DNA of 64,000 nucleotides from positions 62,001 to 126,000 of the forward strand of contig CAJQUW010007256.1 in the NCBI GenBank assembly GCA_907163375.1, given 5' to 3'. The stretch is from Prostheceraeus crozeri (lineage: Eukaryota; Platyhelminthes; Polycladida; Euryleptidae). The notes under the pieces were generated by a model. That model did not search any database. It was not told the origin of the DNA and worked only from the letters and a program-made list of their open reading frames with translations. How positions within the stretch are numbered: position 1 is the stretch's first letter; every line of letters begins with the position of its first letter. Shown one piece after another: positions 1-64,000 of the stretch. Both the position numbers and the translations under genes were made by a program.

Positions 1-1514
1 AAAAATTGCCATTGGTATTTGTATAAAAATTTTTTATATATAAATAAAATTATCGATAAAATATGTATAAAAAAGTATGAAAATTCAAATTGTGACACAA
101 ACTCCTTTAGTAATTGGAGTTAGTGAGGATTCTAACAAATGCAACGGCTAAAATCTATTTTTATTTCCAATTTGACAAGTAATGAAAGATTCTAAAATCC
201 ATGCACTAATAGTTGAAGACGAGCCTTGAAAAAAGCACAGCAGGTGAGGGCTAACTTGAAAATTGTGTGGGCCTATTCAGTCGGAGTACTTCATATAATC
301 ATTATTAATCAATCTGGTTTGGAATTCAAAGTTCAATAGTTATTTACACAACAAGTGCAAAGTATCCAGCTTTATTGCATTTTTTGAGATCAACATGTCT
401 ATGCACGAGTCCGAAGGGCGAGGGCATAGTTTATTGATCGAGAAAAATGCAATTAAGCTGGATATCTTTGCACGAGTTCTGTAAGTAACTTTATATTTCA
501 CAGAACTACCAGAATCTATGATCATGATCCTTAACATGATTTGAAAATCAAACCAAAGCAATTTTGAAATCAGATAGCCTGCTTCTCTGTCCTATTATGT
601 CAATAATTATGCATCCGCGATATTTCGCGCAAATTCTATGCATGATTTTCGTTGTAGAGGATGAAAAACTTTCTATGTGCTAATGTATTCCAATGAAGGA
701 GTGCAATAAAGATTGTTTATTGCACTCTTTGAAATTTATGCACACTTTGGAAAGCATAAACTATATTATGGAAGCAATAATCATAGAGATTATAGCACTG
801 TGAAATATAAAATACATGAATATTTCAAAAGTAGTTCACGCTAAAACATTATCTTAGTATCATCGCGGTCTCGTGATTCACTAGGATTGTCGTCTTCAAA
901 AAGCTCACGATAACAGTTTGATTATTACAACTGAAAAAGTCACTATTGATAGATAGAACTTAGGAAGATAGAAATCATAACTGTTAGTGATAGCATCAAA
1001 TTCAATTTTCTGAAAACACTAATCTATACTCGTACTTGTCATCTGACGTACATCATCGGACAATAGCAGAGTTTCTATCTCTCAGTCTCCAGTACAAGTT
1101 ATCCCTCTTCATTTCTGCTTTGTGAATGAGCTGAAGGACTTTCATTCTCGCGCTGTTTATACAACGCTTTTTGACTTAATTGTCCATCATTTAATGCAAT
1201 CAAAAGACAATTGATTTGCGCAGAAACATAGGCGCCGTCTTTGTATCAATCTAACTCTCCAAAGCGCCATGAAATCGTCGCATAACGATCATCATGAGGA
1301 TAATCATAAAAGCAACATTCTCTCCCCACCACTATAAGTATTGTCAAGTGATGAGCCAACTTCACAACATATCATCAAAGTAATTAAAATGAGAAACAAT
1401 TATAAAATCACTCCCAAAAGGTCATGTTTTCAACAACAGAGAAAGTCAAAATGTCGTAGTTAGCAGGAAAGAACTAATTTTCGCCATCAATGACACATAG
1501 GCCTTCCAGGCATT
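1..1514. other. AT-rich non-coding stretch, nothing recognised
   Basis: No open reading frame resembles a known protein, and no tandem repeat or long inverted repeat was seen. Reading frames on both strands are short and interrupted. It could be intergenic, or a distal intron of the minus-strand XAB2 gene, whose downstream exons are not found. Confidence 0.5.
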
Positions 1515-1635
1515 ATGTATTAAAGTTTGCTTAACGCCTTTCCGGCTGACAAAGATAATCGAAACGTCCCGACACTTGGCTGTTCTCAATCATATATTTT
1601 TTATCCGGAAAAGCGTTAAGCAAACTTTAATACAT
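1515..1635. repeat. Short palindromic element (31-bp arms)
   Basis: The arm at 1515-1545 is the reverse complement of 1605-1635 with one mismatch. The arms carry the block AAAGTTTGCTTAACGC, and 59 bases lie between them. The whole could fold into a 121-base hairpin. The loop contains CGAAACGTC after a CTGACAA, which resembles a degraded hammerhead core. A small MITE or solo foldback remnant is the simplest reading. Confidence 0.7.
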
Positions 1636-3162
1636 GTTGATCATACCGGGTATGGCCGACTCTCTTAAAAAAACTCATTCCAGGCATGACTTTGATTCAC
1701 AACTCTGACGTGCAGGTGTGCAGAAAGACCTGACTCCACCTGCTATCAATGACACAAGTTTGGAGCTTCAATACTTTCTAATCACAGAGATAGATTCACT
1801 TGCGCGTGGGTTAGTCTAGAGCGGACATAATCCTATCCCAGCCATTGTATGCAGTGGTAGCAAGCGATAGAGATTGACATAGATATTCGTCTCTCTTTGG
1901 CTTGTATGATTGGTCAAGCGCACGGATTGCAGGTGTGGCTCGTATCAGCGAATACACGAACCTCAACGGTCAGATTGCAGGCAGGCCTGCCAAGTGGAAA
2001 GTACGTATCTTTGGTACTTTGACTCAGTCCCCCTCCGAGATAAAGTCGTCAAATGGAAATACTATTCACATCTTTAGACAAGTAACCTGACAATCAACAC
2101 CAGACAGGATATAGAATATATAGGCTTTCATTCAGGCAATAAGAGAACAAATCAAGTACATTCCGTCATACGGCACCTATTTTGCATTGATGTCGTCCAG
2201 TGAAATTTCCTTAAAACTCTGGAAAATTGGTCTTCTTGCCCCTCGAGACTGTTCTGGCCTGAGAGATCAGTAATGAGGAAAGTGATCTCTAGACCGGGAC
2301 ATGAATGACTCATTGCCTGTATTTACTGTACAAAATTCAACTTTTCTGATTTATCGCGATAATATCAACATTAACTATTATAGTGCAATCGAGAATTTGA
2401 ACAGGCTAATTTTGATTTCATTCAATTTCATTGAGTTTTTATTCAACCCTAGTACAGCCACAGAATTAGATTCATCTGCGAGCGCTTCGGATTCCTAGAA
2501 AGGAAGAGTTATATGCAACCTTAATATCGAAATGGCACATCACAGAATTAGACAACTTCTCCTTATCGAATGGATAATTCGTGTATCGCTTGCTGTTGGA
2601 AATGGCAAACAATAAGCTGTCAGCAGAGGACAGTAGAGCCAGTGAGAGATGCGTGTGTGCTGTGATATCACTTCGCACACACCAAAACACACATCGATGC
2701 CTGGCTAACATTCGATTGTATGTACTATACAGTGAGCAATGCCGAGGAGAGGATGTGTAATCATCAAGTGAACTAATTTTCGTACGCCTGCTACTTTTTT
2801 TTAATGATGATCGGATGGGCCAACATTATGGAGAGAACTTGCACGCAATGATCTGAATTCTTCGAATCTGAGGGAATTTCGGCAATCGAAGCACTTTGCT
2901 GGAACTCACATTAATCCGCAACCGACGCACGACCTTTTTTTCCTATCTCTGTAAGGTATTAGGAATTCCTTTTTGCCCACTTAATAGGTTCCTCTATGTG
3001 CCGTCAATTTCGTATTAATCACACTTCTAGCAAACCGAAGCAGATAAACAAAATATTTAATTCTGTGGGTAAATATTGATTCCATGGCATTAAGCCACAC
3101 TAACAAGCTAGTGCTGGGGAAGTCTTCACAGTCACAACTCTCGTCAGGTTAGGGTTAGTAAC
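1636..3162. other. Non-coding stretch, nothing recognised
   Basis: No protein similarity was seen in any frame. The possible frames at 1902-2090 (+), 2301-2498 (+) and 2472-2711 (-) have no recognisable motif. They are the lengths expected by chance. Confidence 0.45.
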
Positions 3163-3552
3163 CTCCATGGAAATAGATTGTTTATCTGAAGTTGACTAGA
3201 ATGGAAATTGACTCAAGGTCGTGGCACATCCGGGGGAACTAAGTTGGGGCAAAGAACCAATGACAAGCCTAGTATTGCACATGTGACTGATTCTAACCTA
3301 ATATTGCCTCGTATTTCCTAGTAGTAGTGCCTAGTGCCTAGTATTGCAATGATACAGCCGTCGACAAGTGTATCTAAGTGAAAATACGTGCGATTTTTGT
3401 GCCACTACTGTGCATTGAATGAAACTTTGCTTCAATTCTTGACGTTTTACTGTTGTCAATTTCGAGGTGGCACCTCCCGAGGCGGAAGTCTCGAACCCTG
3501 GACACTTCCTCGCAGAAGTGCGACCTTGGCCAGCTGAGCTATCCTACCACCT
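3163..3552 (-). mobile_element. tRNA-derived SINE, family 1 (head plus body)
   Basis: Read on the minus strand, the element opens with a tRNA-like head. It has an RNA polymerase III A box TAGCTCAGCTGG (plus 3530-3541) and, about 32 bases on, a B box GGTTCGAGACT (plus 3487-3497). A body of about 300 bases follows, down to about 3163. The body is real repeat sequence because it recurs at 30390-30646 in the opposite orientation without the tRNA head. That fits the 5' truncation expected of LINE-driven copying. A short extra patch at about 3305-3345, carrying repeats of the type CCTAGT, is absent from the second copy. The family name is not known to me. Confidence 0.7.
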
Positions 3553-3588
3553 ACAGTTTAATAATGGAAGTAGAGCATAATTCAAAGT

Positions 3589-4411
3589 ATTTAATGCTGC
3601 AAACCTCTCGCTGTCTCTTTAAGCAAGTTACGGTAGGGGAATGACAAAATGTCGGTAAAAAATCGGGGAAGTGATAGATATTCACATCAGCAATTCGCAA
3701 AGACCAAAGAGCAACCTCGGACAGTATTTGACACATTTTTGTACAAATAACCAATCACAGTGTGTTAGACGGCAAATAGGACAGAAGAAATAGAAATTCA
3801 AAAAATAAATTCTCTGAACAAAAAGAAAAAATAAAACTAAGAGAGAAGAAAACATCAGACTAAGACAAGTCAAACAAAAACTCCTTCTGTACACGAAGCA
3901 CTGGTTTGGTCAAGCGAATTTGAACGGCTTCAGCGACTTTCAACTCGAAAGGGGAGCGGCAACACTTCACCACACAGGCTCTCACTTTGAACTTTCTTGT
4001 AGGACACAGCATGAAGAGTTATGGCAGAGCAGGGAGGTGCAGCTGATCTTGGTCGAGACCTCCGTTGGAGACACCACTTTGGAAGATGCTCAGCAGTGCG
4101 CTTTCCCATCGATCGTCCTGTGCAGGCTGATATAACCTTCTCCGCAGGCGCAATCGCAAGCAAAAGCAACATTACCGCGATGGGGGAAGTTTTGTTTTTT
4201 CTTTTTGTTTAGAGAATTTATCTTTTGAATTTCTTTTTCTTCTGTCCGGCTTATCTTTGATATTTATTGTTTCATATCCAGAACTGTGACGATTACTTAT
4301 TATCTGCTTCACCGTCTTTTACTAGATATTTGCCGTCTAACGCACTGACATTTTGTCATTCTTCCGCCGTAGCTTGCTTAAACAGATAGCGAGAGGTTGG
4401 CAGCATTAAAT
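3589..4411. mobile_element. Foldback element with about 220-250-bp inverted arms
   Basis: The left arm (3589-3838) and right arm (4189-4411) are imperfect reverse complements. The outer ends share TTTAATGCTGC, CTCTCGCT and TTTAAGCAAG. The inner parts share AATTCTCT and runs of AAAAAGAAAAAA. The left arm carries an extra block of roughly 60 bases. About 350 bp of unrelated sequence separates the arms. An open minus-strand frame of about 80 codons crosses the centre, but I recognise no domain in it. The structure fits a non-autonomous foldback or MITE-type DNA element. No clear target duplication was found. Confidence 0.6.
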
Positions 4412-6326
4412 ATTATGACTGACTTCTGCATTTTGAATTGCATTTGTAAATGGTCGCATCGCAAGAGAATAATTCAAAGCAACGCTGACTATAATATCCT
4501 TATAATCCAGCGAATACAATCCCTGACGAATGATAATCGACATCAAAATGTTCTCGAAAGATATGTTAGATCTCAGCAGATCTATCACGCTGCATAGCAA
4601 ACTTTATCGACGCTTAAATCAAAGCATTGACATTGAACACAATAGTCGTAAATATAATGCGAAAATCGTCGTAAATACTTCACGCACAACCTGTGCAACG
4701 TTCAATCCCCAGAGGTCGGATTGCTAGATATCTACTAGTGTATGTTATCTAGAGCGGACATGAAACATCTCCAACATGCATTCGTAACGGAGACAATATT
4801 ATTTTAAAGCAGAGTCATTTGCGAATGCGTCATTCAATGTTGCATACTTTGCAAATCTACCTGTGGATCCACCAGAGTTAAAACTTTCAATATTTAATAT
4901 TTACTTATATTGGACGTATCCATTGTCCTCTCTAGACCAGATCTCTATCTCCAGACTCCTGTTGGGTACTCAGATCATTTTTTAAAAAAGTTAGCAGGCG
5001 CACGAAAAAACGTTCACAAACTTCTCTGTAGAACTTGACATCGTCTGTGTCTCTTGGCTGTGTGATCCGGTTGATAACAGTCACTGAAGCGTTGCACAAT
5101 TTGGCGTGTTTAATGTTGAATTGACTGCTCATTGTTCAATTGCTATGATATTTAGTCAGGAGATTGTGCCATTTCATTAACGTTACATGTTCCAATGCTT
5201 CCTTTCTAGTCAAACGGAAGAACAGACGACCTGTCTAATTCTGTGGGTACCGGTACCTTGGCAGCTTACAATCATTCCTATTATTTTTTGTAAAAAATTA
5301 TCTTGATGAAATAATCTTCAGTAAATCTATGCCACCTCACGGCAACAGAGATGGAGCCGGGTCCGCATACCGTCAGCCCGGCCCGGCCCGGCCCGGGCAC
5401 AATTTATTGTTTTGTTCACTTTACCATCCTTAATGAAAATATCGGTTGCGTAGAGATAAACATGGAGATAAATCAATGAATGAACTAAAGGACAAACGTA
5501 GTATTTTACAATCAATACTACACTAATATTAGCCTAACAGCAAGAAAGTCAGAATACGAAATACATTTGATGTACGTAAGTTAAAGCAAAGAAATAAGTA
5601 ATCAGATAAAATCAGAAAATATGTTAAGGAAAAAGTATTGACATGAAAATCAGCGTGTATCCACTTGAATGCTTAATCAAACATGGAACCTATTCGCTAC
5701 CCCGTACTTCGCAACTCTGTCGGCTTCTTTCCTCTTTGAAAGTTGTACTCATAACAGCAATGGAAAATATCACACGCTTGGAGCTATCTATGTTAATATG
5801 GTCGCCATTTGGAGTTGAAACGGCTCTCGGATCACGATTACTCAGTGTTCCGTGCTTGAAAAGTAAATACTGATCCACCTGAATAAATATTCCAACCGAA
5901 TCAGACAAAAGATATTGATTGATTATGACTAACAGTTTGTGAACAATATCGAAACTTATCTCCGTAAATTTACTTTAGGGAGCAATCAGATGTTCCTTTA
6001 AGATTGAATAAACAGGATCCACTCCAACAAATCAACAAATATAACCAATATAAGAAAATGAGAACAGTTTTGAACTTCATCGTTTGTTAAAAAATTTCGA
6101 AGATTTTATGCATGTAGTTTTCACTTCATCTTCCTGTATATGAGTAAAATATAGAAATTTTAGTGATACGATCACCTTGGTAAATGTTTGTGTATTATAT
6201 TATGGATGATTGATTCACAGTAAAATATAATATACGAAACAGAAGGGGAAAATTCAAAAAATTGTCAGATTCTCAGATATAGATTCATTTCTATGTACAA
6301 TCTGTATCATATAAATATAGAAATAG
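4412..6326. other. Non-coding stretch with one GC-rich pentanucleotide repeat
   Basis: No gene was recognised. The only distinct feature is a GC-rich (CCCGG)n run at about 5376-5397, in otherwise AT-rich DNA. Confidence 0.45.
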
Positions 6327-6416
6327 TATCCACTTCTATCGGACATAAATGCATAGATTCCGAAGACACTTTAGTGAACCAAGAATTCTGCATCTATTGT
6401 CCGATAGAAGTGGATA
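6327..6416. repeat. Perfect 19-bp inverted repeat (hairpin)
   Basis: The arm 6327-6345 (TATCCACTTCTATCGGACA) is exactly reverse-complementary to 6398-6416, with 52 bases between. Inside the loop TGCATAGATTC and GAATTCTGCAT can extend the pairing in part. It could be a small MITE or a hairpin-forming transcript. Nothing shows that it is expressed. Confidence 0.65.
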
Positions 6417-6520
6417 TGATCAGGGACATCTATGATGATATAAGATATCTAGGGGACGCTCAACTCCCAGAGCATGTACTGGACTGGAGGCCAGTGACTT
6501 TGGTAGACTTGATTAATGAC
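6415..6520 (+). repeat. Dispersed repeat copy, inverted partner at 8475-8580
   Basis: About 105 bp here is the near-perfect reverse complement of 8475-8580. Shared blocks include CAGGGACATCTATGAT and GGCCAGTGACTTTGGTAGA. Two opposed copies about 2 kb apart suggest a dispersed element or a pair of long inverted ends. An open frame at 6293-6580 crosses this repeat and is not treated as a gene. Confidence 0.6.
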
Positions 6521-6842
6521 GATAGTGTGTATCTGGATAAAACTGGAACAGGTGGTAAACAATTCACTTCATTATTATAAAATACATCAGAATCCAACTG
6601 AATTGATTGCTGCACATAATACGACCGGCCCAGTCTTACAGGGAAATTGTCAGAAGAATCTGTGCATTGTGCATATACACGTACAAGCATGTCATCGATG
6701 GTCAATTTCAAATAAATTGTAGCTGTCTATATTCAAGTTACAAGCGAAGAAGTAGCGAGACGCGCGGTGTTTGCCCAACTTCCCAGTGCCCTGCGCGGCG
6801 AGGTCTGCTGCGCTGGTTAGCGTAAGAAAGAAGAGCCAATGG

Positions 6843-6850
6843 TGACGTCA
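6843..6850. promoter_or_regulatory. Perfect CRE palindrome TGACGTCA in a GC-richer patch
   Basis: The full 8-bp CREB/ATF consensus TGACGTCA lies in a patch (about 6740-7060) that is clearly richer in CG dinucleotides than its surroundings. About 150 bp on lies CCCCGCCCACCCC, an Sp1-like box. This could mark a promoter, but no downstream gene is proven. Confidence 0.25.
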
Positions 6851-6927
6851 GTAATGAACTTGTACAACGATCGATGGTTCCCGATTGCCACCTACCCAGA
6901 CTTGGCAAGCCTGATCACTTAATCCAG

Positions 6928-7064
6928 CGAGATCCGAGGAGTCGGAAGACATTGGCTCTAGATCGCGGAGATGGAAATTGCTGGAAAGGGTCATCCCAGC
7001 CCCGCCCACCCCGGAACCGGGAAGACGACCCGAAAAAGGAGTAAGAGAAGTAAAACGAGAAGTA
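6928..7064 (+). CDS. Possible internal exon of an unknown plus-strand gene
   Basis: The segment has an acceptor-like AATCCAG before 6928 and a strong donor, GTAAGT, right after 7064. Between them, the frame read from 6930 is open and encodes a polar, proline/arginine/glutamate-rich stretch with SEESEDIGSRSRR near its start and PAPPTPEPGRRPEKG further on. No family is recognised and no second exon was found. It may simply be a GC-rich chance frame. Confidence 0.18.
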
Positions 7065-7070
7065 GTAAGT

Positions 7071-8280
7071 ATATTCATTAATTTTCCCACTGTCTTATCT
7101 GAAAACCGCCTCCTGTATAATAATTTGAACCACTGGTGGACTTTATTTGAGAATTCAAGAGCAATGATGCGATATAACACGTGTGATATATTTCCGGTCT
7201 TGAATTAATCAACTTTCATTAAACGAAAATGGATGGCTATTTTCATCACAGTGATGCGAGAATGGTTTCACATTCACCGACGAAATGTATTATCAACTTT
7301 TTTTATATCAACTAAAATCATTGTCAACGCTGTTCCTGAATCGCCCAATACGGTAGGCCCTTAAAATCGTGGAAAGTCACCAATTACCACCGCCTGGTTT
7401 GCTTTTTATTCAATATGATCTTCGCATTTTATGAATCACTGACATCTTAATCACATTTTATTTGTTCCTCGGAGTTTGATTGTAAATTGAAGGCCTCCTC
7501 ACAAATAATCACGAGATGTCTAATAAGAGATAAAAGTATATTGACATCGGCAACCACTCATTGCGAGGCGCACTTGGAAAGACAACACTGGTTGCGCTTT
7601 TCCACCAAAATCTTGATAAAGGATCTTCCAAAGAAATGGATATTCAAACGATTCTTGCTTAATTTTTAGCATTTTCATTAGTTATTCCAATCAAATTATT
7701 ACCAATTTTTGACGTTTCAATTTGTTTTTTGGTCGTTTCTGATTGCATCATCGGTAGATTTTCTTTAGATTTTAATCATGTCATTTACCTGTATAAGAAT
7801 TAATAAGGCATGGACATATTGCTGCAATAATTGTAGTAGCAAGTGAAATCATTACTGATCAGTTATCACTTAGTCCATGACTGCTTTGAGCAAAGGAAGT
7901 AGATAATCAACAATTTTCGAGAAAGAGTCCACAATTCTCCGAAAAACAATCCTGAATCGATTTTCGCAAAGCACTAATAAAATTTGCAGAATACACACCA
8001 ATAGCCATTGATGCTACGTGCCGTCGATGAACAATTTCAATCGCTAGCAGTTGATATTGCAGCTGTTATTGACAGTTGCTTATTCTTGTGGTAGTCTTGT
8101 AATTCTTTATTCTCGTCTTGACTGGGTCCAGAATCTTCTTTCAACAGCTTCCCTGTATCGAATAGAAAATCGGGCTAGAATTCATTATTCGCTCATTATT
8201 CATATTCGCTTCATTATTCGTAGGAAGCCCAAAAAACACGATCAGTGCATACGAAGTGAATCCCTTATCCTGTTGAGACC
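7071..8280. other. Non-coding stretch, nothing recognised
   Basis: AT-rich DNA with short interrupted frames. No repeat or gene was recognised up to the hammerhead-like motif at 8.3 kb. Confidence 0.4.
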
Positions 8281-8309
8281 TTTCGACCAACACCGTCGGT
8301 CATCATCAG
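8281..8309 (-). other. Hammerhead-ribozyme-like core, Penelope-type remnant
   Basis: The minus strand reads CTGATGA, one extra T, a 4-bp stem GACC/GGTC with a 9-base loop, then GAAA. These are the conserved core parts of a hammerhead ribozyme, in the right order. Penelope-like retroelements are known to carry such motifs in their terminal repeats. The extra T and the lack of an obvious stem I with a cleavage triplet suggest a decayed copy. No reverse transcriptase was found nearby. Confidence 0.3.
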
Positions 8310-8474
8310 AGCCACTAACCAAACAACCAAAGCGCATAGCCAAATTGCATACACGGAACAAATCTCATTACATGAACATGGAACAAACCACATGAAGTTA
8401 ATAAGACAAAGAAAAAATAACTAGTACAACAATGAACATGCAATTCTTTGTTGATAAATAAATTAAATAAATAA

Positions 8475-8580
8475 GTCATTAATCAAATCTACCAAAGTCA
8501 CTGGCCTCCTGTCCAGTACATGGTATGGGAGTTGAACGTCCCGTAGATATCTTATATTAATCATAGATGTCCCTGATATC
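8475..8580 (-). repeat. Dispersed repeat copy, partner of 6415-6520
   Basis: This is the reverse complement of 6415-6520 with a few substitutions and small indels. It directly abuts the inverted-repeat element that begins at 8587. Confidence 0.6.
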
Positions 8581-8586
8581 ATTGGT

Positions 8587-8876
8587 ATTCTAACCCAATG
8601 AAGATGAAATCCATGGCGGTATCTATAAAAAGTAATTCAAAGAAATGACAATCTATGTTTTTAAGATGGATATCTGAGAAATTCAACTCTAAAATTCAAC
8701 TCTATTGCATGATTTCTATGTAGATTTGACATAGAGTTCTTCTTCCGGACAATAAAACAGTTTCCTACTCAATGCAATTTCAATGTAATTCAACGGACAA
8801 CAATGCCAGCTACTGTATTAGTGTCCGCTGATTGGTGTAGAAATCGGCATGATTTTCATCTTCAATGGGTTAGAAT
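8587..8876. mobile_element. MITE-like element with ATTCTAACCCA inverted ends
   Basis: The left end (8587-8614) begins ATTCTAACCCAATGAAGATG. The right end (8848-8876) is its reverse complement, differing by one base and one indel. The total is about 290 bp with no coding capacity. Smaller complementary blocks inside (such as TCTATGT and ACATAGA) suggest the whole element folds back. A TTCTAACC(C/T)AAT block also occurs inside both family-1 SINE copies, so part of the terminus may be shared repeat vocabulary. Confidence 0.5.
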
Positions 8877-8879
8877 AAA

Positions 8880-11030
8880 TATTGTTATTCTATTGTTCGG
8901 CGAAGCATTTAAATCATGTCGCTGGAACGATGTCGTGGCGCATGCACTAGATATGCCCCATAATCAATTTTGATGTCTATGGTATGTCCAATAGTTTCAC
9001 ACAATCCGTGACGTTTTCATGATGCATCAGCTAACAATGATTTAACACTAACATAGAGTACCATGATGAAGGGAGAGAGATGGGTAAGAATATCCCCTAC
9101 ATTTTCGTATGTTCGTATTTTCAACATGATCAGGTCAATGCTAATACTGTTATACTCTTCTATGTAGCCAGTGCCATACAGCTGATAATAATGAAATAAC
9201 TGCAAATAAAGTAATGAAGTACATTCGTATGAAGATCAGACCCTGGCGCCTAATATCCAACGTCCGCGCTCAACCGAATCGGTGTACTCAACAAGAGAAC
9301 GTTTATTATATGTTGTATTGATGATTATTGACTTTGTTGCTTCATGATTAATCATCTGAATTTGGTGTTCAGTTTCCTAAATCTATTACTTGACAAATTC
9401 CGCGATCAATGAGCATCCACAGCGACAAATTGCAATTTATTAATAGCCCGGACGTAAACAATTTATGTCTGTCTACTACATCTGTAGCGTGTCTAAAAAT
9501 CAATGAATTGGTCCGGTAAAAAGCGGAGTGCTTTTTTTCTTGAGTATGAAAATGAAGAGTCAAACTTCTCTCATAGAATTTCATTGATGTCAAATTTCGT
9601 GCGTGCTCACAGAAAAAAAATAAAACCTCCTGTCCTCTGCTCAAAAATTATAAAAACCAGGAATGCCAGCTTTAACTCGACCTGAAATGTTTTCGAATTT
9701 AATGAAAATACTGATGAAATGATGAAAAATCCGTGAGTCGATGCTAAGATTCGCTAGAAAGAGATTGTATGACGCCTTGTAAATAGTTTTGCCTAAAATG
9801 GATTGATAATGGATTGATCATTATCATAAGTAATAGCTTAGATTGTTTATAGCCATTATATTCATTGTTTGAGACATACCAAATGTACTATAACACTTCA
9901 GTGACATAGCCTAGATGTCAGCTTCGCACCCCTCAGACCTGCTATCGTGTCATAATCGGCAGTTCTAGTCAGAAATCAATGGAATCACAATATCGAGGGT
10001 CTTGGGATAATGCATCCCGAAACTTTCCCATTAGGAAGGGAACATTCCCATCACAAGTAAAAACGCCTTGTAATTGTTCCGATTGCATGAAGTCCACATT
10101 TTCTGTGTTTAATTTTTCTCACAAACTGCATTTGATATCCATCTGTTTCCTAAACATTAGAGAGTTTCCAAACAAATGAATTTTGAGTCTACACAATCCC
10201 AACACATCGACTAACTACAGCGCAAATGAGAACAGGGTACTTCCTCAGACGGGAGTATGTACCAATCAAGCAAGCATACAAATATCCCACCAGGAGAGGA
10301 GTTAATGCGATTTCTTTGACAAGCAGTCAATGTCTGTTCCTGCAATCACTTAAAGAGCCAATATCTATCTTCTGATGTACATAGATATGAAGAACGGACT
10401 CATTTACAGAAAGCTATGACTGCTTAACTGAGAATTCTGCCGACACTTTCAGGTCATCATAGTAACACCTCTCAAGGGATGGACAGTCAACCTTATTCTC
10501 CATTTCTTCCACTCTCTCCATTCGCTTTTCACTTTGATCTCAACGTTTATCTCTCCAAGCTTTTAAATCCGTAATATTGGTTCCCCTCTGACCTTAACGA
10601 TGTCTTGTCCTTATCAGATTAACATCCGTCGTTTGTATCGAAGCTCAATCCAAGTTATTATCTCAATCTCGGTGGAGTTCGACTTTGATTCCCCTCAAGT
10701 GCTCCGAAACAAACTCTATCTGTAGTGAAGCGTAATGAGCGAAACTCAAATGGACTCGCATTCAATTGTCATGAGGAGCATTGATATCTTCATCTCTGAG
10801 GCGAAGTGGGAGGCTCAAGTCCGTTTAGGAAGCCGATCCTGCTGATACTTCATCCAACATTCCTGCACATTCTGAAGTCATCAGATAAGTGTAGAAATGA
10901 AGCGGTGATGTTTTTAGTGAATCTATTTTTACTCAATTACTAGCGTAGCCTATAGGCGGGAGCGATTTCTGTTTAGCTTCATTGAAATGCCGTAACTTCG
11001 TACGAAAGAGATTTGCAATAAATAGAACAA
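8880..11030. other. Non-coding stretch with one weak dispersed repeat
   Basis: No gene was recognised. About 9837-9930 weakly resembles 61100-61165: both read along AGATTGTTTA, GACATAC, AAATGTAC and a GACAT block in the same order. This suggests an old dispersed repeat. The remainder shows nothing. Confidence 0.35.
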
Positions 11031-12846
11031 GTTAGAGTGTGTCTGATCGTCTTGACAGAAAAGAAATCTTGTACATGAAAAATAAGGCCACAGTGTTTGT
11101 TAGAGTGTTCAGTTAGAGTGTGTCTGATCGTCTTGACAGAAAAGAAATCTTGTACATGAAAAATAAGGCCACAGTGTTCAGTTAGAGTGTGTCTGATCGT
11201 CTTGACAGAAAAGAAATCTTGTACATGAAAAATAAGGCCACAGTGTTTGTTAGAGTGTGTCTGATCGTCTTGACAGAAAAGAAATCTTGTACATGAAAAA
11301 TAAGGCCACAGTGTTTGTTAGAGTGTGTCTGATCGTCTTGACAGAAAAGAAATCTTGTACATGAAAAATAAGGCCACAGTGTTCAGTTAGAGTGTGTCTG
11401 ATCGTCTTGACAGAAAAGAAATCTTGTACATGAAAAATAAGGCCACAGTGTTTGTTAGAGTGTGTCTGATCGTCTTGACAGAAAAGAAATCTTGTACATG
11501 AAAAATAAGGCCACAGTGTTCAGTTAGAGTGTGTCTGATCGTCTTGACAGAAAAGAAATCTTGTACATGAAAAATAAGGCCACAGTGTTTGTTAGAGTGT
11601 GTCTGATCGTCTTGACAGAAAAGAAATCTTGTACATGAAAAATAAGGCCACAGTGTTTGTTAGAGTGTGTCTGATCGTCTTGACAGAAAAGAAATCTTGT
11701 ACATGAAAAATAAGGCCACAGTGTTTGTTAGAGTGTGTCTGATCGTCTTGACAGAAAAGAAATCTTGTACATGAAAAATAAGGCCACAGTGTTCAGTTAG
11801 AGTGTGTCTGATCGTCTTGACAGAAAAGAAATCTTGTACATGAAAAATAAGGCCACAGTGTTCAGTTAGAGTGTGTCTGATCGTCTTGACAGAAAAGAAA
11901 TCTTGTACATGAAAAATAAGGCCACAGTGTTTGTTAGAGTGTGTCTGATCGTCTTGACAGAAAAGAAATCTTGTACATGAAAAATAAGGCCACAGTGTTC
12001 AGTTAGAGTGTGTCTGATCGTCTTGACAGAAAAGAAATCTTGTACATGAAAAATAAGGCCACAGTGTTTGTTAGAGTGTGTCTGATCGTCTTGACAGAAA
12101 AGAAATCTTGTACATGAAAAATAAGGCCACAGTGTTCAGTTAGAGTGTGTCTGATCGTCTTGACAGAAAAGAAATCTTGTACATGAAAAATAAGGCCACA
12201 GTGTTCAGTTAGAGTGTGTCTGATCGTCTTGACAGAAAAGAAATCTTGTACATGAAAAATAAGGCCACAGTGTTTGTTAGAGTGTTCAGTTAGAGTGTGT
12301 CTGATCGTCTTGACAGAAAAGAAATCTTGTACATGAAAAATAAGGCCACAGTGTTTGTTAGAGTGTGTCTGATCGTCTTGACAGAAAAGAAATCTTGTAC
12401 ATGAAAAATAAGGCCACAGTGTTCAGTTAGAGTGTGTCTGATCGTCTTGACATAAAAGAAATCTTGTACATGAAAAATAAGGCCCACAGTGTTTGTTAGA
12501 GTGTGTCTGATCGTCTTGACAGAAAAGAAATCTTGTACATGAAAAATAAGGCCACAGTGTTTGTTAGAGTGTGTCTGATCGTCTTGACAGAAAAGAAATC
12601 TTGTACATGAAAAATAAGGCCACAGTGTTTGTTAGAGTGTGTCTGATCGTCTTGAAAGAAAAGAAATCTTGTACATGAAAAATAAGGCCACAGTGTTTGT
12701 TAGAGTGTTCAGTTAGAGTGTGTCTGATCGTCTTGACAGAAAAGAAATCTTGTACATGAAAAATAAGGCCACAGTGTTTGTTAGAGTGTGTCTGATCGTC
12801 TTGACAGAAAAGAAATCTTGTACATGAAAAATAAGGCCACAGTTTT
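11031..12846 (+). repeat. Tandem satellite, 68/69-bp unit, 26 copies
   Basis: The block GATCGTCTTGAC recurs 26 times. Spacing is almost always 68 or 69 bp, and 82-83 bp in three places. The unit also contains GAAATCTTGTACATG and AATAAGGCCACAGTG. Units differ mainly in the linker before TTAGAGTGTG: GTTTG gives 68 bp and GTTCAG gives 69 bp. The three long units carry both linkers in a row. Base changes within units are rare, such as CATAAAAG for CAGAAAAG near 12452, so the array is young or homogenised. Frames through it on the minus strand are repeat artefacts. Confidence 0.97.
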
Positions 12847-13236
12847 TGAACTTTTCTTACACGACATGTTTCGACCAGTTCTCTTTCAGGTGCAACGCTG
12901 GACTGACAGGCATTGTACAAAATCTACACTTTATGGAATTGAAATCACAATTGACAAAAGGCATTCTTCACTGAACCGCAGAACAGGCAGATGTAATCAG
13001 AAAATCAATATACAGTGCGCGACAGCAAGTTGGAAACTTAGCATAAATCTACGGACACGTACATTTTCCAACACCTTCTAAATTTTTTTGCTATTAGGAA
13101 ATATCGACAAATTTATAATCATCTGAAAGAGAATTTTCGGATCTATCATTAGAATGTTTTTGAAATTGGTAGTTCCTAGAGGCCCATAAACCCGAAAGCC
13201 CCAAATTTTCTTTGACCTGTTTTGACAAGCGCATAA
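12847..13236. other. Array flank with a hammerhead-like motif; otherwise unrecognised
   Basis: Directly after the satellite the minus strand (12862-12890) reads CTGAAAGA, a short spacer, GGTC and GAAACATGTC. This is the order of a degenerate hammerhead core. The rest shows no gene. It runs into the foldback element at 13237. Confidence 0.3.
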
Positions 13237-13652
13237 ATCAATTTGAAACATTCTGCTTGTGATATTCAAAACCGTCACAAGATTGGCTTTCAGAAAATAT
13301 ATAGTTTGAAAGTGTTTTGTCGAAGTTTATAGGCAATATTTTGAAAGTAGTATAGATAGATAATGTGGCGATTTTTTCATTTTCAGAATATTTCTTCGAA
13401 GGGCCTTAAATTTACCCAACAAAAGCTGAAAACACTAGTTTTGAGGTAAATAAATGCCACCACTTAGTTAACAGCGTTATTTCTGCTATTATCGCAACAC
13501 ATTCTGAAAATGAAAAATCGCCACATTTTCTATCTATACTACTTTCAAAATATTGCCTATAAACTTCGACAAAACACTTTCAAACTACATATTTTCTGAA
13601 AGCCAATCATGTGACGGTTTTGAATATCACAAGGAGAATGTTTCAAATTGAT
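13237..13652. mobile_element. Long foldback hairpin, arms of about 152 bp
   Basis: The left arm 13237-13389 and right arm 13501-13652 are reverse complements with only a handful of mismatches and a one-base indel. The loop is 111 bp. Shared blocks include ATCAATTTGAAACATTCT, AAAGTGTTTTGTCGAAG and TTATAGGCAATATTTTG. No coding frame of interest and no target duplication were identified. It could be a foldback MITE. If transcribed, it would give a near-perfect long double-stranded RNA. Confidence 0.8.
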
Positions 13653-14161
13653 GATATTCAAGATTTGAATATTCAAATATAAATTCAAGTATAAATAAAA
13701 GTCAACATAAGATAAAGTTATAGAAAATGAAGTTGAACGTAGTGAAGTGAAAAGAATAAATAAATATTGAAAAATAACGATAAAAAGTAAAAGAAAATTT
13801 TGCAAAGTTATATAAATAGCTAAAATCATGCAAAAGAAATACCAAGACAAAAGCAAATCAATGACATGTTCTTTTTGAATACAAAAATATGGACAAGGCT
13901 TCCAAAATACGTAAAAGGTAACGCCACTTCCATGAAAACAAAACTTTCTGTCTGCATCTCCCAAAGACTGCAAATCCCAATGTCTTGAACCTCACGAGGA
14001 ACCAGGAGTCCTCTTTCATAAAGTCATGTGCTAACGATTTCAGCATTGAAGAACAGCTCTTTCCCGCTTTTTCCAGCTCCTTCCCGATATTTCAAGTGCG
14101 AGCTTGGATGCAGCTCTTTCCCAGAATTATTATTTGCTGTTGTTTCATGCATGGGCATTGC
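13653..14161. other. Non-coding stretch, nothing recognised
   Basis: AT-rich sequence between the foldback element and the mariner insertion. Its frames show no known motif. Confidence 0.4.
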
Positions 14162-14163
14162 TA

Positions 14164-15455
14164 CGAGGGGCGTTCAATAAGTTCGTAGAATGAAATGCTT
14201 AGAGATGATGAATTAAGTTCTGATTTCGTGTTAGTTGATCTATGTTAATTATGTTCACAGTCATAACACTGTTCACTTTGCTTTGTCCGTTCAGCTATAA
14301 GAAGACTGCAAACTCATTGAATCAATGTAGAAAATGGAATCGTCACTGATTGAACACAGAGCCGTCATCAAATTCCTTGTCAAAGAAGGTTCTTCGGCCA
14401 AAGAAATCACGGAACGGATGGCTAAGGTGTACCAGCAAGATGCTCCCAAATATTCCACGGTCGCCAAGTGGGCCGCATAGTTCAAGCGAGGCCGTCAATC
14501 CTTGGAAGACGATCCAAGGTCGGGTCGACCATTGGAGGTGACGACACCGGAAGTCATCCGCCGTGTGGAGGACCTTGTGATGACTGATCGTCGTTTGAAA
14601 GTCAAAGAAGTTGCAGTAGAAGTTGGCATTTCAGAAGGGAGCGTTTTTACGATTCTTCACGATCATCTTCATCTCTCCAAGGTGTCTGCCAGATGGGTGC
14701 CTCGAAATCTTCAAGTGCAAGATCGACAGCAGCGGATGCAACTCAGCTCACAACTTCTGGAGCTTTACAGGAGGGATCCAGAAGACTTCCACCTGCGACT
14801 GGTGACTGGAGATGAAACCTGGGTGCACCACTGGGACCCTGAGAGCAAGATCGCCTCAATGCAGTGGAAGCATAGTGACTCGCCACCTCCAAGGAAGTTT
14901 CGGACTCAGTCTTCCGCAGGCAAGTTGATGGCATCAGTCTTCTGGGACTCGAAGGGTCTTCTGCTTATCGATTACCTGCCCAGAAGGTCTACCATCACTG
15001 GTGCGTACTACTCGGATCTGATGGTCAAGCTTCGTCAAGCAATCAAGGAGAAGAGACGAGGATTGCTGACTCGTGGTGTGCTCCTCCTCCATGACAATGC
15101 GCCGGTGCACAAGAGCCGCGTAGCACAAGCCACAATCAATCAAATGGACTTCGAACAGTTGGCTCACCCAGCCTACAGTCCCAATCTGGCCCCAAGCGAC
15201 TTCCACCTGTTTCGCGCCTTGAAGACCGACCTTCGGGGAAGGCGCTTTGGAAACGATGAGGAACTGAAATCCGCCGTGGATGAGTGGTTCAACCTCAAGC
15301 CACAGGACTTCATCCATGCTGGAATTGAGGCACTTGAGCACCGATGGTCTAACTGCATTGAAGTTAGGGGAGACTATATTGAAAAGTAGTGATACTTTTG
15401 TTTTTATGAAATATATATTTGTATGCAATTCTACGAATTTTTTGAACGCCCCTCG
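14164..15455 (+). mobile_element. Complete mariner (Tc1/mariner superfamily) transposon, 1292 bp
   Basis: The inverted ends begin CGAGGGGCGTTCAA on the left. The right end is the reverse complement with a few mismatches over about 30 bp. TA dinucleotides flank both sides (14162-14163 and 15456-15457), the usual mariner target duplication. One transposase gene fills the interior. The size of about 1.3 kb, the single gene, the short ends and the TA target are all diagnostic of mariner. Both ends are present, so this is a full-length copy that moved as DNA. Only one stop codon interrupts the gene, which suggests a fairly recent insertion. Confidence 0.95.
14334..15389 (+). pseudogene. Mariner transposase, one in-frame stop
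   Basis: The enzyme would cut and paste the element through its inverted ends. The frame starts at ATG 14334 and runs to the stop at 15387-15389, 352 codons, close to the usual mariner length of about 345 residues. A TAG at codon 49 (14478-14480) interrupts it, just before FKRGRQSLEDDPRSGRP, a region strongly conserved in mariners. An open frame of 295 codons could be read from 14502. The N-terminal helix-turn-helix DNA-binding region lies on both sides of the stop. The catalytic triad is intact: D in VTGDETWVHHWD, D in LLHDNAPVHKS, and D in YSPNLAPSDFHLF. Exactly 34 residues lie between the last two, the DD34D signature. It ends GDYIEK. The stop removes or truncates the DNA-binding half, so the copy is probably inactive. 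Confidence 0.95.
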
Positions 15456-15457
15456 TA

Positions 15458-17298
15458 CTTCCTGGTATTCAGAAGGATGGGTATGGCTCTATCCTGGTAA
15501 AGATCAATGGCAATAAATTCAACAGTAGGATGAGGATAATTGATTCATATCTCCTATAATTGATTCCTCTTTGGCGCAGTATTCATAGACATCCGTGGTC
15601 AGATAATCATGACCATAGAGGTCGGATATCAAAGCTATCTATACAGCAATCCGACTTCTATGCTCTTGATAATGTTCATGGCACTCACATCACATCTGAC
15701 ACGTGGGGAGGTGGATTCAGTTCGTGCAGTTTGATTGCCGTCTGCCACGACACCTGAACGTCTTCAGAAGGCTTCCTAAAATACCTTTATCTTTTTCACG
15801 CTGTGCAGTCTGGCATTAATATCATATCATGAACCTGCAAACGGCAATGAATGAACGTGTACATGAAATTCCATAACGAAGCCTGTCTTCCTCTTTCGGC
15901 AGTGTATTTCAATTTCACAAAGCAAATTCTGAGGATAGAAGGATTATTCAGTTAACATGTGTTCGTGCATGACATTATGATGAAATTACAGATCACATTT
16001 CCATTTCTTCTTCTTTATCAATTACTGTACATGATTCGTTTTTCTGACAACGGAGAATTGAACGATTTCAGTTACACAATAATGCCTATAATCAATAACT
16101 AAAGCGAGACAAAAGAAAAAGAAGGGTTCGTTGAAGAAAGTCAAAAATTGAATCCTGCAACAAATACAATTAGGTTGCAATTTACCTGTTCTGGAAATGT
16201 TAACTATCTGTCTGTTTCTCTTCAGCGCCTGGTGACTTGCTTTTCTGGGCGCTTTTAGCCCGGAAACTACTGACACTTTCTTCCTAAATTCACGCACAAA
16301 GGGCTTAGTAGCATGGATTTGCAGATCTTGAAACGTTGAATACAAAAATCAAATTCTTAAGTGTCACAGCCAGTCGCTTTCAGTTATAGGTAAGGTTAAA
16401 GGATTCCCAATGGAATCCAATGGTAAAATTCAATAAATATCTGTGGATTGTGAAACACTTGTCAATTTTCGTACATTTTCTTTTGTAGAAAAGAAAGTAT
16501 TTATCAGAATGACATGAAATTTGAAACATGATTGAGTTCAGAACATCAACTTCGATATAAAAGTTGAAGTGAATTACATGGTTCAGTATTTGATATTTGA
16601 GAGCCTCTACAAAAAGAGTAAATTTCATGTTTTTACTTAATTTTGGCGATTTTACTCTTTTTGTTTTCCACAGAAAGAAGGGGAGAATCTCCCCCCTCTG
16701 TTAACAGACCTGTTCAACTCAGGTCGGTTGGGATAAATTGACAAAATGTATCGAGGTACGTGAGCATGTGCATGAAATGTCTTCATTCTCATTTTGACTT
16801 GAATGCCTGGCAAATTATCTACACAGGTAATAGACGATGCATCTCTGAGGAAGAAAAGATAATTTTCCTCGAGAGTGGAAAGTGAAGCAGATACCTGGAT
16901 CGTTTTGAAGTTATTGAAATAAACAAAAATACAGAGATCAGATGATTTAGGCAAGGAAATAACGAGGTAGATAGGTTTATAATTAGACACGTCGCACACA
17001 GTCCTTGCTGATTAACGAACGAAACACCAGATGTGGCAAAAATAATGCTTTGCGCAGTTGTGGCCAAATCGTCGTTGAAAATCTAAAACTATCGAATAAT
17101 CATCTTCATGTGTCAAAACATCACTGCCTATTCCGTACCATATCTCTCATTCATTTGCTTATCAAATATTTCTTTTCCATCGCACTGATCCATCGCTATC
17201 ATTAGAAAAGACATGATTTGTGACGATGTGTGAAGTAAGCAAGGTCTGTATAAATACATAAATATACATAAATGCCTACAGATGATGATTTCTTGAAT
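15458..17298. other. Non-coding stretch, nothing recognised
   Basis: Short minus-strand frames at about 16.0-17.1 kb are leucine/phenylalanine-rich and overlap one another, as expected of random AT-rich DNA. No repeat structure was noticed. Confidence 0.4.
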
Positions 17299-17970
17299 AA
17301 ATGCATATAAATCAGGGTTGAATCCTTTTCCGGCTCGTCCGGGTCCTCGACCCCGGAACCCGAAAGTTTTTTCCACATTTCCATAACTAAAAAACAGCAG
17401 GCCTATGCCTATACATCAGTTTACATCAAGGCCTATATGACAACCTATTCACAAGATTCAATACCCTTAATATGTTTTAGGGCCGACCAATTGTGATAGC
17501 CTCTAGGTTATAACAGCAATTTTAATCCAAGCCTATTAGCGACAAGCCCTGATGCATCGGTAGTTAGACTATAGACATTGGGCCTAAAAGACGTAGCTGT
17601 GCATTCCCTAGGGCCGCGTTGATAGGGCTATAATTCTGCAGCATCAGGTTACCAATTGACTAGGTAACGATTTAGAAACCATGATGTAAATTATTACCGT
17701 ATTGCATCTATTAGTTTTGCCATTTGGTAACCATGCGGAGCCTTGGTATCATGCACAGTGCTGTCCATGCAATTTATGCATAGAAATCTACAAATCTCCA
17801 GATTCCACATAACAATTAACAATAATTTTACAAGTTTCAACGGCCATATAATATTATAGCTACAAAAAAGCGACAGAATAGAAAATTTCCAGTCTGGGTT
17901 CATGGACCCGGAGCGCTGAACCAGGAGGATCCGGACGAACCCGACACGGATTTAACCCTGATATAAATGC
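17299..17970. mobile_element. Element with about 65-bp imperfect inverted ends
   Basis: The left end (17299-17366) and right end (about 17903-17970) are reverse complements: AAATGC, ATCAGGGTT, a GGATT/AATCC block, then GTCCGGGTCCTC against its complement. The ends are GC-rich and contain CCGGAACCCG-type blocks. The interior of about 540 bp is AT-rich and non-coding. It is probably a non-autonomous DNA element. Target duplication is uncertain. Confidence 0.55.
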
Positions 17971-18623
17971 CTATTTTATTTGAGGTTTCTATAATTCAGC
18001 GATTCCGTTTAAGATGGAGAGAGATAAAGTTGTCCTTCCAACAGTTCAAACCAGCACGATCGATAAGGAAGAACCAAGGCGATAACGCGAGTCGGTTGAG
18101 TCGATTAGCTTCAGCAAGTAATTTTCAGAGAGATTTCTGTAGCACAGACTTGAGGCACAAATTGGCTAGTATTATAATCAATTACTTGAATATCATCGAA
18201 GTCATTCAAACTCTTGAACTTTGCAGTCTTAGCTCCGAAATCGGGAATATATTTTGTAAAATGATACAAAGTCTTCCTCAAATAATGGACTGCAGGAGAA
18301 AGTCAAATACTTAAGGGCATATTATACGATCTACTCCGTCTACTGCCAACCACGATTATTCTTGATTCAACATGTTCCACACTAAATCTGGCATTCTGTG
18401 ATGCTCAGAGATTGCAGCATACAGCTCTTGCAGATTACAAGTATGCTCCACTAATTACAGTGGATGTTCAAATACAGACAAGCCTTTCGTGAACACAGCT
18501 TGTGAAAATGCAGGAACATGAGCATTAATTTGAAACTTCGTTAGTCTGACAGAAGAAGTCTGATTCCTGGCTTCGAAATAAATGAATTACAAAATAAATG
18601 CATACTTTTCATTTTTTTCCTGT
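17971..18623. other. Non-coding stretch, nothing recognised
   Basis: A frame at 17967-18314 (+) of 115 codons has no recognisable motif and is not supported as a gene. Confidence 0.35.
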
Positions 18624-19474
18624 ATACCGTATTTCTTTGAATAAGAGACGCGTCGCTTATTTTTTTCAGATCCCTGATTGATGCGTCTCTTATTCAGAGG
18701 CGTCTCTTATTCAGAGGCGTCTCTTATTCAAGGGCGTCTATTATTTATCAAATGTTCAAGTTTTCATTCTGTCATTAGAAAAAGATGTCTTAGTTTTTTG
18801 CTACTATTCTCTTAGGTAACCTTTGCATTCCTCACTTAGGCCTATGTCATGGGCAAATTTCACCAGTAATTTTTCTTACATATATACGCTTTATCATAAT
18901 TCAGATATTTTGGAAATGAAAGGAGTTTTATGGTTTGTAGTAGCATATCTTGTAGACTCATCTAATACATTCATATACCAGTACATGTTGACCACTATAC
19001 ATGTAGACTAGATCTGAATTTACCGAAACGAAAATACCGATAATCAAGTAGTATTTACAGCAAAAGTTACCGACCGGTACATGACTCCAAATGCAAAGGA
19101 AGCTACCATATAATGCCTCCTTCAATAGTAGCTGAAGCAACCTTAAGTAGGCCTGCATGTACGTATGTACAACATGCATGTACTGCATGTACAACAACAA
19201 AAACCCTTACATATTATACAATATTGGTCATGATACCCGGTATTTACTAGTAGACTGACTTATTTTACTAAGATAAGTAGGCCTAATAATCGCTCAGGCG
19301 GATGTAGCTACATTGCAATAGCCTGCATGTAATATGTCTACAGCAGTCTATTTTTTGAACATGCGTCTCTTATTCAAGGGCGTCTCTTATTACATTTTTT
19401 CCTCTCACGGATGCGTCTCTTATTCGAGGGCGTCCCTTATTGAAGGGTGCCTCATATTCGAGGAAATACGGTAT
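18624..19474. mobile_element. Non-autonomous TIR element with subterminal GCGTCTCTTATTC repeats
   Basis: The ends are inverted. The left begins ATACCGTATTTC followed by TTTGAATAAGAGACGC. The right is the reverse complement ending GAAATACGGTAT. The 13-bp word GCGTCTCTTATTC is repeated near both ends (18680-18740 and 19360-19450), including two adjacent copies spaced 17 bp on the left. Subterminal repeated words like these are typical transposase-binding arrays of some cut-and-paste families. The 850-bp element has no coding frame. The target duplication could not be settled because the ends are themselves near-palindromic. Confidence 0.6.
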
Positions 19475-19538
19475 TTCATCAGATTCAAGGTATAAAATGA
19501 AATTTTTTTTCAAGTGCATGCAATACAGAAGGAAGACA

Positions 19539-19838
19539 ATGGCGTTAGTCAAAGTGTCCGACCAGACGGTTAGATGGTTAGAGCGCTTCCGCGAATCACA
19601 GGCAGCGACAAGCGCTGTAGCAGCCCATCAGTCTCTTTCGGGCCTCACCTACCGTCTGAGATCCGTCAACCAACAAATCGAAGAGATTGGAGTGTCGAAG
19701 GACCGATCACTCCGGACGTTTCGACCGCTACGGGTTGGAAAATGTAGCGGTCAGACAGCGATCTGTGCTTCAGAACTTTGGCTCTCTCAGCTTTGGCGGT
19801 GGCACAGACAGGTTCTGAAGCCGAACCGCATGGAGTAG
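19539..19838 (+). CDS. Unidentified 99-codon frame, uncertain
   Basis: The ATG at 19539 sits in a good translation-start context (ACAATGG). It opens a 99-codon frame that is richer in GC than its surroundings and begins MALVKVSDQTVRWLERFRES. The predicted protein is polar with a mixed helix-like composition (R, Q, S, E) and has no motif I recognise. It lies just outside the right end of the TIR element. It may be a short gene, a first exon, a fragment of another mobile element, or chance. Confidence 0.2.
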   Translation: MALVKVSDQTVRWLERFRESQAATSAVAAHQSLSGLTYRLRSVNQQIEEIGVSKDRSLRTFRPLRVGKCSGQTAICASELWLSQLWRWHRQVLKPNRME

Positions 19839-22415
19839 GGATATATAGGTAGAGTGTCGACTCAAAAAAGTATCTGTATACTGTGAAAATTTTTATATCA
19901 AAAGATTAAGTTTTTTGCGGAGATTGCGTTCCCGTGGTCCAAAAAATTATTTGAGTAGTTTTTAAAATGTCGAAAATTTTGAAAATTTTCATACTACCGA
20001 CATGGAAGCTTCTTTAGAAGTAGTATGAAACAAGTTGGATATCAAAAGGAATGAACATCTGCTAAAAAGTACTTAGCTAAGCGGAAATTAAGCTGATTAT
20101 AAAGGGCATTGGATGAAACGCATAAAAATGGAAGTCTTCATGAAAAAAACGAGAGCTTATATTGTGCTTTCTTGCCATTTCAAGTTTTTGATTCAATTTT
20201 CACCGGTATGACTTTATGATTCACTAAATTCATGTTTCATTTCTTGAATCTGAATGGTGATGTGGACCCATTAACATCTTTCAAAGTTGATTGAAATCAT
20301 TGTCTTTGATTATGTGATTTTGCTCTGCCAGTGGCAGATTGCATGTGATATCATCACGCTAAAGAAAAAACACTTGAGGTCGAGCATGAAAGCATAATAG
20401 CAACCTGTCGAATTTCTAATTTAACAAACATTAAATCCCCAAGGCTGTCATAGAACGGAGGATCTGTAAAACACCATCATTCCACCTGCATTACAATCAT
20501 GATCAGTCATTTCCGCTGTTAATTCTTCTAAACCTCAAAACTTTGCATATCTCACATTTAATAACAATATCCAACCGCATCCCCCTCGAGTTCATTTAAT
20601 AAAATCGAAAGTGTTTACACATTGGGGACTTAATAAATGCGGAGTTACCACTCTACCTAATATACTTACTCTATGCGGAACCGTACAAGTTTGAGCACGC
20701 GAAGGTGTCGACACATGTCGCGTCCTAGTCGAGGAATTTCCTTTTCATCAGATTTAATGCACATAAATCGGCAACCTGGTAACAACCGTTCAATTTCATT
20801 CAATTGTCGTATACGAGCATGCTTTCTTATCAAAAAAATCTACCTGAAGAGGAAGTCTATGTGCCGCATTTCCTCGAATAATGGAATTATAAGCTATCCT
20901 GGGGTGCGGCCGCTTCTACAATTAAGTATTTCCATCTGGATATTGGAAAATCTTCTTGAATATTTTGAAATATTGTGAACGTGGTGTCCATCAGCACCAG
21001 TATCGGAATCTGCTATTTGTCGGTTTTTTTAACAACATTTAGTCGGCAGATAAAACAACAATGTGAAACCGAAACTGACAGAAAAATCAGTCAAGGTATA
21101 TTTTGATTGTGCCCTGTTAAGTCTATGTTAAAAATGTGTTTGTATAGCCTTAAAATCCACGGAAATGTTCTACATTGTACTGTTCTACAATCTTCTGCTG
21201 GTGGGGAATATTAATATTTTGACACCGAAGCAAATATTCACAACTCCCAAAGCCGCAGCTACAAAGTTCTGATGGTCACGGATTCTCTGTCGATTCGCAT
21301 TTGAATCTAATTCAGTGGAAACTTGCACTGACGTCTCACATAGCTATCAACTTCGAACTCAGGGCCTTCCACCCGATGTCACAGCTTTATCAACTGCGCC
21401 AGCCAACCATCAGATCACTAAATGAATCACTTCATGGGTTAATCATCTGATGATTTCATTGCTCAATGTTCTCATCGTGTTCTTCAGCCATCTGAGAATA
21501 ATTGTGGCAATTTTTTCTCAATGAATTTTGTGGATTGAATGGAGTAGTCGTATACATTTTGTCTCATGTCAATGCATGAAATACTTCTCTTGTCAATTTT
21601 CTCATTTTCATTCCACTTTCAACTACAGAGCATCGCGAGGCGGCTTGTCTTCATTTCTCATCCATTTCTCGATGAGAATTTGATTCCTGAATTCCGACAA
21701 GTTGGTGAATATCGCGGCTTCAGGCTGATTTGAGGCTGTTAATGATGCCAGTTAATGACGAAGATTTCCAGGCTAATGAAGTTCTCACTTGGAGAGATAA
21801 TTTGAGACCGCACTGAGTCGAATTTAATGGGAAATTATGACTTCAACCCAGATGTCATTAATAAACGATGAAGAAATGGTGGATTTTATGTTTCTCAATT
21901 TCTGTAGAAATTACAATACGGACATGACAGCTGGAGTGACAAAAAGCAAGCTCTTAGAATCCAGTTTCTACAGTTTTAGAAAATGCAAGAATGACAGTCC
22001 GTGGATTCGAGGAACTTGCTTTTTATCACTACAATCTCAACAATGATGCAGACATCTGAAGTGTTTTCAAACTCATCTAAATACCTTAATGACAATTAAT
22101 GATCAGCAAAAAATTTGCAGAAGAATGTGGAGCATGTGAACAGAAATTCTAGGCCCTGGCGATCACCATAAAATGGTAGACTTCTCATTTCCTTAAATCT
22201 CAAAATGCTGTGAGTCAGATTGACTTTCACACAATTGACAGACTTCCCAAAAGCGGCTGGAAAAAATTCATTGATGGATGAACCATCTTCAATTCTAAGA
22301 ATTGATTGGATCAGGTGGCAATTATTCACAAATCAAAAAAGCAATTTATTGAACGATTATTATAAGCCACACAGTATCATATACAGGCCGACACAGTCGC
22401 TAATTTAATATTCTA
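19839..22415. other. Non-coding stretch, nothing recognised
   Basis: No gene or long repeat was recognised across about 2.6 kb. Frames at 20673-20978 (+) and 21837-22046 (+) have no known motif. Confidence 0.4.
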
Positions 22416-22656
22416 TAGTGAATGAAAGGAAAACGTCACAAATCTCTCCCCGAAATATATATAATGCCGAATAAACACAAAGGTTTAAGTAAAAATATAA
22501 TACAGGTAAAATCGGCAAACGTTTCGCGTCCAGACGCTTGGTCACTGCCTTACTAAATGATTACTAAATGATAATCATTTTTACTTAAACCTTTGTGTTT
22601 ATTCGGCATTATATATATTTCGGGAGAGATTTGTGACGTTTTCCTTTCATTCACTA
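22416..22656. mobile_element. Palindromic insertion, 80-bp arms, with hammerhead-like loop
   Basis: The arm 22416-22496 is the reverse complement of 22577-22656, nearly perfect (a CCCC/CCC length difference is the clearest change). The 80-bp loop read on the minus strand contains CAGTGACCAA, a GCGTC/GACGC stem and GAAACG, similar to part of a hammerhead core. The 12-bp word AATATTCTATAG flanks the insertion at 22407-22418 and 22681-22692, like a long target duplication. Penelope-like retroelements show such arrangements: inverted partial copies, hammerheads and long duplications. No reverse transcriptase is present. Confidence 0.6.
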
Positions 22657-22692
22657 TGCGCCTCCCGCCTCATGCCATTAAATATTCTATAG

Positions 22693-23397
22693 GTTTACCC
22701 GTGCTTAAAACGAAGAAAAGCTTCAGTATAGCTTGATGCGAAACCTGTTCTTAATTATGTATAGCATTTATTTATATTTTAATTTAAATATTTATAACTC
22801 GCATTTCATATTTTCTAATTATCTTAGATAAATTCGAATCATGGTTGGACTAATAAAACACATGCTATCGCGATGGCCAGAGTGGCAGTGGTTCATTGAA
22901 CTGGAAAATATTACGCTGGTAGAATGGAGGAGAATATTTTCAGTTATTGCTTGATGATGCTATCAGTACATTTAAATGTTTTGTCATTCAAATTATTCAA
23001 CGTAGCAAAGTGCGTCAAGGCAACAAAGTTTAAAAAAACAAGCTAATGACTAGTTAATTTTCAATAGGTACAAAGTATGATTTAAAAGAAAATTTTTATA
23101 TCCTTAAATGTCTAAAAATTTTAAAAATACCTACTAGAAGGACAAACAACGCTTCTCCTCTCCTCATGTGTAATGAATTGGCGAGTAAGTCGTTCTGTTC
23201 AAAATTATGTTTATCACTTATATACTAAAGGTTATTATATATTCACTTGGTTCAGCGAACGTAGTGATGAGGAAATGCAGGCTATGTATGTGATTACAGG
23301 TAAATGCTATTTCTGCAAGTGTTTTAATGCATCTTTTGTGTTTCCCGTATCTGGGCTAACGCTCATGGCAAACACAAAGTACATGTTGTTCAGAAGC
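22693..23397. other. Non-coding stretch, nothing recognised
   Basis: The plus-strand frame beginning at 23173 runs antisense into the retrotransposon remnant downstream and is not treated as a gene. Confidence 0.35.
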
Positions 23398-23935
23398 TCA
23401 CAAGTCTGGAATTCCATGTACGAAATCTACAATATCATTGAATTTGTCCGGCTCATTGAGGTCTTCACTGTCGGTGATACCGTGGTCTCTCCTTGCATAC
23501 TGAATTTTCCTGGCATTACATTCTCGGAATACGTGATCCACCGTCTCAGTCACCAAGTGGCACCTCCTACATTCTTCCTCCATCTCTTTATTTCATCTCT
23601 GTGGAAATTTTCCTGACCACCAAGATTCGCCACATCTTAGCTAGGAAATGATGCAGTGTTCCTCTCTAGTGAGTTGATATCTGTTTTCCAACTGCGTTCT
23701 TTTATTTCCAAGCATCCTGACTTTTATCGTATCTTGTCTTAGTTCTGTTGTACATTTTTCTTTTAATTGCTGCCTTAGCTGCTTCGCATGCGATATTTCC
23801 ATCGGTCTCTGAGTGCACAGCCTCGTTGGCAACTAAGTCCGCCTGTTCATCTTCCTTGTCAACAACAGTTCTCTCTCCCCTGAAGTATTGTTCTTCTTCA
23901 GCCCACTGAGCAAATGCAAAGTTCTGTAAAGGACG
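23398..23935 (-). pseudogene. Non-LTR retrotransposon 3' end (RNase H-like tail and zinc knuckle), broken
   Basis: Reading down the minus strand, a first frame (about 23935-23720) contains DEQADLVANEA followed by a lysine-rich helix (AAKAAIKRKMYNRTKTRYDK). This resembles the C-terminal edge of the RNase H domain of non-LTR retrotransposons. After a stop and at least one frameshift, a second frame (23583-23398) gives ECRRCHLVTETVDHVFREC, the CCHC zinc-binding motif that closes many of these polyproteins. Order and spacing fit one decayed element. No reverse transcriptase core was found upstream, so only the 3' end is present. The RNase H assignment is weaker than the zinc-knuckle assignment. 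Confidence 0.5.
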
Positions 23936-25360
23936 AAATTAGTTCGATTTGTCGTGGATAATGTGTTGTAGAGAAACTTTGAACATTTGCCTGCTGATGC
24001 ATGTATGAAAGAGCAATTACAAACTGCAGGTTGACTTCAGGCATCTATCTGTTGAAACATTCAAATGTGATCTCAAATTCCACTTCTGTTGGAGTGGGAA
24101 ATCAGTTTCATTTCCAGTTGTATCAAGATAGAAATAACAAATTGCCAGAAGATTTTTGTCTCTCACATTATCGGCAAGTGGATGATATCTTTGGAAAGTA
24201 AATCCCTCTCTCAATAAAAACAATCCTCTCCGGAGGGATATCATTGCGACAAGTTTGTCCTTTTACAGCTACAAGACTGAACTTTTTATCGATAACTTGA
24301 AGAAGAAAAGTTAGGCGATGAAATGTACCACATAGAGCCTCACAGGGGCTCCCAAAACGACGAATTTCAGTCAAACTAACGTTTGGCAAAGACGTTCATG
24401 TCCTGCATTTGAAATAATTCATTTTCGTTTTTCAAATGAAGCAAAATTCGGTCCCTTCAGATCAAAACGTATTTTGGTCGTCAGATACGTTCTTAACTCA
24501 CATAACTAATGAATCCATGGTTTCAATAAGTCAATAATACGCAGCTACATGTCCATGACTGACTTGCGACGTAGATATCGTTGGAATTCTACAGATTCTA
24601 ACTGTTATGAAAAGACTACCGGAGCTTTCGCAGTATGACATTATCAAGAGATTTAAGCAAGTATTTGAACTTACCGCAGCTTTTCGTCGATGAATTTTTG
24701 TAGGGTACAATTTCTCGGAGGGATTTTTCTGAAACCCCCATCTCTGCCCAAGGATGCGGTTTGCGGAAAAGGTACATTCTCCAATTTGACATAAGATTTC
24801 ATTTTTCTTTATACTAAAATCTCATTATTGGGACAATTAGCTCTTGCGTCAATGAACTTTGATTTAGAACAATTATCAGTAAAAGATGACAGATAAAAAT
24901 ATATCTCTATCAAACCAACAAGATGTGAACTCAGTAAATGCCCTCTCCCGCTTCATTCATGATTTGATTATCATCTCATCTTAACCTGTCTGGGAATGAA
25001 ATAAATGACAGCTGTTAGAGAAAGTCGAAGAAACCGAAGAGATGAAGCACATCACAACGACAGGAATCCATAATTGGAAACACTGTTCAGAAAGGTAAAA
25101 GAAACATTCAGTTGATTTTCAATCCTTTACAAGTGAATATTGAACAACATCGCGTGTTTTGAACTCAAATAGTGAACTAAGTCGTCATAATGTGAGCATA
25201 AGCGACATGGCGTAAGATGATTTGGTGGACAATGGATCCCCACTACTTGCTGTCGGCGGGTCACAATTGTGACGTGCTATTTATTCATTGATTATTGTTG
25301 CCTTGACAACTGATGTGCGGTGGTGATGGTTTGACCCTGCCAATTGACACAGTCGCGTAA
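23936..25360. other. Non-coding stretch, nothing recognised
   Basis: No gene or clear repeat. A perfect 14-bp palindrome GTCACAATTGTGAC lies at about 25259-25272. Confidence 0.4.
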
Positions 25361-25361
25361 G

Positions 25362-25434
25362 TGGCTCGTAGCTCAGTTGGTTGGAGCACAGGTCTAGTTA
25401 ACCTTGGTCGTAGGTTCGAATCCTGCCAGAAGCA
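25362..25434 (+). tRNA. tRNA-like pseudogene (Thr-AGT-like) or SINE head
   Basis: Both internal polymerase III boxes match consensus: A box TAGCTCAGTTGG (25369-25380) and B box GGTTCGAATCC (25413-25423). The D arm pairs GCTC with GAGC. The anticodon stem pairs in four of five positions, with loop CTAGTTA, which would place AGT as anticodon but with an abnormal T at position 37. The T arm pairs GTAGG with CCTGC, including one wobble. The acceptor stem does not pair (TGGCTCG against CAGAAGC), so a working tRNA is unlikely. It is either a tRNA pseudogene or the head of a tRNA-derived SINE. Confidence 0.6.
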
Positions 25435-25892
25435 CAACTTTTGCATGGCAATTTGATCTATTGTTTACTTTGTCGTAAAATAACCAAGAAGTGAAGAAGA
25501 CTCACAATAGGCTAGCAACCGGCAGTGAGTGTCTCATGCCATGGGAATTGCATGTAAATCGGAAGAGTAATTCATTCATACACTTACACAATGTCATTTG
25601 GAGAGTTGATCCTTCAAAGCATTTACCAGTGCTGTGCAAGATTAATAGACATTGCAATTCGCAGAATGAATGTCCACATGGCTTGCGAAAAGTTCAGAAA
25701 AATGATAATAAATGACAATTTATTGATTACAGCTTTTTATCCATGAAATCTTGCTGTAAGAAGACAGGGGAACCTTCAACAGGTGCATAAAAATGCCGGA
25801 CAGTGTGAAGAGGACCTTGAAAACCAAATTGTTCGCTAGAGAGGTGCAGAGATAGATGGATAAATGACTTCTTCATTTCAAAACATGATTGA
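25435..25892. other. Non-coding stretch, nothing recognised
   Basis: Possibly body sequence of a SINE headed by the tRNA-like sequence upstream, but no second copy was found to prove it. Confidence 0.3.
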
Positions 25893-26725
25893 ATGTTGAC
25901 TTTTATGTCGAAACAAATTCTAGTTAGAATTTCACCAAAATTAAATAAGCAACTGTATGTAGATTACAATGACTACTACTTCCACCAACTATGGAAAACA
26001 ACAAGAGACCATCGAGGCCATTTACAAGGTCATCACGAGTCCCCTCTTGGAATACACATCCACAGTCTGGTCAGCAATCAGCTCACAAGCAAACATCGAC
26101 AATCTACTAGCAATACAGAACAAAGAGCTCAGGATCGCTGCAGAATGCACACGCGACACAAACACCTCTACGACGAATCATGCGTCCTCCACATCGCTGA
26201 ATACCTCACACTACCCGCAAAACAGCTTTAAAACAAAGTCAAATGTCCACACAATCTTCTCCATCTCCTTACGGAACAACCACCACCTCTCAGATGACAA
26301 AAGTCCACAATTTTCACTTCCCTAGGAAAGGACTCCTCACCCCCCATCCACAAGGTCATCCAACGCGACAATAAGGCAACTCCTAAAACAAGCGCACCAC
26401 CCCGGCGGACCATACCTTCTCCCAACAGTCCACAAATCAGAACAAACTCTCGCACACGCAGAACACTGTCAAAACTCTTAACAAACAAATCACCCCTCTG
26501 AAAAGAATGCTTGCTCAGTATTAACCCACTGTCCATTCCTCTACCCTGTGTCCGCTTTCTAAATCACAGCTATAGAACGCAAAACATCTCTTCTTGGACA
26601 CATAAACACGTTCGAGGGACCTCTGGGCTTCCCCCGTCAGGTGTCGGAGCTCATCCGCTGCTGAGAGCGGTCGATTGGGCCGCCCGACACTCGACGGGTC
26701 CCTGGACCCCCTCTCAATAACAGGA
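25893..26725 (+). pseudogene. Non-LTR retrotransposon reverse transcriptase, C-terminal fragment
   Basis: The frame at 25969-26160 encodes YGKQQETIEAIYKVI followed by SPLLEYTSTVWSAI and NLLAIQNKELRIAAECT. This is the conserved C-terminal thumb region of non-LTR (jockey/RTE-like) reverse transcriptases, usually read as K..L...YK....LEYA..VWS....N...LQ..QN..LR...G. A frameshift near 26160 moves the continuation (HKHLYDESCVLHIAEYL...KQL) to the next frame, followed by a stop. Further on, CPLSKSQL, a stop, then NAKHLFLDT resembles a closing zinc knuckle. The element is 5'-truncated, with at least one frameshift and several stops. It ends about 100 bp from the XAB2 exon. Confidence 0.75.
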
Positions 26726-26826
26726 AGGGGTGATTGAACCCAAATCTCGAACTTCAATGAATTATTCAATAATTGCGTTTGGTTTCCCTCTGAAGCAGTG
26801 GGATAGGATCGGTTTTCTCTCCTTAC

Positions 26827-27103
26827 CTTGAATGCCTCCTCGAAATAGTTATTGCCTTCCAGGAAGAGACCGTAGTTGATGATGGTGAGCGGAGTTGCGA
26901 TTCGCAAATCGATGATATGATCGTAAACTGCTTTACAAGTCTTGAAAGATCCGAAACTTTCCTCGATGTCAGCGTAGAGCGACCAGAGTTTGAGAGATTT
27001 GTGTAACCGACGTTGCACTGTCTCTGATCTGTCGTGGTAATCAATTCGACGTTCAGGAATTGCAGTGGCTTTTGCCAACAATTTCAAGACTTTGTCAACG
27101 TTT
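26827..27103 (-). CDS. XAB2: XAB2/SYF1 pre-mRNA splicing factor, internal exon (downstream of the two seen)
   Basis: XAB2 (SYF1 in yeast) is a scaffold of the Prp19/NineTeen complex. It acts in the nucleus in spliceosome activation and, in mammals, in transcription-coupled repair. This exon encodes 92 codons plus one leading base, beginning NVDKVLKLLAKATAIPERR. It continues through SLKLWSLYADIEESFGSF to DLRIATP, INYGLFLEG and NNYFEEAFK. These are successive HAT (half-a-TPR) repeats, matching the middle of the animal protein with no gaps. The acceptor CTTGCTCCACAG precedes 27103. The donor GTAAGG follows 26827, leaving phase 0. The leading A completes the AA carried over from the upstream exon (58647), giving lysine. 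The exon is intact, with no stop or frameshift. The next exon in the family would begin near AYE-GI-LFKWPN. I did not find it in positions 1-26826. Confidence 0.92.
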
Positions 27104-27788
27104 CTGTGGAGCAAGAAGTGAGAATTAGATCCATGCGACATATTGAAATTCTGCTGAAACAAAATTCAACCCAATCTGATTCTATTCACACGGAAGTTCA
27201 TCAATATCTGCACTTTGAAGTCCAGCGTGTACTTGTATATCGTGTAGATATATCGGAGTGCTTCAAGTTCTCATACAATGAAGAACAGGCAGCAAAAATG
27301 AAGCAGTTTTTGTCGACACTAATGCTGTGGATGTGATTTGTCATTATGAGCATTTATTCGATGTCCTTGTCATTACTACGAGCTCCCGATACGCAATATC
27401 AAACGATGTATAAGAAAAGGAAGAAAACCTCAAAAGTCACAAAAGCACTGGTTAACGAACATTTATTAAGAGATAAAAACAGACTGTCCTTGACCTGGAA
27501 ATCTTCGAGCTTGATATATCGATTCTTCGTAGAGACAATTTATGCGCATCGAAAAAGTACTTTGTAAAAACTTAGACCGGATTTTGAGAAATAAGATTCG
27601 ATGTAAAATGAAAACAATTTAGTGGCAAATGCCATTCGTCTGCAGTTTCGATATTATTTTCTCTGATAGTAGAAGGCTAATCTCAAGCCTCAAATGGACA
27701 GATTCTCTTCAATGCGCGCATTTTCTCGAATAAACACCACGGTAATATGATTTTCACAGAAAGACGTACACCTTATGAACACCACGAA
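27104..27788. other. Intronic sequence, nothing recognised
   Basis: Unique-looking sequence between the XAB2 exon and the hAT element. The last 8 bases (ACCACGAA, 27781-27788) are the left target duplication of that element. Confidence 0.45.
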
Positions 27789-28685
27789 CATTGTTTTATC
27801 CAGCCCTGTTTTGGGGGGAAGTTTCCCCCCCCCTAGATGTCAAAATTACCCCCTTATGAAGGAAAACAACGAAAATCATACACTTGATAAAGGATGTATA
27901 GCTTTAAATTTTTAAGATCGTAATTCGCCTTTGGCTTTTAAATCGCTGAATGAAGTGACGCTCCGCTGACTGCAGACCGGTTATATGTGCGCCTTTAGGA
28001 ACAGCGTCCGTGGAAAGGAGTTTTTCCACTATGAATCGAGTTACAACTCGCTTAAGGCAAAGATTGTTTCCGCATTACGTCCGCGATGCAATGCTGGTCA
28101 GCATTGAGGGATCCAAGATTGATGATTTCACGTCAATTGTGAACTCTGGCATTCTAGCAAGGCCAGACGACTGCAAATTCCAGACAGTAAACAATAACAC
28201 CCATAATTCTCATCCTTCTTCCTGTTTTTTGGAAAATGAATTTTTATAGTACAATGGCTATTTTCTACATTATGTAAAAGTACTAATGAATTCTGGGGCA
28301 GTGTACATATATGCGTACATGTGAAAGTAATTATTGATGTACTGTCATGATAATGATAAATAATTGATGTGAAATGTAGTGGCGATCAAGTAAAAACCTT
28401 TCAGTCATTAAATAATCATTTAATCTGGAACAAGTGATTAGCTAAAAGTTACAATTTGAAACATTTCACCATCTCGAAATTATAGTCCTAAAATATACAT
28501 GTATAATAGGCATGTTTTGCAGTATTCATGAACAGTGAAATGTTATGTGTAGAGGGCCATTTATATGTTACATAAGGAGTTGGAATTTCTCATTGCCTGA
28601 TGTCGAGATACACAAACATTCAGACCACCCCCCCCCTTTATCAAAATTTCCCCCCCCTGAACCACTAGGAGTGGATAAAACACTG
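27789..28685 (+). mobile_element. hAT-superfamily DNA transposon remnant, 897 bp
   Basis: The element is bounded by a perfect 8-bp target duplication, ACCACGAA, at 27781-27788 and 28686-28693. Its ends are inverted: CATTGTTTTATCCA on the left and the complement of CAGTGTTTTATCCA on the right. Runs of C or G follow on both sides (27815-27835 and 28625-28658). The 8-bp duplication and short ends are classic for hAT. It contains the C-terminal part of a hAT transposase. It is an internally deleted copy lying within the XAB2 intron. Confidence 0.88.
27959..28249 (+). pseudogene. hAT transposase, C-terminal dimerisation region
   Basis: The open frame from about 27959 to the stop at 28249 encodes a stretch containing PLGTASVERSFSTMNRVTTR, then LRQRLFPHYVRDAMLVSIEG. 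This matches the C-terminal hATC dimerisation motif seen in many animal hAT transposases (A-SVERSFS-M-RIKT-LR, then L--IEG). The BED zinc finger and the catalytic part are missing and no start codon is apparent. It is a fragment, not a working enzyme. The frame is closed upstream by a stop at 27956-27958. Confidence 0.75.
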
Positions 28686-28693
28686 ACCACGAA

Positions 28694-30389
28694 TCTGAGC
28701 GTCTGAGAGTTCTACTCGATTCCTCTTCTTATCAGACGGAGAATTCAATATTTCACCCGACTGAATCACGTAATCAATGTACCTTTACGTATCTGCCCAT
28801 GCATCTGCTGCTTCCATTATTCAAAAGTGAACGTAATGCGTGTGACATCAAATTCGTGTCAAAATATAAAAAAATATCTCAATATAGCAAGAAGTGTTAA
28901 AGGAAAAGATGTGGAATTTTGCATTTAGCGACCTGGTAGAACGCTCGAGTAGAATTTTGGTCTAGAAAAGCCTCTGACACCCTGTACAATGAAATATGTG
29001 ATAGGGAGTCGAATGGTATACATGACTTCACAAAAACTTCACCCACAGTCCATCATGTCATGCTATGGCTAATACCGAGGCATTATTCATTCCGTTCAAG
29101 ATTGAAATCTTGATATCTTGCAAATGGAAGAAAGCATTATGGAGACTTCTTCATGCATCGATCACTTCATTCGAAAGTGTTCATTTGTTTCTACTCTAAA
29201 AAACACAATGTCGCATTCACCAAGGAAGAAAAACGTTTGCGATTCATTCGACAATCTACCGAATTATTGCAAATAGTCAGCATATTAGAGCAACTTTTGA
29301 TACCAGTATGTATCAATCTATAGTAACGAATTAATCATTCGTAAAACATTCAGTGATAGTCTACTTATTACAGCTCAGATTAAGTGCAATAAGCAGCTTG
29401 AGTGTAAATATAGAGCTGTTTCATTCTTCCCCCACAACGCTTCTGAATCTTGCCAACATTCGTTGAATTTATAATTGGATATTCACTCAGATTGAGAACA
29501 TGCTCATATGCAGAACTTGATTTCTTGAAGTTTTGGTCAACGTGAGACACTTTCTCGGCTTTTCAATATTGAAACGCCGATGGAAGCGGTGATTTAGCTG
29601 CCGCCTCGTTTCATGTAGAGAGACTACGTATGTTCTAAAACGACGTAAACCAATTTGTAGAAAAGTCAACTTCACAATGATTTAGAAGGTAAACCGGCTG
29701 CGGTTCTGCAAGCAAAAGAACTGTCAGTACAAGCCGAATGCAGAGCAAGATGGTGTCAGTGTTTGATATAAAACGACTGGCTGCTGCTAAATGAGGACAA
29801 TTAGAGAAGATCACTTTGCAGTTTTAGTTATTTACTGAAATCTCCTTGCTTTTAATTACAGAACATAGAAATCCGACTGTTCGCTACTGTTTAGATAAGT
29901 AATTCTAGAACAGAAGCAATCTCGATGGTCATCTCAGCTGTTCGGCTGGGCACTGATAGAGTTCTTCTCCTTCGTCGATTCGACGTTGTTCCAACCTTCA
30001 CATCAGGTCGGCCGCTCGGCACCTCTTCCATCTCGCTCTGTCGCTGCCTTTGTCCCCTTGCATAACATCTTCCAACCTCAGCATCTGCCGTCCTCTGCTC
30101 CTTCCTCCGGTCACAGAAGCCTCCTACACTTTCCTCAAGATGCTTCCCTCTCCTCGTCTCTACACGCGTCTTGTCCATCGTCATCTGCCTTCTCTTGCTG
30201 ACAATACTTGCGACCTTCAGCCTTACCAAATCAAAATGATTTTGTTAAAGAGAAATGATGATTATCGTGAATCTTTATTAAGTACAAGGTGCCGGCATTG
30301 CTGTGATGTCCGTTCCAGTTCTTCAGTGATATACCTTCAGATTTCTATGTTACAGCAATTTAACTCCCAAAGACTACTGTTCCAACCAT
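28694..30389. other. Intronic sequence, nothing firmly recognised
   Basis: A GC-richer block at about 29940-30230 is open on both strands. It is arginine-rich on the minus strand (112 codons) and serine/proline-rich on the plus strand. I recognise no family. It could be a decayed mobile-element fragment. Confidence 0.4.
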
Positions 30390-30646
30390 AGAAATTGACA
30401 ACAATAAAACCTCTAGAGTGGAAATTAAGCTTCATGCAATGCACAATAACGGCACATAAATCGCACGCATTTTCACTTAGATACACCTGCCAACGTCTGT
30501 ATCATTGGGTTAGAATCAGTCACATGAGTAAATCGAAGCTTTTAATTGGTTCTTCATGCCCCAACTTAGTTCCCTCGGATGTGCCGCGACCTTGAGTCAA
30601 TTTCCATTCTAGTCAACTTCAGATAAACAGTTTATTTCTATGGTTC
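30390..30646 (+). mobile_element. 5'-truncated SINE copy, family 1 body
   Basis: This is the reverse-orientation counterpart of the minus-strand SINE body at 3163-3470. Both share, in order, GAAATTGACAACA, ATTTTCACTTAGATACAC, GTTAGAATCAGTCACATG, CCCCAACTTAGTTCCC and GACCTTGAGTCAATTTCC. Identity is high, with small indels. The tRNA-like head is absent. Confidence 0.75.
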
Positions 30647-31991
30647 CAACATGTCATCGATTTTCACAGCTAACTTGCTTGACTGCAGCACGGTTTCAGA
30701 TTTCTAGGGTTTTATTCACTTCTCTTCCATCGACAACGTCACAATCATTTTCGTCTTCATAGATAGCGATAAGAATTTAAAGCAAATGAAGAAATCTACG
30801 TGGTAAGTGATTGAAGTTTTTTCTATTGAATGACGATGTGCCTCTGCCATCAGCAACTCCATTCCTTTGTTATTTTCACAATCATTTCACAGGTTTAGGG
30901 ATCCATCATTCCAACATTTGTTGATCTATTTCAATGACTTTGCTTTCCTGTCAGACATAATTCAGTCTCCGATCAAATATCAACAACTGATGGAATGTGC
31001 ATACTTTGACAAAATACGTCTATCATGCCATGAGGCGGAATATTCGTCCTATTAAACAGCAAAACTATTCCTTTCATTGTCTCACTCATTCCGACAGTTC
31101 ATCAAAACTTCAAACTGTCGCTCTCGCAAAATGTCTTTCCGCTCGCCATTAAAGTATGCACCTGGAGAGCAATTAGACAATGTCTTTGTGACAGAGCTGT
31201 CAGTGTGAGTTAAGTGCATCTCAGACCAGCAAGTGAAAACTGTCCTCGCTGCTCTTGTCATGTGAATAACAGCCTAAATATGTAATCGGAAACAGTTGGA
31301 GAAACAGCATTCCTCAGAAAAGAGCGTGAGAAGAGCAGAGGAAAGTATTGTATCTTTGTATCAAGTGATTTCTATCCACTTTCGTTTTGACCTTTTAATT
31401 TGACGATGTACAGGAAGTTTGAGTACAACGGGGAGATCGCTACGGCGCGCATGGACACAAAATGTTGACTTTAGTTGGCGAGAAACCACTATGTCAATAC
31501 TCAATGGGTTGCGTGTCATTCTTTCGTGTATAATTTTCTCACAAGGCAACGTTCATCAACTTGAGACACTTGAGCCAAGTGAAGAGAAGACAGCTCGTAT
31601 CACTTGATTCGAGTTTTTATTATCATTCTCGTGGTAAATTGAATCTCATGAAATTGGGAAGTGAAGACGGGAGAAATGTGCAAGGTGAAATCCAGGAACG
31701 AACAAGATCATCTACAGCACATGCGCGTGCCTTCTTTTGAGTGCCAAGAAAATTCATGTTGGCGTATTTATCGTCGTTCTCGCGACAATATCTTCTATGT
31801 GACTTCACAAGGTTACTGGTTAATACCTACTACGTGTCAAATTACAAACTTTTCAGAAGCGAATAACTGCCTATAGATTGCGATGCTTATCGAAAATGGA
31901 AACCATCTTAGCATGTGCCTTTTAATCCTTCTACTATCGACAGGACATTTTCTAATACAAATTGAATCCAAGAAGGGGCTGCAGTTTAGTG
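30647..31991. other. Intronic sequence, nothing recognised
   Basis: No gene, repeat or conserved motif was noticed between the truncated SINE and the left edge of the 59-bp array. Confidence 0.4.
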
Positions 31992-34900
31992 CAATCAATG
32001 TTATGAAAACACTTGTGAGATATTAACCAACAATGCATTATTTGACATAGCAGTCCGTGGCACAGTGGTTGCGTACTTGGACTAGCGATCTCATGGTCCA
32101 GAGGTCGAACCCGGAAAGTGTCATTGGAAGTCGGATGGAAGGGCATCCGGACTACAAAGCACCCCAACGCTCCAAACAAAGTCTGACCTAAGTCAGCACC
32201 GTCCAAGGCCCCAGTAGGGGTAAAAAGTGACGTAAAATCCGTAAAAAAAAAAAAAAAAAAAGCAGTATCGGTTGCTAAAACACTTGTGAGATATTAACCA
32301 ACAATGCATTATTTGACATGGCAATATCTGTTGCTAAAACACATGTGAGATATTAACCAACAATGCATTATTTGACATAGCAATATCTGTTGCTAAAACA
32401 CATGTGAGATATTAATCAACAATGCATTTGACATAGCAATATCTGTTGCTAAAACACATGTGAGATATTAACCAACAATGCATTATTTGACATAGCAATA
32501 TCTGTTGCTAAAACACATGTGAGATATTAACCAACAATGCATTATTTGACATAGCAATATCTGTTGCTAAAACACATGTGAGATATTAACCAACAATGCA
32601 TTATTTGACATAGCAATATCTGTTGCTAAAACACATGTGAGATATTAACCAACAATGCATTATTTGACATAGCAATATCTGTTGCTAAAACACATCTCAG
32701 ATATTAACCAACAATGTATTATTTGACATAGCAATATCTGTTGCTAAAACACATGTGAGATATTAACCAACAATGCATTGACATAGCAATATCTGTTGCT
32801 AAAACACTTGTGAGATATTAACCAACAATGCATTATTTGACATAGCAATATCTGTTGCTAAAACACATCTCAGATATTAACCAACAATGCATTATTTGAC
32901 ATAGCAATATCTGTTGCTAAAACACATCTCAGATATTAACCAACAATGCATTATTTGACATAGCAATATCTGTTGCTAAAACACATCTCAGATATTAACC
33001 AACAATGCATTATTTGACATAGCAATATCTGTTGCTAAAACACATGTGAGATATTATCCAACAATGCATTATTTGACATAGCAATATCTGTTGCTAAAAC
33101 ACATCTCAGATATTAACCAACAATGCATTATTTGACATAGCAATATCTGTTGCTAAAACACATGTGAGATATTAACCAACAATGCATTATTTGACATAGC
33201 AATATCTGTTGCTAAAACACATGTGAGATATTAACCAACAATGCATTATTTGACATAGCAATATCTGTTGCTAAAACACATCTCAGATATTAACCAACAA
33301 TGCATTATTTGACATAGCAATGTCTGTTGCTAAAACACATCTCAGATATTAACCAACAATGTATTATTTGACATAGCAATATCTGTTGCTAAAACACATG
33401 TGAGATATTAACCAACAATGCATTATTTGACATGGCAATATCTGTTGCTAAAACACATCTCAGATATTAACCAACAATGCATTATTTGACATAGCAATAT
33501 CTGTTGCTAAAACACTTGTGAGATATTAACCAACAATGCATTATTTGACATAGCAATATCTGTTGCTAAAACACATCTCAGATATTAACCAACAATGCAT
33601 TATTTGACATAGCAATATCTGTTGCTAAAACACATGTGAGATATTAACCAACAATGCATTATTTGACATAGCAATATCTGTTGCTAAAACACATGTGAGA
33701 TATTAACCAACAATGCATTATTTGACATAGCAATATCTGTAGCTAAAACACATGTGAGATATTAACCAACAATGCATTATTTGACATAGCAATATCTGTT
33801 GCTAAAACACATGTGAGATATTAACCAACAATGCATTATTTGACATAGCAATATCTGCTGCTAAAACACATGTGAGATATTAACCAACAATGCATTATTT
33901 GACATAGCAATATCTGTTGCTAAAACACTTGTGAGATATTAACCAACAATGCATTATTTGACATGGGCTACTTAGCTTAATGAACATCAAGCAATATCTG
34001 CTGCTAAAACACTTGTGAGATATTAACCAACAATGCATTATTTCACATAGCAATATCTGTTGCTAAAACACATCTCAGATATTAACCAACAATGCATTAT
34101 TTTGACATAGCAATATCTGTTGCTAAAACACATGTGAGATATTAACCAACAATGCATTATTTGACATAGCAATATCTGTTGCTAAAACACATGTGAGATA
34201 TTAACCAACAATGCATTATTTGACATAGCAATATCTGTTGCCAAAACACTTGTGAGATATTAACCAACAATGCATTATTTGACATAGCAATATCTGTTGC
34301 CAAAACACTTGTGAGATATTAACCAACAATGCATTATTTCACATAGCAATATCTGTTGCTAAAACACATCTCAGATATTAACCAACAATGCATTATTTGA
34401 CATAGCAATATCTGTTGCTAAAACACATGTGAGATATTAACCAACAATGCATTATTTGACATAGCAATATCTGTTGCTAAAACACATGTGAGATATTAAC
34501 CAACAATGCATTATTTGACATAGCAATATCTGTTGCCAAAACACTTGTGAGATATTAACCAACAATGCATTATTTGAAATAGCAATATCTGTTGCTAAAA
34601 CACCTGTGAGATATTAACCAACAATGCATTATTTGACATAGCAATATCTGTTGCTAAAACACATGTGAGATATTAACCAACAATGCATTATTTGACATAG
34701 CAATATCTGTTGCTAAAACACTTGTGAGATATTAACCAACAATGCATTATTTGACATAGCAATATCTGCTGCTAAAACACATGTGAGATATTAACCAACA
34801 ATGCATTTGACATAGCAATATCTGTTGCTAAAACACATGTGAGATATTAATCAACAATGCATTATTTGACATAGCAATATCTGTTGCCAAAACACATGTG

Positions 34901-37900
34901 AGATATTAACCAACAATGCATTATTTGACATAGCAATATCTGTTGCTAAAACACATGTGAGATATTAACCAACAATGCATTATTTGACATAGCAATATCT
35001 GTTGCTAAAACACATGTGAGATATTAACCAACAATGCATTATTTGACATAGCAATATCTGTTGCTAAAACACATGTGAGATATTATCCAACAATGCATTA
35101 TTTGACATAGCAATATCTGTTGCTAAAACACATGTGAGATATTAACCAACAATGCATTATTTGACATAGCAATATCTGTTGCTAAAACACATGTGAGATA
35201 TTAACCAACAATGTATTATTTGACATAGCAATATCTGTTGCTAAAACACATCTCAGATATTAACCAACAATGCATTATTTGACATAGCAATATCTGTTGC
35301 TAAAACACATGTGAGATATTAACCAACAATGCATTATTTGACATAGCAATATCTGTTGCCAAAACACTTGTGAGATATTAACCAACAATGCATTATTTGA
35401 CATAGCAATATCTGTTGCTAAAACACCTGTGAGATATTAACCAACAATGCATTATTTGACATAGCAATATCTGTTGCCAAAACACATGTGAGATATTAAC
35501 CAACAATGCATTATTTGACATAGCAATATCTGTTGCTAAAACACATGTGAGATATTAACCAACAATGCATTTGACATAGCAATATCTGTTGCTAAAACAC
35601 TTGTGAGATATTAACCAACAATGCATTATTTGACATAGCAATATCTGTTGCTATAACACTTGTGAGATATTAACCAACAATGCATTATTTGACATAGCAA
35701 TATCAGTTGCTGAAACACATCTCAGATATTAACCAACAATGCATTATTTGACATAGCAATATCTGTTGCTAAAACACATGTGAGATATTAACCAACAATG
35801 CATTATTTGACATAGCAATATCTGTTGCTAAAACACATGTGAGATATTAACCAACAATGCATTATTTGACATAGCAATATCTGTTGCTAAAACACATGTG
35901 AGATATTAACCAACAATGCATTATTTGACATAGCAATATCTGTTGCTAAAACACATGTGAGATATTAACCAACAATGCATTATTTGACATAGCAATATCT
36001 GTTGCTAAAACACATGTGAGATATTAACCAACAATGCATTATTTGACATAGCAATATCTGTTGCTAAAACACATCTCAGATATTAACCAACAATGCATTA
36101 TTTGACATAGCAATATCTGTTGCTAAAACACATCTCAGATATTAACCAACAATGCATTATTTGACATAGCAATATCTGTTGCTAAAACACTTGTGAGATA
36201 TTATCCAACAATGCATTATTTGACATAGCAATATCTGTTGCCAAAACACATGTGAGATATTAACCAACAATGCATTATTTCACATAGCAATATCTGTTGC
36301 TATAACACTTGTGAGATATTAACCAACAATGCATTATTTGACATAGCAATATCTGTTGCTAAAACACATGTGAGATATTAACCAACAATGCATTATTTGA
36401 CATAGCAATATCTGTTGCCAAAACACTTGTGAGATATTAACCAACAATGCATTATTTGACATAGCAATATCTGTTGCTAAAACACATGTGAGATATTAAC
36501 CAACAATGCATTATTTGACATAGCAATATCTGTTGCTAAAACACATGTGAGATATTAACCAACAATGCATTATTTGACATAGCAATATCTGTTGCTAAAA
36601 CACATGTGAGATATTAACCAACAATGCATTATTTGACATAGCAATATCTGTTGCTAAAACACATGTGAGATATTAACCAACAATGCATTATTTGACATAG
36701 CAATATCTGTTGCTAAAACACTTGTGAGATATTAACCAACAATGCATTATTTGACAGAGCAATATCTGTTGCTAAAACACCTGTGAGATATTATCCAACA
36801 ATGCATTATTTGACATAGCAATATCTGTTGCCAAAACACTTGTGAGATATTAACCAACAATGCATTGACATAGCAATATCTGTTGCTAAAACACATCTCA
36901 GATATTAACCAACAATGCATTATTTGACATAGCAATATCTGTTGCTAAAACACATGTGAGATATTAACCAACAATGCATTATTTGACATAGCAATATCTG
37001 TTGCTAAAACACATGTGAGATATTATCCAACAATGCATTATTTGACATAGCAATATCTGTTGCTAAAACACATGTGAGATATTAACCAACAATGCATTAT
37101 TTGACATAGCAATATCTGTTGCTAAAACACATGTGAGATATTAACCAAACAATGCATTATTTGACATAGCAATATCTGTTGCTAAAACACATCTCAGATA
37201 TTAACCAACAATGCATTATTTGACATAGCAATATCTGTTGCTAAAACACATCTCAGATATTAACCAACAATGCATTATTTGACATAGCAATATCTGTTGC
37301 CAAAACACTTGTCAGATATTAACCAACAATGCATTATTTGACATGGCAATATCTGTTGCTAAAACACTTGTGAGATATTAACCAACAATGTATTATTTGA
37401 CATAGCAATATCTGTTGCTAAAACACATGTGAGATATTAACCAACAATGCATTATTTGACATAGCAATATCTGTTGCTAAAACACATGTGAGATATTATC
37501 CAACAATGCATTATTTGACATAGCAATATCTGTTGCTAAAACACATGTGAGATATTAACCAAACAATGCATTATTTGACATAGCAATATCTGTTGCTAAA
37601 AACACTTGTGAGATATTAACCAACAATGCATTATTTGACATAGCAATATCTGTTGCTAAAACACATCTCAGATATTAACCAACAATGCATTATTTGACAT
37701 AGCAATATCTGTTGCTAAAACACTTGTGAGATATTAACCAACAATGCATTATTTGACATAGCAATATTCTGTTGCTAAAACACATCTCAGATATTAACCA
37801 ACAATGCATTATTTGAACATAGCAATATCTGTTGCTAAAACACATCTCAGATATTAACCAACAATGCATTATTTGACATAGCAATATCTGTTGCTAAAAC

Positions 37901-40900
37901 ACTTGTGAGATATTAACCAACAATGCATTATTTGACATAGCAATATCTGTTGCTAAAACACATCTCAGATATTAACCAACAATGCATTATTTGACATAGC
38001 AATATCTGTTGCTAAAACACATGTGAGATATTAACCAACAATGCATTATTTGACATAGCAATATCTGTTGCTAAAACACATCTCAGATATTAACCAACAA
38101 TGCATTATTTGACATAGCAATATCTGTTGCTAAAACACATGTGAGATATTAACCAACAATGCATTATTTGACATAGCAATATCTGTTGCTAAAACACATC
38201 TCAGATATTAACCAACAATGCATTATTTGACATAGCAATATCTGTTGCTAAAACACATGTGAGATATTAACCAACAATGCATTATTTGACATAGCAATAT
38301 CTGTTGCTAAAACACATCTCAGATATTAACCAACAATGCATTATTTGACATAGCAATATCTGTTGCTAAAACAAATCTCAGATATTAACCAACAATGCAT
38401 TATTTGACATAGCAATATCTGTTGCTAAAACACATGTGAGATATTAACCAACAATGCATTATTTGACATAGCAATATCTGCTGCTAAAACACATGTGAGA
38501 TATTAACCAACAATGCATTATTTGACATAGCAATATCTGTTGCTAAAACACTTGTGAGATATTAACCAACAATGCATTATTTGACATAGCAATATCTGTT
38601 GCTAAAACATATCTCAGATATTAACCAACAATGCATTATTTGACATAGCAATATCTGTTGCTAAAACACATGTGAGATATTAACCAACAATGCATTATTT
38701 GACATAGCAATGTCTGTTGCTAAAACACATGTCAGATATTAACCAACAATGCATTATTTGACATAGCAATATCTGTTGCTAAAACACATCTCAGATATTA
38801 ACCAACAATGCATTATTTGACATAGCAATATCTGTTGCTAAAACACCTGTGAGATATTAACCAACAATGCATTATTTGACATAGCAATATCTGTTGCTAA
38901 AACACATCTCAGATATTAACCAACAATGCATTATTTGACATAGCAATATCTGTTGCTAAAACACTTGTGAGATATTAACCAACAATGCATTATTTGACAT
39001 AGCAATATCTGTTGCTAAAACACCTGTGAGATATTAACCAACAATGCATTATTTCACATAGCAATATCTGTTGCTAAAACACCTGTGAGATATTAACCAA
39101 CAATGCATTATTTGACATAGCAATATCTGTTGCTAAAACACATCTCAGATATTAACCAACAATGCATTATTTGACATAGCAATATCTGTTGCTAAAACAC
39201 ATCTCAGATATTAACCAACAATGCATTATTTGACATAGCAATATCTGTTGCTAAAACACATCTCAGATATTAACCAACAATGCATTATTTACATAGCAAT
39301 ATCTGTTGCTAAAACACATGTGAGATATTAACCAACAATGCATTATTTGACATAGCAATGTCTGTTGCTAAAACACATGTCAGATATTAACCAACAATGC
39401 ATTATTTGACATAGCAATATCTGTTGCTAAAACACATGTGAGATATTAACCAACAATGCATTATTTGACATAGCAATATCTGTTGCTAAAACACATCTCA
39501 GATATTAACCAACAATGCATTATTTGACATAGCAATATCTGTTGCTAAAACACATATCAGATATTAACCAACAATGCATTATTTGACATAGCAATATCTG
39601 TTGCTAAAACACATGTGAGATATTAACCAACAATGCATTATTTGACATAGCAATATCTGCTGCTAAAACACATGTGAGATATTAACCAACAATGCATTAT
39701 TTGACATAGCAATATCTGTTGCTAAAACACTTGTGAGATATTAACCAACAATGCATTATTTGACATAGCAATATCTGTTGCTAAAACACATCTCAGATAT
39801 TAACCAACAATGCATTATTTGACATAGCAATATCTGTTGCTAAAACACATGTGAGATATTAACCAACAATGCATTATTTGACATAGCAATGTCTGTTGCT
39901 AAAACACATGTCAGATATTAACCAACAATGCATTATTTGACATAGCAATATCTGTTGCTAAAACACATCTCAGATATTAACCAACAATGCATTATTTGAC
40001 ATAGCAATATCTGTTGCTAAAACACCTGTGAGATATTAACCAACAATGCATTATTTGACATAGCAATATCTGTTGCTAAAACACATCTCAGATATTAACC
40101 AACAAATGCATTATTTGACATAGCAATATCTGTTGCTAAAACACTTGTGAGATATTAACCAACAATGCATTATTTGACATAGCAATATCTGTTGCTAAAA
40201 CACCTGTGAGATATTAACCAACAATGCATTATTTCACATAGCAATATCTGTTGCTAAAACACCTGTGAGATATTAACCAACAATGCATTATTTGACATAG
40301 CAATATCTGTTGCTAAAACACATCTCAGATATTAACCAACAATGCATTATTTGACATAGCAATATCTGTTGCTAAAACACTTGTGAGATATTAACCAACA
40401 ATGCATTATTTGACATAGCAATATCTGTTGCTAAAACACATCTCAGATATTAACCAACAATGCATTATTTGACATAGCAATATCTGTTGCTAAAACACAT
40501 GTGAGATATTAACCAACAATGCATTATTTGACATAGCAATGTCTGTTGCTAAAACACATGTCAGATATTAACCAACAATGCATTATTTGACATAGCAATA
40601 TCTGTTGCTAAAACACATCTCAGATATTAACCAACAATGCATTATTTGACATAGCAATATCTGTTGCTAAAACACCTGTGAGATATTAACCAACAATGCA
40701 TTTGACATAGCAATATCTGTTGCTAAAACACATGTGAGATATTAACCAACAATGCATTATTTGACATAGCAATATCTGTTGCTAAAACACATGTGAGATA
40801 TTAACCAACAATGCATTGACATAGCAATATCTGTTGCTAAAACACATGTGAGATATTAACCAACAATGCATTATTTGACATAGCAATATCTGTTGCTAAA

Positions 40901-43900
40901 ACACATCTCAGATATTAACCAACAATGCATTATTTGACATAGCAATATCTGTTGCTAAAACACTTGTGAGATATTAACCAACAATGCATTATTTGACATA
41001 GCAATATCTGTTGCTAAAAACACCTGTGAGATATTAACCAACAATGCATTATTTCACATAGCAATATCTGTTGCTAAAACACCTGTGAGATATTAACCAA
41101 CAATGCATTATTTGACATAGCAATATCTGTTGCTAAAACACATCTCAGATATTAACCAACAATGCATTATTTGACATAGCAATATCTGTTGCTAAAACAC
41201 CTGTGAGATATTAACCAACAAAGCATTATTTGACATAGCAATATCTGTTGCTAAAACACCTGTGAGATATTAACCAACAATGCATTATTTGACATAGCAA
41301 TATCTGTTGCTAAAACACTTGTGAGACATTAACCAACAATGCATTATTTGACATAGCAATATCTGTTGCTAAAACACATCTCAGATATTAACCAACAATG
41401 CATTATTTGACATAGCAATATCTGTTGCTAAAACACATCTCAGATATTAACCAACAATGCATTATTTGACATAGCAATATCTGTTGCTAAAACACATCTC
41501 AGATATTAACCAACAATGCATTATTTGACATAGCAATATCTGTTGCTAAAACACATCTCAGATATTAACCAACAATGCATTATTTGACATAGCAATATCT
41601 GTTGCTAAAACACATCTCAGATATTAACCAACAATGCATTATTTGACATAGCAATATCTGTTGCTAAAACACTTGTGAGACATTAACCAACAATGCATTA
41701 TTTCACATAGCAATATCTGCTGCTAAAACACATCTCAGATATTAACCAACAATGCATTATTTGACATAGCAATATCTGTTGCTAAAACACTTGTGAGACA
41801 TTAACCAACAATGCATTATTTAACATAGCATTATCTGTTGCTAAAACACATCTCAGATATTAACCAACAATGCATTATTTGACATAGCAATATCTGTTGC
41901 TAAAACACATCTCAGATATTAACCAACAATGCATTATTTGACATAGCAATATCTGTTGCTAAAGCATATCAGATATTAACCAACAATGCATTATTTGACA
42001 TAGCAATATCTGTTGCTAAAACACATCTCAGATATTAACCAACAATGCATTATTTGACATAGCAATATCTGTTGCTAAAACACATCTCAGATATTAACCA
42101 ACAATGCATTATTTGACATAGCAATATCTGTTGCTAAAACACATCTCAGATATTAACCAACAATGCATTATTTGACATAGCAATATCTGTTGCTAAAACA
42201 CTTGTGAGATATTAACCAACAATGCATTATTTGACATAGCAATATCTGTGCTAAAACACATCTCAGATATTAACCAACAATGCATTATTTGACATAGCAA
42301 TATCTGTTGCTAAAACACATGTGAGATATTAACCAACAATGCATTATTTGACATAGCAATATCTGTTGCTAAAACACATCTCAGATATTAACCAACAATG
42401 CATTATTTGACATAGCAATATCTGTTGCTAAAACACATCTCAGATATTAACCAACAATGCATTATTTGACATAGCAATATCTGTTGCTAAAACACTTGTG
42501 AGATATTAACCAACAATGCATTATTTGACATAGCAATATCTGTTGCTAAAACACTTGTGAGATATTAACCAACAATGCATTATTTGACATAGCAATATCT
42601 GTTGCTAAAACACATCTCAGATATTAACCAACAATGCATTATTTGACATAGCAATATCTTTTGCTAAAACACATGTGAGATATTAACCAACAATGCATTA
42701 TTTGACATAGCAATATCTGTTGCTAAAACACATGTGAGATATTAACCAACAATGCATTATTTGACATAGCATTATCTGTTGCTAAAACACCTGTGAGATA
42801 TTAACCAACAATGCATTATTTGACATAGCAATATCTGTTGCTAAAACACCTGTGAGATATTAACCAACAAAGCATTATTTGACATAGCAATATCTGTTGC
42901 TAAAACACCTGTGAGATATTAACCAACAATGCATTATTTGACATAGCAATATCTGTTGCTAAAACACTTGTGAGACATTAACCAACAATGCATTATTTGA
43001 CATAGCAATATCTGTTGCTAAAACACCTGTGAGATATTAACCAACAATGCATTATTTGACATAGCAATATCTGTTGCTAAAACACATCTCAGATATTAAC
43101 CAACAATGCATTATTTGACATAGCAATATCTGTTGCTAAAACACTTGTGAGATATTAACCAACAATGCATTATTTGACATAGCAATATCTGTTGCTAAAA
43201 CACATCTCAGATATTAACCAACAATGCATTATTTGACATAGCAATATCTGTTGCTAAAACACATCTCAGATATTAACCAACAATGCATTATTTGACATAG
43301 CAATATCTGTTGCTAAAACACTTGTGAGACATTAACCAACAATGCATTATTTGACATAGCAATATCTGTTGCTAAAACACCTGTGAGATATTAACCAACA
43401 ATGCATTATTTGACATAGCAATATCTGTTGCTAAAACACATCTCAGATATTAACCAACAATGCATTATTTGACATAGCAATATCTGTTGCTAAAACACAT
43501 CTCAGATATTAACCAACAATGCATTATTTGACATAGCAATATCTGTTGCTAAAACACATCTCAGAAATTAACCAACAATGCATTATTTGACATAGCAATA
43601 TCTGTTGCTAAAACACATCTCAGATATTAACCAACAATGCATTATTTGACATAGCAATATCTGTTGCTAAAACACATCTCAGATATTAACCAACAATGCA
43701 TTATTTGACATAGCAATATCTGTTGCTAAAACACATCTCAGATATTAACCAACAATGCATTATTTGACATAGCAATATCTGTTGCTAAAACACATCTCAG
43801 ATATTAACCAACAATGCATTATTTGACATAGCAATATCTGTTGCTAAAACACATCTCAGATATTAACCAACAATGCATTATTTGACATAGCAATATCTGT

Positions 43901-46900
43901 TGCTAAAACAAATCTCAGATATTAACCAACAATGCATTATTTCACATAGCAATATCTGCTGCTAAAACACATCTCAGATATTAACCAACAATGCATTATT
44001 TGACATAGCAATATCTGTTGCTAAAACACATCTCAGATATTAACCAACAATGCATTATTTGACATAGCAATATCTGTTGCTAAAACACATCTCAGATATT
44101 AACCAACAATGCATTATTTGACATAGCATTATCTGTTGCTAAAACACCTGTGAGATATTAACCAACAATGCATTATTTGACATAGCAATATCTGTTGCTA
44201 AAACACATCTCAGATATTAACCAACAATGCATTATTTGACATAGCAATATCTGTTGCTAAAACACATCTCAGATATTAACCAACAATGCATTATTTGACA
44301 TAGCAATATCTGTTGCTAAAACACATCTCAGATATTAACCAACAATGCATTAATTGACATAGCAATATCTGTTGCTAAAACACATGTGAGATATTAACCA
44401 ACAATGCATTATTTGACATAGCAATATCTGTTGCTAAAACACATCTCAGATATTAACCAACAATGCATTATTTGACATAGCAATATCTGTTGCTAAAACA
44501 CATCTCAGATATTAACCAACAATGCATTATTTGACATAGCAATATCTGTTGCTAAAACACATCTCAGATATTAACCAACAATGCATTATTTGACATAGCA
44601 ATATCTGTTTCTAAAACACATCTCAGATATTAACCAACAATGCATTATTTGACATAGCAATATCTGTTGCTAAAACACATCTCAGATATTAACCAACAAT
44701 GCATTATTTGACATAGCAATATCTGTTGCTAAAACACATCTCAGATATTAACCAACAATGCATTATTTGACATAGCAATATCTGTTGCTAAAACACTTGT
44801 GAGACATTAACCAACAATGCATTATTTGACATAGCAATATCTGTTGCTAAAACACATCTCAGATATTAACCAACAATGCATTATTTGACATAGCAATATC
44901 TGTTGCTAAAACACATCTCAGATATTAACCAACAATGCATTATTTGACATAGCAATATCTGTTGCTAAAACACATCTCAGATATTAACCAACAATGCATT
45001 ATTTGACATAGCAATATCTGTTGCTAAAACACTTGTGAGACATTAACCAACAATGCATTATTTGACATAGCAATATCTGTTGCTAAAACACATGTGAGAT
45101 ATTAACCAACAATGCATTATTTGACATAGCAATATCTGTTGCTAAAACACATCTCAGATATTAACCAACAATGCATTATTTGACATAGCAATATCTGTTG
45201 CCAAAAACACATCTCAGATATTAACCAACAATGCATTATTTGACATAGCAATATCTGTTGCTAAAACACATCTCAGATATTAACCAACAATGCATTATTT
45301 GACATAGCAATATCTGTTGCTAAAACAAATCTCAGATATTAACCAACAATGCATTATTTGACATAGCAATATCTGTTTGCTAAAACACATCTCAGATATT
45401 AACCAACAATGCATTATTTGACATAGCAATATCTGTTGCTAAAACACATCTCAGATATTAACCAACAATGCATTATTTGACATAGCAATATCTGTTGCTA
45501 AAACACATCTCAGATATTAACCAACAATGCATTATTTGACATAGCAATATCTGTTGCTAAAACACATCTCAGATATTAACCAACAATGCATTATTTGACA
45601 TAGCAATATCTGTTGCTAAAACACATCTCAGATATTAACCAACAATGCATTATTTGACATAGCAATATCTGTTGCTAAAACACATCTCAGATATTAACCA
45701 ACAATGCATTATTTGACATAGCAATATCTGTTGCTAAAACACATGTGAGATATTAACCAACAATGCATTATTTGACATAGCAATATCTGTTGCTAAAACA
45801 CATCTCAGATATTAACCAACAATGCATTATTTGACATAGCAATATCTGTTGCTAAAACACATCTCAGATATTAACCAACAATGCATTATTTGACATAGCA
45901 ATATCTGTTGCTAAAACACATCTCAGATATTAACCAACAATGCATTAATTGACATAGCAATATCTGTTGCTAAAACACATCTCAGATATTAACCAACAAT
46001 GCATTATTTGACATAGCAATATCTGTTGCTAAAACACATCTCAGATATTAACCAACAATGCATTATTTGACATAGCAATATCTGTTGCTAAAACACATCT
46101 CAGATATTAACCAACAATGCATTATTTGACATAGCAATATCTGTTGCCAAAACACATGTGAGATATTAACCAACAATGCATTATTTGACATAGCAATATC
46201 TGTTGCTAAAACACTTGTGAGATATTAACCAACAATGCATTATTTGACATAGCAATATCTGTTGCTAAAACACATCTCAGATATTAACCAACAATGCATT
46301 ATTTGACATAGCAATATCTGTTGCTAAAACACATCTCAGATATTAACCAACAATGCATTATTTGACATAGCAATATCTGTTGCTAAAACACTTGTGAGAC
46401 ATTAACCAACAATGCATTATTTGACATAGCAATATCTGTTGCTAAAACACTTGTGAGATATTAACCAACAATGCATTATTTGACATAGCAATATCTGTTG
46501 CTAAAACACATCTCAGATATTAACCAACAATGCATTATTTGACATAGCAATATCTGTTTGCTAAAACACATCTCAGATATTAACCAACAATGCATTATTT
46601 GACATAGCAATATCTGTTGCTAAAACACTTGTGAGACATTAACCAACAATGCATTATTTGACATAGCAATATCTGTTGCTAAAACACCTGTGAGATATTA
46701 ACCAACAATGCATTATTTGACATAGCAATATCTGTTGCTAAAACACATCTCAGATATTAACCAACAATGCATTATTTGACATAGCAATATCTGTTGCTAA
46801 AACACATCTCAGATATTAACCAACAATGCATTATTTGACATAGCAATATCTGTTGCTAAAACACATCTCAGATATTAACCAACAATGCATTATTTGACAT

Positions 46901-49900
46901 AGCAATATCTGTTGCTAAAACACATCTCAGATATTAACCAACAATGCATTATTTGACATAGCAATATCTGTTGCTAAAACACATGTGAGATATTAACCAA
47001 CAATGCATTATTTGACATAGCAATATCTGTTGCTAAAACACATCTCAGATATTAACCAACAATGCATTATTTGACATAGCAATATCTGTTGCTAAAACAC
47101 ATCTCAGATATTAACCAACAATGCATTATTTGACATAGCAATATCTGTTGCTAAAACACATCTCAGATATTAACCAACAATGCATTATTTGACATAGCAA
47201 TATCTGTTGCTAAAACACATCTCAGAAATTAACCAACAATGCATTATTTGACATAGCAATATCTGTTGCTAAAACACATCTCAGATATTAACCAACAATG
47301 CATTATTTGACATAGCAATATCTGTTGCTAAAACACATGTGAGATATTAACCAACAATGCATTATTTGACATAGCAATATCTGTTGCTAAAACACATCTC
47401 AGATATTAACCAACAATGCATTATTTGACATAGCAATATCTGTTGCTAAAACACATGTGAGATATTAACCAACAATGCATTATTTGACATAGCAATATCT
47501 GTTGCTAAAACACATCTCAGATATTAACCAACAATGCATTATTTGACATAGCAATATCTGTTGCTAAAACACATCTCAGATATTAACCAACAATGCATTA
47601 TTTGACATAGCAATATCTGTTGCTAAAACACATCTCAGATATTAACCAACAATGCATTAATTGACATAGCAATATCTGTTGCTAAAACACATCTCAGATA
47701 TTAACCAACAATGCATTATTTGACATAGCAATATCTGTTGCTAAAACACATCTCAGATATTAACCAACAATGCATTATTTGACATAGCAATATCTGTTGC
47801 TAAAACACCTGTGAGATATTAACCAACAATGCATTATTTGACATAGCAATATCTGTTGCTAAAACACATCTCAGATATTAACCAACAATGCATTATTTGA
47901 CATAGCAATATCTGTTGCTAAAACACATCTCAGATATTAACCAACAATGCATTATTTGACATAGCAATATCTGTTGCTAAAACACATCTCAGATATTAAC
48001 CAACAATGCATTATTTGACATAGCAATATCTGTTGCTAAAACACTTGTGAGACATTAACCAACAATGCATTATTTCACATAGCAATATCTGCTGCTAAAA
48101 CACATCTCAGATATTAACCAACAATGCATTATTTGACATAGCAATATCTGTTGCTAAAACACATCTCAGATATTAACCAACAATGCATTATTTGACATAG
48201 CAATATCTGTTGCTAAAACACATGTGAGATATTAACCAACAATGCATTATTTGACATAGCATTATCTGTTGCTAAAACACCTGTGAGATATTAACCAACA
48301 ATGCATTATTTGACATAGCAATATCTGTTGCTAAAACACATCTCAGATATTAACCAACAATGCATTATTTGACATAGCAATATCTGTTGCTAAAACACAT
48401 CTCAGATATTAACCAACAATGCATTATTTGACATAGCAATATCTGTTGCTAAAACACATGTGAGATATTAACCAACAATGCATTATTTGACATAGCAATA
48501 TCTGTTGCTAAAACACATCTCAGATATTAACCAACAATGCATTATTTGACATAGCAATATCTGTTGCTAAAACACATCTCAGATATTAACCAACAATGCA
48601 TTATTTGACATAGCAATATCTGTTGCTAAAACACATCTCAGATATTAACCAACAATGCATTATTTGACATAGCAATATCTGTTGCTAAAACACATCTCAG
48701 ATATTAACCAACAATGCATTATTTGACATAGCAATATCTGTTGCTAAAACACATCTCAGATATTAACCAACAATGCATTATTTGACATAGCAATATCTGT
48801 TGCCAAAAACACATCTCAGATATTAACCAACAATGCATTATTTGACATAGCAATATCTGTTGCCAAAAACACATCTCAGATATTAACCAACAATGCATTA
48901 TTTGACATAGCAATATCTGTTGCTAAAACACATCTCAGATATTAACCAACAATGCATTATTTGACATAGCAATATCTGTTGCTAAAACACATGTGAGATA
49001 TTAACCAACAATGCATTATTTGACATAGCAATATCTGTTGCTAAAACACATGTGAGATATTAACCAACAATGCATTAATTGACATAGCAATATCTGTTGC
49101 TAAAACACATGTGAGATATTAACCAACAATGCATTATTTGACATAGCAATATCTGTTGCTAAAACACATGTGAGATATTAACCAACAATGCATTATTTGA
49201 CATAGCAATATCTGTTGCTAAAACACATCTCAGATATTAACCAACAATGCATTATTTGACATAGCAATATCTGTTGCTAAAACACTTGTGAGATATTAAC
49301 CAACAATGCATTATTTGACATAGCAATATCTGTTTCTAAAACACATCTCAGATATTAACCAACAATGCATTATTTGACATAGCAATATCTGTTGCTAAAA
49401 CACATCTCAGATATTAACCAACAATGCATTATTTGACATAGCAATATCTGTTGCTAAAACACTTGTGAGACATTAACCAACAATGCATTATTTGACATAG
49501 CAATATCTGTTGCTAAAACACATCTCAGATATTAACCAACAATGCATTATTTGACATAGCAATATCTGTTGCTAAAACACATCTCAGATATTAAACAACA
49601 ATGCATTATTTGACATAGCAATATCTGTTGCTAAAACACTTGTGAGACATTAACCAACAATGCATTATTTGACATAGCAATATCTGTTGCTAAAACACAT
49701 CTCAGATATTAACCAACAATGCATTATTTGACATAGCAATATCTGTTGCTAAAACACTTGTGAGACATTAACCAACAATGCATTATTTGACATAGCAATA
49801 TCTGTTGCCAAAAACACATGTGAGATATTAACCAACAATGCATTATTTGACATAGCAATATCTGTTGCTAAAACACATCTTAGATATTAACCAACAATGC

Positions 49901-52900
49901 ATTATTTGACATAGCAATATCTGTTGCTAAAACACCTGTGAGATATTAACCAAAATGCATTATTTGACATAGAAATATCTGTTGCTAAAACACATCTCAG
50001 ATATTAACCAACAATGCATTATTTGACATAGCAATATCTGTTGCTAAAACACATCTCAGATATTAACCAACAATGCATTATTTGACATAGCAATATCTGT
50101 TGCTAAAACACTTGTGAGATATTAACCAACAATGCATTATTTGACATAGCAATATCTGTTGCTAAAACACATCTCAGATATTAACCAACAATGCATTAAT
50201 TGACATAGCAATATCTGTTGCTAAAACACATCTCAGATATTAACCAACAATGCATTATTTGACATAGCAATATCTGTTGCTAAAACACATCTCAGATATT
50301 AACCAACAATGCATTATTTGACATAGCAATATCTGTTGCTAAAACAAATCTCAGATATTAACCAACAATGCATTATTTGACATAGCAATATCTGTTGCTA
50401 AAACACTTGTGAGATATTAACCAACAATGCATTATTTGACATAGCAATATCTGTTGCTAAAACACATCTCAGATATTAACCAACAATGCATTATTTGACA
50501 TAGCAATATCTGTTGCTAAAACACATCTCAGATATTAACCAACAATGCATTATTTGACATAGCAATATCTGTTGCTAAAACACTTGTGAGACATTAACCA
50601 ACAATGCATTATTTGACATAGCAATATCTGTTGCTAAAACACCTGTGAGATATTAACCAACAATGCATTATTTGACATAGCAATATCTGTTGCTAAAACA
50701 CATCTCAGATATTAACCAACAATGCATTATTTGACATAGCAATATCTGTTGCTAAAACACATCTCAGATATTAACCAACAATGCATTATTTGACATAGCA
50801 ATATCTGTTGCTAAAACACATCTCAGATATTAACCAACAATGCATTATTTGACATAGCAATATCTGTTGCTAAAACACATCTCAGATATTAACCAACAAT
50901 GCATTATTTGACATAGCAATATCTGTTGCTAAAACACATCTCAGATATTAACCAACAATGCATTATTTGACATAGCAATATCTGTTGCTAAAACACATGT
51001 GAGATATTAACCAACAATGCATTATTTGACATAGCAATATCTGTTGCTAAAACACATGTGAGATATTAACCAACAATGCATTAATTGACATAGCAATATC
51101 TGTTGCTAAAACACATGTGAGATATTAACCAACAATGCATTATTTGACATAGCAATATCTGTTGCTAAAACACATGTGAGATATTAACCAACAATGCATT
51201 ATTTGACATAGCAATATCTGTTGCTAAAACACATCTCAGATATTAACCAACAATGCATTATTTGACATAGCAATATCTGTTGCTAAAACACTTGTGAGAT
51301 ATTAACCAACAATGCATTATTTGACATAGCAATATCTGTTTCTAAAACACATCTCAGATATTAACCAACAATGCATTATTTGACATAGCAATATCTGTTG
51401 CTAAAACACATCTCAGATATTAACCAACAATGCATTATTTGACATAGCAATATCTGTTGCTAAAACACTTGTGAGACATTAACCAACAATGCATTATTTG
51501 ACATAGCAATATCTGTTGCTAAAACACATCTCAGATATTAACCAACAATGCATTATTTGACATAGCAATATCTGTTGCTAAAACACATCTCAGATATTAA
51601 CCAACAATGCATTATTTGACATAGCAATATCTGTTGCTAAAACACTTGTGAGACATTAACCAACAATGCATTATTTGACATAGCAATATCTGTTGCTAAA
51701 ACACATCTCAGATATTAACCAACAATGCATTATTTGACATAGCAATATCTGTTGCTAAAACACTTGTGAGACATTAACCAACAATGCATTATTTGACATA
51801 GCAATATCTGTTGCCAAAAACACATGTGAGATATTAACCAACAATGCATTATTTGACATAGCAATATCTGTTGCTAAAACACATCTTAGATATTAACCAA
51901 CAATGCATTATTTGACATAGCAATATCTGTTGCTAAAACACCTGTGAGATATTAACCAAAAATGCATTATTTGACATAGAAATATCTGTTGCTAAAACAC
52001 ATCTCAGATATTAACCAACAATGCATTATTTGACATAGCAATATCTGTTGCTAAAACACATCTCAGATATTAACCAACAATGCATTATTTGACATAGCAA
52101 TATCTGTTGCTAAAACACATGTGAGATATTAACCAACAATGCATTATTTGACATAGCAATATCTGTTGCTAAAACACATCTCAGATATTAACCAACAATG
52201 CATTATTTGACATAGCAATATCTGTTGCTAAAACACATGTGAGATATTAACCAACAATGCATTATTTGACATAGCAATATCTGTTGCTAAAACACATCTC
52301 AGATATTAACCAACAATGCATTATTTGACATAGCAATATCTGTTGCTAAAACACATCTCAGATATTAACCAACAATGCATTATTTGACATAGCAATATCT
52401 GTTGCTAAAACACATCTCAGATATTAACCAACAATGCATTAATTGACATAGCAATATCTGTTGCTAAAACACATCTCAGATATTAACCAACAATGCATTA
52501 TTTGACATAGCAATATCTGTTGCTAAAACACATCTCAGATATTAACCAACAATGCATTATTTGACATAGCAATATCTGTTGCTAAAACAAATCTCAGATA
52601 TTAACCAACAATGCATTATTTGACATAGCAATATCTGTTGCTAAAACACTTGTGAGATATTAACCAACAATGCATTATTTGACATAGCAATATCTGTTGC
52701 TAAAACACATCTCAGATATTAACCAACAATGCATTATTTGACATAGCAATATCTGTTGCTAAAACACATCTCAGATATTAACCAACAATGCATTATTTGA
52801 CATAGCAATATCTGTTGCTAAAACACTTGTGAGACATTAACCAACAATGCATTATTTGACATAGCAATATCTGTTGCTAAAACACCTGTGAGATATTAAC

Positions 52901-55900
52901 CAACAATGCATTATTTGACATAGCAATATCTGTTGCTAAAACACATCTCAGATATTAACCAACAATGCATTATTTGACATAGCAATATCTGTTGCTAAAA
53001 CACTTGTGAGACATTAACCAACAATGCATTATTTGACATAGCAATATCTGTTGCTAAAACACATCTCAGATATTAACCAACAATGCATTATTTGACATAG
53101 CAATATCTGTTGCTAAAACACTTGTGAGACATTAACCAACAATGCATTATTTGACATAGCAATATCTGTTGCCAAAAACACATGTGAGATATTAACCAAC
53201 AATGCATTATTTGACATAGCAATATCTGTTGCTAAAACACATGTGAGATATTAACCAACAATGCATTATTTGACATAGCAATATCTGTTGCTAAAACACC
53301 TGTGAGATATTAACCAAAAATGCATTATTTGACATAGCAATATCTGTTGCTAAAACACATCTCAGATATTAACCAACAATGCATTATTTGACATAGCAAT
53401 ATCTGTTGCTAAAACACATCTCAGATATTAACCAACAATGCATTATTTGACATAGCAATATCTGTTGCTAAAACACATCTCAGATATTAACCAACAATGC
53501 ATTATTTGACATAGCAATATCTGTTGCTAAAACACATCTCAGATATTAACCAACAATGCATTATTTGACATAGCAATATCTGTTGCTAAAACACATGTGA
53601 GATATTAACCAACAATGCATTATTTGACATAGCAATATCTGTTGCTAAAACACATCTCAGATATTAACCAACAATGCATTATTTGACATAGCAATATCTG
53701 TTGCTAAAACACATCTCAGATATTAACCAACAATGCATTATTTGACATAGCAATATCTGTTTGCTAAAACACATCTCAGATATTAACCAACAATGCATTA
53801 ATTGACATAGCAATATCTGTTGCTAAAACACATCTCAGATATTAACCAACAATGCATTATTTGACATAGCAATATCTGTTGCTAAAACACATCTCAGATA
53901 TTAACCAACAATGCATTATTTGACATAGCAATATCTGTTGCTAAAACAAATCTCAGATATTAACCAACAATGCATTATTTGACATAGCAATATCTGTTGC
54001 TAAAACACTTGTGAGATATTAACCAACAATGCATTATTTGACATAGCAATATCTGTTGCTAAAACACATCTCAGATATTAACCAACAATGCATTATTTGA
54101 CATAGCAATATCTGTTGCTAAAACACATCTCAGATATTAACCAACAATGCATTATTTGACATAGCAATATCTGTTGCTAAAACACTTGTGAGACATTAAC
54201 CAACAATGCATTATTTGACATAGCAATATCTGTTGCTAAAACACCTGTGAGATATTAACCAACAATGCATTATTTGACATAGCAATATCTGTTGCTAAAA
54301 CACATCTCAGATATTAACCAACAATGCATTATTTGACATAGCAATATCTGTTGCTAAAACACATCTCAGATATTAACCAACAATGCATTATTTGACATAG
54401 CAATATCTGTTGCTAAAACACATCTCAGATATTAACCAACAATGCATTATTTGACATAGCAATATCTGTTGCTAAAACACATCTCAGATATTAACCAACA
54501 ATGCATTATTTGACATAGCAATATCTGTTGCTAAAACACATGTGAGATATTAACCAACAATGCATTATTTGACATAGCAATATCTGCTGCTAAAACACAT
54601 CTCAGATATTAACCAACAATGCATTATTTGACATAGCAATATCTGTTGCTAAAACATAACTCAGAAATTAACCAACAATGCATTATTTGACATAGCAATA
54701 TCTGTTGCTAAAACACATCTCAGATATTAACCAACAATGCATTAATTGACATAGCAATATCTGTTGCTAAACACATCTCAGATATTAACCAACAATGCAT
54801 TATTTGACATAGCAATATCTGTTGCTAAAACACATCTCAGATATTAACCAACAATGCATTATTTGACATAGCAATATCTGTTGCTAAAACACATCTCAGA
54901 TATTAACCAACAATGCATTATTTGACATAGCAATATCTGTTGCTAAAACACATCTCAGATATTAACCAACAATGCATTATTTGACATAGCAATATCTGTT
55001 GCTAAAACACATCTCAGATATTAACCAACAATGCATTATTTGACATAGCAATATCTGTTGCTAAAACACATGTGAGATATTAACCAACAATGCATTATTT
55101 GACATAGCAATATCTGTTGCTAAAACACCTGTGAGATATTAACTAACAATGCATTATTTGACATAGCAATATCTGTTGCTAAAACACATGTGAGATATTA
55201 ACCAACAATGCATTATTTGACATAGCAATATCTGTTGCTAAAACACATCTCAGATATTAACCAACAATGCATTATTTGACATAGCAATATCTGTTGCTAA
55301 AACACATGTGAGATATTAACCAACAATGCATTATTTGACATAGCAATATCTGTTGCTAAAACACATGTGAGATATTAACCAACAATGCATTATTTGACAT
55401 AGCAATATCTGTTGCTAAAACACATGTGAGATATTAACCAACAATGCATTATTTGACATAGCAATATCTGTTGCTAAAACACATCTCAGATATTAACCAA
55501 CAATGCATTAATTGACATAGCAATATCTGTTGCTAAAACACATCTCAGATATTAACCAACAATGCATTATTTGACATAGCAATATCTGTTGCTAAAACAC
55601 ATCTCAGATATTAACCAACAATGCATTATTTGACATAGCAATATCTGTTGCTAAAACACATCTCAGATATTAACCAACAATGCATTATTTGACATAGCAA
55701 TATCTGTTGCTAAAACACTTGTGAGACATTAACCAACAATGCATTATTTGACATAGCAATATCTGTTGCTAAAACACTTGTGAGATATTAACCAACAATG
55801 CATTATTTGACATAGCAATATCTGTTGCTAAAACACATCTCAGATATTAACCAACAATGCATTATTTGACATAGCAATATCTGTTGCTAAAACACATCTC

Positions 55901-58091
55901 AGATATTAACCAACAATGCATTATTTGACATAGAAATATCTGTTGCTAAAACACATCTCAGATATTAACCAACAATGCATTATTTGACATAGCAATATCT
56001 GTTGCTAAAACAAATCTCAGATATTAACCAACAATGCATTATTTGACATAGCAATATCTGTTGCTAAAACACATCTCAGATATTAACCAACAATGCATTA
56101 TTTGACATAGCAATATCTGTTGCTAAAACACTTGTGAGATATTAACCAACAATGCATTATTTGACATAGCAATATCTGTTGCTAAAACACTTGTGAGATA
56201 TTAACCAACAATGCATTATTTGACATAGCAATATCTGTTGCTAAAACACATCTCAGATATTAACCAACAATGCATTATTTGACATAGCAATATCTGTTGC
56301 TAAAACACATGTGAGATATTAACCAACAATGCATTATTTGACATAGCAATATCTGTTGCTAAAACACATCTCAGATATTAACCAACAATGCATTATTTGA
56401 CATAGCAATATCTGTTGCTAAAACACCTGTGAGATATTAACCAACAATGCATTATTTGACATAGCAATATCTGTTGCTAAAACACCTGTGAGATATTAAC
56501 CAACAATGCATTATTTGACATAGCAATATCTGTTGCTAAAACACCTGTGAGATATTAACCAACAATGCATTATTTGACATAGCAATATCTGTTGCTAAAA
56601 CACATCTCAGATATTAACCAACAATGCATTATTTGACATAGCAATATCTGTTGCTAAAACATTTGTGAGATATTAACCAACAATGCATTATTTGACATAG
56701 CAATATCTGTTGCTAAAACACATCTCAGATATTAACCAACAATGCATTATTTGACATAGCAATATCTGTTGCTAAAACACATGTGAGATATTAACCAACA
56801 ATGCATTATTTGACATAGCAATATCTGTTGCTAAAACACTTGTGAGATATTAACCAACAATGCATTATTTGACATAGCAATATCTGTTGCTAAAACACAT
56901 GTGAGATATTATCCAACAATGCATTATTTGACATAGCAATATCTGTTGCTAAAACACCTGTGAGATATTAACCAACAATGCATTATTTGACATAGCAATA
57001 TCTGTTGCTAAAACACATCTCAGATATTAACCAACAATGCATTATTTGACATGGCAATATCTGTTGCTGAAACACATCTCAGATATTAACCAACAATGCA
57101 TTATTTGACATAGCAATATCTGTTGCTAAAACACATGTGAGATATTAACCAACAATGCATTATTTGACATAGCAATATCTGTTGCTAAAACACATCTCAG
57201 ATATTAACCAACAATGCATTATTTGACATAGCAATATCTGTTGCTAAAACACCTGTGAGATATTAACCAACAATGCATTATTTGACATAGCAATATCTGT
57301 TGCTAAAACATTTGTGAGATATTAACCAACAATGCATTATTTGACATAGCAATATCTGTTGCTAAAACACTTGTGAGATATTAACCAACAATGCATTATT
57401 TGACATAGCAATATCTGTTGCTAAAACACATCTCAGATATTAACCAACAATGCATTATTTGACATAGCAATATCTGTTGCTAAAACACATCTCAGATATT
57501 AACCAACAATGCATTATTTGACATAGCAATATCTGTTGCTAAAACACATGTGAGATATTAACCAACAATGCATTATTTGACATAGCAATATCTGTTGCTA
57601 AAACACATCTCAGATATTAACCAACAATGCATTATTTGACATAGCAATATCTGTTGCTAAAACACATCTCAGATATTAACCAACAATGCATTATTTGACA
57701 TAGCAATATCTGTTGCTAAAACAAATCTCAGATATTAACCAACAATGCATTATTTGACATAGCAATATCTGTTGCTAAAACACATCTCAGATATTAACCA
57801 ACAATGCATTATTTGACATAGCAATATCTGTTGCTAAAACACTTGTGAGATATTAACCAACAATGCATTATTTGACATAGCAATATCTGTTGCTAAAACA
57901 CTTGTGAGATATTAACCAACAATGCATTATTTGACATAGTAATATCTGTTGCTAAAACACATCTCAGATATTAACCAACAATGCATTATTTGACATAGCA
58001 ATATCTGTTGCTAAAACACTTGTGAGATATTAACCAACAATGCATTATTTGACATGGCAATATCTGTTGCTGAAACACATCTCAGATATTA
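31992..58091. repeat. Giant 59-bp tandem satellite array, about 440 units
   Basis: The unit is 59 bp and can be read CAATATCTGTTGCTAAAACA, then C + ATCTCAG or ATGTGAG, ATATTAACCAACAATGCATT, ATTTGACATAG. It repeats almost without break over about 26 kb, apart from a SINE at 32055-32261. The first unit (31992-32050) is diverged. The last stops at 58091, mid-unit. Main subtypes differ at the variable box: CATGTGAG, CATCTCAG, CTTGTGAG and CCTGTGAG. A few units are shortened by 4-5 bp (near 32428, 32778, 34806, 35571, 36866, 40702 and 40814). A 24-base foreign insert is at about 33967-33990. The whole array lies in one XAB2 intron. Confidence 0.98.
32055..32261 (+). mobile_element. tRNA-derived SINE, family 2, with poly(A) tail
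   Basis: The head has A-box-like TGGCACAGTGG and B-box-like GGTCGAACCC. The body contains CATTGGAAGTCGGATG, GGGCATCCGGACTA, CAACGCTCC, GTCAGCACCGTCCAAG and AGTGACGTAAAA. It ends in a 19-base A run (32243-32261). GCAGT flanks both sides (32050-32054 and 32262-32266). The second copy, at 59550-59750 on the opposite strand, confirms the family. It landed within the left edge of the 59-bp array. The A run is intact, which suggests a recent insertion. Confidence 0.9.
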
Positions 58092-58646
58092 CTTGCTAGC
58101 AGTCTACGAAACTTTTAAGTGACTTTTCCTTAAGATTTAGACTGCATTGGTCGCTGAAGATTTGATACACGATCCGGATAATCATTAATAAAACTTTTAC
58201 CGAAAAAAGCGAAAAATGCACATAGAAGGTATTGTATACACTCGGCTTTCACAGAGTATACACATGTATCAGCACATAATTGCAAGACTTCGGGACATTC
58301 CATGCCAAAAAGTATAGCTTCAGACTCAGTACTTCTCACTCTATCAAAGAAAACATGTCATTTCTACCAAAACACCTTCAATCTGCTTCCCATTGGATCT
58401 TCATGTTTTTCTTTGATCATGCCTGACAAGAAGAGGAGCCAGGTAGAACTCGGCAGACGCGCAGATTCGTAGTAGTCGTAGGGTACTTTTGGCCTCGTTT
58501 CTGTTGAAACTCATGCTGGCGGCCTGACTACTATGACTCGATTCGATGCAGCTAAGGATACACCTTTCGAGGTTCGCATTGAAATGAATGCTTCTGTCTA
58601 AGCTTACACATATAACATGACATGAATGAGAGGAAATATTTCTCAC
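58092..58646. other. Intronic sequence between array end and XAB2 exon
   Basis: About 555 bp of non-repeated sequence. Minus-strand frames here show no family. This is the donor-proximal end of the long XAB2 intron. Confidence 0.5.
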
Positions 58647-58819
58647 TTGTGCACGAGCTCCATTTCCACCCATTCACACCAGACAGAGGCAAGATCATCG
58701 ACGGATTTGAAGGGCTGATCGGTGGCCTTCTCAAAGATGAGCCGAGCGTCATCCAATTGGCCATTCTTGTCGTAAAACTTTGCGAAGTCACACCAGAGGG
58801 TATGAGGCTTTCCGACTGC
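58647..58819 (-). CDS. XAB2: XAB2/SYF1 pre-mRNA splicing factor, internal exon (upstream of the two seen)
   Basis: The exon encodes 57 codons plus two bases, beginning AVGKPHTLWCDFAKFYDKNG. It continues QLDDARLIFEKATDQPFKSV and DDLASVWCEW and ends with ELVHK, whose last codon is split. This is a HAT-repeat stretch of XAB2/SYF1 and is immediately followed, in the animal protein, by the segment encoded at 27103-26827. The acceptor TTCGATGTTTCAG sits before 58819 in phase 0. The donor GTGAGA follows 58647 in phase 2, which joins exactly to the next exon. The two exons together are 450 bases, 150 codons, with no stop. An apparent ATG at 58828-58826 lies inside the acceptor and is not a start. Upstream exons should lie at higher coordinates but were not found up to 64000. 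Confidence 0.92.
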
Positions 58820-59549
58820 CTGAAACATCGAAAGTCAACTTGAAATTCCAAAAAAATGAGTGTTTTTTCATAAATTTCACCGTTCATGGCTTTCAATCCT
58901 ACAGAAATGCAGACACTAGCGGAGTTGTCCAACTACAGCACATGGTGAAGCGGTGAATCTTTGAATGGACATATTAAACGCGCTGTAATCACAGGCTATA
59001 AATTGATTTTCATCAATTCATCCAAATTCGCTACATACAGTGCGTGCATGCAATGATTTACGATTCAATCTCTTTTTCTTTAGATTCTTTCACATTTTTG
59101 CTTCCTAGCAAATTGAGCTATAGAAGGCTCTATGTTTCTATGTTGAGCATGTATCATTTAATTTTAATTGATAGATAGATTTCTATGTAATTACAGAAAT
59201 GTCATCTTGCTAAATTATTAATTAATTGCTATTAAAACGTATTAATGCATTAGAGCAGGACATGCAAAGGCATGAATTAGAGAAAATAGTCGCTCCCCAT
59301 TTGATGTCTGAAATCCGAAAGAGAAGATGGATATCAACATCCTGACCTGTACTATCTTTACTCCAAATTGCAGTTCCAATCTTCTTACGCTGGTGGACGC
59401 ACATGCTAAAAGGTGAAGCACAAACCTTAATTCATTAATGCACAATGTTCGCGCAAAATAACATTTCGACCCGAACTTTTCACGACCAGCAACGGTCAAA
59501 ATTTGTATTCAACTGAAATAGAAGATCCACAAGATTCCAATACTTTTAT
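58820..59549. other. Intronic sequence upstream of the XAB2 exon, nothing recognised
   Basis: AT-rich sequence on the 5' side of the XAB2 exon. No further HAT-repeat coding segment was found here. Confidence 0.4.
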
Positions 59550-59750
59550 GAAAAAAATGAAGCTTTTACGTCACTACTCCCCATACTTGCGGCTTGGACG
59601 GTGCTGACATAGTCAGACTTATGGAGCGTTGTGGTACTTTTAGTCGGGATGCCCTTCATGCCGACTTCCAATGACACCTTCGGGGCTCGACCTCTGGACC
59701 GAAAGATCGCTAGGCCAAGCACTTAACCACTGTGCCACGGAGACCACTAA
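59550..59750 (-). mobile_element. tRNA-derived SINE, family 2, second copy
   Basis: The reverse complement matches the SINE at 32055-32261 along its whole length: CCGTGGCACAGTGGTT, CTAGCGATC, GGTCCAGAGGTCGA, TGTCATTGGAAGTCGG, GGGCATCC, CAACGCTCC, GTCAGCACCGTCCAAG and AGTGACGTAAAA. The tail is short and A-rich. AGTATT on either side may be its target duplication. It is more diverged than the other copy, so it is probably older. Confidence 0.85.
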
Positions 59751-61375
59751 TACTGCAACTCCTAATCAGGGTACAGCGATTCAAATTAATCGAAACAATG
59801 TAGACTATTCATGAGCATGCATATATAAAGAGTACATCATCAAACGCTTGTATATGCATGGCAAAGGAAAGTCTTGCGTTTTCAGGCATAAAACGGTTTA
59901 ATGCATATTATAAGATAATTTTTCAAGAAATGTGGAATGGCAATATGCAGCGGTAACAATAGAGGTCGAATTGTTGGTATTAGGTCTCAGACACACTGAA
60001 AGCAAAGTAAAGCAAACACGAGCGTCCCGAGCAAATGCATGTCCACAAGCTAATAATCGCTCTACTTTGCTTTGTTCGCTGTGTGGCTGTCTACAACTGA
60101 TGCAGTCATGACTTTATATTTCCTACAAAACGCTTGGAGAAGCTCGCAGTGTGGCTGACTGAGGCATGAATCGAATTTCCATCTCTTGATTTGGCTATCG
60201 ATCGCTAAAGGCACGTACACGGCCCTCTTTACACAGTCATGCCTCAATTTCTATGAGATCAGCTCAGTGTCATTACAAGCACTGCTTTGATATGCAGTAG
60301 CAGTTTACCACAGCAAGTTCGATAATAGCTATACAGATTCCCTACCCATAGAAGTAGGTAATAATAGACTTTCCATGGCATCGCTAATTTCTATGACTCT
60401 ATCCGTCTTCCAGGCAAAGAAATGACATCGACCTCGCCTCGTGCTGTCCCATAGCCTGTCTATGCTCTTCATGCACTCGTATTTCCGAAGAGCGACATTT
60501 GTGATGCATTATCTAAGAAAGTCTATGATGTCGTTGTGATAATAACAAATTCATGTAATAAAAAGTAATTAATATGAGCATTAGATAAATATTAATTAAT
60601 TGCATAACAATATGTACAATATGGTATGATTCAAAATATCTTCATGCAATTTTAAATCTCAATCAAAATTCCAAACATGTCTTGGAAATTGTTGTTCCAC
60701 TTCATTAGAGAAATAGCCACTCACTCTTGGGTCTTGGGGGGTACCCAAGCTTAAGTTTGGACCCAATCTTGTTTGTAGCTCCATTTCTATGACTAGAAGA
60801 CAGCAATTGTCAAAACATGGATATCCATTGTCAAAATATCAATTCGAAAGTCATTATAATCATTCTGTTGATGTAGGTGTGATATCTGTTGTTATCCATC
60901 ATACATGGACTACTAGACATACAACATCTGCTAGATATCTAGATATCTAGAAGTCCATGCCATCATTGCATGAATCATGGACATCCAGATATCCATGCAT
61001 GAATTGATTATGCAAAGTCTATAATTGTACATCTAGACAATTGTACATCGATATCTAGACCTCCTTGGATTGTGATCATTATTTCATATTTTGAAAACAT
61101 CATAGATTGTTTACAGCTATGGGACATACAAAATGTACCATAGCGCTGCAGCGACATGACCTAAATATCACTTCATCGCTGTGACATTTGGTCATTATCG
61201 TCCAGATGTCGTGGCTGCACAGCATATCAAAGTAACAGAGAACGATAAGGATATCTCTCCCAGTTTTTCATAAGTAGCTAGATTCTGTTTAACCTATTAA
61301 TGTCGAGTGGCAGCATTTTCTACCATGTCGAAACATTCCTTGTAAAGCAACGTTATGCCTTGGGCGCCCAAATAA
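59751..61375. other. Non-coding stretch with a cluster of short palindromes
   Basis: No gene was recognised. Between about 60895 and 61060 the words CTAGATATCTAG, ATCCATG/CATGGAT and TCTAGACAATTGTAC recur in both orientations. This makes a locally self-complementary AT-rich tract. About 61100-61165 weakly matches 9837-9930. Confidence 0.4.
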
Positions 61376-61380
61376 GCGAC

Positions 61381-61500
61381 TGTAAAAACAAGTTCTTCTG
61401 CTCCCTGGAGTTTTATGGCAGGATATGAAGATTAAAATAAAAGTCTCACAGAGGCATGATCACCAGCTAAACATGAGGGAGCAGAAGAACTTGTTTTTAT
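61381..61500. repeat. Inverted repeat with about 25-bp arms
   Basis: The left arm 61381-61406 contains AAAAACAAGTTCTTCTGC and TCCCT. The right arm 61476-61500 is its reverse complement with almost no mismatch. The arms may extend outward imperfectly (AAGCGACTG against AATCGCAAT). About 70 bp lie between. It is a hairpin-forming or MITE-like remnant. Confidence 0.65.
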
Positions 61501-61506
61501 AATCGC

Positions 61507-63001
61507 AATAAATCACCTTCCGTCAAATGAGCAAATAAGCAACAGAATAATAGATCAGCGCGGTTCTAATGGTGCCACTTAATGGTGCAAATTTCAAGAA
61601 TCACAGCCTCCTACTCCCAACCAAATACAATATCTAGAACGCCATATCTAGAATCAAATTGAACCGGTTAACATTTTGTTCAATTTATAGCTGATACTTT
61701 TGTCAGTGTCACATTTAAGATGCCTGGCCAGAAATTCGTTCTCAGTAAAGAACAACAAAAGTCATTTTATGAAAATGTTTATAAATGTGCTGACACAATC
61801 CAACAACGAGGATATCCGACATCGTTTTCACTCCGATGAATTAACATAAATTTGCATTCATCCTTCACGGTCTGTTGAGGTCTGAAAACAAATCTATCTC
61901 AGTCGGAGGCCATTGGACAGGTCTATTCACCAGGGAAATTTAACAATTATGATGAATTATGAAGTTAATCGAAGCCGTTACATCAATAACCAAGACCATT
62001 CATTATTTATTGCGTTCAGCATGAAATGTTTGAACAATAAATTTACTTCTTTCACTTATTTTGTAACAGGGAAGAACAAATTGATCATTTCTCTTCTTCT
62101 ATCGTAGCCGAGATATCAAGAATTTATGGGAAATGACTTGATAGATAGAAAGTACAAATCAACCATTTTAGATGTTTGTTTGACTTCCCATTACGGTGTC
62201 ACGCAAGCCAATATCACATTATCTCCAAACTTGAGAAGTCGAAGGCTAATCGCCAAAGCTGAACTGACGGAGAGAACAATAACTAGACTCCATCATCAAA
62301 GAAAGATTGCTCGGCAAATGATAAACACATCACTTTCAATTCCAAGTCAAAGTCAGACGTTTGGGATGGAGAACTTTGACAAGAGATTCCTGAATGCGCC
62401 ATAGAGAGCTTAAGAAAGCAAAGCAGAACTACTGGTCGTATCAGTTGATATTTAGTATTGAGGTCAACGTTCCTGAGTTGGAGAAAGAGTGCATACGATA
62501 AAGCCATTAGGTTGGACATATCAAGAATTCGTGCGGTTTTCCAGTTATTAATTTCAATAAAAATTTTCGGCTTGACAATCATTCTCAAGTAAAAAGTAGT
62601 TCTAAAAAGTACACCATTTAAGATATATGCTACCAAGACATCATTTGTGAAGACATTTTCAAATGAAGTCTGCCACTTCGGTTCAGATTATAGGCAACAT
62701 AGTCAAAGTCAACACAGAAAGCAAACGTCAATTTCTGTCGTTCGAATTTCTATCAAAGAAGGAGATTGAGATTTGCAATCGGCAAATTAGTGAAATTTCG
62801 ACGGGTATTCATTGAATATCGCATCAAGCACACTACTAACATATCACTTAAATTAGTGCGCCCGTAATAATTATTAATTGCTGCATTTTGCAAACAGTTT
62901 TTTAATAGAATAATTACATATTGAGTTGCATCCTACGTTGAAAAATGGCAGCTATTCAGGTCTGTTCCCAATTTTACTACTGAGGATGCAACTCAGTATT
63001 T
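61507..63001. other. Non-coding stretch, nothing recognised
   Basis: Frames at 61913-62107 (+), 62126-62404 (+) and 62283-62636 (-) overlap and show no motif. A small inverted repeat (TTGAGTTGCATCCT against AGGATGCAACTCAG) lies at about 62923-62996, just before the hAT-like element. Confidence 0.4.
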
Positions 63002-63009
63002 AGTCATTC

Positions 63010-63754
63010 CAGGGATGCGGAGTCGGAGTCCCGGAGTCCTATCATTTTTCCTGCAGTCAGAGTCCTATCAAATGATAGGACTCCGGACTCTGGCCTCTAA
63101 CTAGACCCGAAATATTATACAAATTATTTATTCTCGTGCATATAGCTGTCACTGTCTTGATATCAACTTTCTCTGTCAAACAAAAGTACAGAGACAGCAG
63201 TGCATGCAAAGCTTGTAATAGTTGAGGGAATGACCCGTGATAGTGAAAAACGGATTGTCGTTTCACTCGGTGATTTACGTAGTAGAAAAGAGAAGCCTTC
63301 CTAGTCTCGATCACACCTACGCACCAAAAGGTCACATCAGAGACAAAAATGAAAATACTAGTTTGTTTGAGAACATTACCTCTTACCCTCACTTTTATCG
63401 TGTGTGATGAGTCCTCTAAAGCGCATGTTCAAATCGAAAGTGTACTCATATTTTTTGAAGAAGGATGGGGATTTTCCTGCCTGGTAGAGACGGGAGAAAA
63501 ACCGTGTGAAGCACACATCAACAAGATGGGAGTAGCGGAGTCGCATGCATCCAACTTATAGCGACATTTGATGAACTGTCATCGAAAATGATTGATAATT
63601 GATACATCAATGATCACCAAAGATAGGTTCAGGTAAGCCTATAATGATCTATGATGTAGGTTACCAGTTAATTTTTCAAAAACTAGACTTTATATATTGG
63701 CCAACCGGAGTCGGAGTCGGAGTCCTGTCAAAATGATAGGACTCCGCATCCCTG
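63010..63754. mobile_element. Non-autonomous hAT-like element, 745 bp
   Basis: A perfect 8-bp target duplication AGTCATTC (63002-63009 and 63755-63762) bounds the element. The ends are inverted: CAGGGATGCGGAGTC on the left and GACTCCGCATCCCTG-type on the right, each followed by CTATCATTTT. GGAGTC is repeated several times in the subterminal regions. The 8-bp duplication with a CAGGG start is typical of hAT. The interior has no recognised transposase. The minus-strand frame at 63057-63392 (111 codons) shows no known motif, so this is a non-autonomous copy. Confidence 0.85.
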
Positions 63755-63762
63755 AGTCATTC

Positions 63763-64000
63763 TCTTTACATCGTGCTGCAAAATGTAGCATTTATTAATT
63801 AATACAGCCGCAATAATTTAGGAGACTTATTATTGATTATCAGAGTGAATGCAGTGAACCCGGTAAGATCAACGAAAGTGCAATTTACATAGAAATTGAG
63901 AAAATCAAAAATCCTTCAAAACCCTCCCGGGCTAAATCGAAAAATTCACGGCCGGTTCACGGGTGACCAGCAGCAGCTGGTGTTCCGTCAGTATCACATC
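63763..64000. other. Window end, nothing recognised
   Basis: Short stretch after the hAT-like element. TGCAAAATGTAGCATTTATT near 63776 roughly mirrors sequence at 62870-62892, so the hAT may have inserted within an older foldback element. Confidence 0.35.

Follow-up and report, generated by a model that had tools for sequence, protein, structure and literature searches.

The XAB2/SYF1 gene of the polyclad flatworm Prostheceraeus crozeri, the product of which we take to be a general splicing factor and presumably essential, carries about 26 kb of tandem DNA within a single intron, which raises the question of what this array is, how it arose and how the transcript of a spliceosome gene is freed of it. 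The original prediction had joined two XAB2 exons in phase (450 bases, 150 codons) across a 31.5-kb intron filled mostly by some 440 units of 59 bp, and each of these points was borne out in the window, i.e., the whole stretch of 64,000 nucleotides analysed. On the minus strand, the upstream exon (58647-58819, 173 nt, human residues from approximately 390), defined by translation, phmmer and splice ends, and the downstream exon (26827-27103, 277 nt, human residues to approximately 539), defined by translation and phmmer, encode together 150 residues that aligned end-to-end with human SYF1 390-539 with no gap at the junction (phmmer, E = 2.9e-70) and matched PF23231 (Pfam, E = 1.3e-64). The intervening intron (27104-58646, minus strand, 31,543 bp), assigned from translation and splice ends, is bounded by the donor CACAA/GTGAGA and the acceptor CTCCACAG/AAACG, and the exon pair is flanked on its outer sides by the upstream acceptor TTTCAG/GCAGTC and the downstream donor TTCAAG/GTAAGG. 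The canonical splice ends and the gapless SYF1 match ruled out a chance joining of two XAB2 exons.

In a tblastn search with a SYF1 query, seven exonic matches were collinear on one strand over 106 kb and covered human residues 15-540 with a gap at residues 308-323; this count leaves out one weak row (L010, E = 0.89), and residues beyond 540 found no match on the XAB2 contig. These seven collinear matches excluded a processed or isolated XAB2 fragment, and they further revealed a second long intron of approximately 45 kb. The intron following the last exon found on the contig apparently exceeds 88 kb, as no later exon was found on the contig and the XAB2-like matches at later profile positions in a genome profile search fell on other contigs, with a short exon possibly missed. 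Further tandem arrays were also present in XAB2 introns. The oddity of a long intron in this gene, implied earlier, was thus not upheld.

The array itself was resolved by TRF at period 59 on the plus strand as two adjoining blocks, 32261-33964 (29.0 copies) and 33990-58091 (408.6 copies), both with 96% matches. The stretch 32261-58091 thus accounts for 25,831 bp of the intron and approximately 438 copies. A tRNA-type SINE with a poly(A) tail (approximately 32051-32260, plus strand), recognized from the sequence, is inserted in a unit and splits the outermost left one, of which a partial copy (32006-32050, plus strand; sequence, BLAST) lies to the left of the SINE; a possible short target duplication AGCA(GT) was read by eye. 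Rfam at gathering scores reported one tRNA in the window and nothing in the loci L001, L008, L016 and L019, and ARAGORN with the bacterial code detected no tRNA in the window. The original prediction was silent on this SINE and on the transposon-like arms around the array. Being long, homogeneous and evolved in concert, the array qualifies as a satellite. A search for related 59-bp units dispersed in the genome scored 39 of 55 candidates and gave 50 matches spread over 38 contigs, and from the match lengths we would guess that the founder form had one or two units. At two other loci, L001 and L008, related units form arrays of 23.8 and 21.9 copies, which adjoin ARFGAP2/3-like and ALDH4A1-like exons, respectively; the ARFGAP exon of L001 was matched by phmmer against PDB sequences and had no match in Pfam. 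The mean unit identity was 0.968, 0.959 and 0.902 within each of the three arrays and 0.885, 0.763 and 0.732 between them, i.e., each array is homogeneous in a locus-specific manner.

The flanks of the three arrays proved to be related as well. The left arm of the XAB2 array (31770-32005, approximately 236 bp) showed similarity to both L001 and L008 that started at 31770-31771 and ended at 31983, with 79.5% identity to L008rc over 224 columns (BLAST, E = 1.2e-51) and 77.5% to L001 over 218 columns (E = 1.7e-43), and the right arm (58092-58235, approximately 144 bp) was 76.4% identical to L001 over 110 columns (BLAST, E = 3.7e-19) and 75.6% to L008rc over 119 columns (E = 1.3e-18). The matched flanks, 31770-31983 and 58108-58223, were therefore 75.6-79.5% identical to those of L001 and L008, and both arms were common to all three array loci the flanks of which were read. 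As a control, 250-bp slices were drawn at random from the parts of the window beyond the element and compared with the L001 and L008 loci; of the 200 slices, five gave a match, all of them overlapping approximately 22252-22351, and their target was another repeat of L001 outside the element. Moreover, the arms end in inverted repeats. The left inner terminal inverted repeat ACAATATCTTCTATGTG (31785-31801, plus strand) is complementary at 16 of 17 positions to the right one (58219-58235, minus strand; E = 0.001), and both ends of the window element carry the TTCTATGTG version, which is absent from L001 and L008. The outer TCGTCGTT part was present on the left end of the window copy and missing on the right. 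The inverted ends were weak in L001 (E = 0.04), and among the three copies they were complete on both sides only in L008 (21 of 25 positions, E = 2.5e-4), which has the TCGTCGTTGT outer part on both ends. No clear target-site duplication could be read from the ends of the three copies set side by side.

Taken together, the common arms and the inverted ends make the array look like the inside of a non-autonomous TIR-type element (31770-58235, 26,466 bp) that would have expanded at the XAB2 locus. The only frame of at least 100 aa overlapping this element (31952-32293, minus strand) spans the SINE, and no transposase gene was found in the window copy. When the six arms were compared with the 59-bp unit in two orientations, three of the 12 comparisons scored above their shuffled controls, namely those of the left and right arms of L001 and of the left arm of L008. 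Neither arm of the window copy did so, and the similarity of its left arm to the unit was limited to 21 nt in inverted orientation (31817-31837, 76%). The layout of a Tetris-type foldback element, with tandem units inside long inverted repeats, was not observed, as the units all lie between the arms in a single orientation, and the inverted ends would argue against a Helentron or HINE with central tandem repeats.

The earlier implication of a stand-alone satellite did not hold, as the array sits between arms with inverted ends, and two related arrays elsewhere in the genome are bordered by similar arms. An alternative along these lines, namely a centromeric or heterochromatic-type satellite, with XAB2 lying within or invaded by heterochromatin under a special expression programme like that of Drosophila Y genes, would fit the length and homogeneity of the array and the other minisatellites and SINEs in the contig; however, the two short arrays with the same arms adjoin exons of ALDH4A1-like and ARFGAP2/3-like genes, and an array of approximately 25.8 kb is very much shorter than the megabases of kl-3 and kl-5 (PMC6508621). 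We consider this alternative improbable, and the arms common to other loci ruled it out as the best reading. Nor did any of the observations point to heterochromatin at XAB2.

A further alternative is that the array length or the exon join is an assembly artefact. Assemblies easily misjudge the length of a long tandem array, the 2.05-Gb assembly is divided into 14,165 contigs, and the XAB2-like matches at later profile positions fall outside the contig analysed. Against this, arms of the same element type occupy both edges of the array, the seven exonic matches follow the order of SYF1 along a single strand for 106 kb, and the window contains no N. The array, furthermore, comprises 76 distinct units among 435, and its exact block repeats, most of them spaced near multiples of 59, reach no more than 781 bp, a length that accurate long reads could resolve. 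Such an artefact is accordingly unlikely.

How, then, might the transcript cope with this intron? The transcribed strand of the array contained no AATAAA (26.8 expected from base composition), no ATTAAA (33.8 expected) and no GTRAG, compared with 209 GTRAG on the opposite strand. As far as can be judged from the sequence, ordinary splicing would thus seem sufficient to remove it. Recursive splicing through the array was dropped, as its sense strand bears 35 [AC]AGGT but neither AGGTRAG nor GTRAG. None of the 902 YAG on this strand was preceded by at least 70% pyrimidines (maximum 0.65), the real acceptor reaching 0.82. The earlier point that a spliceosome gene would have to remove such an array from its own transcript still stands. 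One might go further and propose that the array functions in XAB2, as a splicing-load sensor tying output to spliceosome capacity, as an enhancer or as an RNA scaffold. Its position in a gene for a spliceosome component whose introns are very long, and the lack of poly(A) hexamers and GTRAG in the sense strand of the unit, speak for this, but related units are found at many further sites, the three array loci differ in how the units are oriented with respect to the host gene, and the missing hexamer counts as a single event, because the lack in one unit is copied through all units. Such a function thus appears extremely unlikely, and only slightly less so the idea that the combined introns (the 26-kb array, the approximately 45-kb intron and the one apparently exceeding 88 kb) tax the spliceosome, with array length setting XAB2 output by feedback. 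None of the tests run assigned a function to the array.

Known systems offer partial parallels. Tetris of Drosophila virilis, the source of the TIR-220 satellite, is a foldback, non-autonomous TIR element in which internal repeats multiply to as many as 66 copies; its repeats lie within the inverted repeats, its terminal domain and repeat have a 37-bp stretch in common, and the growth was placed in beta-heterochromatin (PMC4079207). The XAB2 element is similarly a non-autonomous TIR element with its own tandem repeats multiplied inside into a long array, whereas it has one single-orientation, intronic array of approximately 438 copies between its arms. In Xenopus, the MITE-borne satellites miDNA4 and Xstir have their monomer inside a small TIR element and were amplified there (PMC9659126), a course that the XAB2 array would parallel. 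In Tribolium castaneum, TCAST-like TIR elements with embedded satellite-related sequence are found inside introns and in the vicinity of genes (PMC3411249), as at XAB2; unlike the XAB2 element, however, these stop at tetramers in dispersed arrays and at 1181 bp in TIR elements, and their unit is the major pericentromeric satellite. Finally, the Drosophila Y genes kl-3 and kl-5 have gigantic introns with megabases of simple repeats and are expressed in spermatocytes (PMC6508621). XAB2 would resemble them in being transcribed through a satellite in an intron of a protein gene, and differs in having 26 kb of a 59-bp unit in the gene for a putative general splicing factor. The size at XAB2 is striking, but the kind of event is known, with Tetris and the MITE-borne satellites as precedents.

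On these grounds, we consider it probable that a short TIR element inserted into the XAB2 intron, expanded there and is removed as part of an ordinary intron. A short non-autonomous TIR DNA transposon with internal 59-bp tandem units would have entered a long XAB2 intron, and unequal exchange or slippage would then have raised the units at this locus to approximately 438 copies (25.8 kb), which were homogenised into a locus-specific family; a tRNA-type SINE landed in the outermost unit on the left. The resulting 26.5-kb element would be transcribed within the XAB2 pre-mRNA and removed by normal splicing, and it may be selectively neutral. The absence of strong donors and poly(A) signals from the transcribed strand of the unit, together with the very long introns that the gene already has, would explain why it is tolerated.

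The locus thus brings together in one place the parts of a transposon-to-satellite path, namely the arms, the inverted ends and a locus-specific array of approximately 438 copies, with two small sister arrays at other loci for comparison. An intron of a gene that is probably essential may, as this case suggests, accommodate up to 26 kb of such growth. For annotators, it is a warning that a large intronic satellite may represent the interior of a mobile element, and the XAB2 locus also lends itself to testing how transcription and splicing cope with tandem DNA.

Translation of the joined XAB2 exons (minus strand, 58819-58647 and 27103-26827) gave 150 residues in one frame, for which residues 390-539 of human SYF1, a synonym of XAB2, were the best match among PDB sequences (phmmer, E 2.9e-70). 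The alignment covered all 150 residues, the exon junction introduced no gap, and Pfam assigned the joined exons to PF23231 (HAT_Syf1_CNRKL1_C, E 1.3e-64). The intervening intron begins with GTGAGA and ends with CCACAG, and the outer splice ends of both exons were likewise canonical. As for the satellite, TRF reported two adjoining period-59 arrays, 32261-33964 (29.0 copies, 96% matches) and 33990-58091 (408.6 copies, 96% matches), or about 438 copies in the window. The gapless SYF1 match, the canonical splice ends and these arrays thus confirmed the original prediction that a satellite lies between two in-phase XAB2 exons.

The array (32261-58091) occupies 25,831 bp of the 31,543-bp intron, leaving 5,712 bp, and the window contains no N. 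Cutting at a unit anchor yielded 435 units with 76 distinct sequences, the commonest occurring 170 times. A poly(A)-bearing tRNA-type SINE (32051-32260) interrupts the outermost left unit. Related pieces, full or partial, were found at ten other places in contig positions 1-206000 (two queries pooled), including a tRNA-type SINE of the same family at window 59560-59742 (-).

To place the intron within the gene, a human XAB2 sequence was compared by tblastn with positions 1-206000 of the 303,377-base contig, including the window (contig 62001-126000). Seven matches were obtained on one strand, collinear with the human protein: residues 15-109 at contig 194803-194516, 109-179 at 193634-193416, 172-232 at 191019-190837, 234-307 at 182800-182579 and 324-393 at 166210-166001, followed by the two window exons. 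Residues 1-14 and 308-323 had no match in this region, and an eighth row (E 0.89) was discarded as noise. Judged from the match edges, the introns measure approximately 0.9, 2.4, 8, 16, 45 and 31.5 kb. Left of the last exon, another 88.8 kb yielded no additional XAB2 match by tblastn, although a very short exon could be missed there. Based on these sizes and on there being no later exon found on the contig, the 45-kb intron exceeds the satellite intron in length, and a second one, over 88 kb, seems to do so as well. A genome search with the PF23231 profile returned 8 matches (14 of 14 candidates scored), and its later positions matched on contigs C9175 and C9520. These matches likely belong to XAB2; the family spans SYF1 and CRNKL1.

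Contig 1-206000 contains further tandem arrays above 1 kb in length. Those of 20-bp (169637-171831), 31-bp (173957-176808) and 79-bp units (183292-184426) fall in XAB2 introns, and XAB2 therefore holds several minisatellites. An array of a 68-bp unit spans contig 73104-74843 in the same survey; this minisatellite lies at window 11030-12848 (23.3 copies over 11104-12708 by TRF, with 137- and 81-bp variants), and its minus-strand open frames probably arise only as a consequence of the repeat. A 302-aa open frame of mariner-type transposase (14481-15389, +; PF01359 E 3.2e-23, PF13358 E 5.3e-8) sits in the apparent long XAB2 intron after the second window exon. Also observed were a 140-nt inverted repeat at 13237-13652 (97% complementary, 136 nt between arms), perhaps another MITE-like element, and a tRNA-like sequence at 25364-25434 (+; Rfam RF00005, 37.5 bits; no ARAGORN call with the bacterial code), which could represent a gene or the head of a SINE.

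A two-unit query against the genome (2,048,925,868 bases, 14,165 contigs) gave at least 50 matches on at least 38 contigs (39 of 55 candidates scored), these counts being lower bounds since the search skips very common words and the window array itself is missing from the matches. Eight unit loci were retrieved, seven overlapping on contig C10575 (L001-L007) and one on C14148 (L008), and the flanks of the L001 and L008 arrays resembled those of the window array. In BLAST comparisons, the left arm (31770-32005) was 77.5% identical to L001 over 218 columns (E 1.7e-43) and 79.5% to L008 over 224 columns (E 1.2e-51), the similarity beginning at 31770-31771 in both comparisons. The right arm (58092-58235) showed 76.4% to L001 over 110 columns (E 3.7e-19) and 75.6% to L008 over 119 columns (E 1.3e-18). 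For a control, 200 random 250-bp slices were drawn from the window beyond the element and searched against both loci; five matched, all overlapping near 22252-22351 and matching another L001 repeat outside the element. This stretch is a dispersed repeat in common with L001 2982-3100, and a long inverted repeat near 22430-22660 was seen by eye. Within contig 1-206000, BLAST with arms and units revealed nothing beyond the window's own left arm among matches wholly left of 94000 or right of 120100.

The ends of these three copies point to a putative non-autonomous terminal-inverted-repeat (TIR) transposon at 31770-58235. The inverted repeats of L008 span 25 alignment columns at 84% (E 2.5e-4); in the window copy, 31785-31801 is complementary to 58219-58235 at 16 of 17 positions (E 0.001), and the pairing in L001 is weaker (86%, 21 columns, E 0.04). 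Both ends of the window copy carry the TTCTATGTG form, absent from L001 and L008, which would be natural if they belong to a single element. Its left end also shows the outermost bases TCGTCGTT, not seen at its right end, and no target-site duplication was established for the three copies.

The sequence ATATCTCACATGTG, close to the element ends, has an inverted counterpart in GTGAG-form units. Each of six arms was aligned to the unit in both orientations, with 300 single-base shuffles per comparison as the reference. Of the 12 comparisons, three were distinctive: in L001 the left arm was equalled by 1 shuffle of 300 and the right arm by 0, and the L008 left arm was also equalled by 0. The opposite orientations of these arms were not distinctive (71, 85 and 66 of 300 shuffles as good, respectively), nor were the window arms (147, 32, 264 and 216) or the L008 right arm (119 and 205). 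It is possible that the 59-bp unit arose from element end sequence, as has been proposed for Tetris (PMC4079207), though this would not be apparent if one had just the window copy.

The L001 and L008 arrays also adjoin gene sequence. L008 2264-2533 matched delta-1-pyrroline-5-carboxylate dehydrogenase (ALDH4A1, E 2.6e-40), and a short frame ending LRGME on the array's other side resembles, by eye, the preceding ALDH4A1 exon. L001 33-164 matched ARFGAP3 (E 8.4e-11) and ARFGAP2 (E 9.4e-9) by phmmer, with no Pfam match for this exon, and the L001 array probably sits in an intron. Relative to its host gene, the unit is in sense orientation in L001 but antisense in both L008 and XAB2. The best protein matches (human SYF1, ARFGAP3 and mammal-type ALDH4A1) suggest that the genome is that of an animal.

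L001 and L008 hold 23.8 and 21.9 TRF copies, respectively, versus about 438 in the window. With pieces outside 50-66 bp dropped, which excludes the more disordered L001 units, mean unit identity inside a single array was 0.968 for the window (40 sampled units), 0.959 for L001 (15 of 18 pieces kept) and 0.902 for L008 (14 of 17 kept), as against 0.885 (L001-window), 0.763 (L001-L008) and 0.732 (L008-window) between arrays. Identity being higher within arrays than between them, the units are homogenised locus by locus. Inside the window array, exact blocks of 300-781 bp recur often at spacings mostly near multiples of 59, the longest (781 bp) at 50159 and 53761, and adjacent units are barely more similar than units 100-400 apart (0.969 versus 0.965; 406 units of exactly 59 bp). 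Both features fit unequal exchange or slippage, which, acting repeatedly, would have multiplied the units in place.

A satellite inside a TIR element is an already known kind, since a review lists satellites that arose in MITEs, including miDNA4 and Xstir, and in elements with central repeats (PMC9659126), and satellite-bearing TIR elements have been described in beetle introns (PMC3411249). Among the papers listed by the literature searches, judged by titles and abstract beginnings, none reports a satellite in XAB2.

On its transcribed strand the array contains no AATAAA or ATTAAA (26.8 and 33.8 expected from base composition) and no GTRAG; the other strand has 0, 1 and 209, respectively. None of the 902 YAG on the transcribed strand follows 17 bases with 70% pyrimidines, versus 82% at the true acceptor. 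As one 59-bp sequence was copied many times, these zeros amount to one event and are no proof of selection. They do mean that nothing in these simple patterns hints at an array that would trap splicing or the formation of 3' ends. Drosophila expresses genes whose satellite introns are far larger (PMC6508621), and its gigantic genes are aided by splicing during transcription (PMC11207136).

XAB2 is a general spliceosome component, and the original prediction had seen a special satellite in such a gene. The array does lie inside its intron; the implication of a special satellite is only partly supported. The best reading of the array is a tandem repeat, carried by a transposon and expanded in situ within one of several very long XAB2 introns.
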